From NCBI GenBank assembly GCA_001600415.1, contig BCJX01000006.1, positions 48,828 through 112,827 on the forward strand: a DNA stretch of 64,000 nt, written 5' to 3'. Positions 1 to 64,000 of this stretch are shown here, piece after piece (the first letter of the stretch is position 1; each line of letters opens with the position of its first letter). Position numbers and translations under genes: made by a program. Source of the stretch: Pascua guehoae. Lineage: Eukaryota > Basidiomycota > Tremellomycetes > Trichosporonales > Trichosporonaceae. The notes beneath the pieces were generated by a model. The model saw nothing but the letters and a program-made list of their open reading frames with translations. It did no database searches and had not been told where the DNA came from.

Positions 1-968
1 GTTGAACATTGAAGCATCATTTTTGGTCATGGGGAGTGATTGCTTCATGCTCCAGCTTCTTCAATCATTGCATGCCAAAGACTGTGCAGGTGTGAAGTGC
101 CCTGTGAGGGTCCATAAACACACACATTTGATGAGATGTTTGGTCCCCGGGGATCAGGGTGGCTGTTACACTCCTGTCGAGAAGAGAAGACAGCAGGCGC
201 AATTCTAGTGACTTGGGATGAGAGTAGTTGTGTCAATCCACTAGACCTGTGGGCAACAGAGTGCTAAAACAGTTGGGGTACTTGGAAGGATCGTCCCTGG
301 TGAAAGGGCAAGTAGTGTGGCAATGGTAAGTATGTGGCGATGGTGAGCAAGAGCGAGGTGATGGTGAGCAAGAGCGAGGTGATGGTGAGCAAGAGCGAGG
401 TGATGGTGAGCAAGAGCGAAGCGATGGCAAGTGCTTGTGGTGTGGGTGGCAAAGTGTATAGTGAAGTATGGTAGAGATTCAGATAAATTGATCCTTGGGG
501 AAGAAGGACCATTGGGCCAGTGGAGCTGGTCCTTATATAGTATTCTGAGGCCTCGGTTGGCCCCGCAATTCTAGATGGAATACAGAGGGGCCTCAGTCGA
601 ACCCTCAGTATACTTCGAGGTAACTCTGTCAAGGTATACCAAGATATGCTGAGGCCGATCAAGGTATACTGAGGTTCATTGAAGTATACTGAGGTCTGTT
701 GAGGTTCTGTGAGGTGGTTGAAGGTGGTTGAGGTGTTACGGCACTGCCTGAGTGGCAAAAATAGGTGTGGCAAAGTGGAGGGTTCAGGCAGGGTCATAAC
801 AGTGGCAAATTTTTGGTTTGCTAAGAATTCCTTATGGGATGGAACTGAAGTATCAATCAAAAAGGTTCATCAGTAAGGTGCCCAAGGGTGTTTGATGATT
901 GATGCAGAAAGATTGCCATGCATAGATAGTAGTGGGTACCAAGATTGAGATATAGAAGCTGAAACAGG
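1..968. other. Left flank, no gene recognised
   Basis: No open reading frame here resembles a known protein. The stretch is A/T-richer and CpG-poorer than the rest of the window. It contains a 21-bp tandem repeat (337-420), a TATA-like tatata near 533-538, and several short 'aggtatactgagg'-type motifs between about 600 and 690. It could be decayed transposon or LTR sequence, but I could not match it to another part of the window. Confidence 0.5.
337..420. repeat. 21-bp tandem repeat, 4 copies
   Basis: Four head-to-tail copies of a unit of the form gtgatggtgagcaagagcga(g), starting at 337, 358, 379 and 400, with a decayed fifth start at 421. The period is a multiple of three, which is why an open frame crosses it on the minus strand, but nothing else supports translation. 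Confidence 0.85.
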
Positions 969-3000
969 TGTAAAGGGTTGGAGGATTTGGTCAAAGATGA
1001 AGTGCTCAGGAAACCCTTGACAGCTTTGACAAAGGATTGACAATATGATCTAGGCATGTAACAAAGAATGCATTCAATATTCTTTTGAGCAACATTTAGA
1101 ACAGGCTCACACCCTGTTACAACCCCATTGGGACCCACCATCATGAGTTGTGTCTACCTGCTGTGCCCCAAGTACCCATCGATGGAGTATGTGTACAGGG
1201 ATGGTAACAACAGTTGGGCAATGAGCCACTGTACAAGGCCAACCTTAACTCTGATGGTCACATTCATGCCATGTAAAAGGATCATCACCACAATCTGGGC
1301 CTCTGCCCTTACTGCAGTGAGGGTAAACATATCCTAGAGAACTGCCCAGCCCATATCCAAAAGCCCCAGGCAAGGTTGCTTAGTGTAGGGTAAACAGCAA
1401 AGGTTGTCAAGCATAACTCTTTAAACTAGAAGTCTCCTGGCAACCATGCCAAGATGTCAGGAGCCAAACGATGGAGGCTTGGGAACTGAACACAAACCTA
1501 GCACCGCGACTCCATCTTGACCTGCAAGATGGCGTTGGACTCACGGGATTGACAACCTAAAGGAAGGGGTCGGGGGCCAGGGGGTTGCTGTGACACGCAC
1601 GCGGAGGGGACATGGAAGGACGGAAGGATGGAGTGGGGATGGAGATGGCAACGCGGAGGTGTCGGAGAGGGCAAATGCCAAGGCAACTGGCTGTCGAGAC
1701 TAGACTTGTAGTTGCATGGCTTGGGGATACAAACTATGGACAATGCTGAACTATATACCCTAGAGAGCATACGAGCATGAGCTGCGTGGGGAGTACAGAG
1801 TTAGGCCTAGTCTACGAGCATGGCACTCTGGGTCGGTGATAGAGCCCACTGTAGTAGTGCCGACATGCACAGATGACAGCAACGAGGGTGTGCTTCACAA
1901 GGCGTCGCGGAGCGTGTGTTGTGTGCTGTCGAGATGACATGCATGATTTTTTGTCACTTGTTGTCTCAAGTGGCAAACTGAGTCGTGTGGTGGTGGAGGT
2001 CGTGACGCCACATGGCTGCCAGTCACGTGATTTCAAGACCATGTAGAAACAACTAAGTCGTCCGAATCATGACACAAGACAGAGTGCTGGGAGACCCACC
2101 AAGGCAGACCAAGACTATAAGACTTTGATTCACTACAGATGCACAGCCAGAGGACATGCACCACCAATACCAGGAAGTCACATTCCACACAGATGCAGGA
2201 CTGGCTGTCTATAAGGCCTTGGTGGACAAATGTTCCAATGCAAATTTCATCAATGCCAATGTAATTAATCACCAGGCTTGGACTGAAACCAAAGGATAAC
2301 AAGAAAACCTAAACATTACAGCTTATCAATGGATCAATGGATCCCAAGGTGCCAAACTATCATTAAATAATATACATGAACAGTGGGAGTTAACCATGTG
2401 GCTAGAATTAAATAGTCCTCCCACTTAAAAAACGAACACAGAGAGTTAACCACGAGGTCTTGAGGCAGCAAAGGCCGCAAAGGAAGCAAGTCCTTCTTCT
2501 GCTGCCTAACCCACTAGTGAAATATATTGATTGATACCACCTTTGGACCTTGCCATGACAAGTATAATTCAAAGTCTCTCCACTAGGAGAGCAAGAAGTA
2601 ATTTTAGGCTGCCCATGGATGTGTAACTACTGCACATCAATCATCTGGAAATAGCAGCCTTGACCTTCCCTATGGCCTCTATCAATGCCAAGAGGTAGAC
2701 AAAATGGATGGCAAGGACAGCAATAGCATCACTTCAAGTGATGACAACATTAGTAATGGTGACAAGAAAAAGGAATGAAAAGAGAAGAAGAAGAAAAAGA
2801 CAAACAGTCATCACTTCAAAATTAAGTCAGTAAATGCTGAGGAATTTATGAAGCTTGCCAACCAACATCCTACCAGCATGCTACTAGCCCACTTGAACCT
2901 AGTAATCCATGGTGATAAGGCTTCTCATTTGCATATCAATAAAGATTGCAGATCCCCTTGGCAACATTCCCAAGAAATAATTCATGGACATTGTGGTGAA
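969..3000 (+). pseudogene. Fossil A-family gag/protease copy
   Basis: This is a decayed copy of the gag C-terminus to protease/RT linker region of element A (compare about 5230-6600). It keeps a recognisable zinc knuckle, CPYCSEGKHILENC at about 1302-1345, and the block before the RT (about 2760-2990) including the lysine-rich linker. The reading frame is broken many times. Many positions that are CpG in element A are TpG or CpA here. A solo B-family LTR (1455-2074) interrupts the copy, and the two halves resume in register with A on either side of it. Confidence 0.8.
1455..2074 (-). mobile_element. Solo LTR of B family, minus orientation
   Basis: A 620-bp LTR bounded by TGTCA and TGACA and flanked by a direct repeat CAAGA at 1450-1454 and 2075-2079. 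It matches the reverse complement of the B LTRs (16155-16773 and 24297-24925). No internal region is left, so an earlier full insertion collapsed by LTR-LTR recombination. It lies inside the fossil gag/protease copy and is therefore younger than it. Confidence 0.9.
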
Positions 3001-3440
3001 AGTCATCCTCCCATGTGGGTGAGGGTGTACACATCGTAGGATGTCAGAGGACAGGATTGGGAGGTTCGGAAACTCACTTCACAAGGACTGAGGCAACAGA
3101 GGTAGAAGGTGAGGACACATAGTGCCAAGGCCTGAGGAGATGGGCCATGAGACTTGGATGAGCTGGAGTGAGTCCCCACCAGACACAGTTTGAGAGGATC
3201 AGGCCAAAGGCTTGGAGGCTGGGGAAACAAGTAGCAGCAAGTCCCCAGCATACAAGGTTGAAGAGGATCATGTCCAAGCCTCAGACACTGTGGAAACAAG
3301 TAGGAGTGAGCCCCCAGCATACAAGATTTGATGGGATCAAGCTCAAGATTCAGACACTGGCAAGGCGAGCACAAATGAATCCCCCATGTATGAGGTTCCG
3401 GCAGCCTAACCTTGAGACTGGAGATGATAAATATGGAGGG
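3001..3440 (+). other. Element tail with 69-bp repeats and a PPT
   Basis: Non-coding stretch between the fossil A copy and an LTR fragment. It is dominated by a 69-bp tandem repeat and ends in a purine run (gataaatatggaggg, 3426-3440) directly before an LTR start, which looks like a polypurine tract. It is therefore probably the 3' end of an otherwise lost plus-strand element. Confidence 0.5.
3171..3420. repeat. 69-bp tandem repeat, 3 full copies plus partial
   Basis: Units begin at 3171, 3240, 3309 and about 3378 (partial), each starting near agtccccac/agc. Sixty-nine is 23 codons, and a minus-strand frame (3003-3473) stays open across it with a 23-residue repeating pattern (DPLxxCMLG...). 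I see no similarity to a known protein, so the frame may be a by-product of the period. Confidence 0.8.
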
Positions 3441-3617
3441 TGTCATGAGTTGCCCCTGTAACATGCCGAACACATGCCAAGTATAAGGCTACATACCATC
3501 TCCCCACACCCTACTTAGAGTACACATGAGGGGCAACAGATCATGTGATGCTCACTCAATCCTCATGTGATGGTCATATCAGCCGCTATGTAATTATCCT
3601 AAGTAAGCCCAACCAAG
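3441..3617 (+). mobile_element. Truncated LTR related to D family
   Basis: It starts TGTCATGAGTTGCCCC, matching the start of the D LTR read on the minus strand (28418 and 56654 downward). It shares the further stretch around 'tgatatcagccgcc..gtaattatcctaagtaa' with the D LTR. It breaks at 3617, where the LTR of element A begins, so A inserted into this older LTR. The other half is not in the window. Confidence 0.7.
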
Positions 3618-4460
3618 TGTAATGACCAAGATATCGTGTGTACCAAAGACGCACAATATTGATAGATATCAATCGATATCCAAGGACAATGGAATCAATC
3701 GGACAAATGGCAACAATCCCGATGAAGGATCACTCAACCGATAAGCCACCCATCAATGGATGACACTAGTTGGCAACACTGTACAACAACCAGCCATGAG
3801 CATCAGTCACGAGTCCCCACCAATGAGCACCATCGATCAATGGACGATACTAGTTGGCAACACCGTATGATAACCAGCCACACGTGTCAGTCACGAGATA
3901 CCACACGAGATCCTCATGACCAAGAGACAACATCCCACGATACATCGATGTCGAACGACAATCACGCGACCTACTACGAGGTCGCGTCCATCAGGACCCT
4001 CACTAGGAAGACCGGGACCCGTGACCCAGTAGGCGACGCGTCAGCGCCTCTACTACAGGGCTATCTCAATCAGAACGGGTTGTGGAAGATAAACAAGTCA
4101 AGGATAAACAAGTCGTGGCAACTAGGAACAAGGGATGTTTGGTCCAGGGCGTTGCGGGGATAAGAAGAGACCGACTTAGCGTCTGATCCCCGCAACAATC
4201 TAAACTCATATGTAGCTTCACTCTATAGCCTTTAGCTATAGTTCGGTAGACTTATCAAATTCCTATCTCATCACCGCACCATCTGATACAAGTCGCACAA
4301 CAACTTCCTACCTTCCGTTGTTGTGACTCTCCACGGTACCTTCACTCCCACGTCTCATCCAACGCATTATCCCGACGGATATCCATCAATAAATGTCAAT
4401 CTCGATTGCTTCCGCCCCTTACCTAATCCATCTACCATGACCCCATTTCGGCGTCTTACA
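3618..4460 (+). mobile_element. 5' LTR of element A
   Basis: An 843-bp LTR running TGTAATGACC to GTCTTACA (TG...CA ends). It holds an 11-bp perfect inverted repeat (4151-4161 with 4186-4196). A TATA-like gataagaag (about 4159) lies roughly 35 bp upstream of caatctaaact (4196-4206), which is complementary to the sequence just after the LTR. By analogy with Tf1, 4196 would be close to the transcription start. Confidence 0.8.
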
Positions 4461-4462
4461 GA

Positions 4463-4473
4463 AGTTTAGATTG
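4463..4473 (+). promoter_or_regulatory. Self-priming primer binding site of A
   Basis: agtttagattg, two bases after the LTR, is the exact reverse complement of caatctaaact inside the LTR (4196-4206). In Tf1/sushi retrotransposons the 5' end of the mRNA folds back onto such a site and primes reverse transcription in place of a tRNA. I see no tRNA-like TGG site here. Confidence 0.75.
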
Positions 4474-4508
4474 TTCTATCGACTTGTATCGATATAGGAC
4501 GATTCGAC

Positions 4509-5811
4509 ATGACCGAGACAGAGGCTAGTTCCGGTCACATGACTCCCCCGAATCCGCCGCAGGACATCGGACCCTCGGGCGATATGGAGGACTCCCCTCC
4601 CGTCGATTTCATCCCCAGCAACAGCAACCAAGGCAACAGGATCCCAACAACTGGAACAGGCCGTACGTAGCCTTGTCGATAAGACCAGGGTCAGTTGCGA
4701 ACAACTGCACAGCCTGGCCCTCCAGAACGAGGCCCTTCAAGCCAACCTCGACGAACACAACACACTGAGCCATGTGATCGAATCACTGGCTGACCAAGGT
4801 ATTGGTCGAATCGAAGACCCGTTCAAGGACATTAAGCCCCTGGAGCACCTCAAGTATGACGGCAAATCCGCCCATTTGAAGGGATGGATCATCGACGTCG
4901 AGGAATACATGGTGCTCCAGCCTAAGGCCACGTCCACCGATGAGCGCAAGATCATGTTCATGGGAGCTCTACTCACAGGAGCACCTAAGGATTGGTATCA
5001 ACAATATCGAGAGATATCCATTGATATGCACCCATCGTTCACGAAGGACTTTGTTGAGTTCAAGACTGAACTCGAAAAGGTCTGGAGTGACCCCAATCGC
5101 CAAAACTCGTATGAGCGATCGTTTATGAGGCTTCGTCAAACTACATCCATGGCAGCATATGCCACGTCATTCAGACAGCACATGGCATACCTGAACTATA
5201 CCACCACGGAAGCCACCCTGCCAGCCCTATTCTACAAAGGGTTGAAGGATGTGGTTAAAGACAAAGTCACTCGGGAGGGCCGCAAGGACAACATCGACGA
5301 CCTCATCGAGCAGGCCATTAGGATTGACAACTTGATCCAGGCGCGTAACAAAGAGCGCAATTCAGAGTTCTTTTCTGGTAACTTCCAGAACTGACTTGCG
5401 CCACGTTACAACCCTATGGGCCCACCAACCGTCATGAATATCGATCGATCTCGATTGATATACAGCAGAGGCCATCAGAAGGTGTTTCACCCCAAGGGCA
5501 AAGACGGTTACGTCTACCTGCCATGCCCGAAGTACCCATCCACCGAGTACGCACGCAGGGACGCCAACAACAACAACAACTACAAGCCGGCTAACGAGCC
5601 GGCGTACAAGGCCAACCTCAATAGGGACGGCCATATCACAACCGCCGAGAAGGATCGTCGCCGCAATAAGGGCAGAGGCCCAGATTGCGGCGAAGGCAAG
5701 CACAATCTGGAAGATTGCCCAGCCCGTATCCAAAAGGCTCTAGGAAAAGTGGCCCAGCCGAAAGTAAATGGCAAGGCCGGCAACGTCATCAAGTANGACT
5801 CTTTAAACTAG
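4509..5811 (+). pseudogene. Element A gag
   Basis: Structural protein that would assemble the particle and bind RNA. The likely start is the ATG at 4509. The frame then shifts near 4620-4660, within a CAA-rich stretch, into the frame that carries the capsid region (4774-5394). A TGA at 5392 interrupts it, and the same frame continues to 5811. The capsid part has the usual gypsy pattern, ending in LxxALxIDNLI-like sequence before a Asn/Arg-rich linker. The zinc knuckle near 5680-5725 reads GPDCGEGKHNLEDC, so the first zinc-binding Cys is replaced by Gly; the fossil copy at about 1302 still has it. Protease follows in the -1 frame. Confidence 0.8.
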
Positions 5812-7302
5812 AAGTCTCTCAGCAACCACCTCAAGACCTAGTGCTGGGAGACCCACCTAGGCAGACAGAGATAATAAGACTCCGGTTTACGGCAGATGCA
5901 CAAACAGAAGATGTGCAACGCCTCTACCAGGAAGTCACATTCCACACTGATGCAGGACCAGCAGTCCATGAGGCGCTGGTCGACACAGGTTCCGACGCAA
6001 ACTTTATAAACCCCAACGTAATCACCAGGCTCGGCCTCAAGCCCAAAGAAAACGAGAAAAATTACATGTTACAGCTCCTCGATGGAACTCACAGTGGCGA
6101 ACTATCTCGACACATATCGATCGAGACATCATTTGGGCCACGCTGTGACGAGATTCGATTTGAAGTCTNGCCNTTAGGTGAGCAAGAAGTAATATTAGGC
6201 CTTCCATGGATGCGCAAGTACCGCGCTTCCATCGACTGGGACAACAGCACCCTCGAACTGCCCTACGTCCTCTATCAACGCCAAGAGGACGACAACAAGG
6301 ACGACGAGGATGACATTAGCACCATTATCGGTGACGACCAAAGTAACAATGGCGACAAGAAAAAGAAACGGAAAAGGAAGAAGAAGAATAAGAAAAAGAA
6401 GAAGGCCAATGGCCTAAATTTCAAAATTAAGTCGGTAAACGCTGAGGAGTTTATGAAACTCGCCAAACAGCACCCCACCGGTATGTTACTAGCCCACTCG
6501 AAACTAGTAATCCACGGCGACAAGGCATCCCCATCGATATTGATCGAGATTCCCGAATCTCTCGCCAGTGTACCGGAGGAATTCAAAGAGTTTGCAGACG
6601 TCTTTAATAAAGCCTGTGCAGACACTCTGCCCGAGCATAGGACCTATGATCACCAGATCGCTCTGGTCGAAGGCCAACTTCCACCGCACGGGCCTATTTA
6701 CCCGCTCTCGCAGGCAGAACTCGAAGTACTACGACAGTACATTGAGGAACACCTAGCCAACGGGTTCATTGTTCCCTCACAATCTCCAGCGGCCGCTCCC
6801 ATCCTATTCGTCAAGAAAAAGGATGGCACGCTACGCCTCTGTGTAGACTACAGAGGGCTCAATAGGGTAACCGTTAAGAATAGGTACCCGCTTCCACTCA
6901 TCATGGAACTACTCGACCGTCTTAGGACTGCCAAGTACTACACCAAGATCGACCTTCGCAACGCCTACAACCAGATTCGCATTGCAGAAGGAGATGAGTG
7001 GAAAACTGCATTCCGCACTCGGTACGGCCTCTATGAGTATCAAGTTATGCCATTCGGCTTAACAAACGCCCCGGCATCTTTTCAACATCTAGTAAACAGC
7101 ACGTTCCACGACATGGTGGACCATTTCGTCATCGCCTATCTCGACGACATCCTCATCTACTCAGACTTGAAGGAACAGCATGAGAAACACGTCTGACTCG
7201 TACTCCAATGCCTACGCAAAACAAAGCTTTTTGCCAAGCCGGAGAAGTGTGAGTTCTACTCCAAACAAGTAGAGTTCCTCNGCTNCATCNTCTCTGAGGA
7301 AG
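5685..7302 (+). pseudogene. Element A protease and reverse transcriptase
   Basis: The frame is -1 relative to gag and overlaps it at 5685-5811. The aspartic protease motif DTGSDANFI lies near 5983, with the second protease box ILGLPWMR near 6197. Next is a lysine/arginine-rich linker (6353-6409), then RT with [16 protein letters not shown], the [12 protein letters not shown] box, and the catalytic YLDD at 7137-7148. A TGA at 7194 (HV*LVLQ, fitting CGA) and a frameshift near 7305-7325 break it before RNase H. Three N bases fall at 7281-7290. Confidence 0.85.
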
Positions 7303-9498
7303 GTGTCTCGATGGATATCAATCAATAAGATATCTGTGATTCTCGACTGGCCCGAGCCCAAATCAATTACTCAAGTACGATCATTCCTAGGATTCGCCAA
7401 CTTCTATCGGCACTTCATAAAGAACTATTCAAAAGTGGTCGCTCCACTTACAGATTTAACGAAAACAACAGTCCCCTTTGCCTGGACTGAAAAGGCAGCA
7501 GAAGCACTAAAGGCCATCAAATTAGCATTCCAATTAGGTGACATATTACACCATTTCGACCCTTCTCGACCGATATCGATCAAGACGGATGCATCCAACT
7601 ATGCAATCGGAGCCGTCCTCTCCCAGACATTTGAGGGCAAGCTCCACCCTATCGCGTTTTAGTCCCACAAGTTAAATCCAGCGGAAATCAATTATGAAAT
7701 CCACGACAAGGAACTACTGGTGATCATTTTGGCATTTAAAGCATGGAGACAATACCTGGAGGGCCCCCAGCACCCCATGCGAGTCATAACCAACCACCAG
7801 CCCCTTGTCTATTTCCAGACCAAATGGCAACTCACTTGCCGCCTTGCTCGATGGATGGAAGTACTTTCCAACTTTGACTACAACATTGAGTATAGGTCTG
7901 GAAAACAATCAACAAAACCCGACGCCTTATCTAGACGCCCCGACTATGAACTCACAGAGGACGATCACCAAGTCCACTACAAACAGATACTGTTTGCTCG
8001 ACGCAGCAAAATCCAACACCTCCCCGACTCATATTTCGGCAAGCTGCTAGAAGCGCAAACCAAGGATTCTTTTTGCAAGGATATCAAGAATCAACTTGCA
8101 AACCCCGCTCAAAGGATCACTAAAGATATCGATCATTATCGCATCAACAAATGGGGTATTCTTCGCAAGCATGACCTAATCTACATCCCTGAAGGCGAGG
8201 TTCATCTACAGGTCACCCACGACCACCATGACAGCAAGCTTGCCGGTCACCAAGGACGTCTTAAAACTCTGGAGCTCATCCAACACACTTTCCTTTGGCC
8301 AGGCATGCACAAGTACATCTATGAGTACATTAGGACTTGTGACATCTGCGGTCGCAACAAATTGCACAAGCACAAGCCATATGGGCTCCTCAAACCTCTG
8401 CCAATTCCATCTCAACCATGGGCATTGATTCCGATGGATTTCATCATTCATCTCCCAAAATCAAAGGGTTTTGACACCATCTTCGTTACAGTTTGTCGAC
8501 GCACTAAGGCAGCCAAATTTAGGGCTTGCCACACCTCCATGACCTCAGACGAGTTCTCAGAATTCTTCACTCGCACCGTCATCTGCGAAGAAGGCATTCC
8601 TGAGGACATAGTCTGTGACAGAGGCCCCATTTTTACGGCCAAAGTCTGGAGGAACGTCTCCAAACAACTCATGATCGCGATGGCATATTCAATGGCATAC
8701 AGCCCACAAACGGACGGGCAAACCGAAATAGTCAATCAAATTCTAGAACAATTCCTGCGTATGTTCATCAGCTACAACCAGGATAACTGGGCGGATCTCC
8801 TTCCATTTGCCCAATTCGCCTACAACAACGCTGTCCACTCGTCTACAGGAGTGTCCCCTTTCTATGCCATCCATGGCTATCACCCAAGGGGCTCCTTCCT
8901 CGAACTTCCAGACGATGTACAAGAACCAGGCAAGGACCACCTTGACAACATCCGCAAAATCTTGACAAATATCGATCGATATTTGAAGAGAGCTCAAGCA
9001 CGTCAAGCCAAGTTCTACAACAAATACCACTTAATCGCTCCTGATTTCAAGGTAGGCGACAAAGTATGGGTCAAAATCAAGGACTACCCACCAAAGAAAG
9101 GCCGATCAGCAAAATTACAACCTAAATACATCGGCCCATTCACCATCATCAAGCAGGTCTCCTCCCACTCGTTCAAACTGGACCTGACCCGATCGTCACG
9201 TATCCACAACGTATTTAAGGTCGAGAAACTCGAACTCTATTATCCAAACCAAATCCCCGGCCGAAAAATGGAGAAACCTAAAGCCATCCAGGTGGAAGGC
9301 GAGGAAGAATGGGAAGTTGAAGAAATCCTCAACTCCAAACAGGTCGGCAAACATGTCAAATACCTTGTCAAGTGGTACGGATACGACGATCCCCACGAGA
9401 ACACATGGCAAACATATGAGGACCTCTCCAATGCAGAGGAATATTTAGAAGCATTTCACTCTAAATACCCTTGTAAGCCAGACGGTAGACCTCAGTAG
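7303..9498 (+). pseudogene. Element A RNase H, integrase, chromodomain
   Basis: Continues pol in a shifted frame. RNase H has [16 protein letters not shown] and, after a TAG at 7660, the ADALSRR-like block (PDALSRRPDY). Integrase has the zinc-binding HHCC region (HQGRLK...CDICGR), then the DDE core: MDFI, CDRGPIF and TDGQTEIVNQ. The C-terminus carries a chromodomain (EEEWEVEEILNSK ... YLVKWYGY ... NTWQTYEDL, about 9300-9460), which in this class can direct integration to modified chromatin. From 7720 to 9498 the frame is open (592 codons). Confidence 0.88.
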
Positions 9499-9643
9499 CT
9501 GTCATGTGATGCATGGGTCTATTTACAGAGGGACCACATGCGAGGCAATCTTAGGCCTCTTTTCTCGATCGATATCTATGTACAAACACAGACTCAACAC
9601 TCGATACACACAAGAAAATCAACAAAACGAAACACTAGGGCTA
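9499..9643 (+). other. 3' UTR of element A
   Basis: About 145 bp of A/C-rich sequence after the pol stop, containing no ORF. It ends at the LTR of element G. No polypurine tract of A is seen before the break. Confidence 0.6.
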
Positions 9644-10110
9644 TGTAACGATCCGCTTGTCGCCAGTCATTCGATTTTTGCCACAGTCTCCTCATGTGCC
9701 GGATCAGACGACTCAACAATGCCTCCCTCGGCCCTCGGGTGAACCTTCGGTCCGCTCCAGCCACGCCGAACCTCCACTTCGGCCACGTGCGCCAGCAAAC
9801 ACGGCCAGTCTCAGCGGGCAAAGGGTCACGTTCCGAACATGGCGCCGTCTGCAGGGTATATAGTGACAGATCCATAGTCTCTTTGTACTCTAAGCCATGT
9901 TACTGCGTGTCAAGTCTCGACTTCGTTGCAGAGCATGACCCCGCCGTCGCCGTTGTCATAGCAAGCAGCTCAGCAGCAACCCCGTCTAGCATCGCCGATA
10001 TGGTTCCCAAGAGCATCGCCCCGACCTCTGATCCAGTTGAGACGGAGCAGACCGAGTGAGTGATAGCTAGTGGTTCACGCTGTGTACTTGCCGGTTCCGT
10101 GCTCGTGACA
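9644..10110 (+). mobile_element. 5' LTR of element G
   Basis: A 467-bp LTR, TGTAACGATCC to CTCGTGACA. A tatata box at 9857-9862 lies about 30-35 bp upstream of aagccatgttac (9892-9903), the segment complementary to the primer site, so transcription probably starts near 9892. It is related to but clearly diverged from the B LTR. Confidence 0.8.
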
Positions 10111-10112
10111 AG

Positions 10113-10124
10113 GTAACATGGCTT
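10113..10124 (+). promoter_or_regulatory. Self-priming primer binding site of G
   Basis: gtaacatggctt, just after the LTR, is the exact 12-nt reverse complement of aagccatgttac at 9892-9903. The equivalent pair in B differs at two bases, and both partners differ together, so the pairing has been preserved by compensating change. Confidence 0.85.
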
Positions 10125-10591
10125 CACCCATGTTCCCCGTTGCTAGACGGTCTCCCAGCCATCTCGGGTGGCTTCGCTGCACCACCCACCCCTGTTTTGC
10201 CGCCTCCAACGCTGTCATGTCGTACTCGCCGCTTGACTGCATTGATTTCGAATCCCCATTGCCTCTCCACACCCTCGAACACACAATGTGACGAGTAGGG
10301 ACGCCACACTGCACCTCAAGGCATGTTTTCCGTCCCGAACGGCGCTCCGACGACGTGAGAGCAGATCTCTCTCACATCGGCACTGACCAAGCATGGTGCT
10401 CACACCATTGTTCCTGCTCTCAAGTCGAACGTCTTGTCCCCAGCCAGACCAACGACTCGAGTAACATATAAACCCCCACCTTCTCCCTCCCATCCTCTTT
10501 CTCCACGCTCCCCTTCCTCCTCTCTCCTTCCCTCTTCCCTCCTCTGCCAAGCGACAACTTCCCTCCCCTTTTCCCTCTTCACCCACTCGCA
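10125..10591 (+). other. Leader of element G
   Basis: Roughly 470 bp of untranslated leader between primer site and gag. It ends in a C/T-rich tract (about 10470-10580). I see no gene. Confidence 0.6.
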
Positions 10592-13348
10592 ATGGCCGCC
10601 CCCGGTGGTCAAGGAGGTCTGCCTCCCCATCCTGAGCACCCTTTCTCTCAACCATCGAGTCGGGGGGCCACCCCAATCGTCCCCAACACCCCCGACCCGA
10701 GCTCCGCTACCCTCCAGGCGATGACCAGTGCTCCGGCCACACCTTCTGGCCCATGGACCAGCACCGGTCCCCCGCCTATACCCACTCGACGTCGCCCCAT
10801 TTCGGTGACACTTCCTTTTTCTCGGGACAACACTCCCGCCACACCAGCTCCATCCGGCTCAGGAGCCCCAGGATTTGTTCCGCCCAACCACCCTAGGAAC
10901 CCCATGTTCGCAGACCCTGCCTTCCAACCAGGGTCTGGTGGTACACCCCTGACCCCACCCGCGACATTGACTGGCACGGTTCAACCTCAGCACCAGTCGA
11001 TGATGACTACCATCATTGGTTCCCAGGACTCGGCGTCATTCGCCACGCCGCAAGGCAACCCCTTTGTGGTTCCCCAACTGACCGGCACTCTACCCCCGAT
11101 CCCAGCATCGCGGGAACCCACAGCACACAGCCAGGACACCTCCTCCACAGAGCAGTCCAGGCACTCTCGGGCGGCAACGACCAGTTCTGCGGCACCAACT
11201 GGAACTGCGGGACCCTTGGGCATTGCTGCGGCAACAGGCGGACCATCCCGCACGGTCCGAATCCAAGACTCTGGCCGTTTCTGAAAGGATCCCGATGACA
11301 ACTGGTGGCAAGCCATTCCCGACCCTTCCCAGACTGAAGGATATCGATGGCAATGGTGCCCCGTAGAGCCACCGGGCCTAGCCAATGTGCCGCCTCAGTC
11401 ATCCCTGCCAATCCCATTCCCCACCAGCCTGCAGCACATGCCGGGAGTAATTCTGTTGCCCTCCTCTCAGTCTTCAACATGACCCCCATCTTGTGGTGGA
11501 GGGACCGCAACCCCACAAGCTGGCCCTTCTGGTGCACCACCTGCACCATGGCCACCGGAGCAGTCTCCCGTGGGACAGCCCTCTGTTGTTCAAGGGCCCA
11601 GGCCTCAGCCCTCGCTCTTGAGCATGAAGGGCCTGACAACCCAAGCCAGGTCTCAGCAAGGCACAAGTTCGCTGGCTGCTCCCTCGCCGGATTACAACTT
11701 CAACGCAGTCCTGCATGAGTATGGCGTCAACACTGGGCGCCCCGACATCACGGCCATGCAGGCCTCATTGGAAAACAACTTCTGGGACCTGGTTCAACAA
11801 CGGCGTGCTGAGTACCAGCAGCAACAACAGCAGACCACCGGGTCAGCTGTCCACGGCCGCCAGACTGCAAGGGTGCAGTACCAGCAACAACAACGAGCTC
11901 CGGCACCACGGGGCCCACCGCCCCCTCTGAATCTGGGCCCTCACGCAGCCCAGCCGCCCCGGCCCCTGTCCCTCCTGCCTCAAGCTTCACCCCCAAAGCA
12001 AGTGACGCCCCCGCAGGTGACATCCTTCAGTGGCCCTCCCCAAGGTCACTCGACGCCTGCGCAACTGCGCCAGCACCTGCAGGGACAGGCTACCACCACC
12101 GAGACCAAGGACTCCTCTCCTCCTCTGTCTCAATACCAGGGTAAACCCAAGGCACCGCCCATGGGTAACCCACCCCAAGGGGATATGAGCTCCGCCTATC
12201 CACTGAATCCTGGTGCCCACGCCGAGTACAAGAAGATGAACTCCCCTCATCTTCAACCGGCACCTGGAGGTCCAGCCCCACCCCCATTGCCAACTGACCA
12301 AACAACCCAGGATGCCCTACTCCAGATCCTGGATAGGTTGTCCAGAAATCAGTTGGCCCTAGTGGCTCCCCCTCCACCCATCCAGTCTATATGCCCAGCA
12401 CCCTCGGATACTGCCCGTGGGCCCCGTCCTCGGTTGACAACCTTCAAGGGCACCGACAAGACTGAGATGGCTTCCTTCCTCCGTCATCTCGAATTAGTCC
12501 AGGATGCTTACCCTGACTACTACGTCAATGATGAGAGGAGGATCCAGTTGCTTGAGCAACAACTGGAAGGAAAGGCTGCTCAATGGTTCTCCGCCATGTC
12601 CCAGGCAACCGACACATGGAACGGTTTGTGGAACGCCACACTCACGGCGTTCAGGTTGCACTTCGGTGACCATGACGAGGAGAACCGCATCTGCAACCTT
12701 TGGTACAAGGGCGACGAGATCAAGATGGTTGGCGACCTTGACGATTACTATGCCGAGTTCTCCCTTGCCCATGCGATTATTCACAACACCGACAAATGCG
12801 ACGCCATGCACCGGTTCTTCACTGGGCTGACCAACGCCTTGGCCAGCAAACTCAGTGAGAAGATCGACGACTTTGCCACCATGGTAGAGCTTTACCATGC
12901 TGCACGTAAGGCCCAGCGGGCCATCGACCTCCTCAAGGTCACGCACCCCCATGCCCGTACCTAGTTCGGCACGACCACGCCCGCTGCCACCACGTCGTCG
13001 ACGACACGGACCTGTCCTTCTGCAGCCTCTGGCTCATCTGCAAAGATGGTAGCCACATCCGCTCCCAACGCCCCCGCCGCGTCTGGTCCTCAATGGACCG
13101 TATCTTTTGCCCTCTCGCGCCCGCGAGGCCCTCTGACCCCAGAGGCCCGAGGCATTTGCGAAGAGCAAGACTTTTGCTTCGTCTGCTGCAAGGCTGGCCA
13201 CTGGGCAGCTGAATGCCCTGAGGCTGACCCACGTCCAGTACGAGCAAATGTCGCCGAGGCTGGCGAGCTCGACACCATTGTCGAGGACCTCGAGCACCCA
13301 CCCTCCCAGGTCGACCAGGACCAGGGAAACGACAACTACCACGCATGA
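10592..13348 (+). pseudogene. Element G gag
   Basis: One frame from ATG 10592 to a TGA that overlaps the next ATG (ATGA at 13345-13348). The N-terminal two-thirds is low-complexity Pro/Ser/Thr/Gln sequence. The capsid region (about 12430-12950) begins LTTFKGTDKTEMASF and contains the AQWFSAMSQ and DLDDYYAEF blocks. A CCHC knuckle, CFVCCKAGHWAAEC, lies at about 13175-13216. Three in-frame stops break it: TGA 11282, TGA 11480 and TAG 12962. Each could come from CGA or CAG by a C-to-T change. Confidence 0.8.
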
Positions 13349-14303
13349 TTGAGCCCCACGCGTCGGTTCAAACTGTGAATAGCTCAACAGTTCCCTCGCT
13401 GGCGACGGCTTCAACCTCCCTGCCGACACCAGCAGATACCCCCACGCTTCCGCCTCCGCCGGTCCTTAGACCACCAGGATCCTCTGCCTCCCATGGCAAG
13501 ACCTTGGTCAAAGAAAAGGTGCAATTGCCGTTTCACCTCTGCGTTGACATCACCTTGATGTTTAATGGAGTAACCTCCTTAGCCAGAGCCATGATTGACT
13601 CTGGCTGCTCCGATGACATCATTGATGTTAAGTTTGCAGTGACGCACTGCATTCCAGTGCATACACTAGGCCAACCCCTTACCCTGAAGCTCGCTGATGG
13701 AACCCTGGCCCGACAAGGAGCCATCACCCATTCCACCAAGAACTTGAGAGTAGGAATCGGCCAACACAAGGAAATGAACTTGTTCCGAATCATGACCATC
13801 GCGGACTTCGACATTCTCCTAGGAATGCCTTGGCTGTGCAAGCACGACCCCACCATCGTGTGGTCTGCAGTCTCGATCTTCTTTGAATCCGACTACTGTA
13901 TGGACCAGTGTCTTCCTCCTCCCGGGCCTGTCGGCTCCCCCGACAGCATACAACTATACCCGATGGCCCCTCATGCTCGCGTATGCTTCGGCGACCACAC
14001 ATGACCCAACCGTCCCCCACCGCCGCAGATTGTGGAATCCTTTATGCACCAATTCCTCATCTGCAGTGAAGGGAGTGAAATACCCCCAAATGAGAATGAC
14101 TGCGCCGGCCCTCATTTGAAACCTGACATATCCTCTGATGCCATGGTGATGCCGACCACCGAACCCCCGTCACCGGCATCTCCCCCTGACACCCTGGGCA
14201 ATACCGACACGACCCGTGCGCCAGTCCCCTTGGGCCCCGGTGAGTTTGAGACAGACACAGAGTGTCACAACGGTGCCCTACTTTTACATGCCTATTCAAG
14301 TTT
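13345..14303 (+). pseudogene. Element G protease, truncated pol start
   Basis: The frame is -1 relative to gag and starts with an ATG overlapping the gag stop. The retropepsin motif IDSGCSDDIID is near 13591, and the second box ILLGMPWLCKHDP near 13813. The frame closes at 14004, and a decayed continuation (14032-14303) still aligns with the linker before RT in B. The element is cut by the LTR of F at 14304. Confidence 0.75.
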
Positions 14304-14667
14304 TGTTGAATAGTCGCGCACTTAAAAAGGTGCGCGACCCAATAGCGATGCATGGCAAATATTCTCAAGTACTCCTGGATTGGAACTCGGCGCCATGTGT
14401 CGGAAATATACTCAGCTATATAGCAGAGCCTGCAGTATTCGAAAATCTTCGACGTCGAATATTCTCGAGTACTGTAAAAAGGCTGGACTTCGTAACTTGG
14501 TAGATCAGCTTTGCTGATCTCATCATACTTGAGAAAACTCGTCACTCATCGTCATTATAGAAAACTCGATCCTTGCTACCTAAGACACTACTCGAGAAAA
14601 CTTGTTTTGTCATTTGCAAAACCCTGCAGTCTTATCTCGTCGAGACCCGCAGAGGCTACTCAGATGG
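14304..14667 (+). mobile_element. 5' LTR of element F, first part
   Basis: Starts TGTTGAATAG. C inserted into this LTR; the remaining 47 bp are at 59216-59262, ending CTGTGACA, for a total LTR of about 411 bp. It has a 9-bp hairpin near the start (GTCGCGCAC 14313-14321 with GTGCGCGAC 14330-14338), a TATA-like gtaaaaagg (about 14475) and gctttgctgatct at 14508-14520, which pairs with the primer site at 59265-59277. That pairing across 44 kb is what joins the two halves. Confidence 0.75.
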
Positions 14668-15276
14668 TGTGATAAAAGTGTTGAAACCCTTTTCAAACTT
14701 ATCACCTGGGCGGGGGGCCTATCTCCTAGACAGAGGACAGGAAGGCGACAGAGGAGAACTGGAGGAACAAGAGAGGAGGAAGGCCAGGCCGCAGAGCAAG
14801 AGGGGTAGCGGTCATGTTAGACGGCTGTGTCTCTGGCTTGCCACTTGGATACATAGGGAAGGGAACAGGGAGGAGGGTGCAGGAGGATGTTGAAGGTCCA
14901 AGGAGGGTGAGGTCGAGTTGGTCGAGGTGTGCTGGTGTGTGTCAAGAGAGAGGGGGTCGAGGTGTGTGTGTGTGTGAGACTTGTGAAAGTGGGAAGGTGT
15001 GAAGAGTGTGATCCATTTCTGAGGAGGTCTGAGGGCTTCAGACCCCTCCTTTTTATATCTTATCATTAACTACAGGGAACAAATAAACAAAGACACTTGA
15101 ATAGTAGGATTGCCAATAGCAAAGGCCGGATTGGCAATCCTCGACGTTTGTCTCGACGTTTCTGTCGACGTATTGGTCATCGTATTGGTCGTTCGACGTT
15201 TCTGGTGACGAGGAGCTTGACGTTTCTGGCGACGAAGCTTTGTCAGCAATGATCATGTCATGTCTGGTTCATGACA
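14668..15276 (-). mobile_element. 3' LTR of element C
   Basis: A 609-bp LTR. Compared with the 5' LTR (58524-59210, 687 bp) it lacks about 78 bp of a short repeat built on 'gagctcgacgtttctggcga'. On the minus strand the last bases before it (about 15277-15300) include agcgggagctcc, the probable polypurine tract. Confidence 0.88.
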
Positions 15277-15378
15277 GGAGCTCCCGCTCTAAGGCCGAAG
15301 TCCACTGAGGCGGGAGTCCAGTTGGTGTTGTATGCCTGGTGATGGAAAACACACTATGACTAGAGTTTTGGGTTTACA

Positions 15379-16154
15379 CTAGTGTAGTGTGTTTCTTTTT
15401 CGAGTCGGTTTTGGGAAGTGGTGCTGCGGATCCTTTTTGTTTTGTCGGTAGAATTTTCGATAGGGAGTTGTGTCGTGAACATTCTCCCAAGGTTCCCATG
15501 AGTCATTCTCACTGGAGTAGTCCTTCCAGTGAACAAGGTAGTCATAACCATTATCTTCAGGGTTGACATGGGAGTCAAGGATTCGATCGATAATGTATTC
15601 TTCTTCTCCTTCAACTTCGATGCTAGGAGGAGGGTCTTGAGGTTGATTTGGATGTCCAGGATGAAGCGGTTCCAGGAGGGAGACGTGGAAGACAGGGTGA
15701 ATCGCCATTGATGGAGGTAGGTCGAGTTTGAAGGCCAAGGGGGATTGAGTCAGCTTGAGGATCTTGAAGGGGCCTAACATCTGTTGATCGAGTTTGGCGG
15801 AAGGTCGGGCTGTCGTGATATTCTTTCGCTTGAGGAAAACAAGTTGGCCTTTCTTGAATGAGGGTGTGTCCTTGATGTAACGATCATAGTACTTGCTCAT
15901 GTTGGCTTGAGCAGTCTTGAGATTTGAAATGAGTGTCATGTGGATGTTCTTGAGGCGTTGCAGGTAATCATTTGTGGCTGGCACAGATGAACTTGGTACT
16001 GCAGTCGATGGGTCCTGGGGATGGAAACCATAGTTTGCTTCAAAGGGCGTAAACTTGGTTGAAGTGTGGACAGAGTTGTTGTATGCAAACTCAGCCAGGT
16101 CGAGGAAGTCGCACCAGTCATTTTGATCATAGTTGCAGTAATGGCAAAGGTACT
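15379..16154 (-). pseudogene. Element C integrase C-terminus and chromodomain
   Basis: Continuation of the C integrase beyond the B insertion; the frame is open from 16154 down to 15379 and matches the frame at 24931-25624 once B and its TSD are removed. It begins in the AEFAYNNSVHTST block, followed by the conserved KKGQLVFLKRKNI and LDQQMLGPFKI boxes. A chromodomain (EYIIDRILDSH ... YLVHWKDYSSEND) ends the protein at about residue 190 of this fragment. Confidence 0.88.
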
Positions 16155-16773
16155 TGTCACGATCTGGATGACTTAGTCGTTTCTACGCGGTGTCGAAATC
16201 ACGTGACCGACAATCATGTGACGATATGACCTCCACCACCACTCGACTCGGTTTGCCACTCGAGACAACAAGCAACAAGAAATCATGCACGTCGTCTTGA
16301 CAGCACACAGTACATGCTTCACAATGCCTCGCGAAGCACACACACCATGCTGTCGATCGTGCATGTCGGCGCTACTACTACAGGTTCTACCACCGACCCA
16401 GAGTGCCACGCTTGTAGACTAGGCCTAACTCCATATCCCCCGCACAGCTCCTACTCGTACGCTCGCTGGGGTACATAGTTCAGCACTGTCCGTAGTTTGT
16501 ATCTCCAAGCCATGCAACTACAAGTCTAGTCTCGACAACCAGTTGCCTTGGCATTTGCCCTCTCCGACACCTCCGCGGCGCCACCTCCGTCTCCGCTCCA
16601 TCCTTCCGTCCTTCCGCATCCCCTCTGCATGCGTGTCGCAGCAACCCCCTGGCCCCGGCACCTTCTTTTAGGTCATCAATCCCATGAGTCCGATGCCGTC
16701 TTGCAGGTGGAGACGGAGTGGCGGTGCTAGGTTTGTGTTCGGTTCCCAAGCCTTCACCGTTCGGCTCGCGACA
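16155..16773 (+). mobile_element. 5' LTR of element B
   Basis: A 619-bp LTR, TGTCACGATC to CTCGCGACA. aagccatgcaac at 16507-16518 is complementary to the primer site, with a TATA-like ggtacatag about 35 bp upstream. In the first 190 bp or so it differs from the 3' LTR at about 12 sites, all CpG versus TpG/CpA. Confidence 0.93.
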
Positions 16774-16775
16774 AG

Positions 16776-16787
16776 GTTGCATGGCTT
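16776..16787 (+). promoter_or_regulatory. Self-priming primer binding site of B
   Basis: gttgcatggctt is an exact 12-nt reverse complement of aagccatgcaac (16507-16518) in the LTR. It also sits in a small hairpin (catggc...gccatg, 16780-16796). The first in-frame ATG of gag (16781) lies inside it. Confidence 0.85.
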
Positions 16788-19774
16788 CCGGCCATGAACC
16801 CGCTGACCAGGGATCTAGTTCCCATCCTTTGGGCAGCTTCGCTGCACCGCCCCTCCCCTCCGCCCCCTCCGGTACCTCCGTTACCGAGTCGACTTCGTCA
16901 TCAGACACACAGTCTGTGACGACACCAAGTGCTCGTTTGAGTGCCGACACACGATACACGTCAACTCGGCAACCCATCCGGCGCCCAAGGCAGTCGACAG
17001 CACCCTCTGACATCGACCCCCTGCTCTTCCAGCGACGTCAGACACACAGCGANTTCCCGCGCCCCTTGGGTCTGGTTCCCATACTGGACCCCGCTCGCAT
17101 CATTCCCGAGGTAGCGATCGGAGGATCACCAACTCCGACCCGACCCTCGTTCCCAGATGACCAACGACATATAGGTCAAGACTCCGGTGGACAACTCCCC
17201 GTTTTCCAAATCCCAGACGTACACCCACTGGGTTCCACCTCGTCCGTACCTCCTTCTTCGTCGTCCTCGTCGACATCGGCTCCGTACATGGAGTTCAACA
17301 CCCCGCACTTGTTCCCTTCCTCCCCACGAGCAAGTGGACCACCGATGTCGGCCCCCTCGCACCCAGCCACGCCTGCCCCCAATGCCATCACTGGTAGTGG
17401 CCACACCAGTGACCAACAGCAACAGTCACCTGTGGCTGCCCCTTCTCCCGCCCCTTCAGCCCCCCCTCGTGGCGCACACGCGGACAATACCCGCGTGGCT
17501 GTTCAAACCTCTGGTGGAATCACACCACCGTCGACCCATCTGTCCGACTGAACCGGCTTCTCCAACGTCCAGCTCCAATGGCCAAGAGGTAGACGCGGTC
17601 CCAACCCTCAAGCAGTGACTCTGTCTGCCCCCTCGGATCCGTCCATGAGCTTCAGGAGCCCCCTCGGTCAGACCACGAGCACCCAGCCCCCGCCCCAGCA
17701 ACAGTCGGCCCCTAGGGACGACAACCAAGGCGACGCTGGGCCTGCTCAAAGGTCAAACGTTGGTCATGTGACCCCGCCCCCGACGGACATTGTGCAATGA
17801 GCTCAGATGTTCCTCGACGCGCTCCTTGCGCAGCCACAACCCTTCCCACCGCACTTGAACACTGGCGACGTCAGTGCGATTGTCATGTCTGCCGAGTTTT
17901 CAGCTTGGAACCTGTGCCTCCTCAACAACTACGAGGCCCGTGTTCAAGCTCTAGGAGAGACCGACTCTCATCGAGAGCGAGCTCGGCAAGCGTCCATGGG
18001 ACCGTCCCCTGGTGCACGGCAAAGCACCAGCCCGAGGAGCCTNGTACTGGCGCAAGGCCAGGCNCAAACGACTGTGACTCCTCGCCAAGACCCATTTGGC
18101 AACATCCATGATGCTCTTGGGTTGACAGCGACACCTCCAGTCCCTCCCCCGCCGACACGACCACTGCCCTCGCTGCCGGCAGGGCCTTCCGGCGCAACCT
18201 TGGCGGCACAGGCCCCACAACTTGCGGGACGTCACCCCCGCACAGACCAGTCCCAAGCCTCGTGGCAACCGGTCTCGCCCAGTGGCCAGCCTGTCGACCT
18301 CCTCACCCAAGTCCCAACAGGTGGCTCTCAAGCGCCTGTTGGGCAGACCATCCAACACTCTGCGGCTCTCCTGGCGCACCAACAGCAACCAGTCGCTGCT
18401 GGTGCCCCAGCTCAACACGTCCGTGCTGCTCCCCGTCGTTCTGTTGGACACCCGTCTTTGTCGGTGCCTTCGCAACCATCAACACCAACACCAAGGGACC
18501 CTTGTCAACCTCCTCCGGCCCCTCTCGTTGGCCAACTGCTGCCCCTGTCGCCGCACCAGCAGTTGAGATCGCCGCCTCCCGTCCCTGTTGCCTCCCGCCC
18601 TTGTTCGGTGGCACAGCAAACCCACCAGCCAGCACAGTCATGGCACACGGTTCCCGTCACCCCTGGTTTGCCTCCTGTCCCCCAACTCCCTCCAATGACT
18701 CCTCCGCCCCCGGCTCACGTACCTGCTGCTGCTCCCATGCAGGAGGTCCTTCAACCAATGCCAGCGACATCGGACCAGTGGGCGGCCATGTTTGAGGGCC
18801 TGATGCAGTCTGCTGGGCGAGCACCGGCTCCCGCGGCTGCACCAGCCCCTCTGGCAACCCCTCGCACCGATCCTGGTGCCCCTCAAGCCAAGCTTCCCAC
18901 CTTTAGTGGAGAGACCAGCAAGTTTAGCGCGTTCCTTCGCCGGATTGAGCAGTTGTTTCAAGACTACCCCAACAACTACTTGACCGGTTCGCATAAGATC
19001 ACCTTTGTTGGCTCCCTACTCGAGGGAGAAGCGTCCAAGTGGTTCGAGACAGGCATTCGTGCGACCCGAGCCTGGGACGGCAACTGGGAAGCGTTTAGGT
19101 CTGAGTTCCAACAGACCTACGCNGACCAGGACGAACTCCGCCAAGCGCGCAAGCGTTGGCATGATGGTAAGGTTGTAATGCGAAACAACCTCCAGGAGTA
19201 CTGGAACGATTTCCGGTACCACCGCTGTCTCCTTGGTATCGCGGACGAGCAATCGTGCGTGTACCTTTTCTGGAAGGGTCTTCCCCGTTGGCTTGTGGAG
19301 CGCAGCAACGACATCGACGTCGAGGACTTCGACAACNTCGACGCGCTCTACCANGTTGTCTACAAGCGTTACCGAAGCTTGCAGGCCAACCAGTCCAGCC
19401 ACCCCTCCCCGTACAGCAGAACGACNACTTCTTCCTCTGCTGCGGGCCCTTCCCGCCAGCCAGCCGCTGCGGCCGCTGCTGGAAAACCTCGGACGTCAAC
19501 GACTTCGGCAACCGTCGCGTCCCCGACCCCACGTGGTGGCTCAGCACCACTCAAGGTCGACCCAGAGGCCTACGGACAACGGGACATCCCCGGCGTCCAC
19601 GGCCCTCTCACCCCTGCAGTCCGCGAGCTCTGCATGAAACACAAGTTGTGTTTCGTGTGCCGCAAGCCTAACCATTCGGCGGCACAGTGCCCAGATGCCC
19701 GCACTCCTCGTCGCACTGCCCTCGGTGCAGTAGAGGAGTTTGCAGAAGAGCCAGTTCCCGACCTGGGAAACTGA
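16781..19774 (+). pseudogene. Element B gag
   Basis: A single frame from about ATG 16781 (start uncertain) to TGA 19774, with TGA codons at 17549 and 17798 that fit CGA. The N-terminal part is Pro/Ser/Gln-rich and disordered. The capsid region (about 18890-19400) starts LPTFSGETSKFSAFL and includes EASKWFETGI. A CCHC knuckle CFVCRKPNHSAAQC lies at 19648-19689. The 17807-19774 part is open for 655 codons apart from a few N bases. Confidence 0.85.
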
Positions 19775-21062
19775 AGACCCTCCATGCGCCTGAGCAACGT
19801 GTGGCGGGTAACCTTGTTCATTGCTCTGTTCCTGATTCCGCCCTGGACGATGTTGTCGCCTCCGCCTCCGCCTCTGTGTTCATCGGTTCTCCCCGTTCCT
19901 CGTCGTCGACTGATACCCAACTCCCCACATTGACGGCATCTGTATCAAGTCACCGTGCTCCGGTATCACCCTTGTCCGTTCCGCCGCCGACTTCTGGCCC
20001 TGACCACATCACCGAGGTCAAGGGTCTCCTCAAACAGCCACAGCTTCCGTTCTTCCTCATCATCTCCCTCAAGTTCACCATTGGTGACATGCACTCCATC
20101 TGTGTCGCCATGGTAGACTCTGGAACGAACGTGAGCATGATGGACGCCAACTACGCCAAGAAGCATCAAGTCCCAACACTTGAGCTTACTCGGCAACGTG
20201 GACTCAAGCTTGCTGATGGGACCGAGGCTGCGCCCCTCACCCATAAGACAGCATTGCTCCACACGCGTCTCGGCTCGCACGTCGAACAGATGGAATTCTT
20301 GATCGCCAAGATTCAAGAGTTCGACGTGCTCATCGGCATGNATTGGTTGGTCAAGCATGACCCGTACATCAAGTGGTCAACGCTCGCCATCCAGTTCACT
20401 TCGGATTACTGCAAGGCAAATTGCCAAGCACCATCCTCCTCCTCGGTGAAATCGCCTAGCGGGTCTGGCGGTTCACCCACCAAGAACATTCTCCGGCCCC
20501 TGCTTCGTGGCAAAGTTAAGTTCATGAAGCGCGACAAGCCCAATACCCCCGTCCCGAAGCAAGTAGTTGAGGCCTTTATGCAACAACTACTCCCGTGCTT
20601 CTTGAGTGATGGCATTGCTCCTCTGCTGTCACTCGTTTCCCCTCCGCCCGCTCTTCCAGCCGTGGCCACGACTATGGAACCCACGCCACGTGCTGCCGTC
20701 ACGCCGGAGTTAGCCGACGATGGAAGCAAACTCGCCTCTGAGGAACCAGAGGAGGTTGAGACGCTGATGTGGCACCCACACTCAGCAGCCTCCTTCCTTC
20801 TGCTCCAATACGAGGACGACGCTGTTCCTGCCCAACCGTTCGTCTACTCCTCCATGGGTCTAGTCACGTCTCCCGATTCTGGTCTGGACCTCGAGTGCGC
20901 TAGCGCCAAGTTGACCGACCCCGATCCCGATGACTACGACGATCCACTCTCCACCCTCGTGCCGGACCGCAACGAGATTGCCAAGGTCGTACCCGTTGAA
21001 TTCCACGACTACCTCGACGTGTTCTCCAAGACCAACAGCAATCGCCTTCCGGCACACACACA
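19687..21062 (+). CDS. Element B protease
   Basis: The frame is -1 relative to gag and overlaps its end, which is the usual gag-pol arrangement and consistent with programmed frameshifting. The retropepsin motif VDSGTNVSMMD is near 20113, and the second box VLIGMxWLVKHDP near 20329 (one N). A Ser/Pro-rich linker leads to EFHDYLDVFSK, the conserved block before RT. The frame is lost at the CA repeat around 21052-21064. Confidence 0.85.
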
Positions 21063-24000
21063 CCAACTACGACCATGTGATCGACCTTAAGGACGAGAGC
21101 AAGTTCCCGGGTAAGCGCAAGGCTTACCGTTTCGCCGGCCGCGAGGCAGCAATTGCTGAAGACTACATTGATCAATTGCTTGCCAAGGGGTACATCCACC
21201 CCTCTAAGTCCCCTACCGCGGCACCCCTCTTCTTTGTCGGCAAGAAGGATGACGATGTCGGCATTCGGCCCGTCATCGACTATCGCCAGATGAACGAGCA
21301 CATCATCAAATGGCGATATCCCATCCCTCGCATGGACGACGTCCTCGACAGACTCCATGCCAGCAAGGTCTTCACCAAGATCGACCTGCGTTCAGCGTAC
21401 TACCTTGTACGCATCCGACCAGGCGACGAGTGGAAGACCGCCTTCGTCATGTCCAGAGGGCAATTCGAGTACCTCGTCATGCCATTTGGACTGACAAACG
21501 CTCCTGCCTCGTTCCAGAACCTTATCAATGAGGCTATTGGCAGTGAGCTCCTGGACAGGTGTACCGTCGGCTACCTAGACGACATCCTGGTCCACTCCGA
21601 CTTGCGCAAGGACAACATCAAAGACACCAAAGAGGTCCTTGAGCAACTCCGCGCGCACTGTCTCTATGCGAAGGCTGAGAAGTGCGAATTCTTCACTGAC
21701 CGGACACGTTTCCTCAGATTCATCGTGGGCCATGGCGAGCTTGGCATGACCCCCGACAAGGTCTCAGCCATCCTCGACTGGCCCGTCCCCACCACGATCC
21801 GACACATCCGCTCCTTCCTCGGCTTCTGCAACTTCTACCGTCGGTTCATTCACAACTACGCTAAGATTGTACTCACACTGCACCGCCTCACGCAGCAAGG
21901 GCGTGCTTGGCATTGGACCGAAGAAGAGCAGAAAGCCTTCGACTTCCTCAANCACTGCTTCACTGTCGCCCCAGTGTTGAGGATGTTCGACCCCCTGCGC
22001 CAGCTGTTCATTGAAGCTGACGCATCCGACTTCGCCATCGCTGCTATCCTTTCCCAGCGCGACGACGACGGCCACCTCCTCCCCATTGCGTTCTTCTCCC
22101 GAAAGCTCACCCCTTCTGAGCTCAACTACAAGACGCACGACAAGGAGATGCTGGCCATCGTCGAAGCCTTCAAGCAGTGGCGCCACTATCTCGCGTACGC
22201 TCACGACACTCAAGTGTTTACCGACCACCACAACCTTGAGTACTTCCTCACCGCGAGATCGTGGAATCGGCGTCAAAACCGGTACATCGAGCTGCTCATG
22301 CCCTTTGACTTCTCCATCAAGTGGAAGAAGGGTTCGCAGATGGTGAAGCCCGATGCTCTCTCGCGCCGGCATGACCTTCAGCCTGGCACGAAAGCAAAGG
22401 AAGCTGAACCCCGGTTGTTCTTTGACCCCGATCGAATCGAAACCCCTCCCCCTGCTGTCGCTACCATGGCTCGCACCCGAAGCGACACCAGAAAAGAGGC
22501 CGCGAGCATTCCCCTGGAACAAGAGCTTGACCTTGAACCTATCCCCAAGGTCGAGTCGGAACCGGAGAACGTCGACGATTCCCCTGAACCCCCTGAGCAG
22601 GTGAACGAAGACGATGACAACCCCGACGACTACCCTCCTCATTCCGACATTGTCGAGCGGCTGCGCAGAGCCCAAGACAACGACGAACGCTGTCAGCAGC
22701 TGATCCATGCTCTGCAGCACCCTGAGGAGTCTCCTCCGGACGACCTGGCTGATGATGATCTCGAGTTTTTCTCAGTGCACGACGGACTTCTCTTCTTTTC
22801 CAACCTTCTGTTCGTGCCTGATGACCATCAACTGAAACTCGACATCGTCTACCAGGCTCATAACGTTCCCATGGCTGGCCACCCTGGCAGTGCAAAGACT
22901 CTTGCCGCCGTCAGCCGTTACTTCTACATCCCTGCGATGCGCAAGTTCATCGATGCCTATTGCACTGGCTGTCACACCTGCAACTGGGACAAGCCTTGGC
23001 GTCAGCGGCAATTTGGACCTCTGCAACCGCTCCCCATTCCTTTGCGCCCCATGAGTTCTCTTGCCATGGACGCACTGACGAAACTGCCACCCGACGAAGA
23101 CGGCAACGATTCGATCATGTTCTGGATCTGTCGTCTTACCAAGTTTGCAGTTTTCGCCCCATTCAAGGAAAAGGGATTCACCGCGGAAGACCTGGTCGAA
23201 CTGACGATCAAGCATGTCTTCTCCATTTACGGCATGCCTCTGGACATCGTCTCCGACCGGGGCCCTCTCAACGCGTCGCGCTACACCCGTGCCTTCTTTG
23301 ATGCGCTCGGCACCAAGTCCGCCCTGTCCACGGCCTGGCACCCGCAGACCGATGGACAAACCGAGCGCCTCATCCAGATCATCATCCACTATCTGCGGCA
23401 CCACGTTAACGCGACGTACACAGACTGGAAGCGCCTCTTGCCGATTGCCGCATTCGCTTACAACAATGTGGTTCATTCGTCAACCAAGGTCTCCCCGTTC
23501 TTCGCCCTCCACGGCTTCAACCCTGTGGACCCCACGACCCTGGTGCGTCCGGCCAACGTTCCGGCTGCGCAATGCCGCCTCGATGAGATTGCGACCCTCC
23601 GCGAGACCCTCAAGGAGAACATCAAGGCAGCGCAAGCGCGTCACTCGGAGTTCTATAACCNAAAGGTTAAACCAGCTCCACCCTACAAGGAGGGCGACCT
23701 CGTCTACCTCAAGCGCAAGAACATCACGTCACTCCGACTGTTGTTCAAGCTTGACCGTGTCGCCCTCGGCCCCTACAAGATCCTCGCCCCGACCAAGTCA
23801 CCTCTGGCATGGGTGATCGATCTTCCTCCCGAGCTGCAATGGCTGCACCCCATCTTCCATGTGCAGTTGTTCCACCCGGCCAAACCGCCCTTGCCTGGCC
23901 AACGTCAGGAGCCCGAACCAGCCATCCATGTCGACGGTGAACCCGAGTGGTACGTTGACAAGGTCCTCGACTCTCAGTACGACGAAGAGAACGAGGAGGA

Positions 24001-24178
24001 TAAGTATTGGTACTGTATCCATTGGCGTGGCTTCCCCGACTACGAAGACTCATGGGAACCGTACCGCAACATCAAGGATGTGGGCGTCTTCCATGGGTTC
24101 TACAAGGCCAACAAGGACAACCCGGAGCATTTCTTCCCTCCCGTTCCCGCTCCAAAGCGATGGCGCAAGCGTCGCTGA
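21050..24178 (+). CDS. Element B RT, RNase H, integrase, chromodomain
   Basis: Open to 24178; the true pol sequence begins about 21060 (NYDHVIDLKDESK), after the CA-repeat frameshift. RT carries [30 protein letters not shown] and YLDD at 21572-21583. RNase H has IEADASDFAIAAILSQ and PDALSRRHDL. Integrase has the HHCC region (AGHPGSAKT ... CTGCHTC), then MDAL, SDRGPL and TDGQTERL for the catalytic triad. A chromodomain (EPEWYVDKVLDSQ ... YCIHWRGFPDYEDSW) ends it at about 23940-24090. All catalytic residues I can check are present. Confidence 0.92.
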   Translation, partial: RHTHTNYDHVIDLKDESKFPGKRKAYRFAGREAAIAEDYIDQLLAKGYIHPSKSPTAAPLFFVGKKDDDVGIRPVIDYRQMNEHIIKWRYPIPRMDDVLDRLHASKVFTKIDLRSAYYLVRIRPGDEWKTAFVMSRGQFEYLVMPFGLTNAPASFQNLINEAIGSELLDRCTVGYLDDILVHSDLRKDNIKDTKEVLEQLRAHCLYAKAEKCEFFTDRTRFLRFIVGHGELGMTPDKVSAILDWPVPTTIRHIRSFLGFCNFYRRFIHNYAKIVLTLHRLTQQGRAWHWTEEEQKAFDFLXHCFTVAPVLRMFDPLRQLFIEADASDFAIAAILSQRDDDGHLLPIAFFSRKLTPSELNYKTHDKEMLAIVEAFKQWRHYLAYAHDTQVFTDHHNLEYFLTARSWNRRQNRYIELLMPFDFSIKWKKGSQMVKPDALSRRHDLQPGTKAKEAEPRLFFDPDRIETPPPAVATMARTRSDTRKEAASIPLEQELDLEPIPKVESEPENVDDSPEPPEQVNEDDDNPDDYPPHSDIVERLRRAQDNDERCQQLIHALQHPEESPPDDLADDDLEFFSVHDGLLFFSNLLFVPDDHQLKLDIVYQAHNVPMAGHPGSAKTLAAVSRYFYIPAMRKFIDAYCTGCHTCNWDKPWRQRQFGPLQPLPIPLRPMSSLAMDALTKLPPDEDGNDSIMFWICRLTKFAVFAPFKEKGFTAEDLVELTIKHVFSIYGMPLDIVSDRGPLNASRYTRAFFDALGTKSALSTAWHPQTDGQTERLIQIIIHYLRHHVNATYTDWKRLLPIAAFAYNNVVHSSTKVSPFFALHGFNPVDPTTLVRPANVPAAQCRLDEIATLRETLKENIKAAQARHSEFYNXKVKPAPPYKEGDLVYLKRKNITSLRLLFKLDRVALGPYKILAPTKSPLAWVIDLPPELQWLHPIFHVQLFHPAKPPLPGQRQEPEPAIHVDGEPEWYVDKVLDSQYDEENEEDKYWYCIHWRGFPDYEDSWEPYRNIKDVGVFHGFYKANKDNPEHFFPPVPAPKRWRKRR

Positions 24179-24296
24179 ACAACAAGACCCGGCAAACCGA
24201 TCCAACGAAACGACTTACCTCGCCCGATCCTGTCGACGCTGTCGATATCGATAAACGAGGCCCGTCGGGACTTCGGCCCCTCTGTCAGGGGGGCAG
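24179..24296 (+). other. 3' UTR and polypurine tract of B
   Basis: 118 bp ending in tcaggggggcag immediately before the 3' LTR (TGTCAC at 24297). This G-rich run is the likely plus-strand primer. Confidence 0.7.
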
Positions 24297-24925
24297 TGTC
24301 ACAATCTGGACGACTTAGTCGTTTCTACACGGTGTCGAAATCACATGACTGACAATCACGTGACGATACGACCTCCACCACCGCTCGACTCAGTTTGCCA
24401 CTCGAGACAACAAGCGACAAGAAATCATGCACGTCATCTTGACAGCACACAGTACATGCTTCACAACGCCTCGCGAAGCACACACACCATGCTGTCGATC
24501 GTGCATGTCGGCGCTACTACTACAGGTTCTACCGCCGACCCAGAGTGCCACGCTTGTAGACTAGGCCTAACTCCGTATCCCCCGCGCAGCTCCTACTTGT
24601 ACGCTCGCTGGGGTACATAGTTCAGCGCCATCCGTAGTTTGTATCTCCAAGCCATGCAACTACAAGTCTAGTCTCGACAACCAGTTGCCTCGGCTTGCCT
24701 CGGCATTTGCCCTCTCCGACACCTCCGCGGCGCCACCTCCGTCTCCGCTCCGTCCTTCCGTCCTTCCGCGTCCCCTCCGCGTGCGTGTCGCAGCAACCCC
24801 CTGGCCCTGGCGCCTTCTTTTAGGTCGTCAATCCCGTGAGTCCGACACCATCTTGCAGGTCGAGACGGAGTCGCGGTGCTAGGTTTGTGTTCAGTTCCCA
24901 AGCCTTCACCGTTCAGCTCGTGACA
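24297..24925 (+). mobile_element. 3' LTR of element B
   Basis: A 629-bp LTR ending CTCGTGACA, followed by TSD GTACT. It differs from the 5' LTR mainly by CpG transitions and a few short indels. Read-through of this LTR accounts for the C-terminal part of a minus-strand ORF that joins the C integrase here. Confidence 0.93.
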
Positions 24926-24930
24926 GTACT

Positions 24931-25497
24931 GCTCAAGGATTTGGTTGACACGTTCGGTTTGTCCATCGGATCGAGGGTGGTAGGCAGTCGAGAAGTTTGG
25001 CCTAGTCTTGATGCTGTTGAGGAAGGCTGTCCAGAAGCGAGAGGTAAAGATTGGACCTCTGTCTGAGACAATGTTGTCGGGAATGCCATGAAGTCGAATA
25101 ATGTGGCGTCGGAACATGTTTGCAAGTTCCATAGCACCAAAGCCTTTTTCCTTGAATGGAGTGCAGTGTGCTTGCTTAGTAAAGCGATCCACAAAGACCA
25201 TGATGCAGTCATAGCCATTGGACAGTGGAAGCTTTACGATAGCATCCATAGAGATCGATTGCCAGGGGCGTGTCGGGATCAATAGAGGTTGAAGAGGACC
25301 ATAGGGCCTGTGTCGTGGAATCTTGTTATGTGCACAAGTGTGACACCCATGGACATAGGTGTTGACAAATGAGCGCAGGCCTGGGAAGTAGTATTGTTGG
25401 GCCAAGAGGTCATATGTCTTGGCTTGACCGGGGTGTCCTGCTGTAGGTGCATTGTGGACTTTTTCGAGTAATGATATCTTGAGGTCGTGATTGTCGG
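24931..25497 (-). pseudogene. Element C integrase, N-terminal and core part
   Basis: Minus-strand piece of C pol with the zinc-binding region (AGHPGQAKTYDLL ... CHTCAHNK) and the catalytic core (MDAIVKLP, SDRGPIF, SDGQTERVNQ). It is cut at its downstream end by B, where the frame resumes at 16154. Near 25495 it is out of frame with the preceding RNase H part; a small indel there is the simplest explanation. Confidence 0.88.
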
Positions 25498-27542
25498 TTG
25501 TCGGGGACATAGATGAGGTTGCCAAAGTAGACAATACCATCATGAATGCTGAATGGTTCAAGACTTTCGATTTGCTGAGGCGTCCGGGGTTGATTTGGAT
25601 CTTGCAGGAAGGGTAATAGCTCATGAAGAACGGGATCTTCAGGCTGGAGTTTCTTGATGTTTTCGATAATACCAGAGGTCGGGGTCAAGTTGAGAATTAG
25701 ATCAGATACTTGAGGCTTGGGATCGGATGCTTGAGGGTCGGAATCGGTTGCTGGAGGGTCGTCCACTTGGGTTTCTTGAGTTGCTTTTGAACTTTGAGTC
25801 AAGCTTCGAGTGGTTGCTGAAGCTGAAACAATGAATTGTCCAGGCTTGAGGAGGGTACGAGGAGGCGCTTCAGAAGCCCTACTCCCCCCTTGAAGGTCTT
25901 GACGTCTCGTCAAGGCATAGGGTTTGCCCATCTTGGTTCCGGGATGATAGACAATCTTGAAGTCGAAATGAGCAAGGAGTTCAGCCCAGCGAGCCTGCCT
26001 ACAATTCAAAACCTTTGAAGTTGTGAAGTATTCAAGGTTCTTATGATCTGTGTAGACTGTAATGTTGCTGGAGCCTTCGAGGTATGGTCGCCAATGTTTG
26101 AATGCTTCAACAATGGCAAGCATCTCCTTGTTGTATATTTCGTAGTTGAGCTCTGCATCAGAGAGCTTTCGAGAGTAGAATGCCACTGGGTAAAGTAGGT
26201 TGTCAATCACATGTGACAGAATGCGAGCAATAGCGAAGTCGGAGGCATCTGTTTTGATAACCAGTGGGAGGCCAGGTTGGAAGTGTTGCAGGATCGGGGC
26301 AGTCGTGAATGCCGTCTTGAGGGTTTCTAATGCTTGAGTTTCCTTGTCAGCCCAATTGAACTTCACACCTTTGCGGAGGAGGTGTGTTAAGGGAGCTGTG
26401 ACCTTGGAGTAACTCTTGATGAACCGGCGATAGAAGTTGGCAAAACCTAGGAATGATTGGACATCTCGGACATTGTTTGGTTTTGGCCAGGTCATGATTG
26501 TTTGAACTTTCTTTGGGTCCATGCAGATGCCTTTATCGGACACAACATAGCCAAGGAAGTCAACAGAGTGCTTGAAGAATTCGCACTTCTCTGCTTTGGC
26601 CCACAGAGAGTGATCGTGGAGTCGCTGGAGTACCTTCTTGACATGATCGATGTGTTCCTCACGTGTTTTCGAATAGATGAGGATGTCGTCCAAGTAAACG
26701 ATGACAAAGATGTCAAGGAAGTCGCATAAGGTGTCATTAATGAGGTTCTGGAAAGAGGCTGGAGCATTGGTAAGACCAAAGGGCATAACTTTGTATTTGA
26801 ACAGGCCATATCATGTGCGGAAGGCAGTCTTCCACTCATCACCAGCCTTGATGCGAATGAGGTTATATGCGGCCCTTAGATCGATCTTGGTGAACCAGGA
26901 GGCCTCTTTGAGTCGGTCCAGGGATTCTTGAATAAGCGGGAGCGGGTATCGGTTCTTGCGCGTGATCTTGTTGAGTTCGCGATAGTCAACACAGAGGCGT
27001 AACGTGCCATCTGCTTTCTTGACAAAGAGGATCGGTGAACCGGCCGGGGATGTCGATGGCTTGATGAATCCTTTCTTGAGGTTATCCTTGAGGTATTCGT
27101 CAAGAGCCTTAAGCTCTACTTCAGACAATGAGTAAATTGGGCCAAACTTGGGCTTAGAATCGCCTTCAAGTTCAATGGCATGATCATAATACCCGTGCTC
27201 TGGGAGCTTGTCAGAGTTCTTCTTGTTGAATACTTCCAGGAATTCATGGAACTCGGGTGGAACTTGATGCCGTAATGTCTCAATATCCGGGATTGAGGAG
27301 TTGTCTTCCTCTGCGGAGGGTGGATCAATGAGACCAGATACTTGGTCAAAGGTCGTAATGCCATAGACCAAGGCAGACTTGATGGAGGAGCGGAACATGG
27401 CCGCTGAGACAAGGGAAACTTGAGGAGTCGATGCCAACATGGGGCTCGAATTGTCGCTGGATAGGGCATCCACAGGTTGAATGGTCCTGCTGGATGTAAC
27501 TGGAAGGTCCACAGGTTGAATGGTCCTGCTGGGCTGAACTGG
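25498..27542 (-). pseudogene. Element C RT and RNase H
   Basis: Continues the C protease frame across the D insertion: D plus its TSD is 29,112 bp, a multiple of three. RT has [16 protein letters not shown], then a TGA at 26811 in place of the Arg codon in RT[R]YGLF, then [12 protein letters not shown] and YLDD (26685-26696). RNase H has IKTDASDFAIARILS and a decayed SRR block (YALTRRQDL). The single TGA fits CGA to TGA. Confidence 0.88.
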
Positions 27543-27547
27543 AAGAC

Positions 27548-28418
27548 TGTCACAAGCTAGGTCTTATCAGCCGGATAGAACGCTAGTTGACCTCGTCTTT
27601 TATGCTTACCATCCTAGTCTCGACAAGGTACGTGGGTGTAGGCGTAGAAGATAAGGGTTTCAGAATAACAAGCTGAGGCTTAAGGCTTGCTAACAGACAA
27701 GATCGTGGTACGGTTACTATGGACTTAACCTGGTCACAGGTTAACGGTGATGATGCTTGGGATAAGCTATGCATAGTTGGAAAGATGAGGTGAAAAGCCT
27801 AACTGACAAGACTACAAGTTACTACGGCTTATATCTATGCTCCCTCCTCGGCGAGCGCCCTTCTCCTCCATCCCCGATGCCCGTTCTACCTGTCTTCTTC
27901 CATCTTCTACGAGAACCTCCCCGTCTCGATGACCTTCTATGATCGTTTGGTCTTTTCCCCAAGAAACCGTAAAAATCCCTCAACTGAGGATAATTGGTTC
28001 GCGCTCGCGGATGGATGTCCCGCTCGTCGCTACTCGTGCTCGTGACCTCTTCCTATGCCATAGTTTTCTTGATAATCTTGATATACCGTCGGTCATCCTT
28101 CACCATGTACTGCTCGTGGTCCATGTACTGAGCTGTCGTGCTCGAGTAAGCCCGTCGGGCTGCCTGCTTGGTACCTGGTGTTTTCCGTCCTTGTGACTGT
28201 CGTCAAGTGGGAGTTGCGATCGTGATTTGTTGGTGGTTTTTGATAAGATTAGCCTTGATTCGGGTTACTTAGGATAATTACATGGCGGCTGATATCAGCA
28301 TCGCGTGAGCATCACGTGATCTGCGCCCCGTGTTTTTTTGTCTAAGTAGGGCGTGTGAAAACCATATGTGCGTGTATGTTGGCGTGTGTCGGGCGTGGTA
28401 TAGGGGCAACTCATGACA
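27548..28418 (-). mobile_element. 3' LTR of element D
   Basis: An 871-bp LTR with TGTCA...TGACA ends. It contains aggtgaaaagcct at 27788-27800, the self-priming segment, and the same TATA-like sequence as the 5' LTR. It differs from the 5' LTR at only scattered sites, mostly CpG transitions. Confidence 0.93.
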
Positions 28419-28886
28419 TCACCCCCTTCCTCAGAATCAAGCGCCCTCGCTTGATCACACAATAGGGTGCAGGTGCAGGGCGTGAATAACCTCAGCAGGC
28501 ACGCCTTAGACAGGGAATGAGGAAAAAGGGAAAACTGCACCCGAAACAGGGAAGATCGCCCCCGACCGTGGCACAAAAGCGTGTTTGTGGCACATTCCTC
28601 AGCGCCTTGCTTCTTCATCACACGATGATAACATGAGGCAATGCCCCATGCGCGCCACCTTCCTCCCCATCACACACACCTTCCTCGCTCACATTTGCTC
28701 CCGCAGGACGCACGGGCCACTGCTTGCATAAAAGGCAGTGGATCGCCACCTTGATCGTCGTTTCTCTCACTTCTTCATACCTCACTTTTTGTCGTACCTC
28801 CTCACCTTTCTTCAGCACCACCGAATTTTCCTCAGTTAACTGAACTTTCCCCTTTTCTTTGACTTATTCCCACCTCCATTGTCATT
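28419..28886 (+). promoter_or_regulatory. Polypurine tract of D and promoter of its antisense gene
   Basis: On the minus strand gaggaagggggtga lies directly before the LTR start, which is the D polypurine tract (28419-28432). On the plus strand, cataaaagg (28727-28735) is a TATA-like box about 150 bp upstream of the cargo ATG. It is followed by a C/T-rich tract, a common fungal core-promoter pattern. No other ORF is credible here. Confidence 0.6.
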
Positions 28887-29079
28887 ATGTCGACCGAGAA
28901 GACCCCCACCAAGGCAGACGGCTCGTCCTCATCATCGACGTCCACCGGTGGCAAGTCGCCTGGCAAGAATTTGGCTGGTGAGTTTTCCTCAGATAACCAA
29001 AACAAAGGGTGTCTTGGGCTAATATCCCAGCCCTCGGCTTTGAGCTCATCCTGTCGGAAGACATGTACTGCCACAACGC
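28887..29079 (+). pseudogene. D antisense cargo gene, 5' part
   Basis: First exon from ATG 28887 to 28977 encodes a Ser/Thr/Lys/Gly-rich start (TEKTPTKADGSSSS). A 53-bp GT-AG intron (28978-29030) follows, then 49 bp of exon 2, cut by insertion of E at 29080. The rest is at 48433-49873, and frame and codons join exactly when E and the duplicated target bases are removed. The gene lies on the strand opposite to D gag-pol, between pol and the 3' LTR. Function unknown. Confidence 0.75.
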
Positions 29080-29558
29080 TGTGGGAGTTTGCCTCGCCCA
29101 CGAGTGTAGGGCCTTGCTCTGTCAGTTACTCACTGTCGCTGCCTTCTGGGCCGGTCTCGCTCTCCATCCTGTTCGAGTCTCTATCTGTCGCTGGCTCAAG
29201 TCTCGGTCCGCCTCTGGCTCGAGTCTCGGTCCGCCGCTGGCTTGAGTCTCGGTCCGCCGCTGGCTCGAGTCTCAGCCCGCCACTGGCTCGAGTCTCGGTC
29301 CGCCGCTGGCTCGAGTCTCGGTCCGCCGCTGGCTCAAGTCTCGGTCCGCGACCGGCTCGAGTTTCGGTGTTGTGCGTCTCCGGGCCTCTGTCCGTCTCGG
29401 CCTTGTTTCTCGCTCCGTTTCTTGCTCGTGTCTCGGTGAATGGGTGAGTTCGAGTATCGCTCCACAACCCAAGCCTCAGTTAGGTCGGCTATCATGTTTG
29501 GCACGAGTCTCTGGCAGATACGTCATCGATTCCCGGTGGGCGAGTTATTCCCACCACA
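29080..29558 (-). mobile_element. 3' LTR of element E
   Basis: 479 bp, TGTGGGAG to CCACCACA in plus orientation. Its middle (about 29187-29370) is a 23-bp minisatellite, ctggctcgagtctcggtccg(ccg), with 8 units; the 5' LTR has 9. Confidence 0.9.
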
Positions 29559-30091
29559 GGATCCCCCACGCTCTAGTGGGTCGGTCCCCCGACCTGGCGG
29601 TTAAGTATGAGGAAGCTCCGAGTCTCGGTCCGCCCTGGACTTTTTGCTGCTCGCTTCCTTATCTCGTCCGCCGGCATTCGGACGTCCTTACACTCCCCTG
29701 CTGGGGCTATCCCATGGCTTCGCTCTGCCTCACCCCTAGTCTCGATCGTATTTCTACAACCAGTCACTCGCGTGCTCTCTTGGCCAACCTCCCGCCCTTT
29801 GATCACGCTCGGTAGCTCACTCTCTCAGTCCCGCCACCCCGACTCTTGGTCTATCTTCTGTGATCTAACCCAGATGGCTCAATTTCCTACAGTCTGCCGT
29901 CTTGACTCTCGGTCCACCTTCTGTGCTTCGACCGTTTTGATCCCGCCCACTCGGATTCACAGCCCATCCTCCGGGGCTTGACTGTTTTTGATCCCGCTGT
30001 CCAGATTGCCGGCCCACCACCGCCCGTCCTCCATAGCTCGATTCCCGATGCGTGCCTACCTTCCTGGCCCGACTCCAGGTACGCGTCTGTC

Positions 30092-30347
30092 CTATGTGGC
30101 TAGAGCCTAGGTGCATGCCTGTCCTACATGGCTAGACTCTGGATGCACGTCTGCCCTACATGGCGAGACTCCCGATGCACATCTGCCCTACATGGCTAGA
30201 CTCTGGATGCATGCCTGCCCTACACGGCTAGACTCTGGATGCATGTCTGTCCTACACGGCTAGACTCTCGATGCACGTCCACCCTACATGGCTAGATTCT
30301 GGATGCGCGTCTGCCCTACATGGCTAGACTCTCGATGCACGTCTGCC
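30092..30347. repeat. 32-bp tandem repeat, 8 copies
   Basis: Units of the type ctacatggctagactctgga plus 12 bp begin every 32 bp from 30092 to 30316. The period is not a multiple of three, so it is not selected as coding sequence. No unique spacers are present, so it is not a CRISPR array. Confidence 0.85.
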
Positions 30348-30611
30348 TCGCCTCTCCATGGTCCCCACCGTCCAACCCTCCTTATACCCTTCCTTCCTTC
30401 TTCTCCTTTCTCCCCACTTCCTTCCACCTTATCCCTCCCGTTGCCTTCTTCATCACCCAGCACCTTCTCGGAGGTCTATGCACAATCGGCATCCGCTTCC
30501 AGCCCCCTGGCGTGGCCGATCCTCCACCAGGAGACAACGTGCGGCGCGCTCCTTAGAGGCTAGGCCCAAATCGCGCTCGATCCTCATACCAACACAGGCG
30601 GTCGGCAGGTT

Positions 30612-30871
30612 CCACCTCTCGACACGACCGATCCTCATCCTCAGCATAGACCGTTGGCGCACTCCACCTCTCGACGCGACCACTCTTCATCCCCAGCACA
30701 GACAGTCGGNGCGNTCCACCTCTCGACGCGACCGCTCTTCATTCCCAGCACAGACAGTCGGCGCACTCCACCTCTCGACACAGCCGCTCTTCATCCCCAG
30801 CACAGACAGTCGGCGCGCTCCACCTCTCGACGCGGCCGCTCTTCATTCCCAGCACAGACAGTCGGCGTGCC
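30612..30871. repeat. 52-bp tandem repeat, 5 copies
   Basis: Units starting ccacctctcgacgcgaccgc at 30612, 30664, 30716, 30768 and 30820, with a decayed sixth at 30872. The middle copy holds two N bases (30710, 30714), probably from collapsed repeat reads. Confidence 0.85.
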
Positions 30872-31764
30872 CCGCCTTCTCAACGCGACCTTCCTTCTTT
30901 CCTCCTCTAACACCGCCCTACGCATGTCACCCCGACTCTGCTTATCCTTTTCCTTCTCGCGTGGCCGCCCACACGGTTTCTGTCGCCACCACCTTTGCCT
31001 TATCGCGGAAACTGACCCATCGGGGTGTGCCCGACGCCCCCTCAGCGCTGTGCGCGGGCCACCCTGGTCCGGGCGTAATACCGACTCAGGCCCCGCCCCG
31101 GGAGCGGAGGGCTGTGCTCCTCCTAGAGCTACTCCTCAAAGGCCCCGTGCCTACCTTGCGGGCCCTGACTCTCGATCCTGGCTGATGCCCCGCAGTTACC
31201 AGCGACACTAGGCAACGAGGAGAAGCGCCAGCACAGGCCTGGCACCAGGATCATCCTGGCAGCGGTAGTTGCCACCCATTTCCGTCTCACCGTCCTCTTG
31301 ACTAACCTTGGGGTCTCCTCTCACACTGCCTCTCTTCAAGGTAGAGCATCTGCTCGGCATTGCTAGCAACCATCTCTCCCCTCCTCAGCCGGTATCCGCT
31401 AACTCGATCGCCTCAGTCTCTCCCCCTCCCCTACTTATCACACGAACGCGGGTTGTCCCATCCCCTTTTTCTTCAGCTCCTTTTGTCATGCCCTCGGCAC
31501 TCTGCCCCCTCTTTCATCATGCCCTCTACGCCACTGCCTCCGTCATACGAGTGTGCTCGATTGCCACGCCCATTGTGCGCTTCTCTGGCGCGTTCTGGCT
31601 CCCGCCCCCCCCCTACTCTCACTCCGTCTGCACCGCACCCGCCTTTCTACATAGGGAGGACATTACCCCCCCCTGCTCTTGTCTCTCATGCATGTTCTTC
31701 TCCCTCTGCTCCCCTTTCGCCTCTTGAACACCCCACACGCTCCGTCACTCACTCTCAGCCCACC

Positions 31765-33399
31765 ATGTCCATCAACATCAACCCCGGTCGTCCCTCTCTC
31801 GCGTCCATTATCGGCTACACGGAGGTTCTTGGCAAGGACGCCATCTCCGAGCTACTCCGCCCCTGCCCCGATGCCGTTAACGCCGCCTTCTTCCGGGACC
31901 TGGCCCGCAAACTTGGTCCAGTGGAGGACATGTCTCGGACCGTCAACTGGCATGAACTGCTGGAGCTGTCCTCCCGCGCAGATGCCGAGATTCAGTCGCT
32001 CGATTACAAACAGCCGGCCATTGGCACCAACTTCGTCCTCGAGCTCCGAGACCCAGACTCGAGGGAGCATTTTCTGGCGGCAGTCTTGCATGAGATTTGG
32101 TGGATGCACCACTTCCTTTTCCCTGCCCTAGCCGCCGTGTACCCCCGCTCGACCAGCGACGATGCAGAGTCAGTTGTTCCAGCTTTCTTCTCTGCCACAG
32201 GCTAACACCTTCCTCAGGACTCTGAAGGCGGACATGTGGTACCATGTCTTGGACCGCGCACGCCTCATTTATCCTCCCCCGACTCGCTTGGCCCACTGTT
32301 TTCCCCCGCTGGCCGTGCGGTTCTTCGAAACTCGCACTAAAGTTGCAAATGACTCTCTCGTACGTTGCATTCTGCCCGTCTGCTTTCCCGCTTCTCTCCC
32401 CAGGTTCTGATCCTTCGCAGGTCCTTTCTCAGCTGGCTCGGGAGTCTAGTGCGTGGCCCTCGGTGGAACCTTGGGCTGGTTACCTTCGGGGCCCTTTTCC
32501 AAACTCCTGTACCATCGTCACGCCTCCGCCCACACCGATCGGGTCTGCACTTTTCCCCACCACGCTCCCCATCACCCCCACCAAGCGGCGTCTTCATGAT
32601 GTCGCCGCGGGTCCCCCAGCCGGGCAGGAGGGAAGTGGGCGAGACACTCGGAGCTGGCGCGACCTCTCCCAGGAGGAGCACGATGAGCTTACCAAGAGCT
32701 CGATGGGGATCACGGTTCCCCCCACTGACCCATACGTGAGTTCCATAACCCCGTCTCTACAGCCGTCTGTTCATCCTATTCCTTTTCCAATGCTCATTAG
32801 CTCAGAATGGGGACGCAGGCGCAGGGTACGAGCTGCTCCCCTTCGCCGAAGGCTGCCCGCCCTGTCGCGAGGGTAACTTTAGGTGTTGGGTCCTCAAGAG
32901 CAAGCCAAATGCGACCTGCAAGAAGTGTAAGGGCTCTCACTGGACTCGTTGCTCTTTTTATGACGGCGCAAACGTAGCTCCCCGCAAGGCGCACGTCGCG
33001 GGCTGGTCCCGCCTGCGGGACACATTCCCAGCCACCCACCGCCTAGACAGCCATGCACGCTTTGGCGTTGGGCTCGAGCTCATTCATGCCACTCGTTTCC
33101 TGGCCCGCGGCCCCTCTTACACCCGCGAGTTGGCCGAGCTCGACGTTCCCCGCCCGCGCTTCACCATCGGGGAGGACGGGAAGGACTGGTTTGACATTCG
33201 TGCCGCCAGCGACGCAGCCCTGGACCGAGAGGGAGGGGAGTGGGCTAGTTACGAGCGTCCATCCGCCGTCCTTCGCGCCGAGAATCCCTCTTGGCCTGTC
33301 CCCCTGCTGGCCAAATTCCGTGGGCCTCGCCCCACCACTCATGCAAAATGCGGTGGAGGCGAACACCCTTCTCCCCGGGACCCGAAGCACCAGAAATAG
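31765..33399 (+). CDS. E antisense cargo gene a, Zn2Cys6-like protein
   Basis: Four exons, ATG 31765 to TAG 33399, with introns 32169-32217, 32360-32420 and 32736-32805 (49, 61 and 70 bp, all GT-AG and frame-keeping). The N-terminal half is helical and acidic, with no family I recognise. The last exon encodes a cysteine cluster C-x2-C-x6-C-x10-C-x2-C-x7-C (CPPC...CKKC..., about 32850-32955), which fits the fungal Zn2Cys6 binuclear cluster spacing. Known members of that class bind DNA as regulators. However, here the cluster is not near the N-terminus and lacks the usual Arg/Lys-rich loop, so DNA binding is inference. It is opposite to E gag-pol. The exact acceptor of intron 2 is a choice based on frame. 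Confidence 0.7.
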
Positions 33400-34227
33400 C
33401 TATACCCCGCTGTCTCTCTTCACTCTTGCAGGTCCTGTCTATAGGCTCTCCTGTTCTCTCTTGTTGTCCGTGCCTCTGTACCCCATCATGCATACTGTAT
33501 CTCGTCTCCCTTTCTGCGCGCTTCGACAGCAGCTGGCCCTTCTTCTCTACCTGGTGACACACATTCCGCACCCACCGGAAGATTGGGGCACAGAGGAGAA
33601 AGAGTGACGTCGGGGGCGGCCTCAACGCCTGGAGTATCCCCTTTTTACTTGTGTTGACCCGCACACCACACCAAATAGGCCCAGGGTCTCATCCCTCTAC
33701 TCCCCAGCTCGCCGCCCATCACAGCCGCTTCCTCTTAGTCCTGTCGATCGTCGCACGAGACTCGTAACACCCTTCTTAGGTTGTCTCCTGCTCCTCCTGA
33801 TCCTCGCCTACCCATCACTGTCACTCTATTGACTACCTTTCCAGCTAGGGGATCGCTCGTCCACCCACCCCCATCATGATCGCCTTATTGTCCCACATCC
33901 TTTGGGACCTGATCGCACCCCTCGCTTGCTCCCCTCGCTACACACTTGAGCACGCCCCGACCACGCCTCACCACGCTCTGTCGACTCATTTCTCATCACA
34001 CCCACACCCCTTTGTTTGTTTCCCATGCGACATGTTACCTCCTTTCTCGTCCCACTCGTCTCGTGCGTAGCATAAGACTGGCCTGCTTCTCCATCTCCTA
34101 CTCAGTCCCCATCACCGTTTCGCCTCCTTCTACTTCCCTCCATACTCTCCTTGTCATCCCCGCTCTCCCTTTCTGCTCGCCCTCGCACTCCTTTTACCTA
34201 ATTCTCAACTGTTCTTTTTACTCTACC
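33400..34227. other. Intergenic stretch between cargo genes a and b
   Basis: About 830 bp, C/T-rich, with no convincing ORF. It presumably carries the 3' end of gene a and the promoter of gene b; I see no clear TATA box or other site. Confidence 0.5.
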
Positions 34228-36760
34228 ATGCCTCCCCAGCGAAGTGGCCGTGGTGGCTGCAGTGGTCGGGGAGGAGCCGGCCGAGGCGGTGGTCGAGGAG
34301 GCGGAAATGCAGCCGCCAACCCGCCCAACCCAGCTCTGGCCCCAGCTCCGGCTCCCGCTCCGGCCCCTGCTCCAGCCCCCGCTCCTGCCCCAAAGCCTGT
34401 GAGTCACTCTTCTCTCCTCTCTCCTTCTTGCCTTGATCCTGTCCTGACTGTTCCTTTCCTTAGGGCGACACGCACGTTAGGAGGAAGGGTCATCCCAAGG
34501 GCTCTGCTGTTTGGCTGCCGGAAGGAGACATGACGCCAGAAGAGCTAGACGCCAAACTTCGGGTTAGTCCCCGCCTGCTTTTCCATACACCAGTTCCTTC
34601 TTCTCCCGTTCTACTCCCAATCCTCAAATTGACCCCCTTCAGGAGACATTCCCGGGCCACCAGTTCCTCTCCGGCATGTCGCGTTGTCGGAGGTGCGCGT
34701 CCAAGAAAGTCAGCTGCCCGTTCAATGAAGCGGTTGACCCGGACCATTGCGTCCAATGCCCGGACGATTGCTCGTTCACACCTTCCCGTAATGAGCACAA
34801 GTTGGCCGTGCTCGCGGAGATCTCGGATATCTTGGCGCGGTTGATGGGTGCTGGTGCGGGCGTCTGGGATTCACCAAGTGCGCCGGCATACGCCCAGTTT
34901 ATCGACCATCACATGCAGTTTGTCAAGGCTGCCACCATCGGTTTCGCACCGGCGTTGCTCTGGCGAGCCTACCCCCGTCCTCCGGAAGATTGCCCGTACG
35001 AGCTCGCCGCTTGGGCCGACGTCGCCCGTTTCCCGCCTTGGACACCTGGCGCTCCCCCCTGCACCGGCCAGGGCTACAGTTATCATTTCGCCCCGCCGCC
35101 CTTCACCTACCGCCCCGCCCTGACCCTGCCTGGCACTGGCCCTAATGTCGAGATTGTCGAACTTGGAGGCGAGCGTCACTTCTTCTCTGACCACTTTGGC
35201 TTTACGGAGAAGCTTGACAAGACGGGGATGGATGATGGCAACGACGACAATGACGACCCCATGGAGGGCCACAACACTCCTCGTCGCGAGCTCCATCAAT
35301 GGTTCGAGGCAGTCGAGGGCCCTATGTGGGGCGCCTTCGAGCGAGAGTGGTGGTCTGCCAGGGGTGGATCCGCAGTCTTCCCGGGGCAGGTTCTCGACCC
35401 ACCCGGTCCTGCCGCACATGCCGGGGACGGAGCTGCCGCGACTCCCGGCCCCACCAAAATGCCCGCTGCCGGCACCAACCAGCCCGCCCCCCGTCCTCCG
35501 CCCAAGACCGGCTTCCAGCCCAGCAAGGGCGCGGCCACTGGTGCCACCTCGGGTCTCGGTCCGGGCCTTACTTTGGTCAGTAGCTCGTACTCGGAGGGCA
35601 CGAATGCGTCCTCCCATCTTTATTCGATCAAGGGTGCTGGCCCCTCGGGTGACCATGCTATCGCGGTTATCAATGAAGGAGGCGTCAAGGACTGGGTCAA
35701 TTACGGTGGCTGTTTTGTGCATCTGCCCACGATGAAATCCACGCTGTACCCGCCAGCAGACATCCTCAAGGCCTTTGGTCTTGCATCGATTGAAGAGATA
35801 GGAGGTGACGACCCCTTCATTCAAGCCCTCTTTCCTCGTCCAGTCGACTCAGCTGACCCCGTTCAGCCCACCCAACCCCAGCAACAGCCACCACAGTGGT
35901 CGGCTCAATCTCTGCTAGACCTCTACAATGTTCTTGCGGAAAAGCGCCGTCAGCTCGGAGCCGGGCATCCTGGCAACTCGACTCTCGCTCTGTCGAACTT
36001 TATCCTCCAGCTCCAAGCCATCGACTCTGGCTCCCGGCTCGCCCTCCTAGAGGATCTGCGCCAACAACTTGCTGCTGGAGGAGAGGCAGAGCTTTTGGTC
36101 CGAGACACGGTTTTGGCCCTCACTTCGCCTAACGGTCCTCTCGACTTCTCGGACTCTGTGGCCACGTTCTACTCGGCCATTATGCTGCCCACTTACAACC
36201 TTCCTCGAGAAGGGGCTGGCTGGGTCCACCACCGTTTTTGTGCCGCCGGACACCCTCTCCTGCCCGAAGCTCTCGCCCTGGAGCTCAACGCTCCACTGGC
36301 TCGTCAAGAGGAGGCCAACGCTAAGGCCAAGGCCAAGGCCGAGGCCGAGACTAAAGCCAAAGCTGAGGCCGACGCAAAAGCCAAAGCCGAGGCCGCCGCC
36401 AAAGCCAAAGCCGAGGCTGACGCCAAGACCAAAGCCGAGGCCGAGATCATCAAGGCCAAGGCGGAGGCCGTCAAAGCTAAAGCTGAGGCCGAGGCCGCTA
36501 AGGCTGCGGCTGCCAAAGCTGAGGCTGAAGCTACCAAGGCTAAAGCCGAGGCCGCGAAACGCCGCCGTAAATCGTCCACGTTGTCGCCTGCGCCCCCTGT
36601 CGCGCCTCCCGGGGGTAACACCGCTGCTCAAGTTGCTCCACTTCCAGCTATCCAGCCTCCAGCCAACCAGCCCGCCCATGGGCGCTCTACTCGGGCGCAC
36701 CCCAGCACTCTGCTCGGCCAAGACTCTCTGCCGGGCTATCGTCATGGCCGTCCCCTGTAG
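34228..36760 (+). CDS. E antisense cargo gene b, RGG/Cys-cluster/coiled-coil protein
   Basis: Three exons (34228-34398, 34464-34562, 34643-36760) with GT-AG introns of 65 and 80 bp, giving about 795 residues. The N-terminus is a Gly/Arg-rich RGG-type stretch followed by a Pro-Ala repeat (34332-34396). Next is a cysteine cluster C-x2-C-x6-C-x10-C-x2-C-x3-C (from about 34682, CRRCASKKVSC), close to Zn2Cys6 with a basic loop. A large unrecognised middle domain follows. Near the C-terminus is an Ala/Lys/Glu-rich repeat (36307-36560, KAEAEAK-like), likely a long helix or coiled coil. RGG and basic Cys clusters suggest nucleic-acid binding; this is inference. No stop or frameshift is seen over 2.1 kb in exon 3, which argues for recent function. 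Confidence 0.72.
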
Positions 36761-36997
36761 CATCTCCTCACTTCCTCCTGCTGTATCATACTTCACATAT
36801 CTGTTCATGCTGTATCACCTACTGCCCTTGCCTATGCACTGCAAGTATCCATTTCCGAGTCTTGGCCCGCTTTGATCCCTTGGTTTCTGTCCTCCACGTG
36901 CCTGCCACGTGACTCTGACTCCGTCTTTCATCGCCTCCTTTTCACCCTTGACGCTCGGTGCTCCCCTTTCTCAATCCTTTGCATCATCAACTACCCA

Positions 36998-37798
36998 CTA
37001 CTTGCGGACATACTTGGGCGTACGACGAGCAAATCCGGAGGACGGTCCAGCAACCCCCAGGCGGTGCTCAGGTTTAGCACGGAACCTGCCATTTGGGGTG
37101 AGGTGCGGGATGCGGTGGACCTGGTGCGTCACGTTCCAGCCCTTGCAGAGCAGCATGGTCGCCATACGTTTCTGCTCAGCCTCGGACACATTCTTGAGCT
37201 CGTTATGCATCGCGACTGCGCGTCGGAGGATGTCTTGGACTTTGTGAGTCGGGCTCGTGTTGAGGACCAAGTGGAGCTTGTTGTTGTGCCCAAGGAGGCG
37301 ACTGGCCTGACCTTGCAGGCATGGGTACTTGTTTTCCCACATGTGCAGCTCAAAACGTATCCACGCTACCACGGGTAGCTCTTCTTCGTATCGGTGGATC
37401 GTCTCCTGCTTCTGGCCATTGTAGAACCAGAACGCACCCTTCTCAGCATAGAAGAACCTCTCCTGGCCCCAGATCATCTCAATCCATCATATGACAATGC
37501 AAGGGAATCGCTGCGGACCGAACGTGAAGCCGGACAGGTCGTGCTCCTCTCCGCAGAACCCGCAACTCGTCGTTCTCTGTGCCACGCCCCAAAACGAGTC
37601 TCCCAGCGAGCTGTCCGCCTCGGAGTGGCTGGTGCTGGCGTTGGACGCGTTGTCGGCGACACTCGGTTGGAAGCTGGACTCGGAGTTGGCGTGTGAGAAG
37701 ATGTGCGCCATCGCGTCGACGTCTCTCGACGACTGGTTGGCGGTTGCCATCGTAGCGCCCGTGGTCGGCTCCGTTGTGCTCATATGAATGTCGGTCAT
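36998..37798 (-). pseudogene. E sense-strand extra ORF
   Basis: Same strand as E gag-pol, downstream of integrase. ATG 37798 opens a Ser/Thr-rich start, then a CGFCGEEHDL motif and FPC. A TGA at 37487 interrupts, and the same frame continues to 36998 (MIWGQERFFYAEKGAFWFYNG...), about 266 codons overall. The TGA fits CGA to TGA. Neither half resembles a family I know. Its place after pol suggests an accessory or third ORF. Confidence 0.5.
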
Positions 37799-38212
37799 GC
37801 TTTGATTCTTCCCATCGTCAACCCCTTTTTTCCCTCCGGTTGTCTTTGGGACTCACGCCTTCTCCTTCAAACCCAACTCCCTCAAACGGGTTGTGGTTCT
37901 CCACCGTCATGGTCGCACGCTGCCCTGTCGGCGATTGGATGGTGAGGGCAGAAAGGTCTGGGTTCTGGNCGCTCCAGTCGTTCGTCATCCGAGCTGGACT
38001 TGTGGGGTGTCTCTCCGTTTTCTCAAGTCTCTTTCTTCTCCTTTTATCTCTTTCCCCTCTTCTGTCGGACTCGGTCGAGTCTCTTCCCTCGTTGGTCCAC
38101 NACTCCTCTTTTCTCCCCAATTTCTTAATGGTCCGTCCTTGGACCCCGTAGCACGGGCCTCCTGTATTCCCTTCCTCGTGCACTGTCCTCCCCTGCTTCA
38201 GCCTATGACAGA
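37799..38212. other. Gap between E pol and extra ORF
   Basis: About 410 bp with two N bases (37969, 38101). I see no gene or clear signal. Confidence 0.5.
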
Positions 38213-41200
38213 TCAGAAGCTGCTAGAGTCTCTCAGCCGCCCTTCCTCTTCCTCAAACCTGACCCGTTTCTCGGGCCTCGGCACTACCGACTGGGTGTTT
38301 CCTGCAGACAGGGGAATAACCTGCGTTTCCGGCCTGCTGGCCGCCCGAGGCTCTCCCGTGTCGCCTCCCTGGTTGTCCTGCCTTCTGGTGTAGAACCTAC
38401 ACAGCCTATTGTGGCCGACACTACCCAGCCCTGCGTCCTTGATGGGCGTGCCATCAAGCTCCTGAAGCCTCACGGACCCCTTCTGCCCAAATTTCAGGAT
38501 TTTGTACGGCCCGAGGTATCGGTCCAACCGCTTGGCTCTGTGAGAGTTGTCCTGGGTCGAGTTTCGCACCAGAACCAAGTCACCCAACTTGAACTCTCTA
38601 TTGCCGTGGCGATGCTCGAAATCCTCATTGTGCCGCAGCACAGTCTCTTTCCTTGCCTCCCTGGCCCGCAGGGCTGCAAGAGCTACATCCTCTGGGCGCC
38701 GCTCGAGCTGCCTGAGGCGTGCCTCGAGAAGCTCGGCCGTAGTCATGTTGTCACGCCAGTGCCCGGTCATGTATGTTTCATACTGCGCTTCAACGGGCAG
38801 GATACTCTCCTCACCGTACAGCAGGAAATGCGGAGTGTAGCCTGTAGTGTGCTTGGCCGTTGTCCTGTCCGCCCACAAGGCGAGAGGCAGTAGCCGCCTC
38901 CAGTTGGGCGGCCGAGATCGAGTGAGCTTGAAGAGCAGCTCTTTGTTTGGCCCATTGGCCTCTCTCAATGCCACCATTTGCCGCCGGGTTGTGGGCCGAC
39001 GTCCGAATATACCATACTCCCCACGCTCGGAGTAACGCCTTGAATTCACCTCTGAATTCCGAGCCTCTGTCCATACTGACCTGCCCTACCAGTCCAAACC
39101 TGGCCAGTATATCCTCATAGAAGAACTGGGCGATAGTCTCGGCCCTTCCATCTGGCAGCACCCGCCCTTTGACCCATCCGGTCAAATCATCACGCGCCAG
39201 CACGATCACGTACATTCCGCCNTCCACCCCTTCACCATTGTCCACTCCCATNGTGATGCAGTCGATGCTTACTTTNCCAAACAGCACTGGCACGAGGATG
39301 CTAGTGCNCGGATTCTCATAGAATCGATAGTCGCGNGCTTGACAGTCCGGGCAGCTCTTCNTCCATTCTTTACANGCCGCGCTCATGCCTTGCCAGTAGA
39401 ACCTCTCGGCGACCTTGAAGTAGGTGTACTGGGCACCTTTGTGGCCCGCCTGCTCATGACAGAGATTGAGAATCGATTCTTGCCTGGCCTTATCCACTAC
39501 TACCTCTGTGGGGAGCCGATACCCTTTCCTTCTCCATAACTTGCCCTGCTCGAGGTGACAGTACTTGGCCATCAGCTGCAGCCGCTTGATCTTGCTCTGA
39601 CTCGCGTCGGCTGGCCAGCCCTTGCCTTCCAGAAACTCGCCGACCGCTACCCAGTCCTCGTCGTCCTTGTACAGCTCCGCTTGAAACGGGATGTCATCCA
39701 GGGCTTCAACCTGTGTGGCGCGAGTCTCACGCCCTCCATCAATAGCCTCACAGTAGGCGTCCAGCCACTCCTCGGGATCCGTGTCGTCACTGTCATCTTC
39801 AGCCTTTGGCCGGCGCGACAAACCGTCCGCGATCCTGTGCCTCTCTCCTGGCACATGCTTAAAGACGAAGTCGTTAAGCTTGATGTACCAGCACCACCTA
39901 GCCTCTGCCGCACTCGGCAGGATTGGAGAGTTGATCATTTGCTTGATAGACATGCAGTCCGACTTGAGGATGAACCTAGTGTTGTGCGTGTAGTGGCGGA
40001 CCGCCCTCATCCCGACGTAGATCCCGTACAGCTCCAGCTTCGGTTGACTGTAGCCCCGCTGCACGGCATTGTAGTACATGCTGTAGAACCGGGCCAGGTA
40101 TCGCTTCCCGTCTTCGCCCACTTGTGCTAGTTCCACTCCGCATCCCGTGATGCTGGTGTCAATCGCCACTATGGGCGGGTACTTCTCGACTCTCGAATAG
40201 TCTATCGGCTGTATCCATCCACTCAGTAGCACCCAGCGCTTGATCTCGTCCATGGCCTCGTCATGCTCTATCGTCCAGACGAACAGCGCGCCTCGCGGCG
40301 TCTTGGTCAACAGTACTAGGGGTAGCGCTACCTTCCCGTAGTTCTTGATCCAGTTCCGAGCTACTCCTACTGTCCCCAAAAACCCTCTAACCTCCTTGGT
40401 GTTCTTACACTTCAGCCATTTCTCGATCTTGGCCGTGGCCATCTTAGTGATCTTCCTGCCCTTGGCCGAACAGATGTATCCCACCATTTGCACCTCTGGC
40501 ACACCCAAGTGCACTTTTGCCCCCGAGAAGGTGCCGCCGAATCTCTTCATCTTGTGCAGCACCCTGTTGACTGACAGCGCGTGCTTGTAGACGTAGCGGC
40601 GGATGTCGGTGCCGGGTATCTTCTTGGGTTTGCCATCCGGCCCCAGGTACTGTGTGCGTGGTCCCTTGATGGTGACATCGTCCACGTACACGCACACGAG
40701 CTCCGGCGACTCCTCGGCGAATATGTAGACCATTGCACATTGAAACGCGGCGACGGCGTTGGTCTATCCTTGGGGCATGCGTCGCAACCTTAGAGTGCCG
40801 ATCGGACTTTCAAACGTGGTCAAGTCACGTGAACCCTGGTGTAGTGCCATTTGGTCATAGCCTGCGAAGGTGTCGAGACTCGTGTATATGTGACACCCCG
40901 CCAATTCCTCCGTCATCTCATCCATCAAAGGCGGCACACCCGCGTCCTTGATCGTAACCGAGTTCAACTTCTGCAAGTTGTGCACGATCCTAATCCTCCC
41001 ATCCTTCTTCTCTACCGCGAAGAAACCCAACCGGTAGCTAGACTGTGACCTCTCGTACAGCCCATTCTTCAACTTCTCCTTGAGGAACTTGATGACCTTG
41101 GCGCGCGTCGTTACAGGCAAACGGATGTTCCGATCTTGCCATGGCTCGTGCGATACCACGGGTATCTTGTGGGGAGGTATGTACTCTTCCTTGAACCCTC

Positions 41201-41282
41201 CCTTCTCGTCTTCCGTCCACGCCAATGCCGTCTCGTTTCTGAGGAGGACGACGGCCATCAAGCATTTCTCCTCCTCAGTCAA
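38213..41282 (-). pseudogene. Element E RT, RNase H and integrase
   Basis: Starts in the -1 frame relative to gag-protease, with a 4-nt overlap. RT begins near RLPVTTRAKVIKFLKEKL; the frame has a TAG at 40764 in the MPQG[W]TNA box (TGG to TAG), then continues with the catalytic box VYVDDV (YVDD at 40677-40688, not the YLDD of the other elements). RNase H shows LKSDCMSIKQM and ADGLSRRP. Integrase has HKGAQYTYFKV...CPDCQ, then ARDDL, SMDRGSEF and NGGIERG. A frameshift near 38960 moves the C-terminal part (38213-39049), which ends KRVRFEEEEG without a chromodomain. Several N bases lie at 39222-39375. Confidence 0.82.
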
Positions 41283-44200
41283 AAATCCTCAAACTCGCCT
41301 TTGAAGAGTGCGTCTCGACGCTCCTTCGTCAACCTCTTTCCTTCTGGGATGTCCTCCAGCTTCTTGTAGCTGGTGGTGACCTCTGGCAGGTCATCCCACA
41401 CGTCAGGGGGTGTCGTCAACACCGGCTTGGCCTCCTCTGGCATCGTCGTCGGGACTGGGNGCTTCTTCTTGGCAACNGGCTTGTATGCNCCTGCCACCTC
41501 GTACGACTNCTGCTCNATTCCCGTCCCGAAGTCCAGGACCGTANACACCCCNGTCGTCATGTCCTCCATCACCAGCTCTTCGACCCCCANACCATCTTCA
41601 GGCAGCTGCCGCACCTGGTCCTCAATCTGGTCAGCCAGTCTCTCCGCCATCTCCTGGATGTTCTTCGGCTTGGCTCCCGCCTCCTTCTCCTCCACCGATG
41701 CCAGTGTCTCCCACTCTAGACCGGGACCCGGTCCTTCCTCGTCGTATTCCACGCCGATGACCTTGATGGCTTCCACCCTCGCTCGATAGTCGGGACTCCA
41801 CTCTTCATCCTCTACCTCTTCCACCCATGCCCCTTGCACATGGTAATCGGGACCCTCGCCTTCGGTGTAGTTGATGATTTCCGCGGCGAACCGCCCCATC
41901 TCTGTCAGGCGAGCGCTACCGCTATCCTTGTTGAGCCGCGTCAACTCGGGGCCTTCGGTGGGGAACATGGCGAACTCGGAGGTACCGGCCAGAGTCTGTT
42001 GGCACATGATACGGTTAGGCCCGCTCCAGAACAAGTCCACGCGGTTCGTCAACAGGAACGGCATGCCCAAGTACACCTTCTCCTCATTGAGCATGTCGCT
42101 GACCCAGAAGTAGTGCCGGTTCTCGAGGCTGCCAAAGTCCAGCATGCCCTCGAAGAATCCAGGCAGGCCGACACCCTGTCCGTGAATGCCAGAGACCCGG
42201 AAGCGGACATCGCTCCTTAGGGCCACTCTCAGCTTCTGGAACAGCTTGCGCGGGATCATGTTCAACATAGCGCCGTCGTCCACCATGGCGTGACACTCGA
42301 TCCCGCCCAACCGACAAGGCAGCAGGGCTGTCCGTACTGCCAAAGGAAGGAAAGGGGCGCCGATCCGACCCTCTGGGTTGTAGACGTTGGGGACTAACTT
42401 TGTCCTCCCGTCGCCCGTCTCCTCATAGGCCTCGCTAGCCTCCCAAAGGGGCGGTATGTACCGGGACAGGATTTCGCCCTTGACTTCCTCGGCCTCACAC
42501 TGCAGATCCTCTCCGTACGCCTCAGCGCTAGCCACCTCTCCCTCGGCATCCGCGCTTCCCTGAGCTACCTCCTCTACAGGTACGGGCTTGCCCATGGCCC
42601 TGCGGAGATAACGGGCGAAGAACGGCGACTCGTCGTCATAGGTCATGTCCGTGTTGACCTTCGCGTACTTGCTTCTGCCCGTATCCCCTTTTGCTGCTTC
42701 TGGCGTGACAGGCTTTGCCCCTTGCGTCTTGCTCGCGGGCAGGCTGGCCGCCTTCGGGGAAGGAGCAGAAGCTGGCGGCACCATCTTCACCCCGGCTCTG
42801 GCCCTCCCCGGCAGAGATGGGTTTCCGTTAACGCGAATCACCCCGGGCTGCCCGTCCTTAGTCAAAGGGACTAGCTTGCCACGAACAGGAGGCAGCGCAC
42901 CCTTCGGCACCCCGGTTCCCCTCTTCGGCCGCTCTTTAGCGTAGGGGGTGGTGCGGCTGTCACCAATGCTGGTGGTGCATTTATCCACAGCTGCCACTTC
43001 TGCCTCCGTTTCCCCTCGTCGCGCCTCCGACGCTCGCACCTTTTCCATGAGAAAGGCCATGAGCTCCGCATTCTCATTGCGGCGTGACCTTCGGGCCTCG
43101 ACGCTGGCTTCCCCAGGCAGCTCGTCCCATGCAACAACTGATCCCGAGGCCACCTCGTACTCTCCGTCCCATTCTACCCCCGCCTCGTCCACGTAGTAGT
43201 CCCCCTCCTCCTCATCCTCATACTCGGGACTATACTTGTCCTCGGCCCACACTTCCCCAACGCACGCCTCCTCTGTCTCTTCCTCCCATCCCATCTCTAC
43301 AGCTTCCTGGTACCATTCCGCATTCAGCGCCGCCGCTTCAGCCGTGCGCTGCTTCGCCTCCGCGAGACTCTCAGCAACGCATGCGTGCCGGTTGCCCTGG
43401 GTAGGGTGTCGCCCCACCATTTCCCTGACTCGCGGTCCTCCCGCCCACACGATGGGCCTGCTCTTTCGTCCTGGCACTTCTTCCCCGTACCGGACTATGC
43501 CAAGGTCCAGGACCTCTTGCAGCTTCCGACATTCGCCCACAAAGTGACCCAAGTTCCCACACCAGAAACACTCATTATGACGGAACGTGAAAGGCCTCGG
43601 CCCCGCCGGTTGCTGGCTTCCCCCAGGCAACTGGCCCATCGCCGCCATCTCGGCTTCCGCAGCGGCGTTTTCGATCCGGGGTTTGGTTGGCGCGGGAGCG
43701 GAGGGCCTTGGCCCCGGGGCCCTGGGCACAAACTGCGGCCTTTGGCTGTTCCACGGTGGCCACTGGAACACAGGCCGCGGCCCGGGTCGCGGTGCGTACG
43801 CGATCCCTCCTCCCAGGGAGCTCAAGGAGTAGTAGCTACTCTCTAGGACAGGCGCGACCAACTTTCCTAGTGCGTCCGGAGACTCAATGGCGGCCATGGT
43901 ATACGCCTCGGCATACTCTGTGCTCCTTGGCCCCTTGTGCGCCAGGGTCGTCCAGGCTGTGGACAATGCCTGATGCGCCTTGTGGTTGTCCAGTAACTCG
44001 CTCCTCAAACTCGGCAACCACGCTTTGGCCACCCCGGGCTGCACCTGGTTGAGTCTCACCCAGTGCTCTTGATACTCCCTCTCCACCTCTCTACGTTGGG
44101 GTAGGGCCGCGCTGACGTGCTCCACCTTTAGCTTCTTCATTCCGTCTATTATCTCCTTCATCGTACCCGGCGTTTTGGGTACCCGAGCCCCACTCAGGCC

Positions 44201-46042
44201 TTCGGTGAAGGTAAAAGTCGTCCCGTCCCCACCGATCTGGATCAACTTCTCCCCTTCGATCCTGCTACGATAGCGAGCTAAAGCCTCTTCTCCCCGTCGC
44301 GCCTGGTTACGAAGACTTTGGACCGCTTCGCCCTTCCCCATCCTCAGCTGCACCATCTCATTCTCCGGGGAGAAATACTCCAAGAGCGCTTTCTCTACCT
44401 GCTTCCAGCGAGGGAGGCTCTTCCCATCCCATCCCTCGCTCCTCCACCTACTGTCATTCGCCACTTTCACTTCCTGCATGAGCGAGTGCGAAAAGCTGCT
44501 AAAGTAGCAGCGGTCCACCACCTTGGCCGTGTACTCTTCTGACCTCCGGTACTGCTCGATCAGGAGGGCAAACTCCTCCGTGTACCGCACAACATCTCCC
44601 CGCTCCATTACTCCCTTTGCCAACCGCTGCGCAGTGAGCTCTTCTAAGTCCTTCGCTGTCGACGGCGCCCTCATAGGGTCATAGTATCTCTCTTGTAGCT
44701 CCTCCTGGAATGCCTCCCAACTTCGGACATTCATGGCCTTCATGACCACAGCGAACTGTCGCCTCTTCTCGATGAGCACATATTTGGGGTAGAGACTCAT
44801 CCTCTCCCCTCCCGTCAGGCCGGCTGCATCCGCGGCATCATTGAACCACTCCAAGTGGTCAACCAGAGTGGCGCCATTGAGGTCCCAGACCCTCGCCTTG
44901 TGCCCGCCGAGAGTAGGCATCGAGCGGTATGTCACCTTCTTACTAACCACTTCTTTGCTATCCTCGCTCCGAGTCTTGTCGTCATACTCTCAGGCTGACT
45001 TTTGTGCATATTTGTCATGCTCCTCATGGCGCGGCTGTCGGAGGGCCCACCCAGTCCTCCGACCCTGGCCAGAGTCTCGCTCTTCTACTGCTAGTGCAGT
45101 ATGCGCGGTATAACGCCTAGTCTCTTCCTTTCTCGTCCGAAACCCGACTCGCGGGGTACCGTCAGACTCCTGATCGGTCGGGGCACGAGATCCATAACTT
45201 CCGTCCCTACAGCTTATGGCAGGGGGCAGGCTCCGATACACGGTCCACCGGGCGGCAGCTGTGCCAGCCTCGGCGTGATCGAGCTCCGACGCTAACGTCC
45301 TCGGCTCACGGTCTTCAACAACGGCCACCCCATTGCCAAAGCGGGTGGTAGGGGCCCCGGGAGACACCACAGGAACGTGGGACCGGTCTCCAGCAGAGGG
45401 GTTATCCTCTTCTCTGCCAACGGCTGCGCCAGTGACTAGCACTGCAGCTTGCGCGCCGAGACCCAAGGGCGTACGCTCCTTTGGGTCCTCAAGAGGGGCC
45501 AGGCCATCTCTCTTGGTAGCGGGGTCCTTTGGCATCGAACCGCCGCAGCTCACGTTGCCGTGAGCCCCTCCAGCTTGCTCCGGGCTAGCATTCCTCTCTT
45601 GCTCGTCCTCTCCTCTACCCCTCCGCTCACCACTCACCTCTCTCGCCCCCGTTCCGATGTCCAAGTGCGGCGGCGGGGCCCTGTTCGCGAATCCAGGCGG
45701 CGGTACACTGCCAACCATCGGTTCCGTTGCTGGGTTCATTGACATCCTTGGCTCGTGTTGTGCTAGGTCGGTGTCCTTGCTGTCCTTGGGCAAGGATCGA
45801 GTCGCGAATCCTCTGAGGGCGGTTTCGAGAGTGGCCGGCCGTAATTTCTTCGCTGGTCGCAAAGCAGTTCTCGGTGGTGGGGTCGGAGCAAGCGGTTGCT
45901 CCTGGTAGTGCTTGAGCGGATCGAGGGGTGTCAGAGACCTGGTGAGTAGAGTAATAATCTCCTTTTCTGACTCAAAAGGACGGCCCGCCGTTCTCCTTGC
46001 ATCGTGGTGATGGACCATGGGCCCAGGTTTTTCGCGTGCCAC
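41279..46042 (-). pseudogene. Element E gag-protease polyprotein
   Basis: One frame from ATG 46042 to TGA 41279 (about 1,590 codons), broken only by a TGA at 44990 that fits CGA. The N-terminal 350 residues are low-complexity. The capsid-like region follows 44950, and a CCHC zinc knuckle CFWCGNLGHFVGEC lies near 43530-43572. The protease region contains CHAMVDDGAMLNMIP (about 42265-42295): the usual D-T/S-G is D-D-G here, which may reduce activity or be a family trait. Gag and protease share one frame, unlike the other elements, and the shift is placed before RT instead. Several N bases lie at 41460-41590. Confidence 0.8.
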
Positions 46043-46695
46043 GCCTTGTGGCTTGGGGCCCGTGAAAGTGAAGTCGAGTGGGGGAGGGGTCCATGGCCCC
46101 TCCCAGTCAAACTCACAGACCGCCCGGGTTTGGGGGATGGGATGGGGAAGGGGGGAAACCTGTCATGGGTCGGCTCCAGGGACCGCGCGCCGAGACCCGT
46201 TCCCCGGCCCGCGCGTTGGGACTTTTCAATCCCTTCCTCGCTTGAGTCCCTGACCCTATCCCGACAAGCCCGAAACCAGACGGTCCCAGACCAAGCTGCC
46301 CGACTGCCTCTCACTCCCTCCTCTACCCTCCGTTCGTCGAACTGGAGATGCGCCTCAATTCCCAATTGCAAGGGTAAGGCCAAAGGCAGCACCGATGAGG
46401 TGCTCGTTCTGCCCTGTGCGCGCGACCCGCCTGGGCTCCGACGCCGCCCTTGGTTCTTGGTCCTAACACCGCAGCCCAGCGCCGGCCTCCCGCATCGACG
46501 GGCGACTCTCGCCCCTGGTGGCCCGACACTTTCAGCTCCACTTGTTGGGCCTGGCCGACTCGCGGTATTGGCGACTGCAGACTTGCAGGGGATGCAGTTG
46601 TCGCGCCCCTGCAGGCCTGCATGGGACGCAGTTGTCTGGGCCGCTGCCCCGTCTTGCCGCCCTCGCTCTGGGGCTTTCCCGGCCCCGCTCCTTTC
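46043..46695 (-). other. E leader, part 1
   Basis: Untranslated leader upstream of the gag ATG on the minus strand, cut by the solo B LTR. A 256-codon frame (45931-46701) crosses it but is not in the gag frame and ends at the LTR junction, so I do not call it a gene. Confidence 0.5.
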
Positions 46696-47176
46696 TGTCA
46701 CGAGCCGAGGGGGACGCGGAAGGACAGAAGGACGGAGCGGAGACGGAGGTGGCGCCGCGGAGGTGTCGGAGGGAGCAAGTGCCGAGGCAACTGGTTGTCG
46801 AGACTAGACTTGTAGTTGCATGGCTTGGAGATACAAACTACGGATGGCGCTGAACTAAGTACCCTAGCGAGCGTACGAGCAGGAGCTGCGCGGGGGATAC
46901 GGAGTTAGGCCTGGTCTACAAGCGTGGCGCTCTGGGTCGGCGGTAGAGCCTCTAGTAGTAGCGCCGACATGCACGGGCGACAGTACGGCGTGTGTGCTTC
47001 GCGAGGCATCGTGAAGCGTGTATTGTGTGCTGTTAAGGCGACGTGCATGATTTCTTGTCGCTTGTTGTCTCGAGTGGCGAACCGAACCGTGCGGGTGGCG
47101 ATCGTGACGTCACGTGATTGTCGGTCACGTGATTTCAACACCGCGTAGAAACGACTAAGTCGTCCAGATCGTGACA
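46696..47176 (-). mobile_element. Solo LTR of B family, shortened
   Basis: 481 bp with TGTCACGAG and TCGTGACA ends and TSD CTTTC (46691-46695 and 47177-47181). Compared with other B LTRs it lacks about 140 bp near its start. It sits in the E leader and is thus the youngest visible event of the nest. Confidence 0.9.
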
Positions 47177-47181
47177 CTTTC

Positions 47182-47925
47182 CAGCCGCCACCGGCGGGAA
47201 GTGGTTACCCTCCCTTGTGTGCCACCATGCGGTCGCCATTTGGCAACCGCAGGCCTACACGGGACGCAGCTGTCGCGGTCCTCGACCTTCGCCCCATCCC
47301 GGGGTGGCAGGGCCTCGCCGGTCCCGAGTCTCGCCCCCTGAACCCTGGGTGGTACAGCTCGTACCTGCCAATGCTCTTGTGCGCGCCCCTCGGCCTCGCG
47401 CGCCCCAGAGCGGATCGCGATCAGGCGAGCGCACTTGTCCTTGTGCCCATCGCGGAGTCTTGCGCCTCTGCTCGCCCGGTCCGCAGGCTTTGAGGTCCTC
47501 CCGATCGTATTCACTCTCCGCTGGGTGCGTGGCTGCCTCGTCGTCCCAGCCGCAGCTCGGGTGCTCGAGCTGAACTCGGCGGTGTCCACCCGGTCCACCT
47601 TCCCGGCACTGACAGGTGGTCGAAGGTCGGGAACGGACGAACACTGCGTCTCGCGGCGGCCCTGTGTCGGCCTTCTGAGTCTCGCCCCTTCTCGAGGGGC
47701 AGCACCACGCTTGCCCTCAAGTGTCAGTTTTGTAAAGAGGGCAGCGCCGCGCTTGCCCTCAAGTCTCGGTTTTGTAGAGAGGGCAGCGCCGCGCTCGCCC
47801 TGGAGTCACGGTCTCGTCCCTATGATGCATGGCCGCGCCGCACAGATCCTCATGATTCATCACCCGCTTTCCCAGTGGGCGCGACTTTTCGCTTCGAGAG
47901 CAAGCCCCATAATGGGCTCCAAATT
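47182..47925 (-). other. E leader, part 2, with primer site and 42-bp repeat
   Basis: On the minus strand the LTR is followed by AATTTGGAGCCCATTATGGG. The TGGAGCCC... stretch begins with TGG close to the LTR end, as a tRNA primer site would; the tRNA would end GGGCTCCA, and I cannot name it. A three-unit 42-bp tandem repeat (47694-47820) lies inside. I find no LTR segment complementary to this site, in contrast to the other families. Confidence 0.55.
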
Positions 47926-48428
47926 TGTGGGAGTTTTGCCTTGCCCACGAGTGTAGGGCCTTGCTCTGTCAGTTACTCACTGTTGCCGCCTTCTGGGCCG
48001 GTCTCACTCTCCATCCTGTTCGAGTCTCTATCTGTCGCTGGCTCGAGTCTCGGCCCGCTGCTGGCTCAAGTCTCGGTCCGCCTCTGGCTCGAGTCTCGGT
48101 CCGCCGCTGGCTCGAGTCTCGGTCCGCCGCTGGCTCGAGTCTCGGCCCGCTGCTGGCTCGAGTCTCGGTCCACTGCTGGCTCGAGTCTCGGCCCGCTGCT
48201 GGCTCGAGTCTCGGTCCACTGCTGGCTCAAGTCTCGGTGTTGTGCGTCTCCGGGCCTCTGTCCGTCTCGGCCTCGTTTCTCGCTCCGTTTCTTGCTCGTG
48301 TCTTGGTGAATGGGTGAGTTCGAGTATCGCTCCGCAACCCAAGCCTCGGTTAGGTCGGCTATCATGTTTGGCACGAGTCTCTGGCAGATACATCATCCAT
48401 TCCCGGTGGGCGAGTTATTCCCACCACA
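47926..48428 (-). mobile_element. 5' LTR of element E
   Basis: 503 bp with the same ends as the 3' LTR. It contains nine units of the 23-bp minisatellite (about 48035-48240); one extra unit explains nearly all of the length difference. Confidence 0.9.
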
Positions 48429-48432
48429 ACGC

Positions 48433-49873
48433 CAAGAAGGTCCCCCGTGTCCAGGATGAGTCATCCGAGTTTGGCAAGGATATGGATTTCCTCGGCCTTG
48501 TCAGCCCCGAGGGCACCATTGTCGAGGGTCTCGAGCCCTTCATGGAATGCGTCTTTGGTGTGCTGTGTGTCGGTGGTACACTCATGGAGAACGACCAAGA
48601 GCTCTGTGACCTCGAGCATCAGGCCGCCCGTGCCATCGCCCTCATCTACCAGCACCTGTACACTTCGGGTCTGAAGAGCCTGCGTGAAGTGGAAATTGAG
48701 GCCGGTGCGCATCTCGAGTTTGCCGATCGTCTGTCCCTGGCACTCGACATCCTTGGTAAGTTTCGTTTTCCTCAGTTACCGGATTTTTCTCTCAGCTTGG
48801 GCTAATTTAATTTCAGAGAAGGAGTGCCCGAATTTCTGCAGGAAGAGCAAAGCCATCCCCTCGGACACCCCTGCCCCGAAGCCCAAGTCGTCCATCGTCG
48901 TCGTCGAGACGGTCGACCAGAGTGCCCTCGCTAGCTGTCGCCATTCGTCATCTGCGAAGGGCAAGATCACCTCGCCGCCGCCCAAGTCAAAGGGCAAGCG
49001 CGTCATTCGTGTCCCAGACTCCGACTCGGAGCCGGAGACTCCCACTAAGAAGTCGCGTAAGGCTGGCCACTCGTCCGACATCTTTGCCATCCCCGACGTG
49101 CCCACCCCACGCAATTCGGCCAAGAAGTCGTCCGCCAAGGCCGGCAGTTCGTCTGCTGTTGCTGGTGGTTCGTCCCGTCGTGCTGCGTCGCCCACTCTGT
49201 CGTCGGTGCTGTCGACCACTACCACTGTGTCGCGCATTCGCGACATCAACGACCTCAACCCCGCGGAGCACAAGTTCCTCGATGACCACCTTGACAAGCT
49301 CAGTCTGACCGGCTTGGATCGTCACGAGGCCGCGAAGAAGATGTTTGTCGGCTTCAACAAGAAGCGTATCGCAGCCGGCGCCAAGTACATCCGCAACGAG
49401 TCACTGTCTAATGTCAAGAACGTTAGCGAGAACGAGTTCAAGGAGCTCCTGGAGGAGGTGCAGCAGATTCGCCGTGGTCGTCCCTTGAAGACTGATGATG
49501 CAGCGGCGTGGCTCGTAAGTCTTTTTTCCTAAGTTAGGTGCTGATACCATTTTCTTAGGACATTTATCATCGCTACGCTCTCGAGGGCATCTCCGTCATC
49601 GACTTCCATGAACCTAGCCCCAAGTGCAAGGCGTCGAACATGCCCATCTGCTTCCGCCGCACGGACAAGCGCTCGCACAAATGTGACCGTTGCGAGGCGA
49701 TGACGTCCGCCCATGGTGTCAGCTGCTTCCCTCACTCGACTCCGCGTGACCGTGTCAAGAACGTGCTCACCCAGTTTTATTCGGCGGCCAAGGCAACCGT
49801 GGGCACGGACACGCTTCGCGCTGAGTACCAGCACATGTTTGACGAGGGCATCACCTCGCTTGCGCAGCTGTGA
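48433..49873 (+). pseudogene. D antisense cargo gene, 3' part
   Basis: Continues exon 2 after E. Introns at 48756-48816 and 49515-49558 (61 and 44 bp, GT-AG) keep the frame to TGA 49871-49873. With the 5' part the product would be about 491 residues. A helical N-terminal domain is followed by a Ser/Pro/Lys-rich middle (about 48840-49220). Near the C-terminus is a Cys cluster C-x7-C-x10-C-x2-C-x9-C (about 49621-49725, KCDRCEAM), which resembles the clusters in E genes a and b minus the first Cys. No stop or frameshift occurs in these exons, so the gene was probably functional until E inserted. Confidence 0.75.
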
Positions 49874-50127
49874 TGTGGCAGGTCCAGGGCGACTTCAGTA
49901 GGGCTGATCAACTAGCGGCTATTATGTAGAAAGCCCGTCTAGTATGTTTATATGAATAACGATCAGCCTGTCCAATTTTCAGATTTGATTTCAGATTATT
50001 CCTAACAACCATGATTTTCCAGTTTCTTAGGATAATTCAGAAATTCACCAAGTTGCCTTTAGGACATGTACGCGGGTCAAAATCCCCGAGTTCATTTCAT
50101 TCAGGCATTTGATACATAGCAGATTAC
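49874..50127. other. Convergent gap between D cargo gene and D pol
   Basis: About 250 bp of A/T-rich sequence between the stop of the plus-strand cargo gene and the stop of the minus-strand pol. It may serve as 3' UTR for both. Confidence 0.5.
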
Positions 50128-51840
50128 TCATACTTTACGGCACTTAACCCGCTTGGGTGGAACATAGTCCTCACCTCCTGGGCGGCTTGGGTACCGTTTC
50201 TTGTATGCGTTCAGGATGTCTTCTGCATGTGTCAGGTGTTCGGGTGGCTCCCTAGTCGTTGCTTCTGCAGTATCTTGGTATCCACTCCATGCCACAAGAT
50301 ATTCAATCTTGGACTTACCGCCTGGCCGTCGTTCACGGCTGTCTATGATGTCTTCGACTTCAAATTCTTGTGCGTCGTCGACCTCTACTGGTGGCGGTGG
50401 TGGCTGTGTTCGGTCAGGAATCTCCACTGGATCGTATGGTAACAGCTTGGAGATATGGAACACGTTGTGGACCTTCATTGTCTTTGGTAGTTCGAGTTTG
50501 TATGTGTCATGTCCGACGACCTTAGTGATCAGATATGGTCCTGCGCATTTGTGGGATAACTTTTTCGAAGGTCGGAGTACTGTGAAGTCTTTGAGGGAAA
50601 GTAATACTTTGTCTCCAACCTTGAGTTGTGGTGCTGGTCGGTGCATCTGGTTGTAATAATGGGCGTAATTTTCGTTGGCGAGTGCAATTTGTGTCGCACA
50701 GTGTCGGTGGATTTGCTGTAGGTCCGTGATAGAGGGCGGAATGGACCTCCAAGGTTTGTCGCGCGTAGGGAATGTCGATGGGTGGAACCCATATAGAGCA
50801 AAGAAAGGACTTACCGTGGTACTCGTCTTGTCCTGGTTATTGTAGGAGAACATCGCAGTACCTAGGTAGTCCGTCCAGTCGTCCTGAAGGTAGTTGATGA
50901 AGCAGCGCAAGTACTGCTCCAGGGTGCCGTTCACCCTTTCGGTTTGTCCATCGGTCTGCGGATGGTAAGCCGTCGAGAGTCTTAGCTCTATTCCAAGTAA
51001 TTTTGCTAAGGCATGCCAAAACCGAGAAACAAACTTAGATCCCCTATCTGAGACTATTGTTTCTGGGATGCTGTGCCGGGCCATAACATGGTATATGAAC
51101 AGACTTGCCATTTCTTCCGCGTTGATAGTGGTATGTGTCGGGATGAAGACTGCAAACTTAGTTAGCCTATCCACGACCACAAGGATTGAGTTGAACCCCT
51201 TTGACTTGGGTAGTTCCTCAATAAAGTCCATGGAGATGTGTTGGAACAGTAATGTCAGTACGGGAAGCGAGTGAAGCTCACCATATGGCCTTCGCCTAAT
51301 GGGTTTCATGCGCAGACAGGTCTCGCACCCTGTGACGTAGTTGTCGATATATGCCGTCATGCCCGGCCAGAAGTAGGTTCGCATGATGAGTTTCTGGGTG
51401 TTTGTCACTCCTGGGTGTCCTGCCAGAACCGAGTCGTGGTTGGCGCGCAAGATGAAGAGTCGTAACTGGTTGTTGTTGGGGATAAGGAGGCGGTCCTCCA
51501 CCAAAATTAATCCTGATTTGGTCCATCGTACAGCATTTGGCTGTCGTCGTCGTGGGTCGGGTCGCATCTTGAGGTATGCGTTCGGGTTGTTGTTTATATG
51601 TGGGGTATCCACGCCCATTTTCTCGAAGTTAGCGCCAAAGGGCACTACTGCGGACATTTCCTCCCAGAGTTGGTTGCAGAGTAGGTCCTGCCGGAGGAGT
51701 TCTTTGAGTTCAGCGTCTGGGATACCTAAACCAGTATGTGTAGCCATCTTGGCCAATTTTACTGATTTACCTGAAAGTTTCTTGTTCTGAGGTAAATTCT
51801 CAGAACGGGTGTCCATCATATCGCATTCAATGAAAGCCTG
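50128..51840 (-). pseudogene. Element D integrase and chromodomain
   Basis: Open for 563 codons after a TGA at 51841 that separates it from RNase H in the same frame. The zinc-binding region (AGHPGVTNTQKL ... CETCLRMK), MDFIEELP, SDRGSKF and TDGQTERVNG give the integrase core. The C-terminal chromodomain is EFEVEDIIDSRER ... EYLVAWSGYQDT. All catalytic residues I can check are present. Confidence 0.88.
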
Positions 51841-53706
51841 TCACAAGGCTGAGTCGTCATTGTCGAGGAATTCTTTCAGCGCCACATCCTCTACCTCAGG
51901 TTGTTCACCCGCGGTGGACAAATGATTGGGTCGCCTTGATAGTACATCTGGCACGACGTTGCTCTTCCCTGGCTTGTAATGAAGTTCATAGTTGATGGCC
52001 TCCATCATTGTCACCCACCGCTGTTGACGCGGCGACAAGACTTGAGACTGGGTGAACTTCAACAAGTTCTGGTGGTCGGTGAAGATCTTGACAGGGTACA
52101 TGCTGCCATGCAGGATGTACCTGTACGTCTTGAGGGCGTAGATGATGGCTAAGAACTCCTTGTCAGATACATGATAGCGCAATTCGGCGCCTTGGAATCG
52201 TCCAGAGTCGTAGATGATAGGATGGAGTTTCCCGTCAAGTGGACTTACTTGGCTAATTACGATCCCGTAGCCTGCGTCGGAGGCATCTGTTTCCAGAATA
52301 ACAGGTAATTCAGGATCGTAGTGCGCCAAGATAGGAGCAGTCAGCAACNGTTCGAGAGCCGCTCGAAACGCCTTACTGTGCTTGTCCGTCCAATCAAACT
52401 TGGCATCCTTTCTAAGAAGTTTAGTCATTGGAGCCACAAGTGAGGAAAAATCCTTTATGAACCTGCGGTAATAACTGAACGCTCCTAGAACTTGACGTAC
52501 TTCGCGAACATTAGTCGGTTCTGGGTACGTCGCGAAACCAGCAATTTTCTCAGGATCGGTCTCTAGTCCCTTTTCTGAGACTATATATCCTAAGAACTTC
52601 ATACTGGTCTTCTCAAACTCACACTTCGGTGCTTTGAGGTATAGTTTCTGTTCCATGATTATCTTGAGAACCTTGATGGTGATGGATCGTAGCGTCTCGA
52701 TGCTGTCGTCGTGGATGAGGATGTCGTCGATGTAGACGATAACACCGTTGCCTAAGAGGTCGCGGAAGATGTCATTCAGGAAATGTTGGAAACTGGCTGG
52801 AGCGTTGCACAAACTGTCGCACAATACTCGTGATTCAAACATACCTAAGGGTGTCCTGAATGCCGTGAGGTACTCTGACCCTTCTTTCATCCTAAGAAGT
52901 TGGTAAGCACCTATCAAGTCTAGTTTGGTGAAATACTTGGATTTCCGCAGCTCACCAAAAACTTGAGAAATTAGCGGCAGCGGGTACACATCCTTCACTG
53001 TCACCGCGTTCAGCTTCCGGTAGTCCACTACTAGCTGGAGTCGTCCATCCTTCTTGGGCACGAAGAACATTGGCGAGCCATACGGGCTCTTGCGGGGGCG
53101 GATCTGTCCACATGCCAGCTCCTTGAGGTACTCCTTGAGTACTTCCATCTCCTTGGTCATGAGGTGGTAGAGTTTTGGTGTACCCAGCTTTCCATCGGGT
53201 ATCAGCTGGATTTCATGGTCATAGAGCCTTTCAGGCGGTAGGTGGTTCATACCTTTGGATTCCTGGAAGACGTCAAGGTAGTCCTGGTATGCCTCTGGGA
53301 CATATTCCTTGAGTAACTCCATTTCCTCGTTACTTAGGGTATCTTTTTCATCGAGATCCATTTCAGCAAAGGTGCCGAATCCCGGGTCCCAGGTATTTTC
53401 ACCCATGTATGCGTCCTCGTCATAGTGTTGAGGATCATCTCGATAGACGTGTCGTAGATGATGTCCATCATCAGGAGTTGCGGGAGGTGTTGACGGGTAG
53501 GGGGTCGTCGTGTCGTCATCCATGATGGTGTCGCCAATGGTCGAGATGTCGGTGGGAGTGTATTCTGGTGAATAGGTCGGGGATCTATCCTTGGTTGGGG
53601 AATTTTCCTCAGAAGACGGGATTGTAACCCATCTTGGGTTAATTACCGGGATATTGTTTGGGTATGACAGCTTTATGCGTGAGTGTGGTTTGTTAGCCTT
53701 GGCTTG
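51841..53706 (-). pseudogene. Element D RT and RNase H
   Basis: In frame with protease, after a TGA at 53707. RT has FVPKKDGRLQLVVDYR and the catalytic YIDD (52723-52734). The conserved MPFGLxNAP box reads LCDSLCNAP, so the PFG part is lost and activity is doubtful. RNase H has LETDASDAGYGIVISQ, a DHQNL block and PDVLSRRPNH. The stop codons at both ends are TGA and fit CGA. Confidence 0.82.
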
Positions 53707-54392
53707 TCACACCTTCTTGGTACGTACNTNNACTGGCACTGTNGGAAACTCAATGCGTCCATGTCCAAAGTCTATNGCTAGCTTGGCCTTCTGCATCCAA
53801 TCCATCCCCAGTACGATGTCAACCTCAGGAATGTAGGTGACGTCAAGGTCTAACTCGAAGTTAGGGTAATCACCGTGGAACTTAGCAAAAGTCTCTATGT
53901 GACCGTCGGTGAAAGTGGTGGTGCCATCAAACATGAACACCGTCTCTGGGACAGCGTNCTTCTTGACCTTGGCTGGGTCGAATGCCTTGGAGGCCGTTGA
54001 GATGTACTGGCCGTCGGCGCCAGTGTCGAGCAAGATACGAACCGGGGTGTCGTTTACGTGGGCTTTGATAATCGATTGGCCTTGGAAGAACGGGGCGTGG
54101 AGAGCCTTGTTTTTGTGGTTTTCATTGTATACCATTGTTGAGTTGGGAATTTCTTGGGGAACCGGGCCGATGTGTGAGGGTAGTTCTGAGCGTAAGCTCC
54201 TTCCATCCCTCTCTACATAGAAGGAGTGCTTACTTTTGAAGGACCGAATGCGCTTCCATTCTGGGAAGGCATTGGTCGCGTGGATGAGGAACGACTCGAC
54301 ATGCTTGAACTCGCGCCTGTCGAAGAAGGCATAAGGGTCGGGTTGGGTCGAGTCGTTGTCTTCATAGGGCAGTCAGCTGAGCCATGCCCTGG
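53707..54392 (-). pseudogene. Element D protease
   Basis: The frame is -1 relative to gag. The retropepsin motif LLDTGADGQYIS is near 54030, and the second box IVLGMDWMQKA near 53790-53820. The region between the broken gag zinc knuckle (54393) and ATG 54135 is the gag-protease junction. Several N bases occur at 53729-53776. Confidence 0.8.
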
Positions 54393-55658
54393 TCATCCAC
54401 AGTAGAAACAAAGGTTGTTCCTACGACGGTACTCACGGACTTCGTCGGTGATATGCTGGACTTGAGGGGTGAATCGCCCTGGCTGCGCTGGCCGACTGAA
54501 TTGGGGATTTCCCCTGGAAAGACGGTTTGTCCCGGAGCTGAGGGAAATTCCCGGCCCTTGCGCATAAGTGCGTTGGACCGTCCTTTCGCTCATCCGTCCT
54601 GGATTGTTGGTGTTTTCACCGTAGCGCTTGACTGTAGTGTTAATGATCTCTACCCTTTCATTCCGCTTGGGCTGGGCCGCCTTGCGTCGGGTAGCATGAT
54701 CACCTCGGTTGTACTCGTGCTGTCGGACATATAGGCGGTTGTCAAGTTCCACTATAATGGAAATGAGTTCCTTCCATGTCCGTGGCTTCTGGAAGTGGGC
54801 TAGCTCATCCTGCAGCTCACTCCTTAGGCCTTCGATGCACAGTGATACCAGTGAGCATTCATTGAAACCCGTGCGACTTCCATAATCATGAAAGTCTTGG
54901 ATGTACTCTGATGCGGTACCTTCCTGGGTCATCGTCTTAATGATCCGCTCTGCTTCTACTTCTTCGTCTTGTACCCCATAGTTCTCCTTGAAGAATTTCA
55001 GGTACTTACTATACTCGTGCAACCAGTCGGGTTGCTCGTCCTCGGGGAGGTTCGCCATAGTCTTGACGTATCGCAGTGGACCTTTCTTGAGGAGACCGTT
55101 CATGTAGGATATCTTCTTGTTGTCGGTGTTGTACCGCTGTGGTTGGGAGTCGAAGACATTCTTACACTGGAAGAGGAAGGTTGACAAGTTGTTGGGGTCC
55201 CCGTTGTAGAAGTCGGGCTGCGGAACCTTGGGTTCTTTCTTGTCATCGTTGCTTGATTTATCCTTAGTTCAGGTGTCGTTGTTGGAATTGTGGATAAGGG
55301 TCTGAACGACAGATCTAAGGCTTTGCTGTGAGTTCAGGACAGCCGCCTGAGTCTGTTGGAGTAGCTGGAATAAGTCCTCAGTAACAGGTAGATCCTCGGT
55401 TGCTTGACNGGACTTNCTGGTGCTGCGATCCTTGTCNGGAGGGGGGNTNTCGACNNAGTCNGCGTTTTCCTCGTCCTCGTCAATGATCGGGGGTGTTTCA
55501 GTTGGGTCGACCTCAGTGGGCTCGAAGTGTTGCTCGGGGTGGTCGCCCTCTGGGTTGTCGATGGTGATCGGTTCGTGAGGAGCGGGTCCCTCGAGGATGT
55601 CGTCATGGTTGTTGCTACCGGATCCGCCAGTAGACTGAGTTGAGCGAGTAGTCGGCAT
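54393..55658 (-). pseudogene. Element D gag
   Basis: ATG 55658 starts a Thr/Pro/Asp-rich N-terminus (with N bases around 55409-55462). TGA at 55269 interrupts, and the same frame then gives the capsid (55187-54500) with CKNVFDSQ, RYVKTM and FKENYGV blocks. The zinc knuckle at 54385-54420 reads CFYCG[TGA]PGHGSADC, so a stop sits inside the knuckle. All breaks are TGA. Confidence 0.82.
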
Positions 55659-55769
55659 TTTGATTTGTTTGATTCCGAGAGTCGATGACGTATGATTTTC
55701 CTAAGATGGGTCGAAACTATGGGAACTTCGGGTATGTTGTTGGATCGTCAGTGGTCGAGAGTAGGCAGG

Positions 55770-55782
55770 AGGCTTTTCACCT
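55770..55782 (-). promoter_or_regulatory. Self-priming primer binding site of D
   Basis: Two bases after the 5' LTR (minus strand) lies AGGTGAAAAGCCT. The LTR holds the same 13 bases on the plus strand at 56025-56037 (and 27788-27800), so the transcript can fold back on itself. A TATA-like ttatatcta at 56066-56074 is about 30 bp upstream of the pairing segment. Confidence 0.85.
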
Positions 55783-55784
55783 TC

Positions 55785-56654
55785 TGTCACAAGCTAGGTC
55801 TTATCAGCCGGATAGAATGCTAGTTGACCTCGTCTTCTATGCTTACCGTCCTAGTCTCGACAAGGTACGTGGGCGTAGGCGTAGAAGATAAGGGTTTCAG
55901 AATAACAAGCTGAGGCTTAAGGCTTGCTAACAGACAAGATCGTGGTACGGTTACTATGGACTTAACCTGGTCACAGGTTAATGGTGATGATGCTTGGGAT
56001 AAGCTATGCATAGTTGGAAAGATGAGGTGAAAAGCCTAACTGACAAGACTACAAGTTACTACGGCTTATATCTATGCTCCCTCCTCGGCGAGCGCCCTTC
56101 TCCTCCGTCCCCGATGCCCGTTCTACCTGTCTTCTTCCATCTTCTATGAGAACCTCCCCGTCTCGATGACCTTCTATGATCGTTTGGTCTTTTCCCCAAG
56201 AAACCGTAAAAATCCCTCAACTGAGGATAATTGGTTCGCGCTCGTGGATGGATGTCCCGCTCGTCGCTACTCATGCTTGTGACCTCTTCCTATGCCGTAG
56301 TTTTCTTGATAATCTTGATATACCGTCAGTCATCCTTCACCATGTACTGCTCGTGGTCCATGTACTGAGCTGTCGTGCTTGAGTAAGCCCGTCGGGCTGC
56401 CTGCTTGGTACCTGGTGTTTTCCGTCCTCGTGACTGTCGTCAAGTGGGAGTTGCGATCGTGATTTGTTGGTGGTTTTTGATAAGATTAGCCTTGATTCGG
56501 GTTACTTAGGATAATTATGTGGCGGCTGATATCAGCATCGCGTGAGCATCACGTGATCTGCACCCCGTGTTTTTTGTCTAAGTAGGGCATGTGAAAACCA
56601 TATGTGCGTGTATGTTGGCGTGTGTCGGGCATGGTATAGGGGCAACTCATGACA
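55785..56654 (-). mobile_element. 5' LTR of element D
   Basis: An 870-bp LTR that drives D on the minus strand. It matches the 3' LTR nearly throughout. The TATA-like box and self-priming segment mark the likely transcript start near 56037. Confidence 0.93.
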
Positions 56655-56659
56655 AAGAC

Positions 56660-57371
56660 TTGATGTTGATGCTTGAGGACTGGAGGGTGCTGATGAACTG
56701 GTGGAAGTTCTTATCGGTGAACTGGATGGTGTCGCATGGGACACAAATGGTGTACTCGGAGCACTCTTGCTGGCCGAGTTACCTGAACTAGACAGGACAG
56801 AATCTATTCCCACAGGAGTCTCAATCCTGCAGCACTGTGCCAGACAGTACGGGGAATAGAAGATGATGGACTGACGGGTCCAATCAACAAAGGGGTTGTG
56901 CTGGAAGAGCCACGGGAGGCCCAAAATAACTGGATAATCGCCCAAGGATGTGATGTCGAAGGAAATTGTTTCCGTATGACCTGGAAGGGTGAGCTGGACA
57001 GGGGCGGTGTGATGTGTGATGGCGCCAGATGCGATAGTGCGACCATCAATAACTTGAATGTCGAGAGGCTTTTCCTTAGGGACTGTAGGGATGGTGGTGC
57101 TGGGAAGGAAAGCCAAGTTGATGAAGTTGTTGGTCGCTCCTGAGTCAACCATTGCGTAGGTGTAGAACTCGGAGTTGTTGTAGACCAACTTGACTGGAAG
57201 ACAGAGATGTCCACAAGGACTTGCTGGAGTTGTAGCCAATAGTGTTGTTGCCGTAATCGAATAGCCAAGGTTTGGAACGATAGCCGAGGGTTGTTCCGAG
57301 GATTGTCCGAGGGGCTGCCCCAGGGAAGGGGACTTGCTTACACCTGGGGGTTTGAGTTTAAAGACTTCCAA
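56660..57371 (-). pseudogene. Element C protease
   Basis: The frame is -1 relative to gag and overlaps its end (57338-57371). It has the motif MVDSGATNNFINL (near 57140) and VILGLPWLFQHNPFVDW (near 56900). The LTR of D interrupts it at 56654; the frame resumes at 27542. A Ser/Thr-rich linker leads up to the break. Confidence 0.87.
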
Positions 57372-58417
57372 GTGTTGTTGGGCCTGGGAGGGTTGGCTAT
57401 AGTCGAGTTCGCCTTGGATTGCTTGGGTCGTACGTTGCAGTTGTTGGCAATGTGTCCAGATTTGCCACAGTAGAGGCAGAGCTTGTTGTCATACCTGTAT
57501 TGGTGTTCCTTTTGCGTAAGAGGCATGAAGCGAGGTTGAACAACATCAATCTCCATTGGTGTGCCACGTGTATCCGGGAACGTAATCGAGGGTGCTGGAC
57601 GAGGAGTAAATGAGTATGTCATGTGATAGTTGTTGCTGTTGTGAGTCCGGGGCTTGAAGGTAGTGCTTGAGGTCTTGGTCGAGGCCGAAGTCGATCCTTT
57701 GCGATACTGGTAGAGGAGGTCATCCCACTTGATGGCATTGTCAACAAGTTCTTCAAAGCCAGAGAAGGCTTGGGGTGTGATAATCTTGTATTTGACATCT
57801 TCTTTGAGTCCATCAAAGAAGGTCTGCCTAAGAGCAGCATCATCCCAACCAAGATAAGCTGCATGGCGCTTGAACTCGGTAGCGTAGTGGGAGCATGAGC
57901 TGGTCTGTCGAAGTGTCTTGATCTTCGCGTGTGAGGTCTCAATGATGTTGCTGTCTCCAAACTGCTTCTTGAACTGCAGTTGGAACAGTGTCCAGTCCTT
58001 CATCCAATCAGGGCAGAGGTCGTAATCCTGTTCGAGGTAGGGTTGAATCCATCAATATGCATCTCCTTTGAGGAGGTTTTGGACAAAGGCAAGCTTTGAG
58101 GCTTCAGACACATACGAGCACTGCTGAACATGAAAGACATTGTTGCACTTCTCAATGAAGGCCTTGGATTCGTCTTTGCGTCCAGTGAAAGCCTTGGGGC
58201 TTGTGATCTTCAGTTCCTTGGCTGAGGTATACTGGTTTGCGGTTGCCAGTGATTCGAGTTGTGCAATCCGTATGTAAAGGTCCTGTACGATATTGTCAGC
58301 TGAGGGAGCTTGCTCCTCAGGAGGGTCCTGCGATGAGTTGCTCAATCCTTCCTGCCCAATGACAAAGAGTTGGATGGGCAGGAGGTACTGGAAGAGGCAG
58401 AGAATGAACATGATCAT
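57338..58417 (-). pseudogene. Element C gag
   Basis: ATG at about 58417 (upstream start uncertain). A TGA at 58052 within GDAY[R]WIQPYL fits CGA. The capsid continues from 58003 with WTLFQLQFKKQFGD and a CCHC knuckle CLYCGKSGHIANNC near 57430-57480. The frame ends with TAA at 57338. Confidence 0.87.
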
Positions 58418-58511
58418 TCTGTCGATTCGATTGGTGTTTCTGGGTTGTCAGCACACAAAGGAGAACTTACTGTGGTTACAATGTATCCAAGTGAAAGCGA
58501 GGACACAAGGG

Positions 58512-58521
58512 AGAAATGGAT
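58512..58521 (-). promoter_or_regulatory. Self-priming primer binding site of C
   Basis: On the minus strand ATCCATTTCT lies two bases past the LTR end. The LTR carries the same 10 bases on the plus strand at 58867-58876 and 15011-15020, so the transcript can pair with itself. A TATA-like tttttatatctt at 58906-58917 is about 31-35 bp upstream of that segment. Confidence 0.75.
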
Positions 58522-58523
58522 AC

Positions 58524-59210
58524 TGTGATAAAAGTGTTGAAACCCTTTTCAAACTTATCACCTGGGCGGGGGGCCTATCTCCTAGACAGAGGACAGGAAG
58601 GTGACAGAGGGGAACTGGAGGAACAAGAGAGGAGGAAGGCCAGGCCGCAGAGCAAGAGGGGTAGCAGTCACGTTAGACGGCTGTGTCTCTGGCTTGCCAC
58701 TTGGATACACAGGGAAGGGAACAGGGAGGAGGGTGCAGGAGGATGTTGAAGGTCCAAGGAGGGTGAGGTCGAGTTGGTCGAGGTGTGCTGGTGTGTGTCA
58801 AGAGAGAGGGGGTCGAGGTGTGTGTGTGTGAGAGACTTGTGAAAGTGGGAAGGTGTGAAGAGTGTGATCCATTTCTGAGGAGGTCTGAGGGCTTCAGACC
58901 CCTCCTTTTTATATCTTATCATTAACTACAGGGAACAAATAAACAAAGACACTTGAATAGTAGGATTGCCAATAGCAATGGCCGGATTGGCAATCCTCGA
59001 CGTTTGTCTCGACGTTTCTGTCGACGTATTGGTCATCGTATTGGTCATTCGACGTTTCTGGCAATGAGGAGCTTGACGTTTCTGGCGATGAGGCTTAGTC
59101 AGCAATGACATCATTCGACGAGGAGCTCGACGTTTCTGGCGGCAAGGAGCTCGACGTTTCTGGCGACGAAGCTTTGTCAGCAATGATCATGTCATGTCTG
59201 GTTCATGACA
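58524..59210 (-). mobile_element. 5' LTR of element C
   Basis: 687 bp with TGTGATAAAAG and TTCATGACA ends in plus orientation. The extra 78 bp relative to the 3' LTR is an expanded 'gacgtttctggcg' repeat at about 59080-59180. A GT microsatellite near 58820 also differs. Confidence 0.9.
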
Positions 59211-59215
59211 GATGG

Positions 59216-59302
59216 GCAGGTCAGTGTCTCAGAGTAGATTAAACTTGGGGGACCCTGTGACAGAAGATCAGCAAAGCTCTTACTCCCCGGGTCTTACTTC
59301 CC
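59216..59302 (+). mobile_element. End of F 5' LTR, primer site and leader
   Basis: The last 47 bp of the F LTR end CTGTGACA at 59262. agatcagcaaagc (59265-59277) is the exact 13-nt reverse complement of gctttgctgatct in the other half of the LTR (14508-14520), so F is self-priming. The gag ATG follows at 59303. Confidence 0.75.
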
Positions 59303-60574
59303 ATGCCGCCACGTTCAACGGGTAGGGGAAGGTCGATCATGACACCATCTGGCGGTGGCGTGGCAAACCCTACCGAGGGTTCCCAAGGCTCTGGCGCCAC
59401 GGGCGTTGGAGATCAAGAAAACACCAGAGGAGAGCCCAGTACCGCAGGTACTGGACCTCAGGGCAAGGCCATACCGATTACGGCAGAAGCCACTCAGCCA
59501 CCGGCGGCAGCAAACCCGGACTTTGCCGCAATCCTGGGACAGCTGGCGGCAATGCAAGCCCAGTTAGCCAGCCTACTGGCGCAAGCTCGAGAGCCGACAC
59601 CGGCTCCTCAAGAAACGTCGGGAGCACGCGACGCAAAACTGCTCCAGGTCGAGAAATTTAATAGCGACCCCGACAAACTCATCGACTGGGTGGTTTCCCT
59701 GGACATCCACTTTGCTGCCCAACCTCGCACCTTCCACAGTGAAGAAGTGAAGGTGGGGTATGCTTATAGCACCCTATTGGGTACGCCCAAGAGCCGGGCA
59801 TCACGGGCCTCCTTCAAACCAGAGGCAGAGAGGCCAGACTGGCTTCGATCCTGGTCCGCGTTCAAACAATACCTCTACGAGCAACACGGCATCAAAAACG
59901 AAGAGTCTCTTGCGGAGGAGAAAATTCGCGAAATCACTCAGAAGACCACCGCGATCGAGTACTTCTCGGAGTTCGAACGATGGGCGGGCGTACTGCGGGA
60001 CGCAGACTGGGGCGAGGGGGCACTGGTGTCCTGTGCGTTCGGCGGACTACCACCTGAACTGAAGGACATAATCTTGAGAGAACACCCATTTCCCACGACG
60101 GTTCGAGCCCTTAATGCTTTGGCGGTCAAGCATGATGAGCTCCTGGCAAAATGGGTGAGGGAGAAGGTCAAGGGGGAGGATCGTGCCCTCCGAAACCAGT
60201 ACTACCTGGAGGCAGCAGAGGACTTCCGGAAGCGGAAGGCTGACGACCACCCCGTCGGGCAGAACAAGATACCGAAGTTCTCCATGGACTCGACCCCCGA
60301 ACGAGGATCTTCGGGGCCATCCTCAACACACTCCTCGAGCCGGCCAGGATGTCCGTTCACAAGCAATCCGTCTCCCTTCGCAGCGGCAAGGGATGAGGTG
60401 AGACAGATACGTCTCCAAAAGAGACTCTGTTTCAAGTGTGGAAAGGCTGGGTACATCGGGAAAGATTGCAGGGGTGACTTGAACCCCTCCATCTCCCTGA
60501 CGATTGCCTGCATCTCCTCTCGCGACAGGCCAGAGATGTTGTGGCCCCAAGTTCCGGGGCGGGAAAAGTTCTAG
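59303..60574 (+). pseudogene. Element F gag
   Basis: 423-codon frame. It has an Ala/Gln-rich N-terminus with a short helical LAAMQAQLASLLAQ stretch, then a capsid region (LLQVEKFNSDPDKLIDWV ... ERPDWLRSWSAF). The zinc knuckle CFKCGKAGYIGKDC (about 60430-60471) has Tyr for the metal-binding His (tac at 60452), which a single CAC to TAC change would explain. Closely related in style to D gag. Confidence 0.82.
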
Positions 60575-61556
60575 CTCCAACCCCATCGGGCCAGGTTGGA
60601 GGAGAATGATCTGGGCCACAGCCCATAATGCCCGATGCATCCCCGTCTCCACCCTCCCTGACGGGATGTTCTCTTCTTCATGCTCGTTCATTTTGCTTTG
60701 TTTCCTTCAAAAATCTGCCATCGTTAAGGCAGACTTCCTTGGCCAGTTGGTGTCAATTTTGTTCGACACAGGAGCTCGGGGGCAATTCGTTTCCTCCGAA
60801 CTAGTCAATCGACTGGGTTTAAAAACCACAAAATATGAAATCCCCCAAATGGTCACTATGTTTGATGGGACGGAATCGATCTTGGGGAGAATCTCTGACC
60901 ACCTCAGTGGGGAGGTTTTCTTCTTGGGAAACTGTTTTCCAGTCCACCTGGACGTCACCGTTATCCATGACATGGACATGGTACTCGGGCTGGACTGGAT
61001 GGAACAAAACAAGGTCGTGATCGATGCTGGGTCACGAACGGTCACCCTCCCCATTGGGGAACAGGTGGCCATAATGAAAGCAGTACCAGGTGACTCTCTC
61101 CGACTATGCAGATCAGCAGAAAAGGGAGAGCCTTGGGACCATTACGACAAGTCCTCAGTCCCAGTGAGGATGGGACTTGGTACGATGATGGAAGAGAGCA
61201 CCCACACGAAGGAAGATGCCGAGATTCTGGCCATCCTACCCGAGTACCTGCACGATTTCATCGACGTTTTCTGGGAGTCTGTCGGCAAGGGGACGCTACC
61301 TCCGCAACGACAATACGACGTACGCATCGTCCTACAGCCCGACACCTGGCTCATTGTCCCTCCCATCTACCAAGTCTCGGTTAAAGAGATGGAGGTGCTT
61401 AAGGAGTACACCTCAGCGGAGCTCAAGGCGGGGAGGATTCGACCAAGCAAGAGCTCTTATGGCTCTCCTACCTTCTCCATCAGAAAGAAGGATGGGCAAC
61501 TTCGAATGGTGGTCAATTACCGACTGGTGAACCGTCACACGATCAGAGACTGGTTT
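60504..61556 (+). pseudogene. Element F protease and RT start
   Basis: Overlaps the gag end in a +1 (or -2) frame, unlike the -1 seen elsewhere, so a small indel probably altered it. Protease has LFDTGARGQFVS (near 60755) and VLGLDWMEQNKV (near 60980). RT starts normally (YGSPTFSIRKKDGQLRMVVNYR) but breaks off at about 61550 and jumps to FLGFIVCAQGIKAD. Roughly 400 bp encoding the RT core, including the MPFG and xxDD boxes, is missing. Confidence 0.82.
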
Positions 61557-62539
61557 CTTGGGATTCATCGTATGTGCCCAAGGAATCAAGGCAGACCCGG
61601 AGAAGATCCAGGGCTTCATGACCTACCCTCCTCCCACAACAGTGACTGAGGTTCGACAGGTACTGGGTGCTTTCGGATACTATCGCTGCTTCATCAAGGG
61701 ATACTCGATCATTGTTGCACCCCTCCATCGGTTGACTCGATTGGACGTTGAGTTTGTTTGGGACGACACCTGCCTACAAGCGTTTATCACCATTCGAGAC
61801 AAGCTGTGTACCACTCCAATCCTGGTTCACTTTTTCCCCAACCACCAAACAATCCTCGAAACGGATGCATCTCACCACAGATATGGGATCGTCATCAGTC
61901 AACTGGACCCCGCTGAGAACCGACTGCATCCGGTTGCATTCAACTCGGGCCGGTTTCAAGGGGCGGAGGTACGCTACCACATGTACGAAAAGGAGTTTCT
62001 TGCCATCATTAAGGCTATCAAGAAATATCAGTACATGCTACAGGGGGGTCCGCTACCAGTGAAAATCTTCACCGACCACCAGAACTTGGTCTACCTCACC
62101 AAGGCGCAACAGTCAACACAGTCCATGGGTCATCTTCCTCGAGTCGATCAACTACGAGATCTACTACAAACCAGGAAACTCGAACGTGGTGGCTGACGCG
62201 CTCTCTCGCCGAAGCGACCTGGACACCGGTGGGGAACAGGTGGAAGTGCAGCCAGTCCTGAAGGAGTTCAAGGTGGAGACGGACCAACGCTTGCTGGAAG
62301 CCTTCGAAGGACGCTCAGAGCTTGAGGACAAAAACAGAAATTTCAATTCGACGGAATTTGAGCTCGAATTAAAAAGGGTGGTCGCCTCGGTCACTCCTGG
62401 AGCGTCGTTCCCAACCGAAATATCACTGCTCTTGGTCATCCAGGGTCTGGATGAGGACAACCTTTGTGCCTGTCTGAAGTGGGAGATGATGGCAGTACAG
62501 TGCTACCGCTGTACTCATGCTCTGTGCACTGGAAGATGA
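61557..62539 (+). pseudogene. Element F RT end and RNase H
   Basis: Begins with the RT thumb region (FMTYPPPTTVTEVRQVLGAFGYYR). RNase H follows with LETDASHHRYGIVISQ and the DHQNLVYL block. A frameshift near 62115-62190 leads to VADALSRRSDL. Another break at 62539 precedes integrase. Confidence 0.82.
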
Positions 62540-63738
62540 CTGAATCCCGAGTCGTACCTACATTGGAGACGCAAAGCTGAGACCCAAGTTCCTCAGGCAG
62601 TGGTCTGGACCAAGGATGGGTTGTTGTTGGTGGAGGGCCGCCTGCTTGTACCTGACACAGGTACCCTATGGTTGGACATCCTACGAATGCACCATGACGC
62701 AGTCTTCAGTGGTCATCCAGGGGTCCAAGGGACCATGGATTTGGTATCCTGCTTGTACTTTTGGGCTGGAATGGGGACGTATGTTGAGAGTTACATCAAG
62801 GGTTGCGACATCTGCTTGAAGACCAAACCGCGACGACGACCCAAGTATGGGACCCTGTGAAGTTTACCGGTACCCTCACGACCGTTCCAACATATCTCTA
62901 TGGATTTCATCAGACCGCTCCCCTTATCGAACGGTTTTACGTCCATTTGGGTAATCGTCGACTGACTCACCAAATTCGCTATCTTTGTGCCAGTCCTCAC
63001 CACCACGACAGCCGAACAGCTTGCGAGTCTTTTTATCTACCATGTCGTCAGCCGTCATGGTCTTCCCAACTCGATTGTATCCGACAGAGACCCCAACTTC
63101 ATCTCAAAGATATGGAGAGCAGTCATGGCTTTTCTCGGCATGGCGTTGGCACTCTTGACCGGGTACCACCCACAAACCGACAGGCAAACTGAATGGGTCA
63201 ACCAAATCTTGGAGCAATACCTTCGTTGTTACATCACATATCTACAGAACGATTGGCACGACTACCTCGGGACTGCCATGTTCGCATATAACAACCAGGT
63301 TAAGACCTCGACCAACACTTCACCCTTTTTCGCCCTCTATGGTTTCCTCCCAAAGGGGCCCTTGGGTATCGTGGACTCTGAGTCGACACCAACCATTGTC
63401 AAGGACATGAGGGACGTTCACGAGTTCTGCGCCCAGAACATCACTCGAGCGAACATTTGGTACGCCAAGTACTACGACCTCAAGCACACTCCAGCACCCC
63501 GCTTGACAACCGAAAATGAAGTTTTACTTGATTTGGAAAACATTAAGACAGCCCGAGCCAGCACCAAGCTCGACCTCCTGGTGAACGGGCCGTATCGAAT
63601 CATGGAGGTTATTGGAAATGACTCCTACCGACTGGATTTGGGGAAGCTCGCTATTCATGATGTGTTTCACATCTCTGTCCTGACTCCCTTTGAACGTCCC
63701 ACGATCGCCGGCCAAGAAGTACACCCCCCAGGACACGT
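62540..63738 (+). pseudogene. Element F integrase, interrupted
   Basis: The zinc-binding part (FSGHPGVQGTMDL ... CDICLKTKP) is at 62600-62860, then a frameshift. The core resumes at 62987 with SDRDPNFI and TDRQTEWVNQ: the usual DRG and DGQ are altered to DRD and DRQ. The C-terminal region (HDVFHISVLTPF) is cut by an E-family LTR at 63739, before any chromodomain. Confidence 0.82.
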
Positions 63739-64000
63739 TGTGGGAGTTTTGCCTCGCCCACGAGTGTAGGACCTTGCTCTGTCAGTTACTCACTGCCGCT
63801 GCCCTCTGGGCCGGGTCTCGCTCTCCATCCTGTTCAAGTCTCTGTCCTTCCATCCTAGAATCTCGGTCCACTGTCGGTCTGGGTCTCGATCCGTCGCTGG
63901 CTCGAGTCTCGGTCCGCTGCTGGCTCGAGTCTCGGTCCACTGCTGGCTCGAGTCTCGGTCCGCCTCTGGCTCGAGTCTCGGTCCGCGACTGGCTCGAGTC
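63739..64000 (-). mobile_element. E-family LTR, runs off the window
   Basis: Starts TGTGGGAGTTTTGCC like the E LTRs and includes the 23-bp ctggctcgagtctcggtccg minisatellite up to the last base. Whether it is a solo LTR or the edge of a second full E element cannot be seen. Confidence 0.85.

Follow-up and report, generated by a model that had tools for sequence, protein, structure and literature searches.

Antisense, intron-containing genes between pol and the 3' LTR of two Ty3/gypsy elements in Pascua guehoae

The window analysed here, a stretch of 64,000 nucleotides from Pascua guehoae (contig BCJX01000006.1), raises the question of why two LTR retrotransposons, D and E, both hold intron-containing genes on the strand opposite to gag-pol, between the end of pol and the 3' LTR. 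An earlier note on this DNA had described one such gene in D and two in E, with two or three GT-AG introns each; the gene models confirm this arrangement (three introns in D, three in E1 and two in E2). The features are listed in Table 1. The window is heavily nested, with E in D and D in C, and B adjoins the integrase of C.

D is a chromovirus-type Ty3/gypsy LTR retrotransposon, flanked on either side by AAGAC. Its pol specifies a Ty3-type RT, RNase H, integrase and a C-terminal chromodomain (Chromo, 33.0 bits against a Pfam cut-off of 25.1). The gag-pol region, on the minus strand, ends near 50128, and two in-frame stops separate its ORFs (54372-53707, 53706-51841 and 51840-50128). E is also a Ty3/gypsy LTR retrotransposon, of a lineage distinct from D. 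Its RNase H and integrase H2C2 domains score above the Pfam cut-offs, and the RT fragment (24.0 bits) lies below that of 29.6. The Pfam search gave no match to the rve core in E, where the stretch has several N, and none to a chromodomain in E pol. In-frame stops and frame changes lie between the ORFs of E gag-pol, and some of these breaks could be natural; with this proviso, gag-pol is damaged in both elements, as had been noted. The view that D and E are unrelated is likewise upheld, 78 of 322 residues being identical where pol is alignable (24%), with a chromodomain in D and none matched in E.

Table 1. Features of elements D and E (window positions)
Feature	Position	Strand	Basis or remarks
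D 3' LTR	27547..28418	- (element reads on minus strand)	97.7% to 55784-56654
D antisense gene exon 1	28887..28977	+	gene model
D antisense gene exon 2, left part	29031..29079	+	gene model; broken by E insertion
E 3' LTR	29080..29562	-	90% to 47926-48428 over 29080-29558; 23-nt tandem repeats
3' LTR-to-E1 interval	29563..31764	+	32-nt and 52-nt tandem repeats; candidate antisense promoter site (inferred)
E1 exon 1	31765..32168	+	gene model; 8 copies
E1 exon 2	32218..32359	+	gene model; 8 copies
E1 exon 3	32421..32735	+	gene model; 8 copies
E1 exon 4	32806..33399	+	gene model; 8 copies; Zn2Cys6-like cluster
E2 exon 1	34228..34398	+	gene model; 8 copies; RGG-rich
E2 exon 2	34464..34562	+	gene model; 8 copies
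E2 exon 3	34643..36760	+	gene model; 8 copies; Zn2Cys6-like cluster; K/A/E-rich stretch near end
E3, a sense ORF with no intron, from between pol and E2	37001..37852	-	one in-frame stop in window copy
E gag-pol	38213..46162	-	carries a fragment of RT with RNase H and integrase H2C2; a CCHC-type motif was recognised by eye; damaged
E 5' LTR	47926..48428	-	90% to 3' LTR; 23-nt tandem repeats
D antisense gene exon 2, right part	48433..48755	+	gene model
D antisense gene exon 3	48817..49514	+	gene model
D antisense gene exon 4	49559..49873	+	gene model; holds cysteine cluster
D RT/RNase H/integrase/chromodomain and upstream ORF	50128..54372	-	ORFs, domain matches; in-frame stops
D 5' LTR	55784..56654	-	pairs with 27547-28418 at 97.7%

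Between pol and the 3' LTR, D has a single antisense gene on the plus strand, at 28887-49873, which is precisely the span given in the earlier note. E has inserted into exon 2 of this gene, duplicating a short flank (4 bp, taking the LTR to end in CA). When the flanks of E are rejoined, the model becomes an unbroken frame of 491 residues with four exons and three GT-AG introns. Only one full body of D was found in the host genome, and searches of that genome gave no second copy of the antisense gene among the matches listed; what supports this gene beyond chance is the quality of its model. Its GC3 is 0.756 against 0.563 in D pol, so that it may have a different origin.

The two antisense genes of E, again on the plus strand between pol and the 3' LTR, are E1 (four exons, three GT-AG introns, 484 aa) and E2 (three exons, two GT-AG introns, 795 aa). 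E3, a sense ORF in this part of the element, has no need of an intron; copies of E and the C20 subfamily described below hold relatives of it. Since an element is copied via RNA, genes on the sense strand would be expected to lose their introns. The window E, with five introns in place and duplicated flanks, lies within an exon of D, and its introns have therefore passed through an insertion event.

E1 and E2 were present, in identical order and on the same strand, in all eight of the E copies found that keep the region, which lie on five contigs. Counted by pol, they occur in 8 of the 11 copies that reach the pol end. The remaining three were considered as cargo-free copies and rejected, as E similarity itself breaks off at three different places (window 37452, 36749 and 37773), at or before the E2 end. 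These copies were read for 4 to 6 kb past the break, and in two of them the break carries a repeat like window 9644-10110 (LTR-like). Among the copies found, a search for an intact pol-to-LTR region lacking E1 and E2 gave none. All 40 splice-site pairs are kept over the eight copies (24 of 24 introns in E1, 16 of 16 in E2), and the introns have been preserved in the antisense genes of E as the earlier note had supposed. In-frame stops occur in E1 in three of the eight copies and in E2 in five, together with frame-changing indels and insertions; through these changes in single copies, most copies are now unable to make both proteins.

Such a layout might arise by chance if host genes on the plus strand, or some other mobile element, had been caught between nested retrotransposons, as the heavy nesting of the window could suggest. 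For E, this explanation is refuted by the copies, the pair having the same order and strand in the C20 subfamily as well as in eight copies from five contigs. In addition, pol is followed after 119-146 bases by an LTR or LTR-like repeat in three other elements of the window. A chance layout is, overall, very improbable.

The C20 subfamily, with about 67% DNA identity to E in pol, has the layout pol (+), E3 (+), E2 (-) and E1 (-) within 10 kb. Introns of its E1 lie at residues 80, 134, 184 and 287 (phases 0, 2, 0, 0), and those of the window E1 at residues 134, 182 and 287 (phases 2, 0, 0). The two proteins are identical at 98 of 417 residues (23.5%). Three of their introns correspond in phase and residue number, the second of these being off by two residues and about 16 columns apart in the MAFFT alignment, in a poorly aligned stretch. 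Judged from these sequences, the antisense genes are an old association in the E family. The suggestion of an ancient association is supported for E, with its eight copies and the C20 subfamily; D contributes a single copy in the host genome.

Distances between copies were compared by Mantel tests. E1 follows the 3' part of pol (r 0.84, p 0.004), as does the 5' half of E2 (r 0.82, p 0.0025), and E1 and E2 are thereby shown to be co-inherited with this part of pol. Against the 5' part of pol, for which copy C3b is missing, E1 and E2 were not significant (p 0.13 and 0.14), which indicates that much of the signal rests on one divergent copy.

Neutral dN/dS across copies had been named as an outcome that would speak against the genes. 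The values observed, 0.19-0.53, are not neutral: 0.23-0.53 for E1 and 0.19-0.49 for E2 (28 pairs from eight copies in each case). With 40 context-preserving permutations per pair, median observed/expected ratios were 0.46 for E1 and 0.44 for E2, four gag-pol segments giving 0.36-0.40 and wrong-frame controls 1.42-1.55; the null counts stops as nonsynonymous and the observed counts omit stop codons, a small bias towards low values. For each of the two genes there were 4 pairs, out of 28, in which at least one of the 40 permutations came out as low as the observed value. The permutations and the wrong-frame controls speak against base-composition or CpG bias as the source of the low dN/dS. In E, and for this element only, the antisense genes are shown to be under protein-level purifying selection, with a constraint close to that of gag-pol.

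This selection bears on two other explanations. The antisense stretch might act as RNA, either as a trigger of dsRNA or small RNA or by antisense interference, a role which PMC7264820 discusses for antisense transcripts of LTR elements that do not code for protein. A translated product is indicated instead by the selection at codon level, the invariance of the cysteines and the conservation of the splice sites, and an RNA role is very improbable. Alternatively, D and E might have captured host genes that hitch-hike without helping the element. The D, E1 and E2 proteins have no Pfam family above cut-off, and the D gene is single-copy with a GC3 unlike that of its pol, all of which would suit passengers. 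A constraint nearly that of gag-pol and the sharing of E1 and E2 with a subfamily whose pol is about 67% identical would not, and no host parent gene was among the matches listed. The protein search for such a parent took as queries exon 4 of E1, exon 3 of E2 and, from the D gene, the right part of exon 2 together with exons 3 and 4. Host capture for E was rejected on its matches, those listed being E-type copies and relatives, a cysteine cluster on C17 with weak similarity (E 0.009) and, on C1, a match of K/A/E-rich sequence. Passenger genes are already unlikely for E, and for the two elements together we consider them improbable. The genes are in place, but the word "cargo" used for them in the earlier note may be wrong, accessory genes of the element being the better fit.

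What the proteins may do was approached through a cluster of six cysteines in E1 and E2, CX2CX6CX8-10CX2CX3-7C, with Zn2Cys6-like spacing. The cysteines are invariant in the E1 and E2 alignments across three subfamilies, the first being uncovered in one truncated row of each. Two of eight E1 members (L064, 18.7 bits; L065, 17.1) show subthreshold similarity to PF00172; no member reaches its gathering score of 21 and the window E1 and E2 gave no Zn_clus match, so both proteins are called Zn2Cys6-like only and not members of the family. Against solved structures, a Zn2Cys6 domain ranks second for each profile, not significantly (Leu3, E 0.81; GAL4, E 0.82). The structure models were of low confidence (mean pLDDT 47 and 51), and the fold search made with them is uninformative: none of the matches was significant, and those listed include no Zn2Cys6 structure.

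E1 and E2 could instead be structural or replication proteins, for example in RNA binding or packaging, a role that overlaps with that of accessory genes. The RGG-rich start and K/A/E-rich stretch of E2 are in keeping with this, as is the low confidence of the structure models. The Zn2Cys6-like spacing, the two subthreshold PF00172 members and the second rank of a Zn2Cys6 domain for each profile, although not significant, lean the other way, and we hold a structural role to be rather unlikely.

Between the cluster regions of E1 and E2 the profile E-value is 0.0011 (hhalign probability 20.9%), and between E1 and D it is 0.068 (0.8%); BLASTP found nothing between the antisense proteins of D and E, and the D cluster has five alignable cysteines, not six. 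A phase-0 intron lies 14-22 residues ahead of the cluster in the D gene, E1 and E2. These likenesses are no more than suggestive of a single ancestral family, as opposed to separate acquisition by each element.

E, and D by its layout, are Ty3/gypsy elements whose antisense genes are probably spliced accessory regulators, acting in the manner of hbz and the plant aORFs. We infer expression and function of E1 and E2 as follows. An antisense transcript would be driven by a promoter in the interval that separates the 3' LTR from E1, and the host spliceosome would remove the short introns from it before export of the mRNA. The full-length sense RNA, as template for reverse transcription, would hold the introns as reverse complements only; there they would go unspliced and so persist through each copying cycle. 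The invariant cysteine cluster suggests that E1 and E2 are Zn2Cys6-like nuclear DNA-binding proteins, and they may regulate the transcription, targeting or silencing of their own element. Candidate binding sites are the CGG-containing 23-nt repeats of the E LTR. A bolder proposal, speculative and on balance unlikely, is that the D gene, E1 and E2 come from an ancient family of Zn-cluster regulators that has spread across chromovirus and non-chromovirus lineages of LTR retrotransposons, lying antisense since only that strand would preserve introns through reverse transcription, and binding CGG-type LTR repeats for an hbz-like control. Hints in this direction are the phase-0 introns and profile matches given above and the motif CGGTCCG, of which the window has 21 occurrences where 9.1 would be expected, with 12 of them in three E-type LTRs.

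In E1, the spliceosomal introns are retained with their phase and residue position across subfamilies whose proteins are only 23.5% identical. The function of antisense accessory genes for LTR elements becomes testable in culturable fungi, and an antisense, intron-bearing gene with a cysteine cluster provides a signature with which to search other genomes, where such genes are easily misannotated as those of the host.

The hosts of the Boty element are ascomycetes. In Botrytis cinerea and Sclerotinia sclerotiorum, Boty holds brtn, a gene that lies antisense in the interval from pol to the 3' LTR (Zhao et al. 2011, as cited), which contradicts the remark in the earlier note that no fungal system like this was known; the likeness drawn here, fungal, antisense and at the same site, is one of position and strand. 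In plants, the aORF-3R genes of Ty3/gypsy elements include Grande gene23, RIRE2, Retand TRP28 and PvRetro13, and their products are described as suspected nuclear or DNA-binding regulators (PMC7264820, PMC11963269). Like these, the D and E genes run opposite to gag-pol and are placed between pol and the 3' LTR, and those of E are also present in most copies and about as well conserved as gag-pol. Retand, likewise, has tandem repeats in its aORF-3R region (PMC7264820, PMC11963269). Compared by description, E differs in having two genes per element with conserved introns; the word "intron" is absent from the main text of both articles. In HTLV-1, hbz is likewise antisense and spliced and lies at the 3' end of an LTR element; its protein suppresses transcription by Tax (PMC9822710). 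Unlike E1 and E2, it is a single gene transcribed from the 3' LTR and specifies a bZIP factor, and no homology is claimed. With PF00172 factors such as GAL4 and Leu3, E1 and E2 share the six-cysteine spacing, the rest of both proteins being without a Pfam family above cut-off. Relative to known antisense accessory genes, what is new here is the conserved introns and the occurrence in two lineages.

LTR pairs and their flanks place the Ty3/gypsy element E inside D, and D inside C. Pfam domains in the D pol are RT, RNase H, integrase and chromodomain; those in the E pol are RNase H, an integrase zinc finger and an RT fragment, with no Pfam match to a chromodomain, and the alignable part of the two pols shows 24% identity over 322 residues. 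The earlier note had claimed that both elements hold intron-bearing genes antisense to gag-pol between pol and the 3' LTR, and this was confirmed by the LTR pairs, the joined exons and the introns. The second exon of D's gene is the insertion site of E, which itself carries two such genes, E1 and E2. The eight introns of the three genes measure 44–80 nt and all are GT-AG; six possess a CTRAY branch-like motif 12–20 nt from the intron end. E3, an ORF between the E pol and E2, contains a small cysteine motif and, in the window copy, one in-frame stop; its downstream part shares 91–96% identity with other E copies and 42% with a divergent E relative, the C20 subfamily. Being intronless and in sense orientation, E3 fits the idea that introns are retainable on the antisense strand only. 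The antisense-gene layout is not general in the window, since in three other elements pol is followed at only 119–146 nt by an LTR or an LTR-like repeat.

Features of the nested elements, and ORF ends soon followed by a repeat (window positions)
Feature	Position	Strand	Remarks
C LTRs	14668-15252 and 58524-59108		LTR pair, encloses D; duplicated flank not recognised
D	27547-56654	-	LTR pair, AAGAC at both flanks
D LTRs	27547-28418 and 55784-56654		97.7% identical
D's gene	28887-49873	+	4 exons, 491 codons without stop once E flanks joined
E	29080-48428	-	LTR pair, short duplicated flank
E LTRs	29080-29558 and 47926-48428		90% identical
32-nt and 52-nt tandem repeats	30027-30379 and 30589-30877		between E 3' LTR and E1
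E1		+	4 exons, 484 aa
E2		+	3 exons, 795 aa
E3	37001-37852	-	sense, intronless, after pol; counterpart L065 4007-4813
ORF end	9498	+	LTR-like repeat 9644-10110
ORF end	24178	+	LTR or LTR-like repeat 24297-24925
ORF end	15379	-	LTR 14668-15252

By their LTRs the nested E is more diverged than its host D; a change in repeat number or recombinant LTRs may be the cause. Between its gag and 5' LTR, E contains an LTR-like piece of the B family (46710–47177), and similar pieces adjoin the E pol at three more loci (L054, L056, L060).

The host genome searched, that of a fungus judging from its genes and elements, comprises 33.6 Mb in 28 contigs, the window being C6:48828-112827. E1 and E2 each occur at at least eight places, paired, downstream of pol and antisense to it, some copies being counted from two pieces split by insertions. 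Among the matches listed, 11 places with a pol of the close kind (≥87%) reach the pol end, and eight of them carry both genes. In the remaining three, C26:87499, C4:586430 and C12:434313, similarity to E stops at window positions 37452, 36749 (the final bases of E2) and 37773, respectively, and in two the break adjoins an LTR-like repeat of another family; two more pol pieces (C16, C12) stop within pol. As to whether E copies without these genes exist, none with an intact pol-to-LTR region was seen among the copies found in the host genome.

The reading frames were then compared among copies. GT and AG are kept in all 40 introns over eight E copies, and the start codon is kept in 7/7 covering copies of E1 (one copy starts at a contig end) and 8/8 of E2. 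In 28 pairs each, dN/dS was 0.23–0.53 for E1 and 0.19–0.49 for E2. Context-dependent decay might produce low dN/dS as well, so every substitution was permuted among sites of equal trinucleotide context, 40 times per pair. Median observed/expected N/S was 0.46 (E1) and 0.44 (E2) against 0.36–0.40 in four gag-pol segments, and 1.42–1.55 in the wrong frames; for either gene, 4/28 pairs had one or more permutations that reached a value as low as the observed one. In the antisense genes of E, whose exons the earlier note had proposed to compare with gag-pol, dN/dS is not neutral. Individual copies frequently show decay: 3/8 of E1 and 5/8 of E2 contain in-frame stops.

A protein search of the genome revealed distant relatives of E2 (37–42%) at four places and of E1 (28–30%) at three. 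One 10-kb stretch of contig C20 holds, in the order of the window, pol (+), the sense ORF, E2 (-) and E1 (-), its pol having ~67% DNA identity to that of E. Its E1 and the window E1 are identical at 98 of 417 aligned residues; the introns of the C20 gene lie at residues 80, 134, 184 and 287 (phases 0, 2, 0 and 0), those of the window gene at 134, 182 and 287 (phases 2, 0 and 0). In the window a phase-0 intron immediately precedes the exon with the E2 cysteine cluster, and in C20 an AG occurs at the same place. The introns have thus most probably persisted through many rounds of copying. On contig C4 (L066), relatives of E2 and E1 lie on one strand, and a pol that may belong to them lies 17 kb off.

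In Mantel tests of pairwise distances, E1 (r 0.84) and the 5' half of E2 (r 0.82) track pol in its 3' part; with the 5' part, from which the divergent copy C3b is missing, no significant correlation was obtained. C3b (L017/L026) is 19–23% diverged from the other copies in E1 and the 5' half of E2, 8–12% in the 3' part of pol and 7–8% in E3, pointing to faster change or to recombination in the antisense genes. The window E2 is a mosaic at 35950–36550 (exon 3), with identities of 0.87–0.92 to C3b and 0.73–0.84 to the other six, the flanks showing the reverse; this is recombination between subfamilies within an antisense gene.

Of the repeated or ancient association of such genes with D and E that had been suggested, an ancient one is supported for E, whose layout and three E1 introns recur in the C20 subfamily; D is represented by one full body only in the host genome. 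A second D place (C26) contains the 5' part of the query pol, cut at an E LTR close to the contig end. The D LTR has 16 other matches, of which the six examined with flanks, the ten others being shorter, were four LTRs alone and two with a leader piece of 95 or 315 bases. Neither a DNA search nor a protein search with exons 2, 3 and 4 brought up a relative of D's gene in the host genome, and its GC3 is higher than that of the D pol (0.756 versus 0.563); the gene may be a long-standing partner of D or may have been captured recently.

No Pfam family scored above cut-off with the proteins of D's gene, E1 or E2. The cysteines of E1 and E2 are invariant wherever covered in alignments over subfamilies, and their spacing in the window (CX2CX6CX10CX2CX7C and CX2CX6CX10CX2CX3C, respectively) is Zn2Cys6-like. 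The Zn_clus cut-off of 21 bits was missed by the two members that scored best (17.1 and 18.7 bits); second place in the PDB profile searches was taken by Leu3 at E 0.81 and by GAL4 at E 0.82, neither significantly, and AlphaFold models were of poor quality and gave nothing usable in fold searches. Profile comparison matched the cluster regions of E1 and E2 (E 0.0011 with a probability of 20.9%) and, weakly, E1 and D's gene (E 0.068 with a probability of 0.8%); in all three genes a phase-0 intron lies 14–22 residues ahead of the cluster. We infer that E1 and E2 are regulators. CGG-type motifs are of the kind bound by Zn2Cys6 proteins; of 21 CGGTCCG matches in the window (9.1 expected), 12 fall within 23-nt LTR repeats (29204–29348, 48074–48126 and 63910–63985). 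Locus L067 (G000:C17:609851-610450) has an open frame, a possible host relative, whose cysteine cluster closely resembles the E1 one (42% over 45 aa, E 0.009); contig C17 had no E match among the matches listed in E1, E2 and pol searches.

In the open-licence literature, titles and abstract starts among the matches listed described no fungal LTR element with antisense genes that contain introns, which is weak evidence of absence; PMC2864245 and PMC3411680 lack the terms 'antisense' and 'additional ORF'. Antisense genes between pol and the 3' LTR are covered in a review (PMC7264820), brtn is mentioned in BcGypsy1 (PMC8365987), and the spliced antisense hbz of HTLV-1 is documented (PMC9822710). 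In Retand the antisense ORFs, TRP28, are predicted to encode DNA-binding proteins, and about half of the elements have tandem repeats between pol and the 3' LTR (PMC11963269), a feature that E shares. The observation is confirmed, for E on more evidence than was first offered; an antisense accessory gene is of an already known kind, and the novelty lies in spliceosomal introns that have been conserved, in a set of two genes and in finding the arrangement in two lineages within a single fungus.
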